Source: Bolinopsis microptera (Eukaryota > Ctenophora > Tentaculata > Lobata > Bolinopsidae). Taken from it: DNA of 64,000 bases. The stretch spans positions 6,544,169 to 6,608,168 of the forward strand of contig NC_087079.1 in NCBI RefSeq assembly GCF_026151205.1, written 5' to 3'. The position numbers and the translations under genes are program-made. The notes under the pieces are model-generated. The model did no database searches. It was not told the origin of the DNA and saw nothing but the letters and a program-made list of their open reading frames with translations. This document shows, piece by piece, positions 1 through 64,000 of the stretch (position 1 is the first letter of the stretch; each line of letters opens with the position of its first letter).

Positions 1-433
1 TGAAAAGCCTTAGAAACATATTAGAACCTGTTTTCTTGGACATTTTTCGGAAAAAATGGGTAAAATTGTCACTCCGTAACATTCTATAGTTTTGAAATAT
101 GCCCACTTGTATTGTTATATTTAATCTGTAACCTAGGTTTTTCATTTGCTTCACATCTCTGTAGGATTAAAACGTTGTGACTATGAAACAGGTGCAGATG
201 CAGTATATAGTAGCTCAGTTGGTTCGAAATTAAGGTTTGGCATCTATTTCTGTTAAGTTTTTGTTATCTCGGCAGTTGGTCCTATTATTAGCCATTCGGG
301 ATATTGCGTTCTTCAACTAAAAATGATTAAGAAATCAGATTATCATCATTTAATCATGTTATCTTATTGAAACATCTCAATACCTCTAACATGTAACTTC
401 CTATTTAACTAGCTATTTCTTATTAGCTTAACT

Positions 434-3400
434 ATGAGTGGCGGTGTCTATGGAGGAGATGAGGTGGGAGCAGTTTGTTTTGACATAGGTTCTCACACAG
501 TACGAGCTGGGTTCGCTGGTGAAGACGCTCCCAAAGTTAGTTTTATTATTCTGAAAATGATTTATTTATCTATTTTTTATTCGTTTTTACGTTTTCCAGG
601 AAACTTATCTATTGATCACAAGTAAATAACCTAAGTTTCCGCTGACCGATCAAATATTTTAATATCAGTATTAGAGTATTGGTATCGAGGAGAACAGTTG
701 ATCAAATTACTGTGTTTCGCCAGGCTAACATCCCCACACATATGCTGACTGGAGACGAGAGCACAAAGTATCACATAGGCACTAACGCTCTCAGCTTCCC
801 TCGAGATAAATCTGAAGTTGTCATGCCTCTCAAAGATGGGATGAGTAAGTTTTCAGTATTGAAACTCACATTTATCTTAAAATTAAGTTCATGGAATCTA
901 ACTAGGAATATAAGTAACAACAATCATTTCCACGTGATGGTGACCTCGATTCAGGACTTAACTTCTATAATCTAAACCACAATGACAACAACAATTGCAC
1001 AACATGTTACCTCGTGATAACATGTTGCTTTATTCAGTTGACAACTGGGAGCAATGTGAGGCTATGTTAGACTACGTGTACACAAAGTGTCTCAGTGTAG
1101 ACAGTGCTGAGCATCCGGTCATGATGAGCGAAGTTGCAGTGAGTTATAATTCGTAACTAGTGACTAGTAGTGTAGTTCGTAACTAGTGGCTAGTTCGTAA
1201 CTAGTGACTAGTAGTATAGTTCGTAACTAGTGGCTAGTTCGTAACTAGTGACTAGTAGTATAGTTCGTAACTAGTGGCTAGTTCGTAACTAGTGACTAGT
1301 AGTATAGTTCGTAACTAGTGGCTAGTTCGTAACTAGTGACTAGTAGTATAATTCGTTAAGAATATAATATATTCTTAAATTATTAATTGATTGCTAAATT
1401 ATTTGATTGTTGATATAATAATTAATGCGTGATTTAATTGTTAACAAAAGAACAAAGTGTTCTGATTGTTAGATTGTTAGAATGTAAGGAAAAAGGTTTT
1501 AATCCTAAGGGGCTTGTGTATCGTTTGCCAACAGAACAAGCAATAGATCCTTGCTTCTCATTCTCAATTCTTTCCAGTGGAACAGACCTGCGATCCGACA
1601 CAAAACATGCGAGATGATGTTTGAGAAGTACAACGTGCCGGCGTTCTACCTCTGTAAGAACGCAGTGTTAGCGGCGTTTGCGAGCGGGCGCTCCACAGCC
1701 CTGGTCCTAGATACTGGTTCCGTGCAGACTACTGCTATCCCTGTACACGACGGTTATGTTCTTCAACATGGTCAGTGCTTTTAGGGATACTTTTGCTTTC
1801 AGTCTCGTCCGGCCTTTCTTTTCCTAATAATAATTAATTAGTAATAATTAATAATTTACATATTGTGTAATTATGTCTTACAAGATGTCTTGTCCTAGAA
1901 AGCTTAGTTATATCTCAAGCTCTTTGCTCGTTCTTGATGAGGCTGGAAGATGTTATTGTCAGCCAGATTGATTCGTAGTCCCTCCAACCTCATCAAAGCT
2001 AATGTTGGTCAAGGAGCTTGAGATATATACTACATAGAATAGCTCAACACTCACCAGAGCAAATCAATATACCTTTTTGTTTAAACAATAGTCACTAACT
2101 TTTATAAATCGTTATGTATTGAATGTAGCTTAATGAGGGTTGTGGAATTTATGAGATATAAATTATCAGGTCAGTGTTACACTAAAACGTCCTTCTATTC
2201 TTCGTTCGCGTTATAGACTATGTGAATTAGTGGACTCTATTACAATTCAATATGCTAAATTTAGAATTGCATTTTACTCATTATTCTGCACAAATCATAA
2301 TATTTCGAATAGTAAAAAAGAATACAGAACTTGGCCAGCCAAGATTTAGAAGTAATACGTTTTATCAGTGGTAGCAGTATTATTAATGTCACGTTCTGGC
2401 GTCTCATCAACAAACCCCATCACGTGATACGCTGGCCCTGAAATTCAATAAGCGTGTTCCTAGTACCACACCTCTGTTTTGTTCAAGCAAGCAGAATACT
2501 AATATATAACTTGGAAATGGTGGCGAACTCATGTGACAACAAACTGATAAGGAGGCGGTGGGGGATCACGTGTGGATCATGTTACAGATAATGTGGAACA
2601 CAAGCAACAATATTTCATAATGTTGTTTTGTCCAGTTTTTAGGTTTGTAGTATAGAAGTCTGCTTGCATGTTTTGGTGGTTGGTGCTTTTTTTTTCACAG
2701 TATACAATATTAATTGCCTTTCGTTAATTAGGAACTCCTGGCTGTTCACGGTTTAAAATATCCTTCTTCGGTACTTAAAGTCAATCCTTTGAACATAATG
2801 TTAATTTGCAGTTTGCTGAGTACACATATGTTAATATTGCAATGATACATGTTATATGTGTTTGTTACCATCAATCTATTTCACATATGTTTGCGGTTTG
2901 TAAAAACAAAACAATATTATCAGTCACTAAGATCAGTCTGCTTCGTTATAATGTTCGTTTTACCACTCATTGACATGACTCTGAATTAAACCCTCAACAG
3001 GATCAGATGTCATGAAGGCTATCCCACTAATACTACTATTATCTCTCACCCAGTCTATACGTTCCAATTCACGCTTCAAACGGAAACACAGTTACACAGA
3101 TCTTAGGGAACGGGGTAAAGAAACTACTGAACTTCCTGCTTATATAGTTGGTGATAAGACTTTGGAAAAAGGTCCTGAACTGGTTGATGATAAGGCGTCT
3201 GCTGTAATAGTTCCCGCTGTTCTACCAGATAAGGCACCAGATAACAATGATAAGGCATCTGATACAGTAATTCCTGGTGAGGTGCCTGATGATGATGATG
3301 ATAAGTCACCAGATGATGGTGATGATAAGTCACCAGATGATGGTGATGATAAGTCACCAGATGATGGTGATGATAAGTCACCAGATGATGGTGATGATAA

Positions 3401-6400
3401 AGCACCTGATGATAATCCTTCTGTTGAACCAAGTGGACCACCCCCCATAACGATGCACGGCTGGTTTAACGTGTCAGCTCTAGAAGATGTACCCTGCAAC
3501 CTGGACACAACCCCTCTACAGATAAAAACAGACGGTCAACTGACCGGGGAAAAAGAGATAAACTTAGAAGTAGCGTTTTTTGGAGGAAGTAAGAAGGCCC
3601 TGACCATAAACCTGGAAACCAGTCCTAAGATTCAGATAAGTGGCTGCACTGAAACTCCTATCCCACTGACTAACATTTCACATTTAGTTGGGGCGGAAGC
3701 GGTTGTTTGGACGGTATCTAAAAGTGAGACCAGCTTGACTGTTATCAGTAACAGTGTTGAGTCTCTGAAATACGAATTCGGCACTTCAACTGCCAACTGT
3801 TCAACTCACTGGAAGGGGAACACCACACATGTCACCTTCACTACATCAGACACCGCCTCTCACGAGCGCAGACTAAAGCCCCAGAACTGCACCTCCATTC
3901 CCGGTGACTGGCACACCCACTTCCGTTCTGATAAAAGCTTCCCAGTGAGCTCTGGAACTGTTGTGGGAGTGACATGTGTCCACGGAGACTGGAACATTGG
4001 GGATTCCTCCATCGTTTGTAATACTAACCTCTACTCAGACTTTGAGTACAACAAGGCCCCCTGGTGTTTGGAGATGGACACTTTTGGATCTGAAGTTATA
4101 GAAGGTTCCAGAACTACCCTAACTTGTAAACTTAAAAACGTGCCTAGAGAGGGGAACTACCGGGTTAGTTGGAAAGTTAACAAGACCAAGACTACAGACG
4201 GAGTGGAGACGGGGGATGTAGTGGACGGTCAGATGCACTCTACTATTGACGTGAAGATGAGTTCAGCAGGGTTGGGGTATTGGTGTTACGTTGAGGGGTA
4301 TGAAGATTGGGGGAGAGAGGTCGTACTGAATACCTTCACCATGAAGGATGATAGCAAGGATTCTAGAGTTGGTGATACTGCGGTGCTAGGATGTTTTGTA
4401 GAGGAGATTACTGTTCATCCTAACTCTCCGAAAGTAGTGTGGAAAATGGGCGACAACGTGCTCACAACAGGTTCGGATTACAAGATAACAACCCAAATGG
4501 AGCCCAAAAATTCCCAACTGCAATCGTTTCTGCAAGTCAAGAACCCGTCAGGAGATTACAATTTCTCTTGTGAAGTAACCTCAGGCCTGTATCCTACCTC
4601 TCCTACCGCAACAAAAGTAGTCTTATTAGACACATACAAAATGTCTACTGAGTGCGTTATAAGAAACAAAGATCAAAGTGTGGTGGCGTGCCAAGTTGAG
4701 GACATAGCAGAAGAGATGAAGATAAGATGGTACAAGGAGGAGTCCGAGCTGACAGGTGCGCTACAGTCGTTTGAGCAGGGAGTACAGCGCAGCGTGCTGT
4801 TTCTTAAACCGGGAATATGGGATCACGATATTTATACATGCCGAGTGGACTCGATCAAGAGACCTGAGTCTGCGTCCAGCAACCAGTTTGTTAATCTGGC
4901 AACCATAGAACCTGAAAATGGGGGGACCTCACTGCTGGCATCTCCCGTTATTTGGTGCCTTGTAGCTGGTTCTGTTGTGCTGTGCGTGGGAGTTGGGATG
5001 CTGTCTGTTTACCTTTTTAAAGTACGCAAAAGAATGGAAACGCTGATGTTCCGGCTGAGTACGCGCGAGAAAATTGATTCAATTTCTGAGAGACCCGGAA
5101 CTATTCTGAGAAACAGGACTGTTAAAAGAGATGCTGAGTCCCTGAGACAGACTCTAGATAGGAGACCCCCTAATGTTCAGAGAATGTCTGAGATTGCTGA
5201 TAGAGGGTCGGATGATGTTTTTGATTGATTTTAAGTAGTTTTTGTATTTTATTTTGATTTCTGGTCGTTTAGGTGTATATAGCAAGTTTTAAATTGTGCT
5301 TTCGTTTTGTAGCGAAATGGCGTTCAGTCAATTTATTGTACAAATTTGTATTCCTCAACTTTATCAGATTTATGTCTTCGTTTGGTAGTGTCAGGCCATT
5401 TTTTGCGTTTGAGGAATATTTAAATAAATTGAGATATTGTTTTATTTTGATAAGACATGAATACAAATGTTGATACGATTTGGATGATAAGGTAATCGCT
5501 TAGTAATAGGATTGTAAACATCATAGTCACATTTATATTTACTTTTGCTCCTCTGCAATAGATTGATGTGACAGAAATGTGATACGACGATGTAATTTTG
5601 CGTTGTTCCCTTTTTATTGATTTCAGCTTTTTCAACGTGCGCTTTTCATTTGTTGTTTATCTATGGAGTAAGTTCAAATGTACGCTGATAATTTGGTTCT
5701 CATCGTCGTACCCTATTGTAATTACTAATTTTGTTTTACCTCCAAATTGTTTTCAGGAATCGTCAAATCACCACTCGCTGGAAACTTCTTGGCAGCGCAG
5801 ATGAGGTTTGTGATATTGTAACTTAATCATGGTGTTTTTGGAATTGGTGCTCAACTTATCTTTTAAATCAAGTTTTACAAAAATTCCGTTTAATCTAAGA
5901 TTATTAGATTGACTAGATCAATATCAAAAGATTCCTTTTATTAAGGCAAATTAATGGTGCTATGCTCACAGCTTAATGTGCATATGTGGTTCATTCCATC
6001 GCTAGTTAAGTTAGACATTAGCTTTTAGAAAATTGTGCTAAATTTTGAGTTGGACATCACGTACAATTTTGAGAACATCCACTGGAACTTGAGAAATCGT
6101 CTACTGTGTTTGTAACGCGCATGGGTTGGATTATTAGGAAGTTCACGTTTTGATCACTAACCACACCGCGCGATACTTAATGCGCGCATTTGGAACTGAT
6201 TTTAGTTTGCTTTGTTGGCGCCTATTTCAACAAGTTGTGTCAATAACGATTTACCACACAAAATTGCCATTAAGCGAACGTTAAAACAATCACATATTTT
6301 ACTCAGAGAGCACCTGAAGGAGCAGGAAATTGAGGTAGTACCGACATACAAAATAGCATCCAAGGAAGCGGTGAAAGACGGTGATCCACCCGTGTGGACC

Positions 6401-7956
6401 GCTAAGAAAAACATACCTGCAGTATCTTCATCATATCACAACTACATGGTGGATAACGTTATAGAAGACTTGATGCAACATGTCCTTCAGGTCACGACAG
6501 ACCAGCATCCGACGATGATGTAAGTTCGACCATTGTATAGTTGATTTAAAAACTTATTTTCTATTGCTGTTGTATTAGCCTTGTTCAGTTTAAGAGCAGT
6601 CCGAAAATAATATCTGTTACACTCCTTCTTCAGCTCAACATGATACCAGCGACGAACTTTGAGTTTCCTAACGGGTACAGTGCTATGTTCGGAGCTGAGC
6701 GGTTCAAGATTCCAGAGCCTCTGTTCGATCCTATCGGAACCAATCTTCGGATTTTGGGAGGTAAGGGAATATTTGCAAATTACGTAAATTTTGGGTCGTT
6801 TCTCTGTGACATCTCATTTTTGCACACACTGAATTGTAGGTTTATAACCTACCAAGTATCACCCGTTAAACACTGCACCAATATTTGATAACTGATCAGC
6901 GATAATTAATTCATTGAAGTGTCTGATTTGAATTATTATGAGGTTTCAGAAGTTATTTCACTATTATAAAGCAATGAAAGGCATTAGTTTGGTCAAATCA
7001 AACGGAACATATGCTATCAGACTTTCAACTGACTATGGCAGGGTTAAAACAGTTTTAACGCTAGCAACGATCCCCTTTTACATAGTTCCACTCAATAAAT
7101 GTAATAGATTTGTAGTGTTGTAATTAGTTTAAAACCTCTGAATTTGTGATCAGGTGACATGTTAGCGATGCAGCATGTCGTATCTAGCAGTATCAGTATG
7201 TGTGATGTAGATGTGCGACCCAGTTTGTGGAGTAATATCATACTTGCTGGAGGCACCACTCTTATGAGCGTGAGTTACAGATTTGTTATTATTTTATTAT
7301 TTTATTATTTTATTATTTTATTATTTTATTATTTTATTATTTTATTATTTTATTATTTTATTATTTTATTATTTTATTATTTTATTATTTTATTATTTTA
7401 TTATTTTATCATTTTATTATTTTATTATTTTATTATTTTATTATTTTATTATTTTATTATTTTATTATTTTATTATTTTATTATTTTATTATTTTATTAT
7501 TTTATTATTTTATTATTTTACGAATATTAGACGTGTATTTCCCTTATTTGCTTCCCAGAATCTATATTTGCAGAGTTAAACAAATAAAATGTTTCATTAT
7601 TGTTCATTTCCAGGGTTTCAGCGAGAGGTTAACGACGGAGTGTGCGGCTAAAACTACCTCCAGCATGAAAGTGAAGGTGGTAACGGGAGGGAACACATCT
7701 GATAGAATATTCTCTGCTTGGGTCGGTGCTTCTATTCTTGCTTCTCTTGGAAACTTCCAGGTTAGTGAGGGAAATTCACCTTTCTGTGAAAATATATTCG
7801 GTTCAATCAAATATTGATATCGTTTCAGATTGTTGTTTATCTACCCTGTTACTTCCCAATTATTTATTAATTGTACTATTTTTCTAGGAACTGTGGATAA
7901 GTAAACAAGAGTACGAAGAAGAGGGTAAACTAGTCGTGGACAGAAAGTGTCCATGA
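434..7956 (+). CDS. actl6: Actin-related protein ACTL6/BAF53 type, ten exons
   Basis: Actin-fold nuclear protein; in other animals a subunit of BAF (SWI/SNF), INO80 and TIP60/NuA4 chromatin complexes. Exons: 434-535, 724-844, 1038-1138, 1578-1770, 5757-5805, 6307-6519, 6634-6760, 7154-7269, 7614-7760, 7888-7956, with GT donors and AG acceptors. The start [13 protein letters not shown] is almost identical to vertebrate ACTL6[47 protein letters not shown] and the end [11 protein letters not shown]...RKCP also match family landmarks. About 411 residues (family about 429). All junction phases agree except exon 6 to 7, where the strong donor GTAAGT at 6520 leaves phase 2 but the acceptor at 6633 needs phase 0. 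A small indel, or use of the weak in-phase donor at 6491, would explain it. Intron 4 (about 4 kb) hosts another gene. Confidence 0.93.
1149..1352. repeat. 44-bp minisatellite in actl6 intron 3
   Basis: About four and a half near-perfect tandem copies of a 44-bp unit. Each unit is a compound of two related halves built on GTTCGTAACTAGTG(G/A)CTAG, so it arose by duplication of a shorter unit. Lies just after the exon 3 donor. Confidence 0.9.
1909..2028. repeat. Short foldback repeat in actl6 intron 4
   Basis: Imperfect arms of about 40 bases (1909-1947 and 1983-2028). TATATCTCAAGCTC pairs with GAGCTTGAGATATA, and GATGAGGCTGGA with TCCAACCTCATC, leaving a loop of about 35 bases. A small MITE-like relic; no target duplication identified. 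Confidence 0.7.
3012..5228 (+). CDS. Type I membrane protein with Ig-like and CCP-like domains, intronless
   Basis: 738 residues in one exon, on the same strand as and inside intron 4 of actl6. Signal peptide at residues 1-18 ([14 protein letters not shown]). An acidic low-complexity stretch (about 30-140) carries repeats of [12 protein letters not shown]/sushi-like Cys pattern follows at about 293-353 (NCTS...VTCVHGDW...IVC...PWC). Then come two or three Ig-like modules with paired Cys (TLTCKL/YWCYVE, LGCFVE/FSCEVT, VACQVE/YTCRVD) and several N-glycosylation sequons. A transmembrane helix at about 648-670 ([19 protein letters not shown]) is followed by a basic cytoplasmic tail of about 68 residues without an obvious ITAM/ITIM. 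Likely a cell-surface adhesion or recognition receptor; ligand unknown. An AG acceptor-like site (ACCCTCAACAG) just before the ATG may mark a 5' UTR intron. Confidence 0.85.
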   Translation: MKAIPLILLLSLTQSIRSNSRFKRKHSYTDLRERGKETTELPAYIVGDKTLEKGPELVDDKASAVIVPAVLPDKAPDNNDKASDTVIPGEVPDDDDDKSPDDGDDKSPDDGDDKSPDDGDDKSPDDGDDKAPDDNPSVEPSGPPPITMHGWFNVSALEDVPCNLDTTPLQIKTDGQLTGEKEINLEVAFFGGSKKALTINLETSPKIQISGCTETPIPLTNISHLVGAEAVVWTVSKSETSLTVISNSVESLKYEFGTSTANCSTHWKGNTTHVTFTTSDTASHERRLKPQNCTSIPGDWHTHFRSDKSFPVSSGTVVGVTCVHGDWNIGDSSIVCNTNLYSDFEYNKAPWCLEMDTFGSEVIEGSRTTLTCKLKNVPREGNYRVSWKVNKTKTTDGVETGDVVDGQMHSTIDVKMSSAGLGYWCYVEGYEDWGREVVLNTFTMKDDSKDSRVGDTAVLGCFVEEITVHPNSPKVVWKMGDNVLTTGSDYKITTQMEPKNSQLQSFLQVKNPSGDYNFSCEVTSGLYPTSPTATKVVLLDTYKMSTECVIRNKDQSVVACQVEDIAEEMKIRWYKEESELTGALQSFEQGVQRSVLFLKPGIWDHDIYTCRVDSIKRPESASSNQFVNLATIEPENGGTSLLASPVIWCLVAGSVVLCVGVGMLSVYLFKVRKRMETLMFRLSTREKIDSISERPGTILRNRTVKRDAESLRQTLDRRPPNVQRMSEIADRGSDDVFD
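3292..3400 (+). repeat. 24-bp coding minisatellite
   Basis: Four near-identical tandem copies of a 24-bp unit encoding DDKSPDDG inside the Ig/CCP membrane protein, flanked by degenerate copies. An in-frame, length-variable acidic stalk is expected. Confidence 0.85.
5423..5428 (+). terminator. Candidate poly(A) signal of the nested Ig/CCP gene
   Basis: AATAAA about 195 bases after the stop codon and still inside actl6 intron 4, so the nested gene could terminate before exon 5 of its host. Confidence 0.4.
7275..7520. repeat. (ATTATTTT)n microsatellite in actl6 intron 8
   Basis: About 30 uninterrupted 8-bp units with one T-to-C change near 7409. It lies between the donor at 7270 and the acceptor at 7613, so most of this intron is repeat. 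Confidence 0.95.
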
Positions 7957-7970
7957 AACACATATAGCTA

Positions 7971-7976
7971 AATAAA
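7971..7976 (+). terminator. Polyadenylation signal of the actl6 gene
   Basis: AATAAA lies 15 bases after the actl6 stop codon. It is the first canonical signal downstream; cleavage probably occurs within the next 30 bases. Confidence 0.6.
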
Positions 7977-8486
7977 CAATCTTCTAAAGTGACGTCATCA
8001 CTACCACGTGACGTCATCACTACCACGATACCAGTGACGTCATAACCTTATTATAAAGAAAGCACCATCCATGTCGGGCTGATTGTTGGGTACGATGAAG
8101 GACAAGATCATTAGCTTAATCACACATTTTAATTTAATGTTGACTCTTATTATTTGTTTTATCGTAAATAGGCGGATTTTCAGATAATCTTTAGCTTTCT
8201 TCCGAATTTAAGCATGTTTCCTATTGACTGTTATTGACTGTTTGGCGCTGTGTCATTGGTTATTCGAACATCCATTACTAACTGAATGATAGTACAACTT
8301 TTTATCAGATAATCTTTATCGGAAGTTTATTGGCGAGATTTTTCATAAGAACATGTCCCTACAGTTAAATTGGAAGAAAGTAATAAAGTAGTATTGATCA
8401 AATAATCGTAAGTGATACCCTGTTATGAATATGATTCGTCCGATGATAAAAGAGCATACACCTTTCTTAGCCTATATTGTAACCAT

Positions 8487-8888
8487 TATCGTTTCTAACT
8501 TATATTTCTCAAGATAGTTATTAATGGTTTGCCGACGATGTAATTATATTTTTTATTTAAATATATACTCAAATAACAAATTGATTGACACCTTGTTACT
8601 GCAAATAATTAAATAAATAAATATTGGTAGAAATACGTCACAAATAGTCCAACATTCAAACGAATCGTAAACCTTATCGTAAACCTTATCGTAAACCTTA
8701 TCGTTTCTAACTTATATTTCTCAAGATAGTTATTAATGGTTTGCCGACGATGTAATTATATTTTTTATTTAAATATATACTCAAATAACAAATTGATTGA
8801 CACCTTGTTACTGCAAATAATTAAATAAATAAATATTGGTAGAAATACGTCACAAATAGTCCAACATTCAAACGAATCGTAAACCTAC
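8487..8888. repeat. Tandem duplication, period about 212 bp
   Basis: Two nearly identical copies starting at GTTTCTAACTTATATTTC (8491 and 8703). They are joined by three short AACCTTATCGT repeats, which probably mediated the duplication. Non-coding, between actl6 and the minus-strand LEM/GIY-YIG gene. Confidence 0.9.
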
Positions 8889-9146
8889 TATACATTAAGT
8901 ATAAATAAACTGTACTAAAAACCCAGTAACAAACAAAATGTCATCACAAATATAAACCAAATAAACGAAAACACGGAATTCAAAATTTGGCCAAAAATGT
9001 ATCTAGGAGCATATCATATATAACAAATCTAGGTTGATTTTAATTGTGGGGAAAATGCACCCTTGAGTCTTGACCCTGTCATCAACAGCAAAAATCGAAG
9101 TTCCTGATCCATTATTATTTACTTACGTACCCCAATTCCTCGAACA

Positions 9147-12100
9147 TCAAGATTTTCCTTTGGCAACATCGCACTGTTTAATCTCCCTGTGCCCCTCGTT
9201 TATAAGAGTTAAATGAGCCTTGTAGAGTAACGACAGGCCTACTCCACGTCTCTTAGCTGCTGACCAGCTCTTGCTTACCCCGTAGAACTCTCCCCGCTTC
9301 TCGTTTGCCAGCTTCTTCAGTCCTGGGAGATGTAACTTTAATTAATCCTTCTACCCCCTATTCGCCCCTTTCTAGCCACAATCTAGCCTTGGAGGGCTAA
9401 CATTTGTGGAAACAGCTGCCTGGTTGCTCAGTAGTCATAATTTTTTAGTAAGTTATTTAATTTACTAGTTAAGTAACTATAGATGCAATTTCTCATCAGT
9501 ATATTAACTACTAATACTATTGCAGCTGCAGGCGAGCAGCTGCAATATTAGTTGCCCCTTGTTGCAGCCCCCTAATTTATCAAAAAGTAGGTCTCGTGGC
9601 GTGATACTGATACAAAAAATTAGGGGATATATGAAATAATTTATTTATAGACTATAGTACTATCTTAACTCTATCAGTATTGGTTACTACTATAAGGTAA
9701 CTATGGTTACTATGGACATGGTTACTATGGTTACTACCTATGCATCCTATCATAACACCCTCGCGTGTGAAGGCCTCCTCCGCTATAGTATTGTTGTACA
9801 CGTGAAGACTTACTACTCCTCTTCCACTCGTCCAAATAGATCGGATCTTCCGCAACTTCTCGCTGTCCTGTAGATTGAGCAAGAGTTAAATTCATTGAAT
9901 GCCCAAACTGTGATAAACGACCCGGGGCAGCACTATATACTCGAAAATTCTGTTTTAATATTAGCTGATAGTGGTTTAAATGTAACAAGAATTGCGCCCG
10001 TTGTTTCGTTTTGGCGGACGCTAGATTTCCATTTCACTATAACTATTAATATAAGCTCTAATCAGCTCACCTTATAATAATAATATTGAAACATCAGTAG
10101 ACTACGCGTGCCACATTCAAGTTGGGCTTATTACAAAATACTATACATTACTAGTATAGGGGGGGGGGGGGGGGGGGGTCCACGTTAAAAAAAGTTAAAA
10201 AAGTTAAACTAATTAATGTTAAATTTCAAAATTCAGGCTTAGAAAGTTTAACTTTTTTAACATGAATTCAAATTTGGGTTGAAATTGCAATGGAGTGAAT
10301 ATTCTAGACTAGTTTACTTTTAGGTCATGCGTTGGTATTTTTGTTCATTAGTCACTACATGTAGGAATATAGGAATGCCCATGACAAGAGTAAAACAGTC
10401 ATATAACATAGGTACAACCGATAAATAATTGATACATTTGATCATTACAATAATAAATTATAATTCATAGAAATATAAACAGCTGATTCATAAATAATTT
10501 TAAAAAAACAACAGATTCCATTCACAGTGTCAACACTGAAAATAGGGCTATGATAATCTATATCATTAAATCTAGTGATACTAATCGTAATGAATTAATA
10601 ACTGAATAAAATTCTAATGATGTTTCATAAAAGTTATCGCTTAAACAAAGAGTCACTGTGTCACGATATTATATTACAAAATTTAAAATAGTGTCTAATG
10701 ATATTTCATAAAAGTTATCGCTCAAACAATGAGTCAATTTGTCACGATATTATATTACAAAGTTAAAAAGAGTCACGTCTAATGATGTTTCAATGTAAAA
10801 GTTATCGCTCAAACAATTTGTCAATATATTATATTACAAAATTAAAAAACAGTGTCAATGAAGTAAAAATTTTACAGGTGTTACTGTAATAACGTAAATA
10901 AAAGAACTTGAGGTTCTAATTTGAAGTTACTTATATCATTTAACCTGAATATAAAAGTCTATCATTAAAATAATTTTCACTATAGTGCAGCAGAGTCCTT
11001 ATCGTCGTTCATATATTTTAGAACTTCACTTGTAATACGATTAACATCATACGGTTGAGGAATCTTCATTATATCACGACATACATCATTATTCAGTAAT
11101 GAAAATAGATGTTCCTCAATAATCTCTTCCTCGGACATTCCTGATGTCCCAAGACTAGGGAGGCTACCTCTTATGGCCAAACAACTGGCTAAAAAAAGCA
11201 CAAATCCTTCAGTACTGATCCTGAGATCGCTGAACTGTCACTTGAACGCAAGCAGCTGATGATTGCGAATATGCAGAACAAATTCCCGACCAACAGGAAG
11301 CATGTCAAGACCAACATCAACCAGCTGAGACGCCCGGAGATACTTTGGAGCCTCTAAGATACTCGCCAAAGGATATGTTAGACCAGCTCTAACCGTCCAC
11401 AACCCTGCTGGGAATATCGCAGGTACTAATGAGGAGAAAGCGAGGATTATTAAGGAGAGCGATCGTCATCATTTAAAATCGATTTATTTTAATTTACGTT
11501 CATGACCGCTTATACGCCCTGTTACAACATGCTTCTCAATTCCCACCAGCACAGAGGTCCCAAAATAGTTCACACACCGAGTTAGAGCGCTCCGTATCGA
11601 TTTCAAAGCCACGCAATGAGGAGGCATGGAGAGGTTATGTCTGGCCGGGGGCAATCACTTAACGTGTATAAACAGTGTAAACAGATTACTAAATCATCGC
11701 ATATCTCCAGTTGTGGTTGTTTGTTTTGTTCCGGGGTTTGACCTGAGTGTACTGTAGAGACGATTTTCTGTTCATTTCTCCAGTAACCAATAAGCGGTAA
11801 ACGGTAATAATTGGCATAAACCATCGTTATGTTTTCTTTCTATTTTTTGGCGGATAAATCAGAAACTAGGCATTTGCTTTTCAATTGTAGTGACTACTGT
11901 ATTAGTTTACGAGTTTTCTCACAGCAGGACTGTTTTCTTTCGTGCTTTTTCAATGTAATATCGGGTCAACTTCAAGGTTAACAGTATCTACCGTATTTTC
12001 TTTGTACATACAACTTGCCGTGTTAACATTAACAATATCTACCGTACTTTTGATGTGGTACCGTGTAAAAAGTACCTACAGCATGGCAAAACATCCATCG

Positions 12101-15100
12101 TTCAACCGAGCTACTGTGCCATGCCCGAGCATCGAAGTTTGAATATACCGGGTGGTAAAATTCGTGAGATCGACAGTCTTTTGAACGCGGTGTACCTTCT
12201 ATAAATAATATCGTATCAGAATACGCATTATTATTCGATAACCTGTCATCCAAAAAATATTCTTGCAGTACAGTGGTTCCTATGGAAATATAAGGTTGTT
12301 AGCAGCTACAAGTATAACTTCTACACGAATCCGGACTCCAAGATGCCTTCTTCATGTGTGGTAGGGGGTTGTACACACAGAAGTGGTCAGAACAGTAAGC
12401 GGCCTGGACGACAGTTTTTGATATTTCACTGCGTTCCCACAGACGACAGAATGAGAAAGAGATGGGACCTGAGGATAAATCGACAACCTGAACATGTTTA
12501 ACATGAGCTACCCGAGTCTGACAACTCTCTGTACGCTAACATAAATCAAGACAGGCTTCATCGTCCCGTTGAAGAGTGGTGTTCATGCGGGGAATGCAAA
12601 CTGATGGACACAGAGAAGGAGCACGTTTGCTGCAACGAATCGCATTTCATTACTGCGCATCGAGGAGAGCATCGGTGCATCAGCCAGGTTGGGATGTTTA
12701 AAGAACTTGTCGTCAGTGAGGATGGACTAGTTTACAGTAGGTACATGTATTCAATGAACATTACAGACCCTGATAAAAGAGATAGGTTTCTCAAGAAGAA
12801 GTTGAACCAAAAGGAACTACGCTTCATGGCATATAGAACCTTTATCAATATGCTATCATGTCGAGATTTCGATAGGAATGTGAGGTATATTTTGCCTGCA
12901 TGTGTTGTCAGCCAAATCAGGGCAAAGTTTCCGAATGAAAACGGAGAACCCTACACAGGCTACGTTTCGCTCAAGTCGAAAGATGGGCAATCGTTGCCCT
13001 AGACATTGTAATATTACATTGTATTATCAAATTAGTAATTACGTTGTCAATAACAGTACCAGAACAATAGGAAAATGTACTTTTCCTGAAAAAAAGTATT
13101 GACATTTCTTTTTCTTAAATTTCTGATATAATGTTCCGTATTGGAATGCTTGTTTACAGTAATGAAATGCAATTATTATTCACCGCTTCCAGCCGTAGTA
13201 TTGTGTTGTGAAGTATGTGTTGGCCCGACTCCAGTGAAATCGATGCCTCCTCATTTCGTAATACCGCTCTCGCGTGCGTGTTACTCCGGGTCTATTTACG
13301 TGCTACAGGGAGGGGTGGCGGAATTCTAAATTTAACCTACTTGTAGGATGTTGTATCGGCTACAAGCTAACTCTAAAAATTTGCAATTTTTTTTCGGGTG
13401 CCCAAATGACAACCATCGCTTTAAGGAGTACTTTGGAGCTGAGTTCAACAACGCTGATGAGCCTACCCTTCCTGCCTTCCTTGACCCCCCATCTAGCCTT
13501 AACAGTCCCATCACCGTTGCAGAGATAGAGAGAGCCATCAGTAAACTCAAGTCTGGTAAAGCAGTGGGTATTGATAAAGTTCCTGGCGAGGTCATGAAAG
13601 CCCTGAACAACCCCCTCCTTCATGAAGAGCTGGCTAATGTGTTCATTGTTCAACGAGTCTTTCGAGAAAAACATTCACATTGAAGCAATAGGAGCAGGCA
13701 TCCTCACACCACTGGCTAAGCCTGATAAAACTCGTGGCCCAGTTAAGTCGATACGACCATTGCAATTGACCCTGCTGAATGTTTCTAGAAAGATCCTGTC
13801 ACTGATAGTGCTAAACAGAATAGAGAGAGCTGTGGACAACTTCACCGGACCGTTCCAAGCTGCCTACAAAGCTGGCAGGAGCTGTGCCGACCTAGTTTGG
13901 GCACAGAGCATGCTCATATCTGTAGTAATGAAGAAGGAGTTTGAATGGAACAAAGTCAGTATCGACATGTCAGCTGCCTTCAATACCATCCGCAGAGGTA
14001 CAACAATCAGAAGCTGCAGGATGCTCCAGAGACAACCTGAGGCTTGTACAATACCTCATGGCTAACACCACTCTAGTAGTCAGAGTGTGTTCTACTGACT
14101 CAGAGATGTTCTCTTTCAACATAGGAGCCTCCCAAGGAGACAGCACAGCTGGTAAATTGTTTACCCTCAATCTAGCTGGAGCTGTAGTGCACATAAGAGC
14201 AGTCCTCCCCTCAAGACCCAACCCTCCGATAGCCGATAACCACATGCCTCTTGAGTCCGGCTATTCAGACGATTTAGAGGAGATTGGTGAAGATATGGAG
14301 GAGTTACAGGATATCTTTCAGATCTCCAAGAATATTCTCAGTGAATGGAGTCTCTTTGTCAATGACACAAAGACAAAGTTTACCAGAGTGTATTTAGAAG
14401 AAGTTGGTGCCTGTGACGAGTGCGAGTGGGATAATGAACTAAGAGGAAAAGAGGAGTGGAGAAACGAGACGCTTCTTGGTACTAAGCTTGGATCAGAGCA
14501 GGATGTTACTAATAGAATAAATAAAGCTAACTCTGCCTTCTGGTCATTTGACAAGCTGTGGTGCCAGGGATCAGAGAGGTGTCAGATAACTGAGAAGAGA
14601 AAGATCAAACTCTACGACTCACTAGAAGTATCAGTGCTCCTGTACAACTGCTGCTGCTGGGCCGTACCTCAGCATGTTCTAGAGTCTGTAGATGTTCTTC
14701 AGAGGAAGCACCTCAAGCGCATCCTAACATCCTACACATATATTGGCCTAGCTCAATATCTAACAAGGCCCTCTACGCTCGTACCCAGACCAGGCCCCTT
14801 TCCGAGAGAGTGGAAAAGGCACGGTGGACAATGCTAGGTCATGTTCTACGCAGTGACAACGACACACCTGCCTACCAGTCTCTGTTATTTGCTACACTAG
14901 GATGTCAAACACTAAAGGGACGAGTGGGTAGACACAGGACTAATTTGTATGATATTATTGTGAAAAAGGACCTATTTAAGAGACAAATTTATTTAAAAAA
15001 TGAAGATGATTTTACCAACTTAGTGAACTTAGCAAGAGATAGAGTAGGATGGAGGAGTTTATTTACTTTGAGACATATTGAACGAATGAGTCTTCGTAAG

Positions 15101-18100
15101 CGTAAATAGGCCAGCACTTTGCTGAGCCTCTTTAGGTGCTCTTTTGTTTATAGATGTTATTATATTATATAACTGGCTAAATGGCTCTTTAGATTATGAG
15201 AGCATCTATGTTTTGAAACAGAACTTCGATCTGGTTGTTTCACTTTCACACACCCCAATAGGTTCTTTACCTGCTTTAACACTTCAGGGACTTCATTTTC
15301 AATATCTTCCGCGCTATCAATTACATTTAGATATTTCTTTGAATCCTGATTATTTTTTATTTCATTCAACGATCTATGCACAAGTTCCTCATCGTCACAA
15401 CTTTTCAAATTGCTTGGACCTAGTGATCTAGTTAACTCTAGCATTACCGCAATGTGGGAAATAAAGGCAAAATAATGCTTCCCTGTCACATTTGCATGGA
15501 CATAATTAGTAGACAGCTTTCCTTGTATTTTTGGAATAGATTGAATAGTTTCCGATGACAAGATTGGTTTCACTCTAGCTATTGGGCATGGCTGATGCAC
15601 AGTATTCTGCACCACATCATCTGTACTCTTTGTTCCATTCTGACATTCCGGGGTAGGTAAAATACTCATCATCCGACGACGTCTTTTCTTAGATTTTAGT
15701 CTTAATACCCGCTCCATGGATCGCACAATTGATAACGTAGGACACCTGGATTTTTTTCCTCCGAAAATATTGTATATATTCTGTAGGCAAGCTTCCTCTA
15801 AAGAACACCCAAGTCTGAATAAAACCTGTTGAATTGCTTTGGCCTTGATAATCTGGCCAGGTACCATGTCGTTACACTTCCACAATTCAATTTCAAAATT
15901 CGTCCTGACCGTGCATCTATCTTTAATCGTTTCGGCATCGAGCGCCTTTCTTCCGGATTTCTCCTTACAAAGTTTGTTTTTCGGCGTGGAAGTGCCATCT
16001 TCTGTGGCGAATCTTGTAGAAAGTTTGTTTAAAACAGTCTCTTTCTTCGCAATCACAGGCTTATCACCTTTTCCATCGTGTACTGGCAGTCTAATTGTAC
16101 TCAGAGAACTTGTTGGAGGAGTATTACTAGAGTTCAATTTGTCCCGATTTCCCTGCTGATTCTCATTCTTGATTGCAGTTCCACCTTCAATGAGTCGTGT
16201 AGACAACTTGTTAAGTGCTGTTTCCTTCTTTGAATTTAACACTTTCTTGCTGCTGTTTATCTTATCAACATCAATTGGTCGTCCAATTGTGAATTTAGAA
16301 TTGTCTACTGTGGGAGTTCTCGTGGTTAAATTATCAGTGTTAGCCCGCAAATGCTCCTTCTTCTTCAGACCCGTCGATGAAGATTTATCCATAATCGTCA
16401 ATTTGCTTTGCACCGTCGGTTTCTTAATCTTTGGAATCCTAAAAGTAGGGACAGCTCTCCTCTTGAATGAGTTGCTTGTTATTATCGCAGTAGTGATAAC
16501 ATCAGCAGATGATTCGTCTTCAGAATCATATTGAGTTCTAGGTTTTGATGAATCAGCAGCCCTTTTTGAAGTGTTGACAACAACTGATACGTCCTCAGTA
16601 GATGGTTCGGGTACAGGGATTACAGCTGGAGGAAGCTCCGGAGTATCAATACCTGATGATGTGTCCTCAGTAGATGGTTCGGGTACAGGGATTACAGCTA
16701 CAGGAACCCTTCAAGCGAATGAGCGACTCTCCTGATGCCTTCGCTAAATTGCAACGTAAACATCTGTCGTATGTGAGACTTTCCATAACCCTTCCGCACT
16801 TACACCGCCAAGCCATATTCTTTTTTCGTATTATATGAATGATTATATTAGTAAATTATACAATTATGTGTTTATATAGATACAAGGTGTTTTTTTTTGT
16901 AGAGTTATCAAATCAGTTACAACTACAGAAAACAATTGCAAGAGCGAGGCACTACTAGTACTAAAGGTCAACACTCATAATTGAGTTTAATTTGGGTAAT
17001 TATGTTAAAATTTGAACCGATTAGTCAGCCAAAATCTGATTTTTAATTTATGTTAAAAAAGTTAAAAAAGTTAAAGTAATTAATGTTAAATTCCAAAATC
17101 TCGATCTTAGAATTTAACTTTTTTAACGTGGACCCCCTCCAGTATACATTAAAATACGCTCGTGCCGCGCATTCATTGACCACAGACTAGCTATACACCA
17201 CATCTCCGCAAGCAATCCCCGTGCGCGTGCGCGCGGCAAGTTGACATGGTAACGAACGGAAGCAAGTAAGGAACAGGACATATATTTGACCCACCTACCG
17301 CTATCTCCAAAATCCACGTTTTTCTGCAAAAACGTCCATTCGTAACCTTTCACTATTGCCTTTTTTCAAAAGGGTGAAAAGGAAAAAATACATAAATGAT
17401 AAAAACCAGGGGTATGATAACAGTCAGCTGGTATACGAATTATGCGTGATTCAACCCACCGCCATTCTTATCGGCACAGATGGTGATATGACCCATTTTA
17501 TTGTATTTTTTCCTTTTCACCCTTTTGAAAAAAGGCAATAGTGAAAGGTAACGAATGGACGTTTTTGCAGAAAAACGTGGATTTTGGAAATAGCGGTAGG
17601 TGGGTCAAATATATGTCGTGTTCCTTACTTGCTTCCGTTCGTTTCCATGTCAACTTGCCGCGCGCACGCGGATTGCTTGCGGAGATGTGGTGTATAGCTA
17701 GTATGTGGTCAATGAATGCGCGGCACTAGCGTATTTTAATGTATACTAGTAATGTATAGTATTTTGTAATAAGCCCAACTTGAATGTGGCACACGTAGTC
17801 TACTGATGTTTCAATATGATTATTATAAGGTGAGCTGATTAGAGCTTATATTAATAGTTATAGTGAAATGGAAATCTAGCGCCCGCCAAAACGAAACAAC
17901 GGGCGCAATTCTTGTTAATCTGTTTTTTGTTTGTTTGGGGACCAGCTTTTGGTACACTGGTTAATGTTTACTATAATATTGAAATATTACATTACAATTA
18001 GATAAATAAATAGAAAGATAGAACATACCACTATATCCAAAAATTGAAACACTGTACCGTAGCACACAACACAAAAAGTTAAACTACTGGCAAAGTGTCC

Positions 18101-21100
18101 TCAGAAAAATAAAAACCCTAAATATACCTAGCCTTGGTGAGACCTGCTTCGCGATTGCTATTCAGCGATGTGTGCTCCACAAGTCATCACATACCTGAGT
18201 TACAATCACGGTTGCAGTTTTTTAACTCACAATTAAAAGTTCCTCGTTATTAGCCGTAATCAACAAATACACGCAACAGCCATAAATAAGAGCCATATAC
18301 ACACATTTAAATCAAAGTAATTATGTAGATATCAAAAACACCGAATGTTACACCTTAACCTTATCTACACTGAAAATCTTGCCGTCTCTAATATAATGAT
18401 ACTTTGTTGGCTCATCAGTGATCATTTCCTTTACTTTGACAACAAGTTTCTGATGAGCTGCTCTCTCCTCCTTGCTTCTGTCAGGTGTAATGTACCATGT
18501 GTGGTACGCTGTACATTTAGATTTCTTCAGATTTCTTGCTCGAGCAAGAACCATTTTTACTGATTCCGCGCAAGCCAATGTCACTTTTATTGGTCTCGGT
18601 TTACCACTGCCTGAAGTTGTTTTAGTCCCGATAGAATTTGCTGCCACAACTTTAGGATCACACCCTGAGGATTCCCAAATCAATTCGATCACTTCTTCTG
18701 CCACTAAGTGTGGATCAGGGGAATAATTCTCCGGTACACCGTAGATAATGAAATTCTTACTACGGATGTCGTCTTCAACTACGGTTTTCACAGCTGTTTT
18801 TATACTGTTGATCGACGGAGTACTTGTAGTTGTCTCGCAGTTCTTCTTCACGATATCGCTCCACGCTGTCTTCATCTCGGTATGAACAGTTGTTTTAAAA
18901 GAGTCGAGTTGCTCCTGTTGCTGTTTAATCTGGTCTTTCTGATAGTTCAGCTGATCTGATTTAAGTTTGTCTATCGTACTGGCTGCACATTTACAAAGTT
19001 CAAGATTACTAGTCATTAGCTTAGAAAGATTTTCAACTGCAGTAGCCAAGGGATCTTTATTTACAGCCATTAATCTCGCATGATTCAGTTCTGTAACGCT
19101 TTGTGCTTTTGACATCTTCAAAATCTCATTCATCGCTGACGATAGCTCCTTTTCAAATCTGTTCAGATGTTCGACGGAAAAATCCATTTTACAAAAGCCA
19201 AGGCGTACAGCACGACGTGTCGGTGTAACAGCAAGTTGAGATAACACTACCGATAAGAGAGCAATTAAAATGTTGCAAAAGCTAGAATAAAAGATTGTAA
19301 TTCGTTCAACACGCTAGTGAATTACTAGACTGAGGTCCCCAGGTGACTGATCGAGTAATCGAATATAGATTTACAATCTCTACAATATTAGAACTAAGTA
19401 TTTAAATTAGTACTCCGCTACAACCCCCCCCCCTCCGCACCGACCTTGTTTTGGAGAGAAGCCTCAAAAAGGTGCGCATACGGTCGACTTTGCTTTCCTT
19501 TCCCGACGTAGAAAACTGATTTTATAAAGAGCTTGAAAACTTCCCGTGGGTTGAGAGTCTCTGCTTTTTTCGGTAAATCCTGAATTTTTTACGAAGTTAT
19601 TATAAATAAATTTATCATAAATTAATGAATTTGATAAAATTATATACAAATTAAATAATGTTTTAAACTAATTACAACACTACAAATCTATTACATTTAT
19701 TGAAGACGTTACAGAAGAAATTAATTTAATGTAGTTTGATGAGTCCTCACTCTCCTCACGTCCAACAATGGCGTTTCTCTTGTCGCTAATACAAATAGAA
19801 TTATTTGTACAAGTTAAATGGCTCAACAGTTCAATTGTCATAGCCATAACAATTCCATTATACTATAATAAGCTGTTTAATATTGTGTGCAGGTGGTTTA
19901 ACTGCGTGTATGCCACGTTGCAGTTGTAACACTAACAGCTCTCTTTAGATAAAATATAACTTAAACTTCCTGTGCTGATATATAGGCTATTGTTTGGTCT
20001 ATCTTATCGTACCCTTGTGCCACCACCGGCCCTTTGCAAGCTTAAATTCAAGATTAGTGAATATTTATTGAGCTGTGCTACTGCTCAGACTCACTCACTA
20101 AACGTTTGAAGTCGTTGGAGCAGCAATAATTATGTTTCGGACCGAAAAAATTCGGTATAGTTGAATAATTAACATATGAATGAGTAAACAGAACTGCAAC
20201 CCTTAACTTCCTAACTTACATACTAAAGCACCGCTTTCAAAGGATACTCCGACATTAAACCTAACTACCCTAAACCTAACTAGTAGCCTATAGCGCCGGT
20301 ACTTCTAAACAGCGTCACTTATTTTAAGTGTAACCATTGTACTGCATGGGTAACACTGCAGCATGGGAGTTTGGGCATGTAGCTTTTGTTGTAATTTGAA
20401 TAATAAGTGACTTGTAAGCTTAGTTTTCTTTTCAGATTGAGATTAGAAGTGTCAGTGAATTTGATGTGTGCCCATGGATTGTTCATATATCGCGTACGCT
20501 AGATTTTTGCCAGTTTCTGCTCCGTTATCACTTTTAAGCTTGATACCGTTGTTTTTGTTGTATAATAATTACACTGCTTAAGCATTTCCAAACCCCTCGT
20601 CCTCGCTCCTTACGCTAATTAAGTAATTAATTAAATGTAAAGATTGTTCTAAATTCAATCTTATTGAGGAATCTTGCGAAGGAAAACGAATATTCCAAGT
20701 ACAGGGATGAGAAAGCAGTATCACGATAGTCGATAGATATTTGACCAAAACCCATAATCATGGGTAGAGTGGACCGCTGCCAGTGTCTCTCTTTCCCAAA
20801 CAAAAGGAAATGATATTAATTTGATTGACCGTTCTCAAATGCAAAATGATACCGAGAATGAAATCGGTCGCTCGCTTTTCCCATTCATTCACGGCTTACA
20901 ATTAATCACATGCTGTAAAATTCCTTTGGGTTGCGTTCGGGTCGATATACCTAGTATTTCGGGATAAGGGTGGTACTGGTAGTTAGTGAATTAGCTGAAG
21001 TTTATTGAATCTTTATTGCTGAGTACAGCTGCCTTCGGGTAGTTCTTCTTAATTTATTACAATTGTAAATTAATGGGAAAAGCGAGCGACCGATTTCATT

Positions 21101-24100
21101 CTCGGTATCATTTTGCATTTGAGAACGGTCAATCAAATTAATATCATTTCCTTTTGTTTGGGAAAGAGAGACACTGGCAGCGGTCCACTCTACCCATGAT
21201 TATGGGTTTTGGTCAAATATCATCTCTTTTTGATTATAATGTCAGGGTACTTTATAAAGTCGAAATATAAACTGATGTCTTCATTATTAAGGAGGAGTTT
21301 CAACGATTTCGAAATTTTTCCTTTAAAAACATTTCCTTGTGTTTAAGTAAGCATATTGGTCTATCACTGACTGAACATAAAACATTATAATCATTCAAGT
21401 TGCCATTAAATTCATATATAATGACATTGAACTGTCGTGGTAAAGCAGAATTTGTTCGAAATCACGAATGAGCAAAATTCTCACCGTTCGCACGTGCAAA
21501 CCTTGAGCGGACGTTGCGTCCGCATCCAATACTGAATCGCCGTAAATTTTTGCATAGTGGTATTTTATATATAGTTTGATAAGCGTGCAAAGTTTCAAAA
21601 GATTTCAAATAGAACTTGGATCACAACTGGACTCCAAAGTTGATAAAAATCGTGAAAACACCAATTTTCAGTGATTTTAGCAATTTTTAATCAATTTGGG
21701 CGTGTCCTCACGTGTGCAACTTTTCGATTTTCAACTTTAAAACTAGCCTAATGCACAATTTATACCTATAGGAAGCAGAACTGAGCTCCACAACCCAAGA
21801 GATAGCCCAACACCAGAGAATACTAAATCGCAAAATTGACGTTTTTATAAAATAATTTTTCAAAAAAGCACTAACTTCAAAGGCAAATATCTTTATGAAG
21901 GAGTAAGATAAGATAACTTTCCGGTAGATTTTCAGAATGCTTGAACAATTATCTAAGGTAAAAATTTCCTCAGATGTTGAAAAAAATTACTTTTAAATGG
22001 TGTAAAATCAATTTTAAAAGTTATTACTTTGTCGAAAATCAAGTTTTAAAAACGGTTAACTTGATGACGTCATCAAGGGGTGTTTGTGACGTCAAATAAC
22101 TTTTGTATACAATGTAAACTAAAGTGTAAACAATTATTTTCAAGACCTGTGGTCGGAAATGGCTGTATCTTTTATACTTTTGAATCTATGGACACTTAAA
22201 TTTAGGATACAATTGACTACATTTGACTGTCAAAGCGTCTATCCCTGAATAGTGAATATGTATATATCACGACAATCTGTCGTAAAACAGGGGTTCTAGA
22301 AAACCCACTTCCCAATGTTACTGAAACTCGAAACTTTTTTTGTAGTCGATTTGGTCAACGTCTAGACGCCCTGCAAAGTTTCACATCTCTAACTCAATTT
22401 TAACATGGTTTTTAAGGCACCTGAATATGGCAATTTTCGGTTTTTTACCGAATTTCGTATAACATGCTGGCGCGTATTTTGCGCAAATTTCTTAAAAAAC
22501 CTCCACATAACTATTTCTTATTCCTGTCATCTTTGACATTGAATTAGAATGTTTTGAACTTAAATATACCTGCTGAACTACTTTCGATGAGTCTTAATGC
22601 CTGAAAATAATAAAGGGGTATAATAGTAAAGGGGTATAATAGTAAAGGGGGCAAATAGTATTGTGAATATAAGAGGCACGGTCATGCTTGCCAGCATTGT
22701 GATTAGATTGAGCTTGAAGTGTAATATATAAGCTTTAAGCTGACTTTTTCATCAGATATGAGAACATTCCCGCTACTTTGGATAATACACTGTCAACTAG
22801 TACCGTATATTGGGGCACGTTGTCACAGTAAATCTGTAGCGGATCCGATTGTGGAGAAAGCAGGAGATTTTATAATCGCTGGGGTATTTAACTTTGGGGA
22901 GCTTGAGGAGATTTATAACCCGTACGTTAATTCATTTGGTGCTTTATTCTTCTTCATTGAATTTCAAGTGAACATTCGCATTATTTAAATTACTTATTTA
23001 AATACTCTCTGGCCTTAAACAAGATATCATCAGCTCAAAACATCTTAAATTGACACCATCTTTCCACAGCGAAACGAACGATACAGAATTAAGTTGCGTG
23101 CTTTCTCGAAATGATGGGTCTTATTGGAGTCTACAGAGAGCATTGGGTTTTGTAGAGATCCTCAAGAACTTTCAGCCGTCCGCCGGGTACACGCTTGGTT
23201 ACCAGATATTCACTGGGTAACAAAGTTTTTATTGCTATCCTTGAAGTTTCCTTTTATTGTTAAAGTGTTTTATTTAAAAGGGTTTCAGGATTTGTAAGTT
23301 TTAAGGATGGCACAACACTAATCCTACTTTTTCGGACTTAAAAAGGAATTTCGATTTGGCGAGATTTTTGGTCAGCGCACAATTAGTCAGTTAATTGATG
23401 GTGGTAAGAACCAAATTGAGGTACTGGAAGTCAAAATCCCGAATAAAATTGTAAAATCATATTGTCCCAATCTCTGTTCCATTTTCAGTTTTTGAAGATG
23501 AAATTTCCAGGACCGAAATTTTACAGTTTTGACTGAATTTCTCACCCACAACTAATTAGTAAGTCAACTTTAGGTGGCATATGACACGATTGAGGTGCTG
23601 GAAGTTTGATTTCGGTCGGAGGAAGCCCACAGCAGAAAGTTTAACAAAACGAAAAGTTGTATTTTCAAAAGTCTGTCCCATTTTCAAATATGAAATCTTC
23701 TGGACACAAATTTGACAGATTGAATGAAATTTTTGCCCACAAACCAATTAGTCAGTTAATTAATGGTGGTAAGAACCAAATCGAGGTACTGGAAGTCAAA
23801 ATCCCGAATAAAATTGTAAAATCATATTGTCCCAATCTCTGTCCCATTTTCAGTTTTTGAAGATGAAATTTCCAGGACCGAAATTTTACAGTTTTGACTG
23901 AATTTCTCACCCACAACCAATTAGTAAGTCAACTATAGGTGGCATATGACACGATTGAGGTACTGGAAGTTTGATTTCGGTCGGAGGAAGCCCACAGCAG
24001 AAAGTTTAACAAAACGAAAAGTTGTATTTTCAAAAGTCTGTCCCATTTTCAAACATGAAGTTTTCTGAACACAAATTTGACAGATTGGATGAAGTGTTTG

Positions 24101-27100
24101 CCCACAAACCAATTAGTCAGTTAATTGATGATGGTATGAAACCAAATTGGGGTACTTGGAGTCAAAATCCCGAATAGAATTGTAAAATCATATTGTCCCA
24201 ATCTCTGTCCCATTTTCAGTTTTTGAAGATGAAATTTCCAGGACCAAAACTTTACAGTTTTGACTGAATTTCTCATCCACAACCAATAAGTAAGTCAACT
24301 GTAGGTGGCATATGACACGATTGAGGTGCTGGAAGTTTGATATCGGTCGGAGGAAGCCCACAGCAGAAAGTTTAACAAAACGAAAAGTTGTATTTTCGAA
24401 AGTCTGTCCCATTTTGAAATATGAAATCTTCTGAACACAAATTTGACGGATTGGATGAAATTTTTGCCCACAAACCAATTAGTCAGTTAATTGATGATGG
24501 TATGAAACCAAATTGGGGTACTTGGAGTCAAAATCCCGAATAGAATTGTAAAATCATACTGTCCCAATCTCTGTCCCATTTTCAGTTTTTGAAGATGAAA
24601 TTTCCAGGACCGAAATTTTACAGTATTGACTGAATTTCTCACCCACAACCAATTATTTAATTATTAAGTCAACTATAGGTGGCATATGACACGATTGAGG
24701 TGCTTGAAGTTTGATTTCGGTAGGAGGAAGCCCACAGCAGAAAGTTTAACAAAACGAAAAGTTGTACTTTCGAAAGTCTGTCCCATTTTCAAATATGAAA
24801 TCTTCTGAACACAAATTTGACAGATTGGATGAAATTTTTGCCCACAAACAACTTAGTCAGTTAATTGATGATGGTATGAAACCAAATTGGGGTACTGGAA
24901 ATCAAATCTGATTGTTAATTAATATAAAAATTATAACCAAGTCATTACTTGTCAGGTGTAACAGTGTAGTGGTATCCAGGTTAGTATCTCGAGCAATCTC
25001 CCTCGATAACAAAGTAACCGGGGCCCTCCTAGCTGGTTACAAGAAACATGTGAAACCTCTTGCTGGTATAATTACTGCTACTGGTATCCCCGCTGTTAGC
25101 TACATGTATGCTGATGGGGACCTCATGGATCAGGTACGGAAATGACTCATTCTGTCTTAATTTGATTAATTTGTGTACACTGTACAGTCACTCTTTCTTA
25201 GTTTCATTTTTTTCTCTTGCAGTGTCGGCCAATATCCTCATTTAAGATAATTGTTCATAGACCAAGTTCATCAAAGAAGATGTTCAAGTCAAGATGATAC
25301 ATGAAATTACTGTTCTCAACAGAAGAGGTACCCCACAGTAGTAACGCTAATAGACACTGAGCAAAACGAAGCAGAGAGTATCATCCGTTATCTGGAGAAA
25401 CAGAACTACAAGTTTGTAGATATCTGGTTCCATGACTTCTCCAGAGAGGTCGCACATCATATCTACGATAAATACTTATCCAAGGTTGGAAGCTGGAGTG
25501 GGAGACCGACTGATTTTCCAGACTGGGCTTTTATTGAGCTCACTTAATATACTTTCGACACTGTTATATAACAAACAATTTGATGCAGTTTTACAAAGAT
25601 TTGAATTCCCCCTTATGTGTTCTTTTCCTGTACGAATGCACCATTATTCCAGCACATTAGAATAATGAAAATGTAATTTTTACAGGTCGGGTGTGGTCGT
25701 ATCAACGAGTTTACCAGTACCTCAGGTATGGAAATCTACAAGATCTTGCCGGAGGTTTACAGCAACAGTACAGGTTAAATTGTTGAAACCTTAACTTGAA
25801 TCACCCAGAATTCGCGTATCAAACGAAATAAAACATATGACGGTTGTTTGGTTAAAACTTATATATATTTCAGTGGGGCCTGCAAAAGTTCAGCTCTTAC
25901 TTTTCAACAACAAGAAATCAGGATACGACTTCCTGAACCTGACAGTTAACCAGTTACAGTGGAATAACACGGTTTTCCTATTCGGTTTCAGCAACGGACG
26001 TGATATCTACCTAGATTATTATCTCAGTGTGATTGATGCAAGTTCAACTGTGACCAACACCTTGGTCTTCATGGGTTCGGACTTCCTCAATGTCAAGCTA
26101 GGAAGTTTCTGGAGGAAGCTCAGCGATCCTAATCTGTTACGTGGAGTCCCGGAGAATTTGCCACTCCTTGATCTGTGAGTTGCTTATCATCAATCATAGT
26201 TCAGCTGTCAGCAGATGAGTTTAAAATACTTTGGACTGATTAGATTTGAACAAGAATCAGGATTCGATGCGAACTGGCGCAACTGTAAGATTACATTTAA
26301 AATCCACATAATGGCATATCATATTATTTTCAGGTACGAGAAGATTCAACAACGAAGGAATTTCAAGACCAGCAAATTCAGTAGCTGGTTGGGACACTCC
26401 ATGACTGCTACTTACCTACTAGCGCAGTCACTAGACATTGTAATCAAACAGAACATTCCTCATTCCTGCCTTTTTCAACTAAGGAATCAGGTCTTCACAG
26501 CAATAACCTCGGGCAATCACACCGTGTCTTTAGAAGGTACAGATTTGAGTGTAGCGTTTGTTAACAGGTCCTACTCGAAGGGGTATGCGGTTAAAGCTCT
26601 TACCGTGACTGGGAACTCTTCTAAATCTACTATAGTAGGTTACTCTTCTCATCTTCAGATCCAACTGGTGAACAAGAGAATCCCTCAGAACCTCAAATCT
26701 ACACCAAAACAACAATCCTGTTCAGAAACCTGCGGACCAGGACAGTTCCGGATATACCTGGACTTGGTAAACTTCCCCTGCTGTTGGAAGTGCGTGATGT
26801 GTGCGGACCACCACTTCAGCAGCCAGTCAAACCAGGACATGTGTCAGGAGTGTCGAACAAACGAGACGAATACCAACGATAACATTGGCTGTCTGCCAAC
26901 AAGTATAGAATACCTGGAGATAACTTCAATCTCTGTTATTCTGGGACTCACGTTCAGTGGGGTTAATCTTGTTGTCATCACCATCATGACGGTTTTGTGT
27001 ATTACTATTTCAAATAACCCGGTCATCAAGGCTGCTGATCCTTCATATCTAGGGGTCTTCCTCTTGGGACTAGTTTTCGGAAACTTCGGGTTGATACTTA

Positions 27101-30100
27101 CCCTTATGAAGCCTTCAGATGGAATTTGCGAAGCGGAATTCATCCTGAACACCACGTTTTTTACCTTGGTTACATCGAGTTTATGCTTGAGAGCGATAAA
27201 AATTTATCAAATTTTTTCGGCGGCAAATGATTTCAGGAAACCAAGATTCCATCGAATTTGCACCAGAAAGGGACAAATGATAATGAACACCATAATCTTG
27301 ATTGTAAACTTAACAATAACAGGATTTGTCCTGAAAGTTGGCAATGTCTGGAAGTTCAATATGGTACAAGAACAGGTTCACACGGAATTCTACGTCATGT
27401 GCACATCAAACAACTGGTTGACATTTCTTCCTTTTATCATTCCAGCATTTCTCTTCCTGCTTACACTTTACTACGCTTTCATCATGAGAAGCTTCCCTCA
27501 TAACTTCCGGGAAACTATCAGTATTTTCGCTGCAACCCTGATCGCCATTTTCTCTTCCGTTATGTTCCTTACAGGATATGAACTGTCCCCTCTAAAAAAC
27601 AAATCAGTGCTGAGAGCAATAATGATTTATATATTAGTTGTGGCGTTAATAGCATCCATTCTGGGACCTAAGTTTGTGGTGCTGGTCCTCCGTTTCAGGA
27701 GTGGTGGAGTGGAAGAGAGAGAGGACGTCAGGGCCACTTTGCGGAAGTACTGTAACAAAATATCTATCAGCGACGGAGGAAACAACGATGGATACCGTCG
27801 ACACAAGGAAGGGATTCTTGGTAATTGAAACGGATCTTTGTTTACTAAATACCAGTTAGTTCTTATGGGCTTTATCTGATGGAGACTGGAGAGGCTCAAT
27901 GACCTAAAATGGAAAAACTTTTGAGTAAGTGGACATTTTAAAAATTGTCATTTTTGGCGTTCAAAATGATATTTAGATTATAGATGAATATTCCCACATC
28001 CAGAAAGCTTTAAATTTCCTCGCACATCAATGTTTCCCCCTAAACGTTTGAAATAATCAGGTCTTCTAAATATCTCTTCTTTGACACAAAAATTTTACCG
28101 AAATCCAATATTTCCTCACAGTTTATCCGCCTATCTACCGTCTTTCAGGATGTGGGTGACCCACATCCACCCACTCACCCGTTATTTGAAATACTGCCCG
28201 TAATTTCGAAATTTTCTTGAAGACATTTACATATATATATTTTTATAAATATAAATATTTTGTCTCCGTAAAGTATTTATATCCATAATATATTATTTGT
28301 GAATCTTTTTGTATTAATCAAACTTCAGAACGTCATGCAGGTTACAACTTTAAAAAATACAAAAAAACCTGACGTCATAAAAAATGGAAGGTGTCAGAAA
28401 TTATCCCTTTTCTGTGCGCATCTTTCAGTTGTTTCTTTGATTTTATGATTATTTTGTCTCCGTAAAGTATTTAAAGCCATAATATATTATTTGTGAATCT
28501 TTTTGTATTATTTAACTTCAGAACGTCAGATCATGGTTGCAACTTTAAACAAAAAAGACCTGAGATCATAAAAAATGGAAGGTGTCACGCACTTAAAAGC
28601 ACCACTGCAGCAGAAATTATCCCTTTTCTGTGCGCATCTTTAAGTTCAGTGTCTCTTTGACTAAAACTGTCTTTTAACAAACTAACAATGATTGTAACAG
28701 TAGCAACCATCCTCTTTATAATCGTGAACGGTGAAGAGGGGAACTACAGCTGTTATAAACATGACGTTGTCATTAAGTCGGAGCCCTTTCTGCAGTTTAT
28801 TGTAACCCCCGGAAACGAATGCCACGAATACTGCAAGTATGAAGCCGAATGTGAGACCTTCTCCTTCAACCTAGATTGGCTATCCGAATGTTTTTTATAC
28901 CGAGAAAATGAGAGCAACCTAATTTACGAAACCAACAATGCGTCACATTTTATGATCGGAATAAAAGACTGTAATCAGACTGATAATGTTGAATGGTCCG
29001 ATATAAACATGGAGGGACAGTATAATCCAACACAATCCTTCAAGATGGGCCAGGAGGATGCCGTTATTTTTAAGAGGACTGATATAAAGATGTGTGCTGA
29101 GGTGAACTACACAGAAACCAAAAGTTCCTCGTCCCTGGGATATCAGTTGTTTTTCAGTCCAGTCTGTGAGAGAGCTCCGCAATGGAAAATGATCCCTTCT
29201 TATCTGGACAAAGTTTTGGGATGTGACGTGGTCACGGTGAAGGCAAAGTTTGGAGACATGTCTGGAGACATGTGTCTCTCGGCTGTGACCCTAGATGTGA
29301 GCGTGTCCCGAACAAATTCCCCTACAGCTACATTACAGTCCTGTAAAAATGCAAATCACTATCTCCTGCTGTGTCCGGAGAGGGGTGCTTGCGCTTGGTC
29401 ACTCTACCAGCATCTTCCTGTCTTTAGACCTATCATTATTCCCCTCCATACTTCCGACAACTGGTTCAACAGAGTTCCAATGTCCCTCCTCGATCTTGTG
29501 ACTGGCAATAAGCTCAAAACGCTACAAAATATCCCATGCAAGAATGTCAGTGTAAGAGATGGGAGGATTCTGCTTGAAGAGACGGTACCATTTTTCCTAC
29601 CCGGAGAAACCATCACAGTTTCTTGTAACAAAGGTTTTGGAATGCAGATCACCCAAGGTGTATTTCGTCAGGAATTCACCACAACATGCTCTGCATCTAG
29701 GAGACCGGTAGTGTGCTCAAAACTTCCAGAAGGTGTAGCTTTGCCAAGAGCAAAGAATTGTTCCAGTACGTTACAGATTGATTCAAGTAGCTCTAAAAGT
29801 TTTATGACCGTGAAATTTTTGGTGCTTCTAACCTTTCTTTCCTATTTTTTGATGAGTCCATGATAAAAGAGGTAAATAACATTATGACAGGAGGTTTGCT
29901 TAGTAATTTGGACTGCTTTTTTTGTAAAACACTCTAACATTTTCTGGAAGATTATATTTTTGATACGTTTGAGTAAATTGTTGTTTTGTTTTTAAATATT
30001 TTTCTTAAAGTCTTAATATAGTTTTGGTACGTTTAAGGTGGCTGGTGGGCCCATGCTTGTACAGGAGTTGCATCTGCACTCGATATCTGTGTTTTGGTGA

Positions 30101-33100
30101 TTTGATTACATACATTTTAAGTATTTTGCATAGTAAACTAGCTTGCAAATCCACAATTTCTCTCAAGGTATATTTTGTAGTTTATTCCATTGTGTAATTT
30201 GTATGTAATTGATTGATTTAAAAGATTTCAATAAAAAATGTATTTAATTGTTGTTTTATTTAATACTTCTCTTGATACAATTCTTAATAGAGCTATTCTC
30301 GTAAGAATGGCGCAATGCGCATGCTGAACTTTGCGTTACTGGCACTTGACCGAGGCCATACAAGGAGGCGGGCCACAGTACTCTACAAACTGTATCTAAA
30401 TACTGCATGCTGTGGACATGTGGAAAAATACCTCAATTTAATGTAATACAGTTGTACTTTACAATCCACGTACATTATACACACCCACCCCAAAAACCCC
30501 ACCTGCTGTTATTATAAAGTGCTTGTCACTATATAGTGCGATTACCCCCTCCCCACTGTAAGCAACTCACATCGGCAATGCGGGGGTCAATAAGGAGGTA
30601 GTTGAAGAAGCACTTCATAGTACCCTGCCTGTACCGCCTCCCTACTACTGGGGTCTGGAACTCCTCCACCATTTCCCGCTCAGCTTCACTCCAGTCTACT
30701 TGGGGCTGACCTGAGTGGTATTGTTAGTGCCATATTCACTATTCAGTGTATCAGAAGCTTCTTATCAGACCCTCAAATAATGGCTCAAAAGATAGCCTTG
30801 GAAAATTGTTAATCTAGGGTAAGAAAAGGAAAGTTTCAGTTTGCGATTTCAATATGTTTTAAATGTATAAACATTAAACTACAGGAAGATAAACTTTATA
30901 ACCATCCTTGGTATTACCTTGCAAACAAGATATAAGCTCCCTAGGATAGCCATCTAAACTGTTATCAAGTTCAGGGAGGGGTTTAGTGTCCAGCTTAACC
31001 AAGTATTGTTCATAAACCACTCCTGCAAAGTAACAGGTATTTTAAGTGAAATTAATCGTGCAAAATTCAGAAACGTTTTTCGTATTGTATTGTATTTTTG
31101 GTGCGGCCGGCATGAACAACACTTTCCTACAGACAGGAAAAGTAGGAAGCTGTGTTATGTAACATGAGAAACCTTGCATACTAAGTGTGTGTCAACATTG
31201 TACACTTATTCAACTCTAATCTTGATCTACATAATATAATAATCATGTTAAATATGTTTCGGTGTATTTTTAAATATTGAACTCCTAACGTGTTGTCTCA
31301 GATATGGCTCCCACGAGGGCGCCCTTGGAGATCAAAAGTGTTCTCAACTCTTTGTCTGACAAGTCTCTGATCCAGTTTGGAACTATTATAGTGGGGCTGT
31401 TTGGAGGTTGAGTCTCGTTAGCTGCTGTAATCATGGACCAGTCATGCCACGAGCAGACTGTCTGAGGTGAAAACGAAATTAGGGGAACGGGTTTAGAATT
31501 TACTGCCCTATGTACAATACATTTTCAAGCAAGTTGTATTGAATCAAGTTTGTTAGATTTTTTTCATTTGAGAACAATTGTTGTTATTTTGATTTATTGG
31601 ATACATTTCACATATTGATAAAACACATGATAATACCGCTCGCGCGTTTTTAATGCGCGTTCCTAAGGACTGTCGATTTCAGCTTTTTAACAAATAATTA
31701 TCATTTGTCGCAATCGCCGACTCCGGATTTCATGGATAAATGGGCGGGAATTTCGACGCTCGTTGAGAGTTTTTAGCTGTTGACAAGTTACAACAAGTAA
31801 ATAAGTTGGTTAGCTACCTGGTTTTCTTCATCTTCTGTCATGTAGGTGGAACCTTTATATTCGTTATGAACCAACTTGTCTGCCCTGGATTAACAAACAG
31901 TTATGAAATAAGTTCAAACTAACGTGTTTAAGTGTAGTCATGGCGATGGTACCACTGCTCGCGTTTTGGAGAGAGGGATTCATTAGATTATGGCAAATTT
32001 ATAAGCAACGTTGAAATAGTTTCCACCAAATTATCTTACCGTAAATCAGAGGGAAAAGCCATCTTGTTTGCTGTACATTCCTGCGGAAAGAAATTGGTCA
32101 GGGTTTAAAAAGAACCACAAATTAAATGTTCCAAATAAAGCATTTTTCTTGACATGTTTCCATTCCGTTCTAACTAAAAACTGAGAGTGTATCATAAACA
32201 CGTTCAGTGGTTCTATGCCAATTGATTAATGATCTACTCATATTTTTGAACCCTGTATAATGTATGTATTTCCTACTACGAACACCCGCATCCGTATAAA
32301 GTACGGTAGAATTATGCAGTTATACACAAGAAGTTTATGTGAGTTCAAGAGTCTCCATTTTCAGTTTAGGGTATCACGTAATTTACCAATATGTAATTAC
32401 TTTAATTAGCATGCCATGGTAATTTTACCATGTTGGTTGACCTCTAGTCTCTACAGTATGCGAGAGAGCGAGAGAGAGTCATAATTCCGAGGCGTTATGT
32501 TACCAATAATTTTTGCCCGGTACATTTTTATGGTTTCGGGAGTAGAGATCAAGCAGAGATAAAGGATCTGTATTGATTATCAAGTTCTCAGACGTTAAAA
32601 TCCATTCCTATTTCAATATACCACTTCCATACCCCCTCTCCCAAGGCAGGGCACTGCAGCAGGGTACACAGCAGGGAACTGCAGCAAGGTACTACAGCAG
32701 GGAACTGCAGCAGGGTACTACAGCAGGGCACTGCAGCAAGGTACTACAGCAGGGCACTGCAGCAGGGTACTACAGCAGGGCACTACAGCAAGGTACTACA
32801 GCAGGGAACTGCAGCAGGGTACTACAGGCAGCAGGGTACTACAGCAGGGCACTACAGCAAGGTACTACAGCAGGGAACTGCAGCAGGGTACTACAGCAGG
32901 GTACTGCAGCGTGCCATTTAAACGATTGGCGATTTTCCAGCTCAATAAATCTGCGGAAACGCTAACAGAAATATCACCTGAATAACAAGGTTTGTGATAG
33001 TATCTATCTCGTCATTTTCTGTTGAATCTGTCGCTGATTTGTACAGTTCTAAATCGTCACCATCATCTAGTGTTTCATCCAACAGTTCTGATGGTGAAAT

Positions 33101-36100
33101 AGAGGATTAAATAACAACTTCAATAGTGGGGATTTCACAATCAAACATAACTAATGTTAAAGATAGCAATTGTACTCACGATACCCATATATTACTAATA
33201 CTGGAATGTGAGCTGGTATCGCAATTGTTTAAAAAATACATTGCAGTCATACTAAAGATCTGTTACAGCCAAACAGAAATCAGCTTCATGATAAAATAAA
33301 ACACAAAACAATAACCGTGGATAGCAGAAGCGTAGGCCGGATCATAGCTGGGACAAAACATGCAGCGTTTATCTCGACAATCTGTCACTCTCCGAATGTC
33401 ATGAACCTCTCCTGCAACTTGTAACATTTCACCTCCCTCCTCCTCGTGCACACAGATTTCACCTTCTTTTACGGTATTAACATTTTCCTTTTTTTCATTT
33501 ACACAGTATTCACCTTCGTTCATGGTATTAACATTTTCCTTTTCTTCATTCACATTGCATTCACCTTCGTTTAGCGTATAAACGTTAACTTTTTGAACTG
33601 CAGTCACAGGGGCATCTTTATCGTGAAATGATTTTAAGTCAGCTGATTTATCAAAAGTGCGAGTTTCTCCTTTAGCAAAGTTAAGATTCGAGTCATTTTC
33701 ATAACATATGTCACTGAAAAACTTTCCCTTTGGTGTCAAAACCAAGTTTTTATCAGGTATTTTGATAGGTGTTCGAAGTAAAGAGGCTGGACCAGGATTT
33801 GTTACGTTATTAGCGGGGGGTATCTGGGGAAGGATATAGGTGCTGTTGGTTGAGGTGCTCTTTGTTTGAGGTTGTGGGCTGGCTGTTTTATCCGAATCTA
33901 AAGAATGTTATATCTGTTAGTTTCGAAGTTTTAGGTTTGAGCAGCTCTCCGAAATAGTGTTACTCTTCATACAATTCATTATTCAATCAGATTTTCATGA
34001 AATATTGGAACGTTTAAAGGATGAGGGGACCTTAGAATTTACTTCCAAATATTCGCGTTTAAGTCCTGTGAAAGTGTGTAGAATCAAAAAATACGCCGGA
34101 CTGTGAAATCGATAATTCGTGCAATATCACGCCGCGCTCCTATTGGCTGATAGCAATTTTGGGCTGTGACATCACTTATGTGTTAAGACCAACGTGCGCG
34201 CGCACCCTTTGCTCGTGTCAACATTTTGTTCTGTTCTGTTTTAATTACGTCGTGTTACCTTTGGCGTTTGCGAGAGCGGTATCTTTGGTTGCACTGAATT
34301 AGTCTAAGTTACGAATAATTCTCTTTAATAATAATAGTTAAATGTAACTCGGAAAGGCTTTCTTGTAGTTGAAGTAGGTATTTCTATTTATAAATAGCTA
34401 AGATAAGTAGCATCTGCTAACTAAACCACAAACTGCTACTTTGTTTTGACTTGTTTGAAACCCAATATGGACACAATTAAAAAGAATGTATGATGTAGTA
34501 GAAGACATTTTACTAGCTGGCCCTTGGCGCCTCTAGTCCTATCTGAGTACGCACGTGCGGTTTGACACTGCGCGTGTACCGGCCTTTAGTTGTACACTCA
34601 TTTATAATTTACCGTTTTAGTTTGCTGTGACTTGAGTGTAAAGCGTAACGAATGTGGATGTGTTCGTCTGCTATGCTTGGTATAATATTGCTTGGTGTAA
34701 TAGTTGCAAATCTTGCTTACGTTATAAGTAGTGTCACATAGTGAGTTAGAACTTAAAAGCTTGGTGCTTGTCCAACTGGAATGAAGACATGCATTTCATA
34801 CCTACCCGATCCATTTTTATTAGGACCGTGTTGTGTTGATATGACATGTTGATATATCAACTGTGGTACGAAACAGGGAGTTGCTAGGTGTTACGTTGGG
34901 AGCTATAAATATACATAATTTACATGCCTTTCTGTGTGACTTCAATCTTATTCCAGGTGTATCTCGGCTCATGGTTATCGTAGGGTGATAATTCTTTTTT
35001 CAACCGGTCATAAAAAGTCTCTTCTCCATTGGTTATAGGCCCGTTAGTATCGTAAATTGTTAATTTATTCTTAATTAGTAATTTAGTCGGCCCGCACGCT
35101 CATTTTACCTGTATTTCTATATGCGCGGATCAGAGCAACTCACATAATTGACGTCACAGGTTCAAATTGTTTTGGCTCGCGAATGAAATACAACTTTGCG
35201 GATTTCACTAAAGTGGTTTATACGATTAATGTAATAAAAGGATTTGCACGAGAAAAAAACTTTTTCTAAGGTCCCCTCATCCTTTAAAAGTTGATAAAAC
35301 CAAGTCATACAACAGAGTAGCCTAAAAAACTACTAATTATAAAATATATCTTCAAGAATAAAGTGTTCTATACTTCTATTACACTAACTTACTAAGATAT
35401 ACACAAATACAGAAACATTTGGACTATGTAACAGCACTCACCCTCAGATAATGTTAATGTAAGTGTATCAGTCAGCTTGTTAACTTGTTCAGTCGGGAAT
35501 CTCTCGGCATTAAGCCTCCTCTTGGGACTGCCTTGGTGTTCATTAGAATAATAAGATAAAATAATTGTTTTGAAAGAATATTGAAGTATAACTTTTCTCA
35601 GCATAATGTTATCTTAATGAATAAATTGTATTTGTATGTCATAAAGTGAAACTTAAAGTGAAACTTAAAGTAAAACTTAAAGTGAAACTTAAAGTGAAAC
35701 TTAAAATAAAACTTAAAGTGAAACTTAATCTATGTAATATATACCTGGCCTTAAAGAGGAATCATTTTGTGATCTGTTGTCTTGAAAAACAGGTTTTACA
35801 CTTTGCACTGAAAGTATCATGTGAGTTTTAAGTAAGATCCGAAATGTGGAAAAAAATCATATCATATGATATTGATAGTCAGTGAACAGGCATGGCTCCA
35901 GCTCAAAATCTTTGATGTTTTTTCAAAACATTTTCAAAATTCAGCTTTCAATTTCCGTGACCCAAATTTCACTGTTTTGACTGAATTTTTGTTGAATGAC
36001 CGTCTTACAGGGTCACTGAGGATGGCAGAAGACACGATTGAGATACTCAAAGTTCTATTCCCAAAGAAAGCTTTGATAAACGGAAAATCATCAGAATATA

Positions 36101-36761
36101 AAAAGAGATTTTGAAAGATTTTTGAAGGAGCTTTTCTGCCGTCCCCTTGACTGAAATTACGTGGTTTTTACTGAAATTTTGACCAGTGACCAATCAGTGT
36201 GGTCGGTGAGAGTGACACAAGTCGCCATCAAGGTACTGCAAGCAGTATGTTCGGAGAAAACTTTGATGCAATGAAAATTTTGAATATGTCCTACCGGTAG
36301 GACATATTCAAGTTTCAACTTTCCGCGACCCAAATTTCACTGTTTTGACTGAATTTTTATTGAATGACCATCTTACAGGGTCACTGAGGATGGCACAAGA
36401 CACGATTAATGTACTCAAAGTTCTATTCCCAAAGAAAGCTTTGATGAACGGAAAATAATTATCTCCTTTACCGAAATTTACATAGTATGATATTAGTTGA
36501 TCAATTTTATTTGGCATGAATATTAAGTGCAAATGGAGACAATTTGATAGATTTACACTTTTAAAAAAGGCTCAGAGGGATCATGCGTATTGACAAGGTA
36601 AGTTGATATGACTCACCAATATTACTGACGGTTGATAACAGAAAAGATAAGAATTCATCATCTGTCTGGGTAGAGAAGTTCAAGCTGTTCTTGTGGCGAA
36701 GGAATTGGGCAGAGACCCAATCACTTATCAAAACCATTACTGGATAATTGACATCAGCAAA
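9147..36761 (-). CDS. ankle1: LEM-3/ANKLE1-type LEM-domain GIY-YIG endonuclease, 12 exons (5' end not found)
   Basis: Assembled on the minus strand from exons 36617-36761, 35442-35531, 33316-33897, 32978-33087, 32040-32080, 31818-31884, 31290-31461, 30918-31022, 30571-30710, 19445-19579, 9738-9867 and 9147-9322. Every junction is GT-AG and phase-compatible, giving about 630 residues. The LEM domain spans two exons (LSDKELRTLLISKG...ETTRVVYEQYL). The nuclease begins with FNYLLIDPRIAD, then the catalytic exon SVFYVGKGKQSRPYAHLFEA, then RSIWTSGRGVVSLHVYNN...EAFTREG, then LANEKRGEFYG...KRRGVGLSLLYKA. That order matches LEM-3/ANKLE1, which cuts DNA bridges and branched DNA. The middle exon (33316-33897) is poorly conserved and has internal NEGE...VNE repeats. 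N-terminal ankyrin exons are expected upstream; 38300-38330 (minus) may hold one. Introns of 9.6 and 11 kb carry transposons and two other genes. Confidence 0.88.
10613..10855. repeat. Triplicated repeat of about 80-95 bp inside the poly-G element
   Basis: Three diverged tandem copies beginning TCTAATGATGTTTCA and containing AAAAGTTATCGCT(C/T)AAACAA and GATATTATATTACAAA. Near the left end of the 7-kb element; possibly subterminal repeats. Confidence 0.8.
10980..11201 (-). pseudogene. Separated C-terminus of the 7-kb element gene
   Basis: Minus-strand frame ending at 10980 with LEKYMNDDKD-like acidic helices (EEEIIEEHLFSLLNND, NRITSEVLKYMNDDKD). Its first codons overlap the LINE target duplication (11183-11193) in the same codon phase as the same bases at 15171-15181. 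The two pieces therefore read as one frame before insertion. The apparent Met start is within LINE sequence. Confidence 0.6.
12343..13002 (+). pseudogene. THAP-start / P2RX7 C-terminal-like zinc domain relic
   Basis: One frame broken by a single TAA at 12499-12501. The first 52 codons resemble the first half of a THAP zinc finger (MPSSCVVGGCTHRSG, then FLIFHCVPTDDRMRKRWDL); the later Cys/His pair is missing. After the stop, EEWCSCGECKLMDTEKEHVCC, ELRFMAYRTFINML and VRYILPACVVSQIRAKFP...YTGYV match the P2X7 receptor intracellular (ballast, P2RX7_C) zinc domain, without any P2X channel part. Located inside the LINE between RT pieces. Probably a transposon-carried or captured gene. Confidence 0.65.
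13396..15109 (+). pseudogene. Non-LTR reverse transcriptase, frameshifted
   Basis: The coding order follows a LINE RT: KEYFGAEFNNADEPTLP, SKLKSGKAVGIDKVPGEVM, ILTPLAKPDKTRGPVKSIRP, VSIDMSAAFNTIR, GASQGDSTAGKLF, active-site box GYSDD (usually (F/Y)ADD), thumb WRNETLLGTKLGSEQDV, and C-terminal TMLGHVLRSDNDTPA with ARDRVGWRSLF. At least three frame changes (near 13645, 14020 and 14800) disable it. An upstream RT piece at 11200-11459 (SFSTDPEIAELSLERK, GYVRPALTVHNPAGN) belongs to the same reading direction. No endonuclease domain is left. Confidence 0.85.
15160..16707 (-). pseudogene. Gene of the 7-kb poly-G element, main part (unknown family)
   Basis: Open on the minus strand from about 16707 to the stop at 15160, about 515 codons; the first ATG-like context is internal, so the start may be a splice acceptor near 16707. 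The product is lysine/serine-rich and carries two copies of a motif like KKET(A/V)LNKLSTR, a basic KSKKRRRRM stretch (possible nuclear signal), and near the start a duplicated VIPVPEPSTED. I recognise no transposase, integrase or BEN domain. The end (KSHLAS then YII stop) is artificial, because a LINE target duplication lies there; the original end is at 10980-11201. Likely encodes a protein of the element; function unknown. Confidence 0.6.
17147..17748. repeat. Palindromic core of the foldback element
   Basis: Two arms of about 245 bp (17147-17390, 17505-17748), over 90% identical by eye, around a loop of about 110 bp. Recognisable paired blocks include TGCAAAAACGTCCATTCG with its reverse complement, and GCAAGTTGACATGG with CCATGTCAACTTGC. 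Open frames here are only by-products of the symmetry. Confidence 0.88.
17918..18347. other. Non-coding DNA between foldback element and LINE ORF1
   Basis: AT-rich. No reverse-transcriptase sequence is visible here on either strand. It may be the 3' remainder of the LINE ORF1 transcript unit. Confidence 0.5.
18348..19187 (-). CDS. LINE ORF1-like RNA-binding protein, isolated
   Basis: 279 residues from MDFSVEHLNRFEKELS (an upstream Met gives 299). A long coiled-coil-prone region (YQKDQIKQQQEQLDSF) is followed by an RRM-like strand, RSKNFIIYGVPE, a middle region, and the C-terminal motif WYITPDRSKEERAAHQKL...VKEMITDEPTKY typical of L1/CR1-type ORF1 proteins that coat retrotransposon RNA. The frame is intact. 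No ORF2 follows on this strand; 430 bases downstream lies the foldback element. Confidence 0.7.
   Translation of the reverse strand: MDFSVEHLNRFEKELSSAMNEILKMSKAQSVTELNHARLMAVNKDPLATAVENLSKLMTSNLELCKCAASTIDKLKSDQLNYQKDQIKQQQEQLDSFKTTVHTEMKTAWSDIVKKNCETTTSTPSINSIKTAVKTVVEDDIRSKNFIIYGVPENYSPDPHLVAEEVIELIWESSGCDPKVVAANSIGTKTTSGSGKPRPIKVTLACAESVKMVLARARNLKKSKCTAYHTWYITPDRSKEERAAHQKLVVKVKEMITDEPTKYHYIRDGKIFSVDKVKV
19445..19579 (-). CDS. ankle1: Catalytic GIY-YIG exon of the LEM-3/ANKLE1-type gene
   Basis: 45 codons in phase 0, between an AG acceptor (AAAAAATTCAG) and the donor GTCGGT. Encodes DLPKKAETLNPREV then FIKSVFYVGKGKQSRPYAHL. In the family, the YVGKG core with the following Arg, Tyr and His builds the active site. 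The exon sits alone, about 9.6 kb from the next downstream and 11 kb from the next upstream exon, and its reading frame is masked by longer open frames. A run of ten C (19424-19433) lies about 11 bases beyond the donor. Confidence 0.9.
19580..20732. other. Intronic DNA of the LEM/GIY-YIG gene
   Basis: AT-rich and without long open frames. No repeats beyond short A/T tracts; I see no gene or element boundary here. Confidence 0.6.
20733..21222. mobile_element. Foldback MITE of about 490 bp
   Basis: Near-perfect inverted arms of about 150 bp: 20733-20884 beginning ATTTGACCAAAACCCATA, and 21073-21222 ending TATGGGTTTTGGTCAAAT, with a loop of about 190 bp. Arms include CGAGAATGAAATCGGTCGC and its complement. 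The direct flank duplication is not clear. Intron of the LEM/GIY-YIG gene. Confidence 0.88.
21223..22757. other. AT-rich upstream region of the class C GPCR gene
   Basis: No coding frame found. It holds a short triplicate of AAAGGGGTATAATAGT (about 22611-22655), about 100 bases before the GPCR start codon, and palindromic TGACGTCA near 22063. Any promoter for the GPCR would lie here. Confidence 0.5.
22758..27828 (+). CDS. Class C G-protein-coupled receptor (mGluR/CaSR-like architecture)
   Basis: Eight exons: 22758-22921, 23070-23216, 24956-25133, 25223-about 25252, 25323-25484, 25686-25773, 25874-26174, 26334-27828, about 860 residues. A signal-like start leads into a Venus-flytrap domain (DFIIAGVFNFGELEEIYNP, LQRALGFVEILKNFQPS...GYTLGYQIFTG, GIPAVSYMYADGDLMDQ). 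A nine-Cys linker follows (SCSETCGPGQF...FPCCWKCVMC...C). Seven transmembrane helices are encoded in the last exon, with TM7 LGPKFVVLV matching the family's PK motif, and a short tail. Positions that bind glutamate in mGluRs (the GSSS and ATS segments) read GYKK and ADG, so the ligand is probably not glutamate. The exon 4-5 boundary is uncertain. It lies antisense inside an intron of the LEM/GIY-YIG gene. Confidence 0.88.
23381..24905. repeat. 366-bp satellite array in GPCR intron 2
   Basis: Four full copies and a partial fifth, with period 365-374 measured at AATTAGTCAGTTAATT (23381, 23747, 24112, 24478, 24852). Each unit contains two diverged halves sharing GAGGTACTGGAAGT and GTCCCATTTTCA, so the array is a dimeric higher-order repeat. 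The last copy has an extra AT-rich insertion near 24652. Confidence 0.93.
28259..28660. repeat. Tandem duplication upstream of the PAN/CCP gene
   Basis: Two copies, period about 194 bp, each with TTTTGTCTCCGTAAAGTATT, AATATATTATTTGTGAATC and TATCCCTTTTCTGTGCGCAT. The second copy ends about 30 bases before the ATG at 28688, so the duplication may have doubled the proximal promoter/5' UTR. Confidence 0.88.
28688..29863 (+). CDS. Secreted or GPI-anchored PAN/Apple and CCP-like protein, intronless
   Basis: 391 residues in one exon. Signal peptide IVTVATILFIIVNG. A PAN/Apple-like module lies at about 18-97 (ECHEYCKYEAECETFSFN, ECFLYRENE, FMIGIKDC). The central region (about 98-280) has scattered Cys and no clear domain. 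A CCP/sushi-like module at about 283-342 (IPCKNVSVRDG, PGETITVSCNKGFGM, TTCSASRRPVVC) follows, then a Ser-rich spacer and a C-terminal hydrophobic tail, VKFLVLLTFLSYFLMSP, with no cytoplasmic part, as in GPI-anchor signals. Binding partner unknown. Plus strand, 860 bases after the GPCR gene, inside the same host intron. Confidence 0.8.
   Translation: MIVTVATILFIIVNGEEGNYSCYKHDVVIKSEPFLQFIVTPGNECHEYCKYEAECETFSFNLDWLSECFLYRENESNLIYETNNASHFMIGIKDCNQTDNVEWSDINMEGQYNPTQSFKMGQEDAVIFKRTDIKMCAEVNYTETKSSSSLGYQLFFSPVCERAPQWKMIPSYLDKVLGCDVVTVKAKFGDMSGDMCLSAVTLDVSVSRTNSPTATLQSCKNANHYLLLCPERGACAWSLYQHLPVFRPIIIPLHTSDNWFNRVPMSLLDLVTGNKLKTLQNIPCKNVSVRDGRILLEETVPFFLPGETITVSCNKGFGMQITQGVFRQEFTTTCSASRRPVVCSKLPEGVALPRAKNCSSTLQIDSSSSKSFMTVKFLVLLTFLSYFLMSP
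30230..30235 (+). terminator. Candidate poly(A) signal of the PAN/CCP gene
   Basis: AATAAA about 370 bases after the stop, and 340 bases before the neighbouring minus-strand exon (30571-30710). Confidence 0.5.
31290..31461 (-). CDS. ankle1: LEM-domain exon of the LEM-3/ANKLE1-type gene
   Basis: 57 codons plus one base. It ends in IVPNWIRDLSDKELRTLL, ISKGALVGAISETT, and the domain is completed by VVYEQYLVKLD in the next exon (30918-31022). LEM domains are helical modules that bind BAF (barrier-to-autointegration factor). The phase 1 join through a split Arg codon supports the model. Confidence 0.85.
32641..32910. repeat. 15-bp minisatellite
   Basis: About 18 copies of GGGTACTACAGCA(G) alternating with GGCACTGCAGCA and GGAACTGCAGCA variants. 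Lies in an intron of the LEM/GIY-YIG gene; its open frame is a by-product of the repeat. Confidence 0.93.
34014..35287. mobile_element. TTAA-flanked DNA transposon, non-autonomous
   Basis: Inverted ends AGGATGAGGGGACCTTAGAA (34018) and TTCTAAGGTCCCCTCATCCT (ending 35283) flanked by TTAA on both sides (34014-34017, 35284-35287); 1266 bp. TTAA targets are used by piggyBac and Kolobok-type transposons; an AGG start suits Kolobok better. No transposase frame inside. Sits in an intron of the LEM/GIY-YIG gene. Confidence 0.85.
35646..35730. repeat. 12-bp minisatellite
   Basis: Seven tandem copies of CTTAAAGTGAAA with minor changes, about 115 bases upstream (on the minus strand) of exon 35442-35531. 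Confidence 0.9.
35930..36455. repeat. Satellite-related repeats, two diverged copies
   Basis: Two copies, about 360-370 bp apart, of a segment containing CACTGTTTTGACTGAATTTT, TTACAGGGTCACTGAGGATGG and GTTCTATTCCCAAAGAAAGC. The layout (TTTTGACTGAATTT, then ACACGATTGAG, then a Cys-free non-coding spacer) parallels the 366-bp array at 23381-24905. Confidence 0.75.
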
Positions 36762-36839
36762 CTGTAACATAAAAGATAAGATAATACAGTCAATCATAAC
36801 TACATGGCAAGAATGCCATCAATTTAATGAATACAAGCT

Positions 36840-38595
36840 CAACCCGCAATATCAATCATTACTTTTGGGCTTCTAGAGTGAATGAATACAAATGCAAACG
36901 TGCAGCACCAATATAATATAAAATGTAATATCATGTATGTAATTGTACAAAAGATAAACACTTGATGGATGAAAAAAAAAGAGTTAAAAATAGCTGGACC
37001 ATGAAATGGTTTCCAAGAGTATGTCTGCACAGAATATGAATGAGGTTGCAGGTTCGAAAAAATCTTGCGAGGTACCTTTATTTCAATTTTGGTCACATTC
37101 CCTGCAGAGTTTTGGTCCTCTTCATTTACATGTAAGTGTTTCAAGCAATTGTGATCTGGGCATTACAGACAATTTTGCCAACCATTTGACAACATCCATT
37201 TGTTGTTTATAATAACATTAAATCTATTTGGCTTGTGAACAATTACAGCAATAAGTCTGTGGAGTAGTAGCAAGAAGGTATCGTATACATTTTAATATTT
37301 TCTCTTGGTTATTTATCAATAATTTAAATTCTGTATTTTTTGCACCAATGTAATTATGTTTTACCACCGTGTTTTGGTTCAGCCAAAATAAATTTTACAA
37401 TGATGTTTACATAATGTTTCTCACTCCAGCTGCAGTCTGGTAGTGTTGAGTCTCAGGAATATTTGTATAGCTCTCATTTTCGATGTTTTTTTGCCTCATA
37501 GGAGATATTGTGGTCTTTTGAAAATGTAACCGTAATACGTTGATGTAAAGTTTATTTGAATTTTGAAATAAAAGCTACTCGACATGTTCTAGTTGGTTGC
37601 TAGCCTATGCCCAAAATTGTAATATATTTAATGTTCTATATTAAACTACCGTCCGAATTGATGTTTAAAGATGATACTTTCTAGGATTTGTTTCTACCCT
37701 GTATCACAGTAAACAACAGTAATATATTATATCATATTATACTTAAGTCAAGTTTTTATCTATACTCACTGATAATTGCTTCCAGGAGCACATTCAATTA
37801 ACAATTTTTTTGAAACAGTCTGCAGATTGTTTCATTTAAATTTAAATTGTTTAATACTTTGTGTCATCCTTAATAGTGGGTAATGAATATAATTGGTTGG
37901 GTCGATTATTATATGATGGGCCCGGTTAACTGATCCCTATGAAGCGCGAGGGCTCTGGTTAGAGCAACAAATCAATTGAGCTGCTTATTTTTGTCATATA
38001 ATATTTGTGTCAGGGACACTGCGCACTGTCACTTTAGACGTTGTATATAATTATTGTTTAACTTAATCCTTGATCTTCTTAACAAATTTAGAACTGTACT
38101 AAGTACTTTTCAGATTAACAGTATGAAAGAGTTTCAAACAATATTATATATATGCATTCAATTAAATCAAGTGATGCTATTGGCAGAGCACAATACACAG
38201 GTAACTGTGTGATAAACCAAAAAGAACAACTGGGGTAGGTAGGTAGCCCTGGTGGGTGCGTTAACTTTACGGTCTGCTCTCTCCAAGATCAGCAGCTGCT
38301 TCTCCATTTTACCGTGAAGCCTAATTTCTAGTTTTTATAAATACAATGCAAGTGCATGTTTACTCATCTTAATCTACTTAACAACTCAATAGCCCAAGTC
38401 ACCATACGTACCTGTAGTATATTCCTTAGTAATAGAATAACTTAAAAGTTTTTCAAATTGTTGCTATAATTGATTTAAATAAAAATTTTTTCGTTTTCTT
38501 GAAAATTTGTTGTTTTCTTGAACTAATAAAACAGGTAATATAACGGAAATTGTCCTAATATTATATGAAATATGAACAATCAAATATATTTGATC
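36840..38595. other. Presumed upstream intron region of the LEM/GIY-YIG gene
   Basis: Mostly AT-rich. Two possible minus-strand exons: about 37763-37815 (frame with SKKLLIECAPGSN before a GTGAGT donor), and about 38270-38310 (MEKQLLILERADRKVNAPT, ankyrin-like). Neither joins in phase with exon 36617-36761, so the 5' end of the gene is unresolved. Confidence 0.3.
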
Positions 38596-39105
38596 TTGGC
38601 TAGTATATATGAAACATTTGACACGGAGTTGTGGAGTGAGCTATGTGCCTCGTCGGGCTAAAGTAGTGAATGTCCTTGCTGTACGGCAAGTTAAACAAGG
38701 AACTGAAACTACTAAGTTCCGTACAGGCTCAACGCTACACCCATGTCAATATGTTCATATGTAAGCCTCTTGATTATATGATCACCGGGTCTAGTAATTG
38801 TTTAAGAGACTTATCTGGCAGTTACGAAGCTCAAGAGACTGTGGGAAAACTGAAAGGATAGGAAGCAGTTCTGCCTGACTGCATCAGTAATGATGTAATG
38901 ACCGGTAATGAGCGCTTCCCAAACACACAAGGATATATCTTGTGTTCTTGGCTAGTATATATGAAACATTTGACACGGAGTTGTGGAGTGAGCTATGTGC
39001 CTCGCCGGGCTAAAGTAGTGAATGTCCTTGCTGTACGGCAAGTTAAACAAGGAACTGAAACTACTAAGTTCCGTACAGGCTCAACTCTACACCCATGTCA
39101 ATATT
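38596..39105. repeat. Direct duplication of about 158 bp, period 352 bp
   Basis: GGCTAGTATATATGAAAC to ACACCCATGTCAATAT occurs twice (about 38600-38755 and 38950-39105) with a handful of differences. A further fragment, CATGTCAATATGTTCATATG, recurs at 42455, beyond the element inserted at 39154. Confidence 0.88.
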
Positions 39106-39663
39106 TAGTTCAAATATTTAAAGTCAAAATAACCATTTCACAAGCTATTCAAAGGGGGGGGGGTGTCATGTCCGTCTATGTCCGCCTATGTCCTGTCCTT
39201 TTTGGATTCTATGAGACAACGGACGTGTTTTTTGGGACATTGGCGGACACGGACGGACATTGGCGGACTCGGACGGACATTGGCGGACTCGGACGGACAT
39301 TGGCGGACTCGGACGGACATTGGCGGACTTGGATGGACATTGGTGGACATTAGCGGACAAACATTTTGAGGACTGAAGAGTACTGAAATTACTGAAGAGT
39401 ACTGAGGAGGATGGCTGAGAAGGATGGCTGAGAAGGATGGCTGAGGAGGATGACTGAGGAGGATGACTGAGGAGGATGACTGAGAGGGAGGAGAAGGATC
39501 AGGAAGACCCAGGAGGAGGAGGAGGAGGAGGACCCAGAAGGAGGACCTAGGAGGAGGAGGAGGAGAACTGAGGAGGATGACTGAGGAGGAGGAGGACTGA
39601 CGAGAAGGATGAGGAGGATTGAGAAGGAGGAGGACTGAGGAGGATGGCTGAGGAGGATGGCTG

Positions 39664-40517
39664 GGGGGGGATGCAACGTCAATTAATGTCAATTAATGTC
39701 AATTAATGTCAATTAATGTCAATTAATGTCAATTAATGTCAATTAATGTCAATGTCAGTTTTGCAAAATTTTGGAATACTGACATTAATTGACACGATAT
39801 TTTTCGACCAGAGATTATGTAGTTCTACCATATTTTTAGCACTTTAGAACGTTTATATCATCAATTTTCCACTACTATCACATATGGAAATGTGAAATGT
39901 GAAAAAATTCAGATCATTAAACAATAAAACTAAAATAATACGGTTTTCCGAAATTTAATTTTCTTAAATGGGCGTGGCCATCCAAGGGCGTGGTTCTCAA
40001 CATCATCAGAACTTAAAACCCACATTAAACGAAATGCCTTCATGACATTTATATTTGAATAACGAATCTTAAACAGCTAACATTACTCCTTCATACTAAA
40101 AAAGCCGATTCTAGATATTTTACCTGTATAAGAAACCAATAAAATATGGGCGTGGCCGGTGGGGACCGAAGATGGAAGAGTTGGAAGCTGAAATTTTTTT
40201 TGGTGGTCTTTGAACCTAAGGATCAACAGATAAGAACATACTCATAATTATTCAAGGACATTTTGTTTTTTTGAACCGGTCTAACTTACGGTACATAGAC
40301 GTGAATATCTTGAATATTTATCGAATAATGATAATCTCAAATTTCAAGACAAATTAATGTCAATTAATGTCAATTAATGTCAATTAATGTCAATTGATGT
40401 CAATTAATGTCAATTGATGTCAATTAATGTCAATTAATGTCAATTAATGTCAATTAATGTCAATGTCAGTTTGGGGTTTTTATGGAATACTGACATTAAT
40501 TGACGTTGCATCCCCCC
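39664..40517. mobile_element. 0.85-kb poly-G-ended element nested in the 2.9-kb element
   Basis: Left end GGGGGGGATGCAACGTCAAT; right end, reversed, GGGGGGATGCAACGTCAAT. It is flanked by GATGGCTG on both sides, but the host is itself a GGATGGCTGAG repeat, so a 6-bp versus 8-bp duplication cannot be decided. Both ends hold arrays of the 10-bp unit GTCAATTAAT (39675-39755, about 40350-40465), followed by GTCAATGTCAGTTT and TGGAATACTGACATTAATTG. No coding frame. Confidence 0.78.
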
Positions 40518-40518
40518 G

Positions 40519-41740
40519 ATGGCTGAGGAGGATGACTGAGAGGGAGGAGGATGAGGAAGAGGAGGAAGAGGACTGAGGAGGAGGAGGAGAAGGACTGAGG
40601 AGGAAAAGGAGGACCCAGGAGGAGGAGGACCCAGGAGGAGGACCCAGGAAAAGGCCCCAGGAGGAGGATGAGGACTGGGGAGGAGGAGAACTGTTGAGGA
40701 CTGATGAAGAGGACTGAGGACGAGGAGGAAGAGTAGGAGGAGGACTGAGGAGGGGAGGAGGAAGAGGACTGGGGAGGATCAGGAAGACCCAGGAGGACCC
40801 AGGAGGAGGAGGAGGAGGAGGACCCAGGAGGAGGAGGAGGACTGAGGAAGACTGAGGAGGAGGACTGACGATGACTGAGAAGGAGGAGGAGGAGGAGGAC
40901 CCAGGAGGAGGAGGAGGATGGCTGGGTAGGATGGCTGAGGAGGATGACTGACGATGACTGAGGAGGAGGAGGACTCAGGAGGAGGACTCAGAAGAGAGGG
41001 AGGAGGAGGAGGACTCAGAAGGAAGAGGAGGAGGACTCAGGAGGAGGACTCAGGAGGAGGACTTAGGAGAAATGAGAAGGAGGACTGAGGAGAACTGAGG
41101 AGGAGGAGGAGGATGACTGAATAGGAGGAGGAGAAGGAGGGGGACTGGGAGAGGACTGGGGAGGAGGAGGACTGACGAGAAGGATGAGGAGGAGGACTGA
41201 CGAGAAGGATGAGGAGGAGGACCCAGGAGGAGGAGGACTGAGGACCGAGGAGGAAGAGGAGGAGGATGACCCAGGAGGAGGAGGACCCAGGAGGAGGAGG
41301 ACTGAGGAGGAGGACTGAGGAGGATGGCTGAGGAGGATGACTGAGAGGGAAGAGGAGGAGGAGGAGGAGGAGGACTGAGGAGGACTGAGAAGGAGGAGGA
41401 GGAGGAGGAGGACTGAATAGGAGGAGGAGGAGGGGGACTGGGGGAGTACTGAGGAGGAGGATGGAGGACTGAGGAGAAGGATGAGGAGGAGGACTGAGGA
41501 GGACTGAGGACTGAGGAGGAAGAGGAGGAGGATGAAGAGGAGGACCCAGGAGGAGGACCCAGGAGGAGGACTCAGGAGGAGGAGGACTGGGGAGGAGGAG
41601 GACTGTTGAGGACTGATGAGGAGGACTGAGGACGAGGAGGAGGAGTAGGAGGAGGACTGAGGAGGGGAGGAGGAAGAGGACTGAGGAAGATCAGGAAGAC
41701 CCAGCGGGAGGAGGAGGAAGAGTAGAAGGAGGAAGCATCT
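40519..41740. repeat. Purine-rich GAGGA/GACTGAGGAGG minisatellite
   Basis: 1.2 kb in which the plus strand is almost only G and A, with regular CT or CCC breaks (GACTGAGGAGG, GACCCAGGAGG). A second block lies at 39370-39660, on the other side of the nested element; the two were one array before that insertion. Long minus-strand frames here (Ser/Pro/Leu only) are by-products. Confidence 0.93.
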
Positions 41741-42243
41741 AAATGTTATTTCCATTTTTGTCCGTTTTTGTCCATTTTTGTCCGTTTTTGTCCGCTCTAT
41801 TTTTTGTCCGTTTTGAAAATATAGGGTACCGAACGGACAAAAAACATGATCCCCCTATAACAGCAAAAATTGAACATTTTATTTAGCAATTTAGGTGTCC
41901 ATTAATGTCCGCCTATGTCCGCCTATGTCCGTCTATGTCCGCCTATGTCCGCCTATGTCCGCCTATGTCCGTCTATGTCCGCCTATGTCCGCCTATGTCC
42001 GCCTATGTCCTGTCCTTTTTGGATTCTATGAGACAAGCGGACATAGACGGACGTGACACCCCCCCCTTCAAACAATATACACATAATATAGCAATGACCC
42101 TATATAAAAATTCTGTAAAAATGGTACAAATTTAAAAACTGAGGTAAAAATAAAACCCTTTGTAATAATATATATATATATAAAATCCACTAAATCACAT
42201 CACAACAAAAAGCAGTTTAGACCCCCATCCAACAAGCACTCCA

Positions 42244-42440
42244 TGACCTTTTAGGGTTTAAGAGTGTTGATCAGGTTAAGGTCCAAATCACTTATTGCCG
42301 TGGGTGGAAGGGTTCTGGTACCTCTGTACCCCCTGATAGAGATTATACGGGTTCTGAGTAGATCAAAACGCAGTCTGCGTCTGGCAAATGACATCACATC
42401 ACAATATTGTTGGCCTTTCTTTAGGCTGATCTTTTCAGCG
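42244..42440 (-). pseudogene. Transposon-protein C-terminal fragment
   Basis: Minus-strand frame reading AEKISLKKGQQYCDVMSFAR, RRLRFDLLRTRIISIRG, and a stop near 42244. The pattern (EKI..K.G..Y...MS..R..L.F.LLR....IRG) resembles, from memory, a C-terminal block common in transposon-derived proteins of invertebrates. No other part of such a gene is nearby. Identity uncertain. Confidence 0.4.
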
Positions 42441-43129
42441 AGATGTTTTGATCCATGTCAATATGTTCATATGTAAGCCTCTTGATTTGTGATTATATAC
42501 ACATCTACTCGGACTCCATCATATAATAGGGGCAGGGATGAGGTTGTAAGAGACTTCTGATAAAGGTGTCTCATATTTTCTGTCCAATTTATTGCCTCTG
42601 TAATATATATATAAAACCTCGTAGAGCAATTAGCGTTACTTTTAACATTGTGAATCTTATTCTTTCAAATTAATAAGCGCTCATCCCGGTGCTCTTTTCG
42701 AACTTCTTTAATTTTCAAAGTACTGGGGCCGTCGGAAATTTGTTCTTATCAGCTCAGTTAAAGAAATCGATTTTTGTTGATTTTAATGTAAGCTGCGCCG
42801 CGTGGTTTTCAAAAATCGACTTAAATATTATTGTTTTTTCAGCATTTAAAATTAAAATGTATCATTTAAGTAATTTAAGTAAAAACAAAATTTTTATGTA
42901 AAACAAAATTTAAATTTTATTGCCAATATTACAATGAATAATAAAATCATAATAAACATAGTTAAATTTAAACATCCGATAATAAACTCTTGAATATTGG
43001 CTGTTTACAGTTTAGCCACAAATTGTTTAGCCATGCCAAAAATTATTTTGATACAAGCTTCTTAACGGGTAATACTCGTAAAATATTTGTTCCAATTATT
43101 AGGAATTACAGGACTGTCGACGAGTCCAA

Positions 43130-43580
43130 CTCGGCGCGTCCTGGTAGGTTGTAAACCTACAACAAGCTTCACACTTAATTGATGATGTCAATTCATCGCA
43201 GCTCGGCGCGGCACAGTAGCGCATTTCGCCGATCTAGCTGTGAGAAGCCTCATTGAGTGCGCGGTGCGGCACAGTAACGCATCACGCTACAATATAAATA
43301 TTTAAATTCAATTTAAATGTATTATAAAAAGTTTGGTTTCGAATCACGAAATTTATATTTTGTATTTTGTGGAAATGTGAGCCGCGCCATGAAAATACAA
43401 TATGGTTGCATATAATTATTAAAAATCCGTGTAATGCCTTGTATCACGTGGTGACCCCCACTGTCGCTTCACTATAGTGTATCACTATAATGTATTGTTT
43501 CACTATATTGTATCGTCTTCGACGATACAGGGGAGCCGCGCACTTCGTGCGCGGCGGGTCATACAACGTATGACAAGTAA
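43130..43580. repeat. Cluster of short hairpins
   Basis: Several perfect small palindromes: GTAGGTTGTAAACCTAC (43145), GTATCGTCTTCGACGATAC (43510), GCCGCGCACTTCGTGCGCGGC (about 43536-43556, stem of nine), and GTCATACAACGTATGAC. They sit in AT-rich surroundings with unusually GC-rich stems; likely remnant of a small transposon. No Helitron CTRR end could be assigned. Confidence 0.5.
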
Positions 43581-44191
43581 TGCCTTGGCTTGGTTTGTAA
43601 TTAACAATGTACGAGTATATTTTATTGGCATGCATCAACTCCTGTCTTCAAAGTTTTCACGTCAGTTAATGGTGATAATGGTTTTAATATAAATCTCAGA
43701 ACAGTATTATGGCTGAATAGCAAACTTAAAACTTGTTTCTCGATTCAATCAGAATAAAAAATATTAGAATAAAACAAATATTATATTCAAATCTCTTTAT
43801 TCAACAATATTAAATCATTATAGAACCTAATTTGTGGCTTGATCGTTATGTTAGGGCTATTCTGTTAGCTGATGCTGACAGGCACTGCATGGGGCAGAGA
43901 CTTAGGACCATTACGCTGAAGGCTTACAATGACCCTTTTTGAACCCCATGGCAGTGCTAGTTTTATTATGGTACAAATTGTAAATCGAAGTTATGAAAAC
44001 GATCAAGTCACTCCTGTTTTACACTATCAACAGCTACTTAAAACAACCTAGATTGTACAACTCACTTTGAAGATTAAACTGTTAAGTGATGAGTGATTGG
44101 GCTCATTAAACATTTTAGTAGCGGAGACATGCGGATCAGCTTCTTGAGGTTCTAATAGTTCATTCAGACAAGAAGTTTTACTTTTTCAAAT

Positions 44192-45061
44192 TTAGTTGTT
44201 CAAGCTGCCTGAGTTCAGAAAGTTTGCCAAAGGGGCCCAGGTATTCTTGTCACCTTTACCCTGAGACGAGAGAATGACTTTTTTTACCTTTGATTTGAAT
44301 ACACCATGAGTGATTTCAAGGTCGTTCAGTGCCAACATCTGACGGAATGAATTCCAAAGGCAACTAGATTTGTAAACGAAACTGTTTGAGGGCATGGTTG
44401 TTATAAGAAGAGTTTCTTTGCCGGGTCTTTTAGACAAACAGAAAAGTTCAAATAGTGCAATTGGTGTTCGATACTTAAAGACTTTAAAAAGTTCATTGCA
44501 GCAGTGATACGCGTATAAATTATGCAATGTCATGAGTGATTGACGAGCAAAAATTGGCTTGGTGTGCTCTCTCTCAAAGAATTTGCTAGTAAGTTTCCGT
44601 TCACTGATAGGTCTAGTCCTAGCACATGTCATAAATTTATCAAGGTATGCTTTTTTGTCACCAAACATGATACAAACACACTTTTTCTGGGCTACAAATA
44701 GTGGTTGAAGTTTATTATTACTTGCACCTCCCCAAACGGTAATGCCATAAGATAGGTGACTTTCAAACAGTGTGTGGTACAGGTCCTTATGGATAGATGA
44801 TGGAATTTTATCCTTAATCATGTATAGCCTCCCAGAACAGGACAAGAGTTTTCTAACTAGTTTGTCTCTATAGGGATTGAAAGTTAGGCCTTCGTCGACA
44901 ATTACTCCCAGGAATTTCGTTTCCTGCACCTTTGAGAGAGGTAGGCCATTGAGGTAAAGTCTATTTTCAATTAATAAAGATTGATCATCAAGTTTTCTTT
45001 TAGCTGTATTGAATTCTATATAGCAACTTTTATTGGCGTTAACATGTAATTTATTAGCCAA
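44192..45061 (-). pseudogene. 5'-truncated LINE reverse transcriptase, C-terminal part
   Basis: 289 codons, open. It starts in the RT palm (NKLHVNANKSCYIEFN), then the thumb signature ETKFLGVIVDEGLTFNPYRD and the connecting region HLSYGITVWGGASNNKLQPL, and ends KVKKVILSSQGKGDK. The catalytic box and endonuclease are absent, as in typical 5'-truncated CR1/L2/jockey-like copies. Unrelated in sequence to the LINE at 13.4-15.1 kb. Confidence 0.8.
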
Positions 45062-45520
45062 TGTGTACTCGTGGACTGATTGTAGGACCCTATTAGCATT
45101 ATTGTAGTATCAATGATATGCTTCATATAATATATCATATCCATTATCATAAACTCCTGCAATTGGCCCATTATATTAGTGTATGTGTGGATTGCAATAA
45201 ATTATTCAGATATGCAATTCTTTGTTTAATTTTGAATATCGATTTTTTGTTGAAACTGAGTTTTGGTTCGGTTGGTATGATTTTGTAATATCATTTAATC
45301 CGCCATTTATTACATAATTGTTACTGTTAGTTCTTTCATATTTTGGAATTATGTTAATTTTAGGTCGACCCTCATACTTTAGACCAATTGCTTTCTGGTT
45401 TCTATGATGTTCATAACAAATTATTTTTAGGATACAATTCTTTTTAAAATGTTCTAGATTTATCTTAAAATTATTTTGTTCTAGCAGTGATAGTAACCAA
45501 TAACTGCATTGTGCTTAAAC

Positions 45521-45767
45521 CAGTGTCGTAACGTTGCCTGTTGGCGCCCCCACCGAAAATGCGCCCCCCTGTTGGCGCCCCCTCCCTAAAATTGAACAAA
45601 TTAGGTGATTTTAGAGGATACCCTGGTAAAATATCTAAAAAAGTGTGTTTCTAGAGCAAAACGCACAGTTTTGCTAGTTTTTCAAAATTTTTCCGCATTC
45701 ATACGACGATTTGCGCCCCCCTAAGATGGCGCCCCCCGCACAGCGGGGCCCTTTCGTTACGCCACTG
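45521..45767. mobile_element. Small hAT-like MITE
   Basis: 247 bp with inverted ends CAGTGTCGTAACG and CGTTACGCCACTG. Flanks GCTTAAAC and GCTTAACA are near-identical 8-mers, as expected for hAT. Interior rich in GCGCCCCC and TGGCGCC blocks. Confidence 0.65.
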
Positions 45768-46885
45768 GCTTAACAGGTTTGGCGAAAATATTTTGTAATG
45801 GGCAAAAGTTTCTCCAAACAAGGATCTGCATGTTAAAATTGTATACATGTACAGCAACAGCATTCTTCATCGATGAGGCCATAATCTTACTTCTTACCTT
45901 AGCAGTAATACTTTTATCTTATATCAGCTATCTTACTTTTGTGAAGTTTTAATCATCAATGACTATACATAGAAAAACATTTCAACTATGCGACTCATAA
46001 ATAATATTCCAATCCGGATTTTACAATTCTGATGTCAGTACATGACGTTTTTTTTAAGCCAACGATTTCATACTGAGTCATAGTTAATTGTGATTAGCAC
46101 TAACCAGCTAGTGACTTTTCAATGACCATCTAATAGCCATTAAATGGCCACTAAGTGGCAGTTAGTTAATTAATGACCATCTAGAATTATTAGTCATATT
46201 GGATTAAACAGAGGTTATTCAGATTAATAGTAGCCATTCAATGATCATTGATCAACCAATAGACAGGTAGAGGTCGCTAAATGGTTGGCAGTCAGTAAGT
46301 GACCCCTCAAATGATCAACCAACAGCAAACTAATGGTTACTAGATCATTGGTGGCCAGTCAATGACCAGCAAGTGACCACTTTTGTGTCATCACTTTTGT
46401 GTCCCATAGAGACCAATCACTAAATACTTTTGTATTATACTGGCTCTAGAATCGTGTTAAACTGATGATCTGGTACATAAACGGTACATAAACGGTACAA
46501 AACTGCTCTTAAACAGCTTGCCTTAATTACTTGTTTAATGTCATGTGTTTCTAGTAGTGAATAAATAAGAATTGGGTGAAATTCACATGAATTTACTGTC
46601 TAGATTCTTTCTGGGGCTTAAAGGGTAGAGCTTACTTAATACTTATGCCTGGCTTGGTAACATCTTCGTAATCGCTCTACATCAAAAACCTTAGTTCTGT
46701 GGCAATAAATTTGTAAATTCGATTATTCTTGAATACTTCTTAGTTATTAAGTTTGATTTTAAATTATGAAATTTCCAGATTCAATTTATTTGAAAGTTTA
46801 TAAGATGATTCACTATGAAAAGTTTCTGTCGTTGGTCAATACAGCTTCATAGACTTGGGAAATTTTTTCTGAAACTTGACAATGA
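45768..46885. other. AT-rich non-coding DNA with degenerate TGACCA repeats
   Basis: No gene visible. Between about 46090 and 46400 the words AGTGACC, AATGACCA and CTAA(T/A)GG recur at irregular spacing, suggesting an old decayed minisatellite. Confidence 0.45.
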
Positions 46886-47733
46886 TTAAGGCCACAGGGG
46901 GGGGGGTCCGAGGTCGATTTTGAGATTTTGAGATATGTTGTAGAGCTCGTTCTAAATTTTCAAATGCTTTTGTCCTTACCGAAAACAAAGTTTCCTATTT
47001 GAAGATATCGCGCGTTGAATTTTGAGGTTTACCTGTAATTCTATTGTAAATGAAAACTTTAAATGAAATCGTGTTCAAAATCTATCTTCTTTTTCAGTTT
47101 ATGACTTAGAACCTTGTAACTTGGCAACAATGTTCTTCAAGGTATTTTGAGTTTTTGTTATGTAACGATTTATGATATCTTTTTCCAAAGCTGAGATATG
47201 AGGTTAACCATGAGTGCGGGTTACAAAATTTAAAATGGTTAACCTCATAAAAAGAGTTAGGAGCAAAATTACAACAATCGTTACATAACAAACTTTTAAA
47301 TTTATGTCAGGAACATAAGTTCCAAATTTGAGGTGAAATGGATAAAAACTCTAGGAGAAGATAGATTTTGAAGTCAAAAATTCGAGGTTTTCAGGAGAGG
47401 CAAAAAACTGTTTTTTATGTTATGTGATTTTTGAGTATTTTGCCTTTATTTCTATATTTTTCAAAGTTTAACTGCTGAAATAACACAAAAACAATAAAAA
47501 CAAAGCTTATCGTAGTTTTCAGTTGTAATGGCATCAATATTTCTGCCCTCCATTATCGATTTATCAAAAAAATGAGGTTAAGGAAGAATTGGTTAACCTC
47601 ATTTATTAAAAAAAGTAAAATAGCTACAGAAAAATGAGTGGTGGCAAAGTATCCACCACAAAAATATATATTGATTCAAAGCATAATATTTTTTTGCATT
47701 TTTTGAAGCCTCGACCCCCCCCTGTGGCCTTAA
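46886..47733. mobile_element. TTAA-flanked MITE with G-run inside its ends
   Basis: TTAA at 46886-46889 and 47730-47733 bound an 840-bp element with inverted ends GGCCACAGGGGGGGGGGTC and GACCCCCCCCTGTGGCC, extending to GAGGTCGA / TCGA. The interior has repeated GAGGTTAA(C/G) words and no coding frame. TTAA targets point to piggyBac or Kolobok-type machinery. Confidence 0.85.
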
Positions 47734-49295
47734 CCAATTAATTTCAAGCAATGACCAATAAAACTGAAAGCAAATATGGTTTTCATCACCACCAGTCTTC
47801 AGATCAAGTTAGTAAAATTAAACGGAAATTGATCATAATATTTAATTACAACCATCACGTCATTATCACGTGATAGTATTTTCGGGGAAAACATTGTAGG
47901 AAGGGAGAATGATTAGGATCCATTGGTGCCACTATAAATAAAGAATAAGCTGCATGTTCGTTTTAAAATATTATGTCACGAAACTGCAAGGGTTGCAAAT
48001 TACATGGACTTCTGGTAATCATTGAATATTTATGTTTGCAGGTGTGCGGCAGTCTGTAATTACAGCTGTATTATGTGTGAAATTCTGATGATTTGAATCA
48101 AATCAATGGCTTCTTGACGTATTGTGTATTTGCGCCTTGATTTGGTGCTTCAATTTTGGTTGGCTTAATAGCTTCTACATATTATATACTTACTTGTTTT
48201 GAAAGATAAATTTAAAGTTCCTATTCGGACGATTTAATGAATGATTAGATATATACAGAAGCCTTGTAGACTAAGGCTGTTATAGATTTAGCCACTAACT
48301 CGCAATGTCCCCTGTTCTCGGAGCTCTATTGTTGTTGGAGGCCCCGAAAGTTCTAACTTGACACGCTGTTACACACACTTCACATCATAATATGGTCAGT
48401 CTCTCCCAATGTTGTTCATTTTAGTGGACATTTCAATGAAGCAAGCGTTGAACACGTAAAGTTCTCGAATCGTGCAATTGACCAAACCACACTTCTCTCA
48501 GCTCTATTTATTGTCTTTTACAGAGAACCATTCACAAAGTTTATAAGCACAGCCACTCTTAAGAGCTGAAAACTTTATGTGTCATCAGTAAGAAGTTTTG
48601 TTACTGCTTGAAAAAGTTCCCTTTATGGCTTTGTAATGCATGTCTATCTGACAAGCACACTTGGTCATTTGGAGCTTTACGAGCATCGTATTAATGGTTA
48701 GACCGTGAAAGTTTTAATTTCTAGCTTGTTTTTCGTCTTGATGAAGAGGACTCAATGCTTGTTTGACCTGCCTTTGTTGAACGCTAGGTGCTTTGGTGAT
48801 CTCTCTCTCTCTCTCTCGCTCGGTCACGAGTTTAACAGCCTGATTCGTGTCCGGTTCAAGAAGGGCGGCTTTTTATCTAATTAATGTCGGGAATATGTGA
48901 ATTGTGGACTGTTGAAGTATTCTGAAGAGTTCTGTGTTTATTACCCTTTGACTTTGTTGAGTACTTCAGCTGTGGAAACTAGAAACGTACATATCTCGTT
49001 ATTTGATTACTCTTGTTAGTACCAGATGGATTGGCTTCAAATTAGGATCAATCATAGCATGTGCTTGTTATCGCAATTAAATTGAGTGATCATTCCAACC
49101 ATCCAGAGTACTTATTTGACCACTGGGCCCGGAAATGGCACCTAATTAGAGGGACCCCACTCACCCTGCTCCAGTAATTTAGGGGAACCTTAGTCACACA
49201 TGTTTTCAAAAGATAAATACCAATTTTCCATCTTGCGTGGAGCTCCCTTTGCTTCCTCATAACATCCTCTTATTGCAGGGGTGTGCTTTAAAATA
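47734..49295. other. Non-coding DNA
   Basis: No gene or clear repeat. Contains a short (CT)n tract near 48800. ATCACGTGATAG at about 47869 is an early member of the CACGTG motif class that dominates further downstream. Confidence 0.5.
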
Positions 49296-51720
49296 CACCC
49301 CACGTGACCCCACTACGTGACTCCAGGCAGCACACCACGTGACTCCATGGTAACCGCACATGTGAACGTGTCAACTCTTGCTTGGCCAATCAGCGGGCGA
49401 GTTGAAAATCACGTGGTGGGAGGCTTATCGCGTGGCTGGTCAGGTGTAGTACAGTCAGTGAGCTGCGAGGGAAGAGAGAGGGAGCTCCTCCAAAATGAAG
49501 CCCTTCGTTTCCGGCCCCCGAGAATCCAAGTGTTGTGAGGAGTTTGATTGTTGGTGCGACATTTTGTATCGTTACACGTTTTTTGGTCTCCACGGCTCTT
49601 AGGGAATATACATTGTGAATTCTCCTGGAACTTTCTGGAACTTCCTCAAGACACCTCTTGCGATTGTTTTCTCAAAGACTTAGTAAACAGCCAGAAAGCG
49701 GTTAAACGTTGGTTTTGTTGTTTTTATCACACTTGTTTCACTTGGATGGATATGGTGAACCATATTTATTTTCACACGTGACAGTATTGTTGGTATTGGT
49801 CGGTCTATACTATTGCTGGAAGTTTATTCTGGTTAGAACGTGCTCATGCAAACAAATAACTTTTCAAACACGAATTTTGGCCTTTATTTCCCCAGAGCCC
49901 TAACATTTCAACGGCCAGCTGTAATTTTATTTCAGACAACCAAGTCTCATTAAAATATGGATGTTTATTTTAAAAGTTAAACATTACGTTATTTTTTATG
50001 TTCGTCCGTTAATGGTTACACGGGTGTAACATTATTGCACACCTCCGAGGTGCACTTTAAATTATAGTGTTAGATTAGAGATTAGGTTATTTCAGTCAGA
50101 TAACAGTCTGAAATGAAATAACTGTCATTTAACTTGCGCAATACGTTAAATGGCAGTTATTTCATCTCGCAATACGTTAAATGACAGTTATTCGATTTTG
50201 CTATAATCTGTTTTCGTAATATTTTAGGTTTTATCATATAAATTTGTCACATCATAAAGTCTTTCGTTTGTTAACTCTTATCACATAAGATATATATCTG
50301 AATGTCTTTCATTTGTTAAGTCTTACTTTGTTTAATGTTCATTCCTCGCAAACGTAACATCTACCCTGATACAACAAACCTTGACAGTGTTTACCGAGTT
50401 CACAAACCTGGGATGACCAGATCAACACTGACCAACTAGAACGCTCTAAACCTTTCACTAGCCAATCAGATTGCTCTAACTTAATCACGTGGGTGTTTTG
50501 ACTGCCTCGAAAGAGCAGCTGAGTCGTGTCTTGTGATGACTGGTTAACTGGCAGATAGGCCAGTGTCTTGTGAGTCTCGGTCATGTTACCAACCTCTGAA
50601 CAAGTTCGTGGAGTCTTTAATACTATCATGCCGTTATATCGTATGTTCCTGTTTTTATTCATGGCTCTGTCGTGGGAATCAAGGCTCATCTTAGTGCCTG
50701 ATTTAGTCAGAGTATCGGAGGACAAGTGGCGCTATAACTAGATTTAAAAGGTTTAATAATCATACCGTTGGTATGTAGGAAGCTAGTACAGTGTGTTGTG
50801 TAGTTTTCTCTGCTTCTGTTGGTGGGATATACCAGTCACGTGACCCCTCGACCTCTCTGTGTATCTTACAAGCTTGTACCTACCGCTCACAAGCAACCCA
50901 CTCCCCGCTATCCCTCGTCCAATCACCCGCCTTTATCCCACCCACGTGACTTTGATCAACCAATCAGCAGGCTGGATTCCCACAGTGCACTACCACTAAC
51001 CAGGTAACCTGCGTGTATTGCCCGTGTCACGTGACTTGACTGGTTTTTAGAACTTCCGGCTACAAAACAAACATCTCCCAGCGCCGAACAGACGTGGTCC
51101 TATTTTTAGTAACAGCTAAGTTTCGTTTGGTGTTAGGGTTGCAGTTGGGCGGCCTGCACCGTCCTGTTCTTTGATCATCCAGCCAAAATAGATTCGAGGC
51201 GCGTGGTTTTTATCGTTTTTCTTTTAATATAGAATTAAAAAATAACGTGTCCTGAAATGGTTCATGCTACATTTCATGGCATTATTGGATAGTGTTGGTA
51301 TTGCAGCGTTTGACCTTATTGTTGATTACCGGTCCTAAATGAACTGCAGCAACACCCAGCCTGATCTCACGACATTTTCCCAGACCTTCCCAAAATACCC
51401 TCCATCTCTCCCAATTTGTACCTGTAATTGTTGGGAATGATTGGTCACGTGACTTGCAGGAGTGAAACAACTGCTGAACTGCTGATCTGAACCCCTCCCA
51501 TCTGGTCTAAAAGAGTGCACTTAATTCAATATACCAATTACTTCAGCTTGTACTGTGTTAGCTGGAGGCCAGTGTACCAACTCTCCGACAAACACCCCAC
51601 GTGACTTCTCCTCTTCTTCCTCATTGGTCAACCTGGCCTCTTCCGCGTCGTTGATTCGCCAATTGTCGGCTAAAGGTGAAAGTCCTGGTGGAGCTGCGAG
51701 CCAACCACACGGCCATGTTG
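49296..51720. promoter_or_regulatory. CACGTG/CCAAT-rich regulatory candidate upstream of the THAP gene
   Basis: At least nine CACGTG palindromes (near 49301, 49337, 49411, 50487, 50836, 50943, 51028, 51445, 51598), most continuing to CACGTGA, with nearby CCAAT or ATTGG boxes (49386, 50461, 50918, 50959, 51436, 51624). One compact unit reads ATTGGTCACGTGACTTG. CACGTG binds bHLH-zip factors (USF, MITF/TFE, MYC) and CCAAT binds NF-Y. It lies 1-3.5 kb before the THAP start codon and is also more GC-rich than surrounding DNA. Confidence 0.5.
50119..50195. repeat. Inverted plus direct short repeat
   Basis: AATAACTGTCATTTAAC faces GTTAAATGGCAGTTATT, and a third copy, CGTTAAATGACAGTTATT, follows directly with its own GCAATA leader. 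Small hairpin-forming relic. Confidence 0.75.
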
Positions 51721-52765
51721 GGTAGCTATTCCGGCACTGAGAGCCGAGAGGGTTAACCTTGCAGCGGGGAAACCTTAGACAGTGTGCCCTAATCCACTTA
51801 CTTTTCAGCTTCTAACTGGTTCAAATAGTTTTTAAGAAGGTTTCTTTTTGTTTGTTTCGCTTTTGTTCCGAGCTGGTTTTTTGTTGTTGTGGTTATAATT
51901 TGGTATTGTTTGTGCGAATGAAGTGGAATCTATCAGTAGCTTGATGTTTAGCTTTTCCTGTAGTGTGGCAGGCGTTTCTCTTATACTCTTATAGTGTGGC
52001 AGGCGTCTTTAAGTTATGATAAAGGTACAAGATCGTCATTCATCGCAAGATTTATATTCCAGTTATCTGTTTGACCTTAGTTTGGGCTTTTCCTGAAGAA
52101 CGAGAACATAATTCGTTATAATCAGATGCGTGAATCTCACATTTATTCGCGACTTAGATCGACCGTTTCCTTGCTTTTGAGTATTGATTTTGAATCGTTT
52201 ACATGATACACACCTACTGTTTTTACACGATCGCCTTTAAGAATTGAGATAGAATTATGGAACAGTACCTATCGAAGTTTGATTATTGTACCCGGATTGT
52301 TTAAAAGGGCTTACCGACTCAATACAGAAACCTTCCCTTTTATATGAATTCATTTCGCTTATTATACGATTATGGTATTTTTGATAAGTTTAATCACAAT
52401 AATTCATGAATTGCAATTAAAGTTTAGGTAATACATTTTTCTATCATCAATGTTGCCTTGTTAAATATCTATGCACACATACCTCGAATGATACAATTCT
52501 CTAAAAATATCCATACCGTATTCACATTGGCACATGATTGAAATTAATAATATTCTGATAGACTTATCTTGTACGAACATAAAGATAACAATCAAATCTA
52601 AACCCCTTATCTCCCTTCTAGGTGTAGCATGAAGCAATAAGAGTGATAATCCCCACCATACACACCACTCTGACCAGAAGTGACCGAACACACACCAACC
52701 TCTCTCTCTCTCAGCTCACTATCTCTCACTATCTCTAACCTGTCACATCTGATCCGGCAGTCATC

Positions 52766-54178
52766 ATGGTAAAGAACTGTTGCGTGCTCGGCTGCTCCTC
52801 TAACACTAAACGTAACCCTGCTATTTCCTTCTTCCGGTTCCCGACAGACGTGACCCTGGCTAGCATGTGGTTACAGCTCATAGGTAGACCTGACTTTAAA
52901 CCTTCACAGTACAGTGTTATCTGCCAGCTGCATTTCACGAGGGACGACTTCACCTCAGGTTCCCACCATTACCCTATTACCGGCATCGGTGGACAGAGAA
53001 AACGTCTGAAGACTAAAGCCATACCCACACAAAACTTGAACGGGTGTACGAACCCTGAGGTTTTGGCAGAGATACAGATGAGAGCCAAGACAACCTTTCC
53101 ACAACATCACAAGTTAGCTAAATCCATGATGTCAAACGCTAACACAATGGTTAATGCCAACACGATACAGAACAACAACACAGAAGCAGCTCAACTACAA
53201 CAACTTCTCACCTCACTCATGCCTGCTCTCTTCGGCAACAACTCCAACAACAACGCCAACAACAACGCCAACAAGATGTCCCTGGAGAATAGCCTGAACA
53301 ACATTTCCTGCTCGACTAACTCCCTGACACCCAACATCGGAACCGCAACCCCTCAGGGTAGCTTCTCCAACAGTCCCCAGGGCTGCTACACTAACGGTAT
53401 CTCCACGCCACCCTTCTCCGGGGGAACCAGTCCTCCCTCTGTTGCCACCACACAGGGTCCTATCATCAGCCTGCCCTCAAGTCTCCAGAACATCGCACTT
53501 ACAGACTCCCCGCCCCAAAGTAACGGAGTTCTCCTCTCCAGCAGCACTGCCTTACCTTCTGAACCCATCATGTCTACACCAATCCTGAAGAAAGAGCCTG
53601 TCACAACCACAGATCACGCCATCTTCAAGATCAGTAACGGTAACGCCCTTCCCTCCAACCTGTCTCACAACTCATCTATCATGACATCAACTCCAGTGAA
53701 CAGTTCGCCCTCAACTAACGGGACGGTCATACGAACGAACGGTCCTACACCCTCTACTGAGGACCTGTACGCTGAGCTGCAGAACTCTCTTCTGGCTCTA
53801 AAACAGAACTATTCTAATGAAAATAACAGCCAGATCGTTAAAAACCAGAGTCCAGCTGTTGTGCAGGTTCAACAGCCCATCGCTCATGAGATTCCCATGG
53901 AAACGGGTAACAACGCGTACATCATCGACGTAGACACTTATCAGAAACTAATGGAAACAGTTTCTCAAAAATCAGAAAAATCAATCCAAACCGAGCAGGA
54001 CATTACGATCTGCACTCTTCAGAGCGAGATCAAGCAGCTGAAAGAACAGCTTTATCAGTACGAACTCGCTTTCAACAGTCTGATCAACTGGACTGAGGGC
54101 TCCTTGAAAACGGACCCCGTACCCGCACCTTCGGCACCCAGTGAACCTAAATTAATTGAGGGAACATTGATAGAATAG
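52766..54178 (+). CDS. THAP-domain transcription factor, intronless
   Basis: 470 residues, single exon. N-terminal THAP zinc finger at residues 1-90: MVKNCCVLGCSSNT, FFRFPTD, MWLQLIGRPDFKPSQY, CQLHFTRDDF and TKAIPT (AVPTIF-like end). The zinc ligands are Cys-Cys early and Cys-x2-His in CQLH, so the fold looks intact. The middle is low-complexity Asn/Ser/Thr/Pro (about 105-330), with repeated NANNNANK-type stretches. A C-terminal coiled coil (QSEIKQLKEQLYQYELAFN, about 415-440) probably mediates dimerisation. THAP proteins bind DNA and recruit chromatin cofactors; the target is unknown. A (CT)n/TCACTATCTC stretch precedes the ATG by 30-60 bases. Confidence 0.9.
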   Translation: MVKNCCVLGCSSNTKRNPAISFFRFPTDVTLASMWLQLIGRPDFKPSQYSVICQLHFTRDDFTSGSHHYPITGIGGQRKRLKTKAIPTQNLNGCTNPEVLAEIQMRAKTTFPQHHKLAKSMMSNANTMVNANTIQNNNTEAAQLQQLLTSLMPALFGNNSNNNANNNANKMSLENSLNNISCSTNSLTPNIGTATPQGSFSNSPQGCYTNGISTPPFSGGTSPPSVATTQGPIISLPSSLQNIALTDSPPQSNGVLLSSSTALPSEPIMSTPILKKEPVTTTDHAIFKISNGNALPSNLSHNSSIMTSTPVNSSPSTNGTVIRTNGPTPSTEDLYAELQNSLLALKQNYSNENNSQIVKNQSPAVVQVQQPIAHEIPMETGNNAYIIDVDTYQKLMETVSQKSEKSIQTEQDITICTLQSEIKQLKEQLYQYELAFNSLINWTEGSLKTDPVPAPSAPSEPKLIEGTLIE

Positions 54179-55345
54179 TAGTTGCTAATCAGTTACTTAT
54201 TAGTGACTAATTATTATTATTAGAAACACAAATCGTAGAAATTGTAGTTTGTTTGTTGTTGTTTTTTTCAGGACCTTTTTACTTGCGTATATTGAATAAC
54301 TATCTGTTTTGTATCTATTTAGTTACGTGAAATTGTCTCATTATATTATTAAAAAAGTTTTGCTAGTGCGCGAAGTGAGTTGCTAAGCAACCGTGTTATT
54401 CTTATAACTCATGATGATGATAATAACCCAGTGGCAGATGTTGCCACTGTACGGAACCTTGTCATGATAATGTGATGTTGTTTTTTTTTCTTTTTTCTTG
54501 TGAATCTGGAGAATTTTGTGCCAATTTGTTGTTGTTTTTTCCTGTACAAGTTCGATGAGTTTTGTTTGATATGATGACCCAGGTGAGGGTGAGCGAGTTA
54601 CCTATCCTTGTTGTGATACATATTGAGATAGTACATGTTTTATATATGGGGTATACCTTATCAACCTTCAGTTCTTCGCTTCTAGGTAAGTGTAGCACCT
54701 ATAAAATGTTCATCAGCTTGAGTCTTGATCACTGGTCAAAGTCAAGTCATTCTAGAAAGTTCCAGACTATTTGAAATGTGGACTAGTAATTAATCAGACG
54801 GCATGATTTGGTCGATAAGTCTACTTGTTTTGGTATGATGAGTACTGAGTAATGACCCTCTGAAAGGCAGCTTCCTCATTACATTCGGCTGTTAAATTAA
54901 AGTTTGATAAGGTATTACTCCGTAATGTTATATTTCACTGTTAGAGTTTTGATCTGTTGTCATTTTAGAGTCAGATATTATCAGATCTGAACAAGATAAA
55001 GACTTATTTGGTTTTGATACTTATCCTTTGGACTACAATTGTTGTGTTTATAGATCAGGGTCAATTATTATGTCACTAGATCTGTTGATCTACATTGTTA
55101 GAGAGAGAAAAATTTTTTGCGGCCATGAATTCACAGTGAACTAAATTCCGGTACATCACAAACGTGGTCTTTAGTGCAGGTAAATGTAGCGAACCACAAT
55201 ATTTTCCCCAGTGTATAGTGGACATGTCAGATTATTTTCAGTGGCATGATAGATTATAGTATAATAGCAACCCTGGTTGCACTTTATCGGGTAAAGGACG
55301 CTGTAAGTGGCGAACAATGGGCGCGGCTAGATACGATACCCGTCC
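54179..55345. other. THAP gene 3' flank
   Basis: T-rich. No canonical AATAAA close behind the stop; ATTAAA-like words occur near 54350 (TTATTAAAAAAG). No further coding sequence seen. Confidence 0.5.
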
Positions 55346-55356
55346 TCTCCCACTCT

Positions 55357-55357
<1 letters not shown>

Positions 55358-55435
<78 letters not shown>

Positions 55436-55436
55436 G
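55358..55436. repeat. (CT)n microsatellite
   Basis: About 78 bases of uninterrupted CT after a TCCTTCTCTC lead-in. Arginine/glutamate frames on the minus strand are by-products. Confidence 0.97.
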
Positions 55437-55559
55437 ATGACTCGTGATAGTACAATGCGACACTCCACCCGATTGAAGGCTATTGTCGTTAGTGACAATG
55501 CCTGCTCTTGACAATAGTACTCCTCATCATCTACCCTGTACCCACACAAAAGATCAGGG

Positions 55560-55920
55560 TGATTCCCTCCAGCGCTCTTATTGGTGGAATTTAGTTTAGC
55601 GGAGCCCTGATTGGTCCAAATTTAGGGAGCTGATGTCCAGGCTCACGCTCCTGACTGCCCTGGAAACGGGGGGAAAGTGCGCCTGAAAATACATAACCGG
55701 ACTTGAGTCCTAGAGGTATTTTGGAGGTGTGTGTCAGTGGCGGGGATCTGATTGGCCGGCCAGTGAGGGCTCAGGGCTCTGATTGGTTCCCCTGTCCGGA
55801 CACGTGACAGGGTTTCCTGGACTTTAATTGCAGTAGTGAGTTAATAAGGCCTGAAAGAGAGAGGACTTTTGTCCTAGCACGCCACGTGTGCGGGCACATT
55901 ATTATTCCAGTGCGTTGAAC
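55560..55920. promoter_or_regulatory. Second CCAAT/CACGTG cluster
   Basis: Four TGATTGG/TATTGG boxes in 220 bases (near 55579, 55609, 55750, 55782) followed by GGACACGTGACAGG (55799) and CCACGTGTGC (55882). GC-rich compared with its surroundings; reads like a promoter or enhancer, but I find no gene starting immediately downstream. Confidence 0.4.
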
Positions 55921-56061
55921 TTAGATACTTATTATATATCAATAATACCTTTTCAGATTTACCTGATCTCTGGGTGTATGGTGGAGGGCACTGGACATTA
56001 AATCTTACTTCATTGAACTGATATTTAGCACAGGGAATAATAATATAGATCCGATATAGAT

Positions 56062-56291
<230 letters not shown>

Positions 56292-59200
56292 GTGAGTAGT
56301 GGGAGTAGCATGACACCAGTTACTAATACGGCTGTAAGGAGTGGTTTTGTAACATTTGCACACCTTGTCCCCCGGTGGGGCTGTGATATATCACCAGATA
56401 CTCAGATAGCAAATGTGTGCCAGAAATGTTGGTTCAGTGTAGGTTCATGGGTACCGGGATTTAGGCAGCCAGAATGTCATGATCACAGGTTTTAAGATGT
56501 TGGGGTAATGTTAACAGTGGTAGTAACTTAGTAATCTAGTAACTTAGTAACTTAGTAACCTAGTAATGTTATTGTGGTGATGTTAGAAGTATGGTCCTAA
56601 ACTACAGTCCATTTTACTTCATCTTCAATTCTGCAAATGTTGCAGATTAATTTAGGATGCTAATATGTCATTATATTCATGGTAATGTCGTTTTAAAGTT
56701 TATCTAAATAATGTAAATGTTTTTTGGGATAAAATTCAGAAGATGTCAGATATTCAACCCTTTTAAATAATGATAATAAACTTGGTATAATCATGTAGGT
56801 TTAATGATAATATTTTTAGTAATATACTAAGATAAATCAACCAACTTAAACCTAATTTGGTTCCAACCTTTCCGTTTCCTAAAGAACTTGTACATACCAA
56901 TTCTATTGAAGAACAAACGAGAAAAAGACTATTTAGAAGTTATAAGTTTATAAGGACAATTCACTATTACGAAGAGATAATTTACCTATAAGATAATTGA
57001 TTAATAAGTAAACTAATTTGATAATTATCCTTGAGATGTTTGTATATTCGAGTTGCTTACTGAGATGATATTATAGTATTATGAACGTTTGTGAACTGCC
57101 AGAAGATGTTTTATCTTTAATTTCAAACTAAAATCTGATTTTAGAGTACTACCGTTATTCTCTATATATTATAATAAGTTAATTATGGTCAGAAACATAA
57201 CATGGTTCGGATGTTGACAAAACTTTTGATGTTTGGGCGTTATTTTAATAATCTTAAAGTTGCCTAGAGATTCATAAGAGTTTAGCTCTCTCGGTAGGAG
57301 GTAACGTTTAAAACGTGTCAGCTAAATATTAGGAGTTGGACTATTACTTAGTGGAGAAGTTAACGTTGATTATAGTTTGATATTTTGATATTCTAAATCT
57401 TTTGCTTTTGTATAGATGTTGTAATTTGGATAATAACATTTGAAAATTGTGTCGTTGATTGTCTTTGTAAGTGATGAATAGAATGTGCACCACAATCATC
57501 ACCGTGCCTAAAATCAAAGGAAATTATAAAAATTGTATTCGCTCAAAGATGTTTTGCCCCTTCATAATATTATAATTATAAGTATACCCTACACAAGTAC
57601 GCGAATCATTGTAACAGAAACGTTCGAACTTCCAACTTCAACTTCAAAGTATTTCCTTCTCTTTTCCTATCGAATCTCAACGTCGCCCTCAAAGCCCTGG
57701 CACCGATTCTGAAAGAATGTGTAATTTTCAAATGCCTACTCGAAAGTCGACTACTTACGCATTACGACCGCTGTACGGCCGTAAATCCTGAAGTCACGTG
57801 ACACAGGTATGTACTATGTAGCACGTGAACTCATCCACCGAACAGATCGACCATGATCCAGATTTGGGATCAGTGAAATCACCCTCAAACTCATGTACAC
57901 CTTTGGAACCTTTTTCCTATTTCTCGGGTTAAATACAATTCATTCGGATAAGTAAATTTAAGTATGAAGGTGTGGGTGGGTTGGTTTGGTCACTACACTC
58001 TCAGAGATAAGATAATACAACCCTTCGTACAATAGGGACCCAAAACCTACTCACTTCAAAGTTTGCCCTAAAATTTGTGGATGGATTTTATAAGAAACCC
58101 AACCAGATTGGAAAGCTCGTGATACATATTCGGTTTAATCATCTAATGTTTGGGGTATTTTGGGATATGAAATGAATTATGATGAACCACTAATTTGTAG
58201 TGTCGGCAAGGAAAAATGTACTCAATCTTAGAGTATCTGGGAGTATCTGGCAGATATTGAGAAGGCATAATTTTTCAAGATTCCGACCCACATAAGTGAT
58301 TTCACTTTGATACACAATAGAGGATGGTATTAATTATTGAGCCATTCTTTCAGAATATATAGTTTCAGAGTAAAAATGTTATATAACTGAGTACATACCT
58401 TAATACCTGAATAGTGATTACATTCAAAATAACTCAGCCTAAAACATGATGACGTAGTTTGTGTGGTATTGCAACATCTCGAAAACCCTGAAATAAGTTA
58501 AAATTACAGTTCAAACTCGACGGTACAGTACATACCGTGGTCCCTCGGCTAATTAAGCTCCAATTAACTCGCCCACCACCACCACTGAGCCTTTAAAGAA
58601 GGTTCCCGGATGTTTCTAATTTATTGCTACTTTCCGCCACTCCTTTTTCTCATTCGGCCGTCTCTCCACTGCGATCAATGATCACTAAATATCTAGTGGT
58701 AACTGGTCAAGGTCGAATCACACGCAGATCTCGCACGCTCGACCCTACATTTCCTATAAGCCGGAGTGCTCGTAAAGGTGTGGAACCCACGAGTAATTAT
58801 AACAGAGTTAGTGACGGGCACTTACCTCCTCCAATCGGAATTGTCCTTGAGAACACGTGACTTATCATGCGACGAGATTTTGTTGCTAAGAAACCAATCA
58901 AACGGACACGTGACGTTCACTTCAGTCGCTAAGTAACACGTGCGGAGGGATATCACGTGGTCTTATAATAGTGACTGGAAGGTAGTGCTCTAAGACTTTT
59001 ATTTTATTATCTTTTCCTTGAATCAAGGCGTGCAAAGTTAGAGAAAGCTTTGCTGTATTACTATTGAGGTGTAATATGTTACGCACATGTACCAAAAGTT
59101 TCCATTGGCCGTGCTCTAAAATATTTTCAGCTCATTTATTGTCCGGTAAAATTCGCAACGTGGCTGAGTTCACACTCAAATTGAGCTCCATATTTATGCG

Positions 59201-59470
59201 GCCAATAATCGTGAATAATTAGTGACTGGTGTTGCTGGCCAGTGTGTGGTTATTCTGCCGAATTTGATGAAAGCTTTGAAAGATGAAGTAATAAAAGCAT
59301 TTTAAAATCTTATCTTCAGAAATGAACAATTTAAACGGTTTTGATATGGCGAGTCATTATACTATCTTGAGATATCAGAATTTAAGATAATTATTATTAT
59401 TACTAGTAATACTATAAGTATTACAGTACAATTTCTACTCGAATATCAGATAAGCTTTAAGATCTATATA
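56292..59470. other. Gene-free AT-rich stretch
   Basis: No coding frame with domain or splice support. Contains a short AACTTAGT run (56520-56565) and several CACGTG words (57795, 57822, 58855, 58907, 58938, 58954); the last four lie within about 100 bases together with a CCAATCA box at 58892. Confidence 0.5.
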
Positions 59471-59471
59471 T

Positions 59472-59503
59472 AACGGTCATCTCTATATATAGAGATGACC
59501 GTT
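59472..59503. repeat. Perfect 32-bp palindrome
   Basis: AACGGTCATCTCTATA followed directly by its exact reverse complement, with no spacer. Cruciform-capable; no flanking element recognised. Confidence 0.9.
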
Positions 59504-59600
59504 TATTTAAGGATTTGATTCTCGGGAATTGGATGAAACAATAATCAATCGAAAATTATTACTGTGAAAGGTTAACATGTTATTCGGCTTTGAGTTATAC

Positions 59601-60371
59601 TACAGGGTGGGCCAAAAGTCAGTACCCATACGTTGGCCTTTATAGCTCAGTCACTGATTGCCCAATTTAAATACTTCTTTCTGGTATGACTTAGTACCAC
59701 CACTGGTTCGAGGAATTTGTCAACTCGAAAAATATTCGCGTTCATTTTTTTCAAATGGAGGTTCATTTTCACATTTATTTGATAGTTTGGATAGTCGGAT
59801 CAAGCTAAATGTTATTGAATTGTGTTTGGCCATTCGAATTACGTTTGTCCTGAAAGAATTAGAACTGTAGCTTCTCAGATGACCGAGATATGAAGCATAA
59901 CGAGTTTATTCATTACGTGTGATCAGGTGATTGGTTTACCTAATCACGTGATAAGGTGCCCCCGTTAACTACCCCGTTAAACATTATGGGAATTGTTAAG
60001 GGTGCCCAATTAAGGTGTCGTGTCACGGTGTCACATAATCACCCAGTCAATATTGTTAACGAGATACAGAAAATGCTTGATAACTTCGTCATTTCTAATC
60101 TGTTTTGCCTCATGTTTTCAGATCATATGCAACATTTGATAATCTACCGTCTCTGAAAAAATTAGGCGTTCAGCATGTTCAGAGAAAACAATATAGGTGT
60201 TTTAATATTGAATGGGCGTGGTCTAAAATATTCGAATTTTCAAATTTTGACGACGGAATCCTCGAACCAGTAAGTACAGTATGCCATCTGCAAAGCAACA
60301 GCTCTCAAATATAAAACACGGCAGAGCTATTAAGGCCAACATATGGGTACTGACTTTTGGCCCACCCTGTA
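59601..60371. mobile_element. Mariner-type element, non-autonomous
   Basis: Inverted ends CAGGGTGGGCCAAAAGTC and GACTTTTGGCCCACCCTG bound 767 bp (59603-60369), flanked by TA (59601, 60370). Inverted homology extends to AGTACCCATA and TATGGGTACT. The CAGGGTGG...CCAAAAGTC end and TA duplication are typical of Tc1/mariner. Interior has no recognisable transposase (no DDD box, no helix-turn-helix). Confidence 0.88.
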
Positions 60372-63300
60372 TTTAAAATGATGTTAATTACGTCATATAA
60401 ATGTCAATTCTGTATTGGCAAATTATTTTAAATTTATTCATTCGGGCATTGGAACATTGGGTAAAGGACAACATCAAGGTTCTGAATCTTTGTTAGAATA
60501 TTTAATAAAAGGCTCGGTACCTTGATTTAACGTACATTTTCGTTTGTTCTATTAGTTATTATAAATAGCTATACCCATTTAAAGATATCTATTGCTATAA
60601 AATATCCCAGTGAATTGCCAGTAGTTTTTCAGCGATAGTAATGAACATTGGCATGTCAAAGTACTCTAAACTTTAAAGTTAGCCTGCCCAAATTTCTAGT
60701 TTTGCACTTTACGATCCCACTTTTCACAACCACGCAAGTATTTGGCTACACTACCCACTTGACCCAAAATCTGCAGTACAACTGGTCAGGCTCGACCACG
60801 TGACCCGACTACTGCTCACCTGTTGGTTCGTGCGTGGTTTTACTATACGTAGTGTGCTTATGCAGTGTAAATGTGTAAACCGTAAAAGTATAGAGGGCTC
60901 TTGCGATCAAAGGCCGGGGAGTTGAACATCCAGTTGTTTTAGAACAGCAACCACAGTTTCGTGGAATCTTGATTTGAGCAGAATAACCTTTAATGAGGAA
61001 GCTGTCATTAAGGAATGTTTAAAAAAATCGGTGATAACCTATTATTTTGGCCATTTAATCGTTAGTCATTGGTAGCTGTTATCAAAGACCATTATTATCA
61101 ACACTAGGTTTATATAAATCTGTGTTAGTATCAACAATCATCAACTTGATACATATCCGAATATAGAGCTGAGCACTTCCTGTTTACCTATTTCCAGTCA
61201 CGACCCCTACTTTTCTTACAGCTACTAAGAGTATGTTTTTACTCGTTACAAGTCATCACACATAACCTCTATTATATTGATCTAAGTAAGATGGGTGGAA
61301 ACTCCGTCAAGTCTCTATGTTCCCTTTCTCAGGAATCACAATCCGTGTTTCAACCGGTGCGCTGAGATTGTTGTGATATAGCACCACCTGCACCGGATGC
61401 GTCATCAACTTCCGGCATAAAGTAGCTGTACTTCATGAGTATCTGTGTACACGGTGCGACTATAATTGCCGGTTTTTATTGTTATAAACGCTGGTTCAGG
61501 ATATCAGACGAAAGCATAAGTTGGCACCACTCACCAGATCTGTTTTATCTATCACCTGATATCTATGACGGTGTGATCACATGATTGGTCCATATAGTGT
61601 TATACCATGTGTCAGCCGTTCAGCCATTGTTGTAAAATTTAAAGAAGTTCCCTCAATTCGTTTGTAATGAGCATTCAAAAAGCGGGTGGGTTTGTTGCTT
61701 GATTACATCATGCTGGGAGGTTAAGATTGCATCAGTTCACCTGACAACCTATTGTTGTGACGGTGGTTGATGTTGGCGATTAGATTCACCAAGTTTTAAT
61801 ATGAGTAAACGTTACCTGTAGCTGTATGTAAACTTTATGATTCTATTCATAATTCAATGTGTGTATCCAATCTTTTATTATTTACAGACTGCATTGTTCT
61901 GATTAACCTCAGCATAATGGTCATAACCTGTATCGGGGAGTCGTGTCAACACCAACTTCATTTATAGAGTTAAATATAGTATATATACCTATATTGGATA
62001 GTTGAAATTATTTCACCATAAAACATAAAGGTAATAATCTCATTGAACCCGGACCTTATAATAAAGGGAAGGTAGCTTCTGGTAATGAAATGTAGGGCCA
62101 AGCATCGTCTGCCTAGTTTCTCGCACTCTTACACTGAAAACATAACAATTAAAATTCCTGAGTTTATATTTCAAGGCCTCTATATAACAGCCTAAATTGC
62201 ATTAAAACACTAGGTTTTCGGGCAGTCAGTGTTCTCTTCTTGTAGGTTATTAAATGTTAAATTTGTTGTTTGCTTTCTCGGACGGTGCTGCTATAAATGA
62301 TCGAATAGGGGTGTATTGTGAAGGAATGTATTTTTGGATTTCCTGGCGGCAGGGTATTGATAAAATGTTGTAAAACAGTTCAAAGTGCCAAATAATTACA
62401 GAGCACTCAAATCCTTCCAATGCGGGAGTAGATATTTGGACCAATGGACATCCAGGGATTTTAGTAATCGCCCAATTAGATTATCGTATTCATCTCCCTT
62501 GACAAGCCAATAATTAGAATGATTAGAGGATGGATTTGTTGGGTTTTAGAGTCACGTGACATGCTTGTAAGAGCACGTGCTGATCGCCGAGCAAACCAGG
62601 GTGTCAGGTGCTCAGTACGTTAATTACACGTGAAAATCACGTGACTCACAAAGAGGGAAATAGTCAAGTTGCCCGGATCTATTTACCGGTCGGATTGTGT
62701 TAATGGTTTTACTAAGAGTACTAATTAGTTACCACAGTGCCACGTGAAGGATCAAACTAATATTAAGTCACAAATGTTCCCATAGCTGGCCTAGGATTGG
62801 ATTGCTTGATAGAGGAGTCGCCTTTAATTCTGTTACGAGATTTAATTGCTTTCTCGGCCAGCATCAATCAAAATATAAGAGTTAATAGAACACCCACAAG
62901 GAAATAAAGTAGTCTACTTACTCGACTTAGGTCGGCTTCAACGTCCGAACAAAGATAGTTTTTTTCCAAATAATTTAAAGTAGTGGACGCAACTTTAAAA
63001 AAATTTTATGGTTTGCTCGGATCAAAATTAAAATTGCGGGAAACTCGATCAAATCGGCAAAAGAACGTATTTCGACTTGCTTTTCACTGTAGAGGATTTA
63101 GAAGTAGTCCCAGAAATGCGCCTAAATCTACTCATTAGCCCCAAATCACACCAGTTGCCTAATTATCACAAAATGTCTTTCTTTGGGCTTTTTACTCAAT
63201 CCACTACTGTACATATGACTGGCATTTCTTTCAGGCACGAGTGTGCTGATAATCAACTTAATAACACCAGAATGTGTGTGTGTCTGTGTGTCTGTGTGTC

Positions 63301-64000
63301 TGTGTGTCTGTGTGTAATTTCCGAACAGTTATACAAAAAAAACGGTAATAGTTACGGGACTGGTTTTTTCGGTATAGTGCCGACAAAACTCTGATGAAGC
63401 CCATAAGACAATTTTATAAAAATCGGCCGGTGGTAAGTGGTTTAATTGATGATTTTGTTCCAGAAATGTGACATAAATGGATGGGAGAGAGAACGAGGAG
63501 GATAACATGTACCGTAATTAGTTTAGCCCCACGTAATAGCAGAGCTCACTCTTGCGGCCGCTTTGTTTCAACTGTAGGGAGATTTCATACTTTCATAAGA
63601 CAGCATTATGCGTGATATCAAATATATAATGTCTAATATAATGCGGTTGTATACTTTTACATTGCAACTGTGACAGTAAATTCCCGGCCGAAGGCACGGG
63701 TTACACTAGTAATATTATATCATTATAACAGATCGTCTCATATTGTCCCCATATACAACTGAAAACTGAAAAGTCATCCTTATAACAGTGTTTGGAATCT
63801 CGAACATTTATAAAAGTGGAGGGATGGTTTCTTAAATTCTCATTCATGTCAAACCCTACAGATGGCTCAATAACTCATATATTTTTTGTAATCTAAATGA
63901 GATCAGTTTACATAGTAAAAGTAGTATTCATTACCTGTGAGTTCGTGAACGGATAATATCAACACGGGATATTCCTAGATCATACGGCTAAACGGCCAAA
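60372..64000. other. Gene-free end of the window
   Basis: No supported coding frame, RNA gene or element. Holds CACGTG words (60798, 62553, 62574, 62627, 62638, 62742) and a short (TGTGTC)n tract near 63274-63312. Confidence 0.5.

What the first reader, a model, noticed from the sequence alone, without database searches (positions are those of the whole stretch)
10159..42066. A group of poly-G-ended DNA elements with 6-bp target duplications and 10-bp subterminal repeats
Three elements (10159-17140, 39154-42066, 39664-40517) all start with a long G run (20, 10 and 7-8 G) and end with the matching C run. Inverted homology continues past the run (TCCACGTTAAAA, TGTCAYGTCCGTC, ATGCAACGTCAAT). Two have clean 6-bp duplications (AGTATA, TTCAAA); the third, in repetitive DNA, is compatible with 6 or 8 bp. 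In two of them the ends hold arrays of exactly 10-bp units, GTCCGCCTAT and GTCAATTAAT, which share GTC at the start and AT at the end; one helical turn per unit suggests repeated transposase binding sites. The G runs themselves could form quadruplexes. I cannot place this pattern in a named superfamily.
Basis: partly seen in the sequence, partly recalled or inferred. Interest (0 to 1): 0.85.

Follow-up and report, generated by a model that had tools for sequence, protein, structure and literature searches.

The report
Poly-G-tipped jumping DNA elements
These are real, high-copy jumping DNA elements that seem unable to move by themselves; their tips are runs of G, they duplicate 6 to 8 bases of target on landing, and they most likely borrow an unidentified enzyme, perhaps of the hAT kind.

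Summary
The three window elements belong to three families; a fourth, D, was found nested in family A copies. The genome (264.65 Mb) holds 70, 852, 474 and 150 ends of A, B, C and D, against 2, 8, 0 and 0 for reversed patterns.

Target duplications: B and D 6 bp, mostly with central TA; C 8 bp; A 6 or 7 bp, mostly bounded by T and A. Uninterrupted relatives give the empty sites of one C and one D insertion: the G run belongs to the element.

New structural result: in all four families the same repeat module lies at both ends in DIRECT orientation; only the outermost 14-22 nt are inverted.

No transposase was found. The 15160-16707 frame is not recognisable as one; family A interiors carry LINE pieces and an apparent spliced gene copy. 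P and KDZ models found nothing, without positive control. hAT and MULE genes abound, but none sampled has these tips.

Best reading: non-autonomous DNA transposons moved in trans, most likely by a hAT-like transposase (unproven). G runs of 19 or more occur only on the assembly's + strand, so extreme lengths look artefactual.

The parts
10159..17140 (.). Family A element (about 5 kb form, here with a 1.96-kb nested insertion); TSD AGTATA on both sides (10153-10158, 17141-17146)
10159..10178 (+). left G run of A (G20 here; 8 is the commonest length in the copies tabulated)
10188..10264 (+). left copy of the subterminal module of A
   Evidence: 69 of 75 identical to the right copy, direct orientation
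17055..17130 (+). right copy of the subterminal module of A, same orientation
13421..15110 (+). non-LTR reverse transcriptase remnant inside A (passenger)
   Evidence: (PF00078 in the homologous ORF of L043)
15163..16710 (-). 516-codon frame inside A subtype A1; no recognised domain; not a transposase by any search here
11458..13420 (.). unrelated nested DNA transposon inside A: imperfect inverted ends AGCGATCGTCATCATTT / AGCGATGGTTGTCATTT, TSD TTAAGGAG (8 bp), THAP and P2RX7_C fragments
39154..42066 (.). Family B element with GA-rich minisatellite interior; TSD TTCAAA (39148-39153, 42067-42072)
39168..39224 (+). left copy of B module
   Evidence: 56 of 57 identical, direct orientation
41985..42042 (+). 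right copy of B module, same orientation
39664..40517 (.). Family C element nested in B; TSD GATGGCTG (8 bp)
39675..39793 (+). left copy of C module (GTCAATTAAT units, then hairpin)
   Evidence: 109 of 119 identical, direct orientation
40386..40504 (+). right copy of C module, same orientation

Best explanation
[quoted passage not shown] A transposase made elsewhere binds the phased 9-10-bp units and the quasi-palindrome (GTC...GAC) of the subterminal module. Because the module points the same way at both ends, the two ends are not equivalent: at one end the unit array touches the tip, at the other a short inverted arm and loop come first. The cut lies between the target and a tip of about 8 (C: 6-7) G/C pairs, and staggered joining duplicates 6 (B, D), 6-7 (A) or 8 (C) bp. 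Most likely the enzyme is of the hAT superfamily: 6-, 7- and 8-bp duplications are all known there, central TA is the Buster-type preference, and quasi-palindromic repeats at one end are what Hermes uses. Family A grew by taking in LINE pieces and an apparent retrocopy of a host SAM-domain gene. Shown here: copies at many sites with duplications, duplication lengths, target motif, the module, no transposase domain in the frames scanned. Inferred: binding, stagger, common descent, hAT identity.
For: Ends far above control. Duplications: B 15 copies (13 give 6, one 5 plus G, one 6 with a mismatch), D 7 (4 give 6, three 5 plus a C or G), C 12 (7 give 8, four 7 plus G, one 8 with a mismatch), A 20 (11 give 6, 8 give 7, 1 ambiguous). 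Central TA in 18 of 22 B+D targets, p 7e-11 (two ambiguous ones, L160 and L172, were read the TA way; without them 16 of 20). A targets end in A in 18 of 19 and start with T in 15 of 19. Empty sites. Direct modules, scores 80-188 against shuffle maxima 25-41. 150 hAT dimerisation-domain hits in the genome. Literature passages: hAT5/6/7 (PMC12730594), Buster nnnTAnnn (PMC3517528), Hermes left-end quasi-palindrome and asymmetry (PMC10368747).
Against: No autonomous copy seen. Of 20 sampled hAT genes, 600 bp downstream of each showed none of these tips; one hAT family has a CAGTGGCG-like right tip instead (boundary seen in 3 copies). No hAT hit lies inside or within 6 kb of a listed A-D pair (148 of 150 hits against 33 A, 43 B, 42 C and 39 D pairs). 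The tips do not begin as I recall hAT tips to begin (CAG/TAG-like). Mixed 6/7-bp duplication within family A is unusual. C targets show no central TA and only a weak nTnnnnAn pattern (4 of 12, counted by eye from the columns).
Confidence: 0.5

Rival explanations
1. The mobilising enzyme is a Mutator-like (MULE) transposase.
For: 88 MULE hits in the genome; MULEs are known for gene capture and long duplications (recalled); FLYWCH genes, linked to MULEs (recalled), are expanded in ctenophores (PMC10027918, passages).
Against: Flanks of 5 sampled MULE genes (2 x 1.4 kb each) show no such tip. MULE duplications are usually 8-10 bp (recalled), against 6 in B and D. No MULE hit lies inside a listed A-D pair; two lie 1.9 and 4.8 kb outside a B pair (87 of 88 hits, lists of B, C and D incomplete).
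Confidence: 0.13
2. They belong to a superfamily not yet described, whose autonomous member is rare, diverged or lost.
For: Poly-G tip plus direct-oriented module plus family-specific 6, 6/7 and 8-bp duplications matched no description seen in the searches made (listings and some passages); no partner among the hAT and MULE genes sampled.
Against: Target motif and duplication set are already known within hAT; only a small part of the transposase genes was sampled; Repbase was not searchable.
Confidence: 0.25
3. P-element-like (THAP) transposase, as in Galileo, whose long TIRs hold tandem THAP binding sites.
For: Tandem repeats as binding sites in Galileo (PMC3688188, passages); 8 bp in C.
Against: P elements of Anopheles duplicate 8 bp (PMC1562414, passages), not 6.
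Confidence: 0.06
4. IS3EU/GingerRoot (6-bp TSD) or Dada (6-7-bp TSD).
For: TSD lengths of B, D and A.
Against: IS3EU ends TA..TA (PMC10045372, passages); Dada-U6 and Dada-U1 have no terminal inverted repeats and Dada inserts in small RNA genes (PMC3706591, passages); neither explains 8 bp in C.
Confidence: 0.03
5. The G runs are an assembly artefact or part of the target, not of the element.
For: Runs of 19 or more are 15 G and 0 C on the + strand, a bias no biology explains; another TIR element (46883-47736) and MITE-like loci here carry G runs too.
Against: The two empty sites lack the run; runs of at least 5 stand at both ends of every copy tabulated, although the search patterns themselves asked for 5-6 G (with mismatches allowed). 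Only the excess length is doubtful.
Confidence: 0.03

Closest known systems
hAT superfamily, Buster-type and hAT5/hAT6/hAT7 families
   Same: TSD lengths 5-8 bp known; central TA target (nnnTAnnn for Buster, nnTAnn here in B and D); short TIR; subterminal repeats; non-equivalent ends
   Different: tips are G runs; no hAT gene found with these ends; direct-oriented end modules; A mixes 6 and 7 bp
Hermes (hAT) left end
   Same: two subterminal repeats forming a quasi-palindrome at one end, asymmetric use of ends (PMC10368747)
   Different: 8-bp nTnnnnAn target; dissimilar ends rather than the same module at both ends
Galileo / Foldback-like P elements
   Same: tandem repeats in the ends, some shown to be transposase (THAP) sites
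   Different: very long inverted repeats; P-type transposase not detected here
Gene-capturing (Pack-type) non-autonomous DNA transposons (recalled)
   Same: family A carries gene and LINE fragments between conserved ends
   Different: the SAM fragment is intronless, so it was probably taken as a retrocopy, not genomic DNA
Dada
   Same: 6-7-bp TSD
   Different: Dada-U6/U1 have no TIR; RNA-gene targets

Membership tests
DNA transposon (class II, TIR) | inverted tips plus target duplication of family-typical length in many copies | tested here: met
   empty sites
hAT | hAT transposase with dimerisation domain encoded between the same ends | tested here: inconclusive
   150 hits in genome; 0 of 148 inside a listed pair, B/C/D lists incomplete; 20 sampled downstream flanks lack the tips
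hAT | TSD of 8 bp, or 5-7 in named subgroups | tested here: met
   6, 6/7, 8; subgroups per PMC12730594
hAT (Buster) | central TA in target | tested here: met
   B and D 18 of 22; not met in C, and A has T..A at the borders instead
hAT | typical tip sequence (CAG/TAG-like, recalled) | tested here: not met
   tips are G runs
MULE | MULE transposase between the same ends | tested here: inconclusive
P element | P-type transposase (PF21787) in genome | tested here: inconclusive
   0 matches, but controls rang nowhere; one search likewise
Zisupton/KDZ | KDZ transposase (PF18758) in genome | tested here: inconclusive
   0 matches, no positive control
IS3EU/GingerRoot | TA..TA termini | tested here: not met
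   G..C termini; definition from PMC10045372
Dada | no TIR; small RNA gene targets | tested here: not met
   14-22-nt TIR; AT-rich or varied targets; definition

The most novel reading that the evidence does not exclude
A superfamily of DNA transposons not yet described, with poly-G tips and one direct-oriented recognition module at both ends, in which closely similar end architectures make 6-, 6/7- and 8-bp staggers; in this genome it has about 770 copies (ends divided by two) in at least four families and has packaged retrocopied host exons with LINEs.
Probability: 0.22. Interest if true: 0.72.

Novelty: new variant of a known kind. Interest (0 to 1): 0.5.

Why it matters
If one transposase lineage makes 6-, 7- and 8-bp staggers on ends of the same plan, duplication length is a poor key for classing transposons, and these families are a ready comparison set for what sets the stagger. 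The direct-oriented module gives a simple sequence model for non-equivalent ends. Family A, with intronless host exons and LINE pieces between transposon ends, is a route for retrocopies to become mobile. The strand bias of long G runs warns against reading biology into homopolymer length in this assembly.

Tried and rejected
(1) The frame 15160-16707 as transposase: no recognised domain. Against L043, summed over 10 other near-full copies, 94 non-synonymous to 32 synonymous changes (2.9:1; neutral expectation 3.39:1); open without frameshift or stop in 5 of 11 near-full copies (L043, L044, window, L050, L057); partial copies L045, L053, L058 were not counted. (2) The RT in A as mover: the subtypes carry different RTs; in A1 all 7 other near-full RT copies carry indels and 2 also stops; 80 non-synonymous to 35 synonymous (2.3:1 against 3.47:1 neutral), so somewhat below neutral. 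(3) Other frames in A: 198 frames of 90 aa or more from the 20 A copies and 6 sampled middles fall into 50 groups after minisatellite-like ones were dropped; members of 29 groups were scanned with Pfam and gave RT, endonuclease, RNase H, SAM and weak hits, no transposase; 21 groups were not scanned. (4) An autonomous copy among A/B/C/D pairs: 18 middle pieces of 0.7-1 kb (8) gave known A interiors, GA-rich minisatellite (by eye), C ends with other repeats, and in L105 a frame 33% identical to the LINE-like frame of L048; L106 is a different minisatellite-like frame. (5) A looser end pattern gave mostly minisatellites and singletons; its reversed control was of the same order (71 against 110). 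(6) hAT end check: 20 genes and one family aligned. (7) MULE: 5 genes. (8) P and KDZ. (9) L128 C runs: they belong to a different MITE-like repeat. (10) A structure prediction of the 516-aa frame was started and had not finished; not used. (11) Papers looked at but not used: PMC2872659 (passages), PMC8869645 (passages), PMC13231562 (passages), PMC12221973 (passages; section 9 in full).
Full report
SETTING. The window lies in a 264,652,675-base, 232-contig genome. The printed contig lengths put 258,070,895 bases (97.5%) in 13 large contigs, which fits a ctenophore with n = 13; the published Bolinopsis microptera assembly has 13 chromosome-scale scaffolds with 97.23% of bases (PMC10232365, passages). 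The percentages are close but not equal, so the species is a likely guess, not a result.

OBSERVATION. The three elements are as described. Whole-genome pattern searches gave, for the A tip (up to 1 mismatch), 70 ends with 2 control hits, forming 33 facing pairs 2,930-12,136 bases long plus 4 single ends; for B (up to 2 mismatches) 852 ends, 8 control; for C (up to 2) 474 ends, 0 control. A fourth family, D (tip TGACATGTCTCCAATGTC), sits inside A copies L046 and L101 and has 150 ends, 0 control. Together that is 1,546 ends, about 770 copies if paired.

TARGET DUPLICATIONS. A: 20 copies with both ends (L052 dropped, no left end): 11 give 6 bp, 8 give 7 bp, 1 (L053, in a minisatellite) is ambiguous. 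Allowing a flanking C or G to belong to either side, 5 are fixed at exactly 6 and 5 at exactly 7, so both lengths are real. B: 11 copies (10 give 6, one 6 with a mismatch) and 4 (three give 6, one 5 plus G). C: 12 copies, all consistent with 8 (7 exact, 4 needing one G, 1 with a mismatch). D: 7 copies consistent with 6 (four give 6, three need one C or G; one of the four is the copy nested in L046). In B and D the central dinucleotide is TA in 18 of 22, CA in 2 and TG in 2; two targets, L160 and L172, were ambiguous and read the TA way. In A the last base is A in 18 of 19 and the first is T in 15 of 19.

EMPTY SITES. A C element in A copy L058 interrupts a stretch that reads on uninterrupted in L043; the duplicated bases are GCTACACT. 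The D element in L046 interrupts a stretch intact in L041, L042, L043, L047 and L051; the duplicated bases are TATATA. Neither empty site holds a G run, so the run belongs to the element.

ARCHITECTURE. Inside the run all four families share one plan. After a 5-7-nt tip comes a series of GTC- or GTT-starting units (10 bp in B and C, 9 in D, about 9-10 and weak in A), then a loop, then inverted units. Local alignment of left and right ends shows this module lies in the SAME orientation at both ends: A 69 of 75 identical (window copy), B 56 of 57, C 109 of 119, D 61 of 67; direct scores 80-188 against shuffle maxima of 25-41. Seven end pairs were aligned: three A, one B, two C, one D. Inverted matches score below the direct ones in A and C; in B and D the inverted score is as high or higher (105 against 103, 186 against 80) because arrays of opposite sense lie further in. 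The terminal inverted repeat itself is about 14-22 nt, and the two ends are not equivalent. The modules of the four families are alike in plan, not in sequence, so common descent is an inference.

G RUNS. The commonest length is 8 in A and B and 6-7 in C. In all loci taken in + orientation, runs of 19 or more are 15 G and 0 C; 12 of the 15 belong to this group, and elements lie both ways (for B, L065 and L067). Such a bias must come from sequencing or polishing, so extreme lengths, including the window's G20, should not be interpreted. A TTAA-flanked element at 46883-47736 also carries a G run, just inside its inverted repeat, so G runs alone do not define this group.

INTERIORS. Family A comes in subtypes that share only the outer 200-300 bp or a little more. 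A1 holds an RT frame (PF00078) and the 516-aa frame. Others hold different LINEs (RT, endonuclease, RNase H) and a 159-aa frame with a SAM domain. That frame is continuous in the best element copies but is matched in three pieces about 150-290 bp apart at C3:13647538-13648377, which suggests that the element holds a spliced retrocopy of a host gene. Between A1 copies both long frames are often broken; the 516-aa frame changes close to the neutral ratio, the RT somewhat below it. B and D interiors sampled are mostly GA-rich minisatellite.

READ AND NOT READ. Of 37 A loci, 20 were fetched in full and the window makes 21; 3 more were sampled by 1 kb (L099-L101); 11 others contain the 516-aa frame but were not read in full (only pieces of some, such as L002, L003 and L008, are held); 2 single ends were not read. 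For B, C and D the ends of 14, 10 and 6 copies beyond those in the window and in L058/L046, plus a few middles, were read. An autonomous copy could have been missed.

WHO MOVES THEM. hAT genes are abundant (150 scored hits) and MULE genes present (88). P-type and KDZ models found nothing, but neither rang in any control genome, so absence is not shown. Downstream flanks of 20 hAT genes and both flanks of 5 MULE genes show none of the tips. None of 148 hAT and 87 MULE hits lies inside the 33 A, 43 B, 42 C and 39 D pairs that the lists showed (the B, C and D lists are cut at 100 places). One multi-copy hAT family has a CAGTGGCG-like right tip, its boundary seen in three copies. The case for hAT rests on target behaviour: duplications of 5, 6, 7 and 8 bp are all reported in hAT (PMC12730594, passages), Buster targets have central TA (PMC3517528, passages), and Hermes recognises its left end through a quasi-palindrome of subterminal repeats while its right end binds no BED domain (PMC10368747, abstract and passages). 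The case against is the tip sequence and the lack of a partner.

NOVELTY. Literature searches (listings, plus passages of the papers cited) showed me no description of poly-G-tipped elements of this plan. Repbase and most subscription journals could not be searched, so this is not proof. I file it as a new variant of a known kind, with a fair chance of more.

Noticed in passing
window 46883-47736: A separate element with TTAAGGCCACA then G10/C8 in its inverted ends, TTAA outermost: a TTAA-type element with a G run just inside the tip.
   Followed up: partly
window 11458-13420: Nested DNA transposon with 17-bp imperfect TIR, 8-bp TSD TTAAGGAG, THAP fragment and P2RX7_C domain (PF20478, 7e-18).
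   Followed up: partly
window 52739-54175: 479-codon frame with an intact THAP domain (PF05485, 6.8e-17), probably a host gene.
   Followed up: no
L128, L137, L138, L146: MITE-like repeat GGGGTCGTTCACATATTACGTAATCA (L128) with internal C runs of up to 23; L146 shows a similar pattern and L137/L138 long runs only.
   Followed up: partly
window and L039-L175, + orientation: G homopolymers of 19 or more only on the assembly + strand (15 G, 0 C): likely assembly or polishing artefact.
   Followed up: yes
C3:13647538-13648377 (genome) and L051:3919-4395: SAM-domain host locus matched in three pieces while family A copies carry the frame joined: apparent retrocopy inside a DNA transposon.
   Followed up: partly
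window 19424-19433: Lone C10 run with no facing G run nearby.
   Followed up: no
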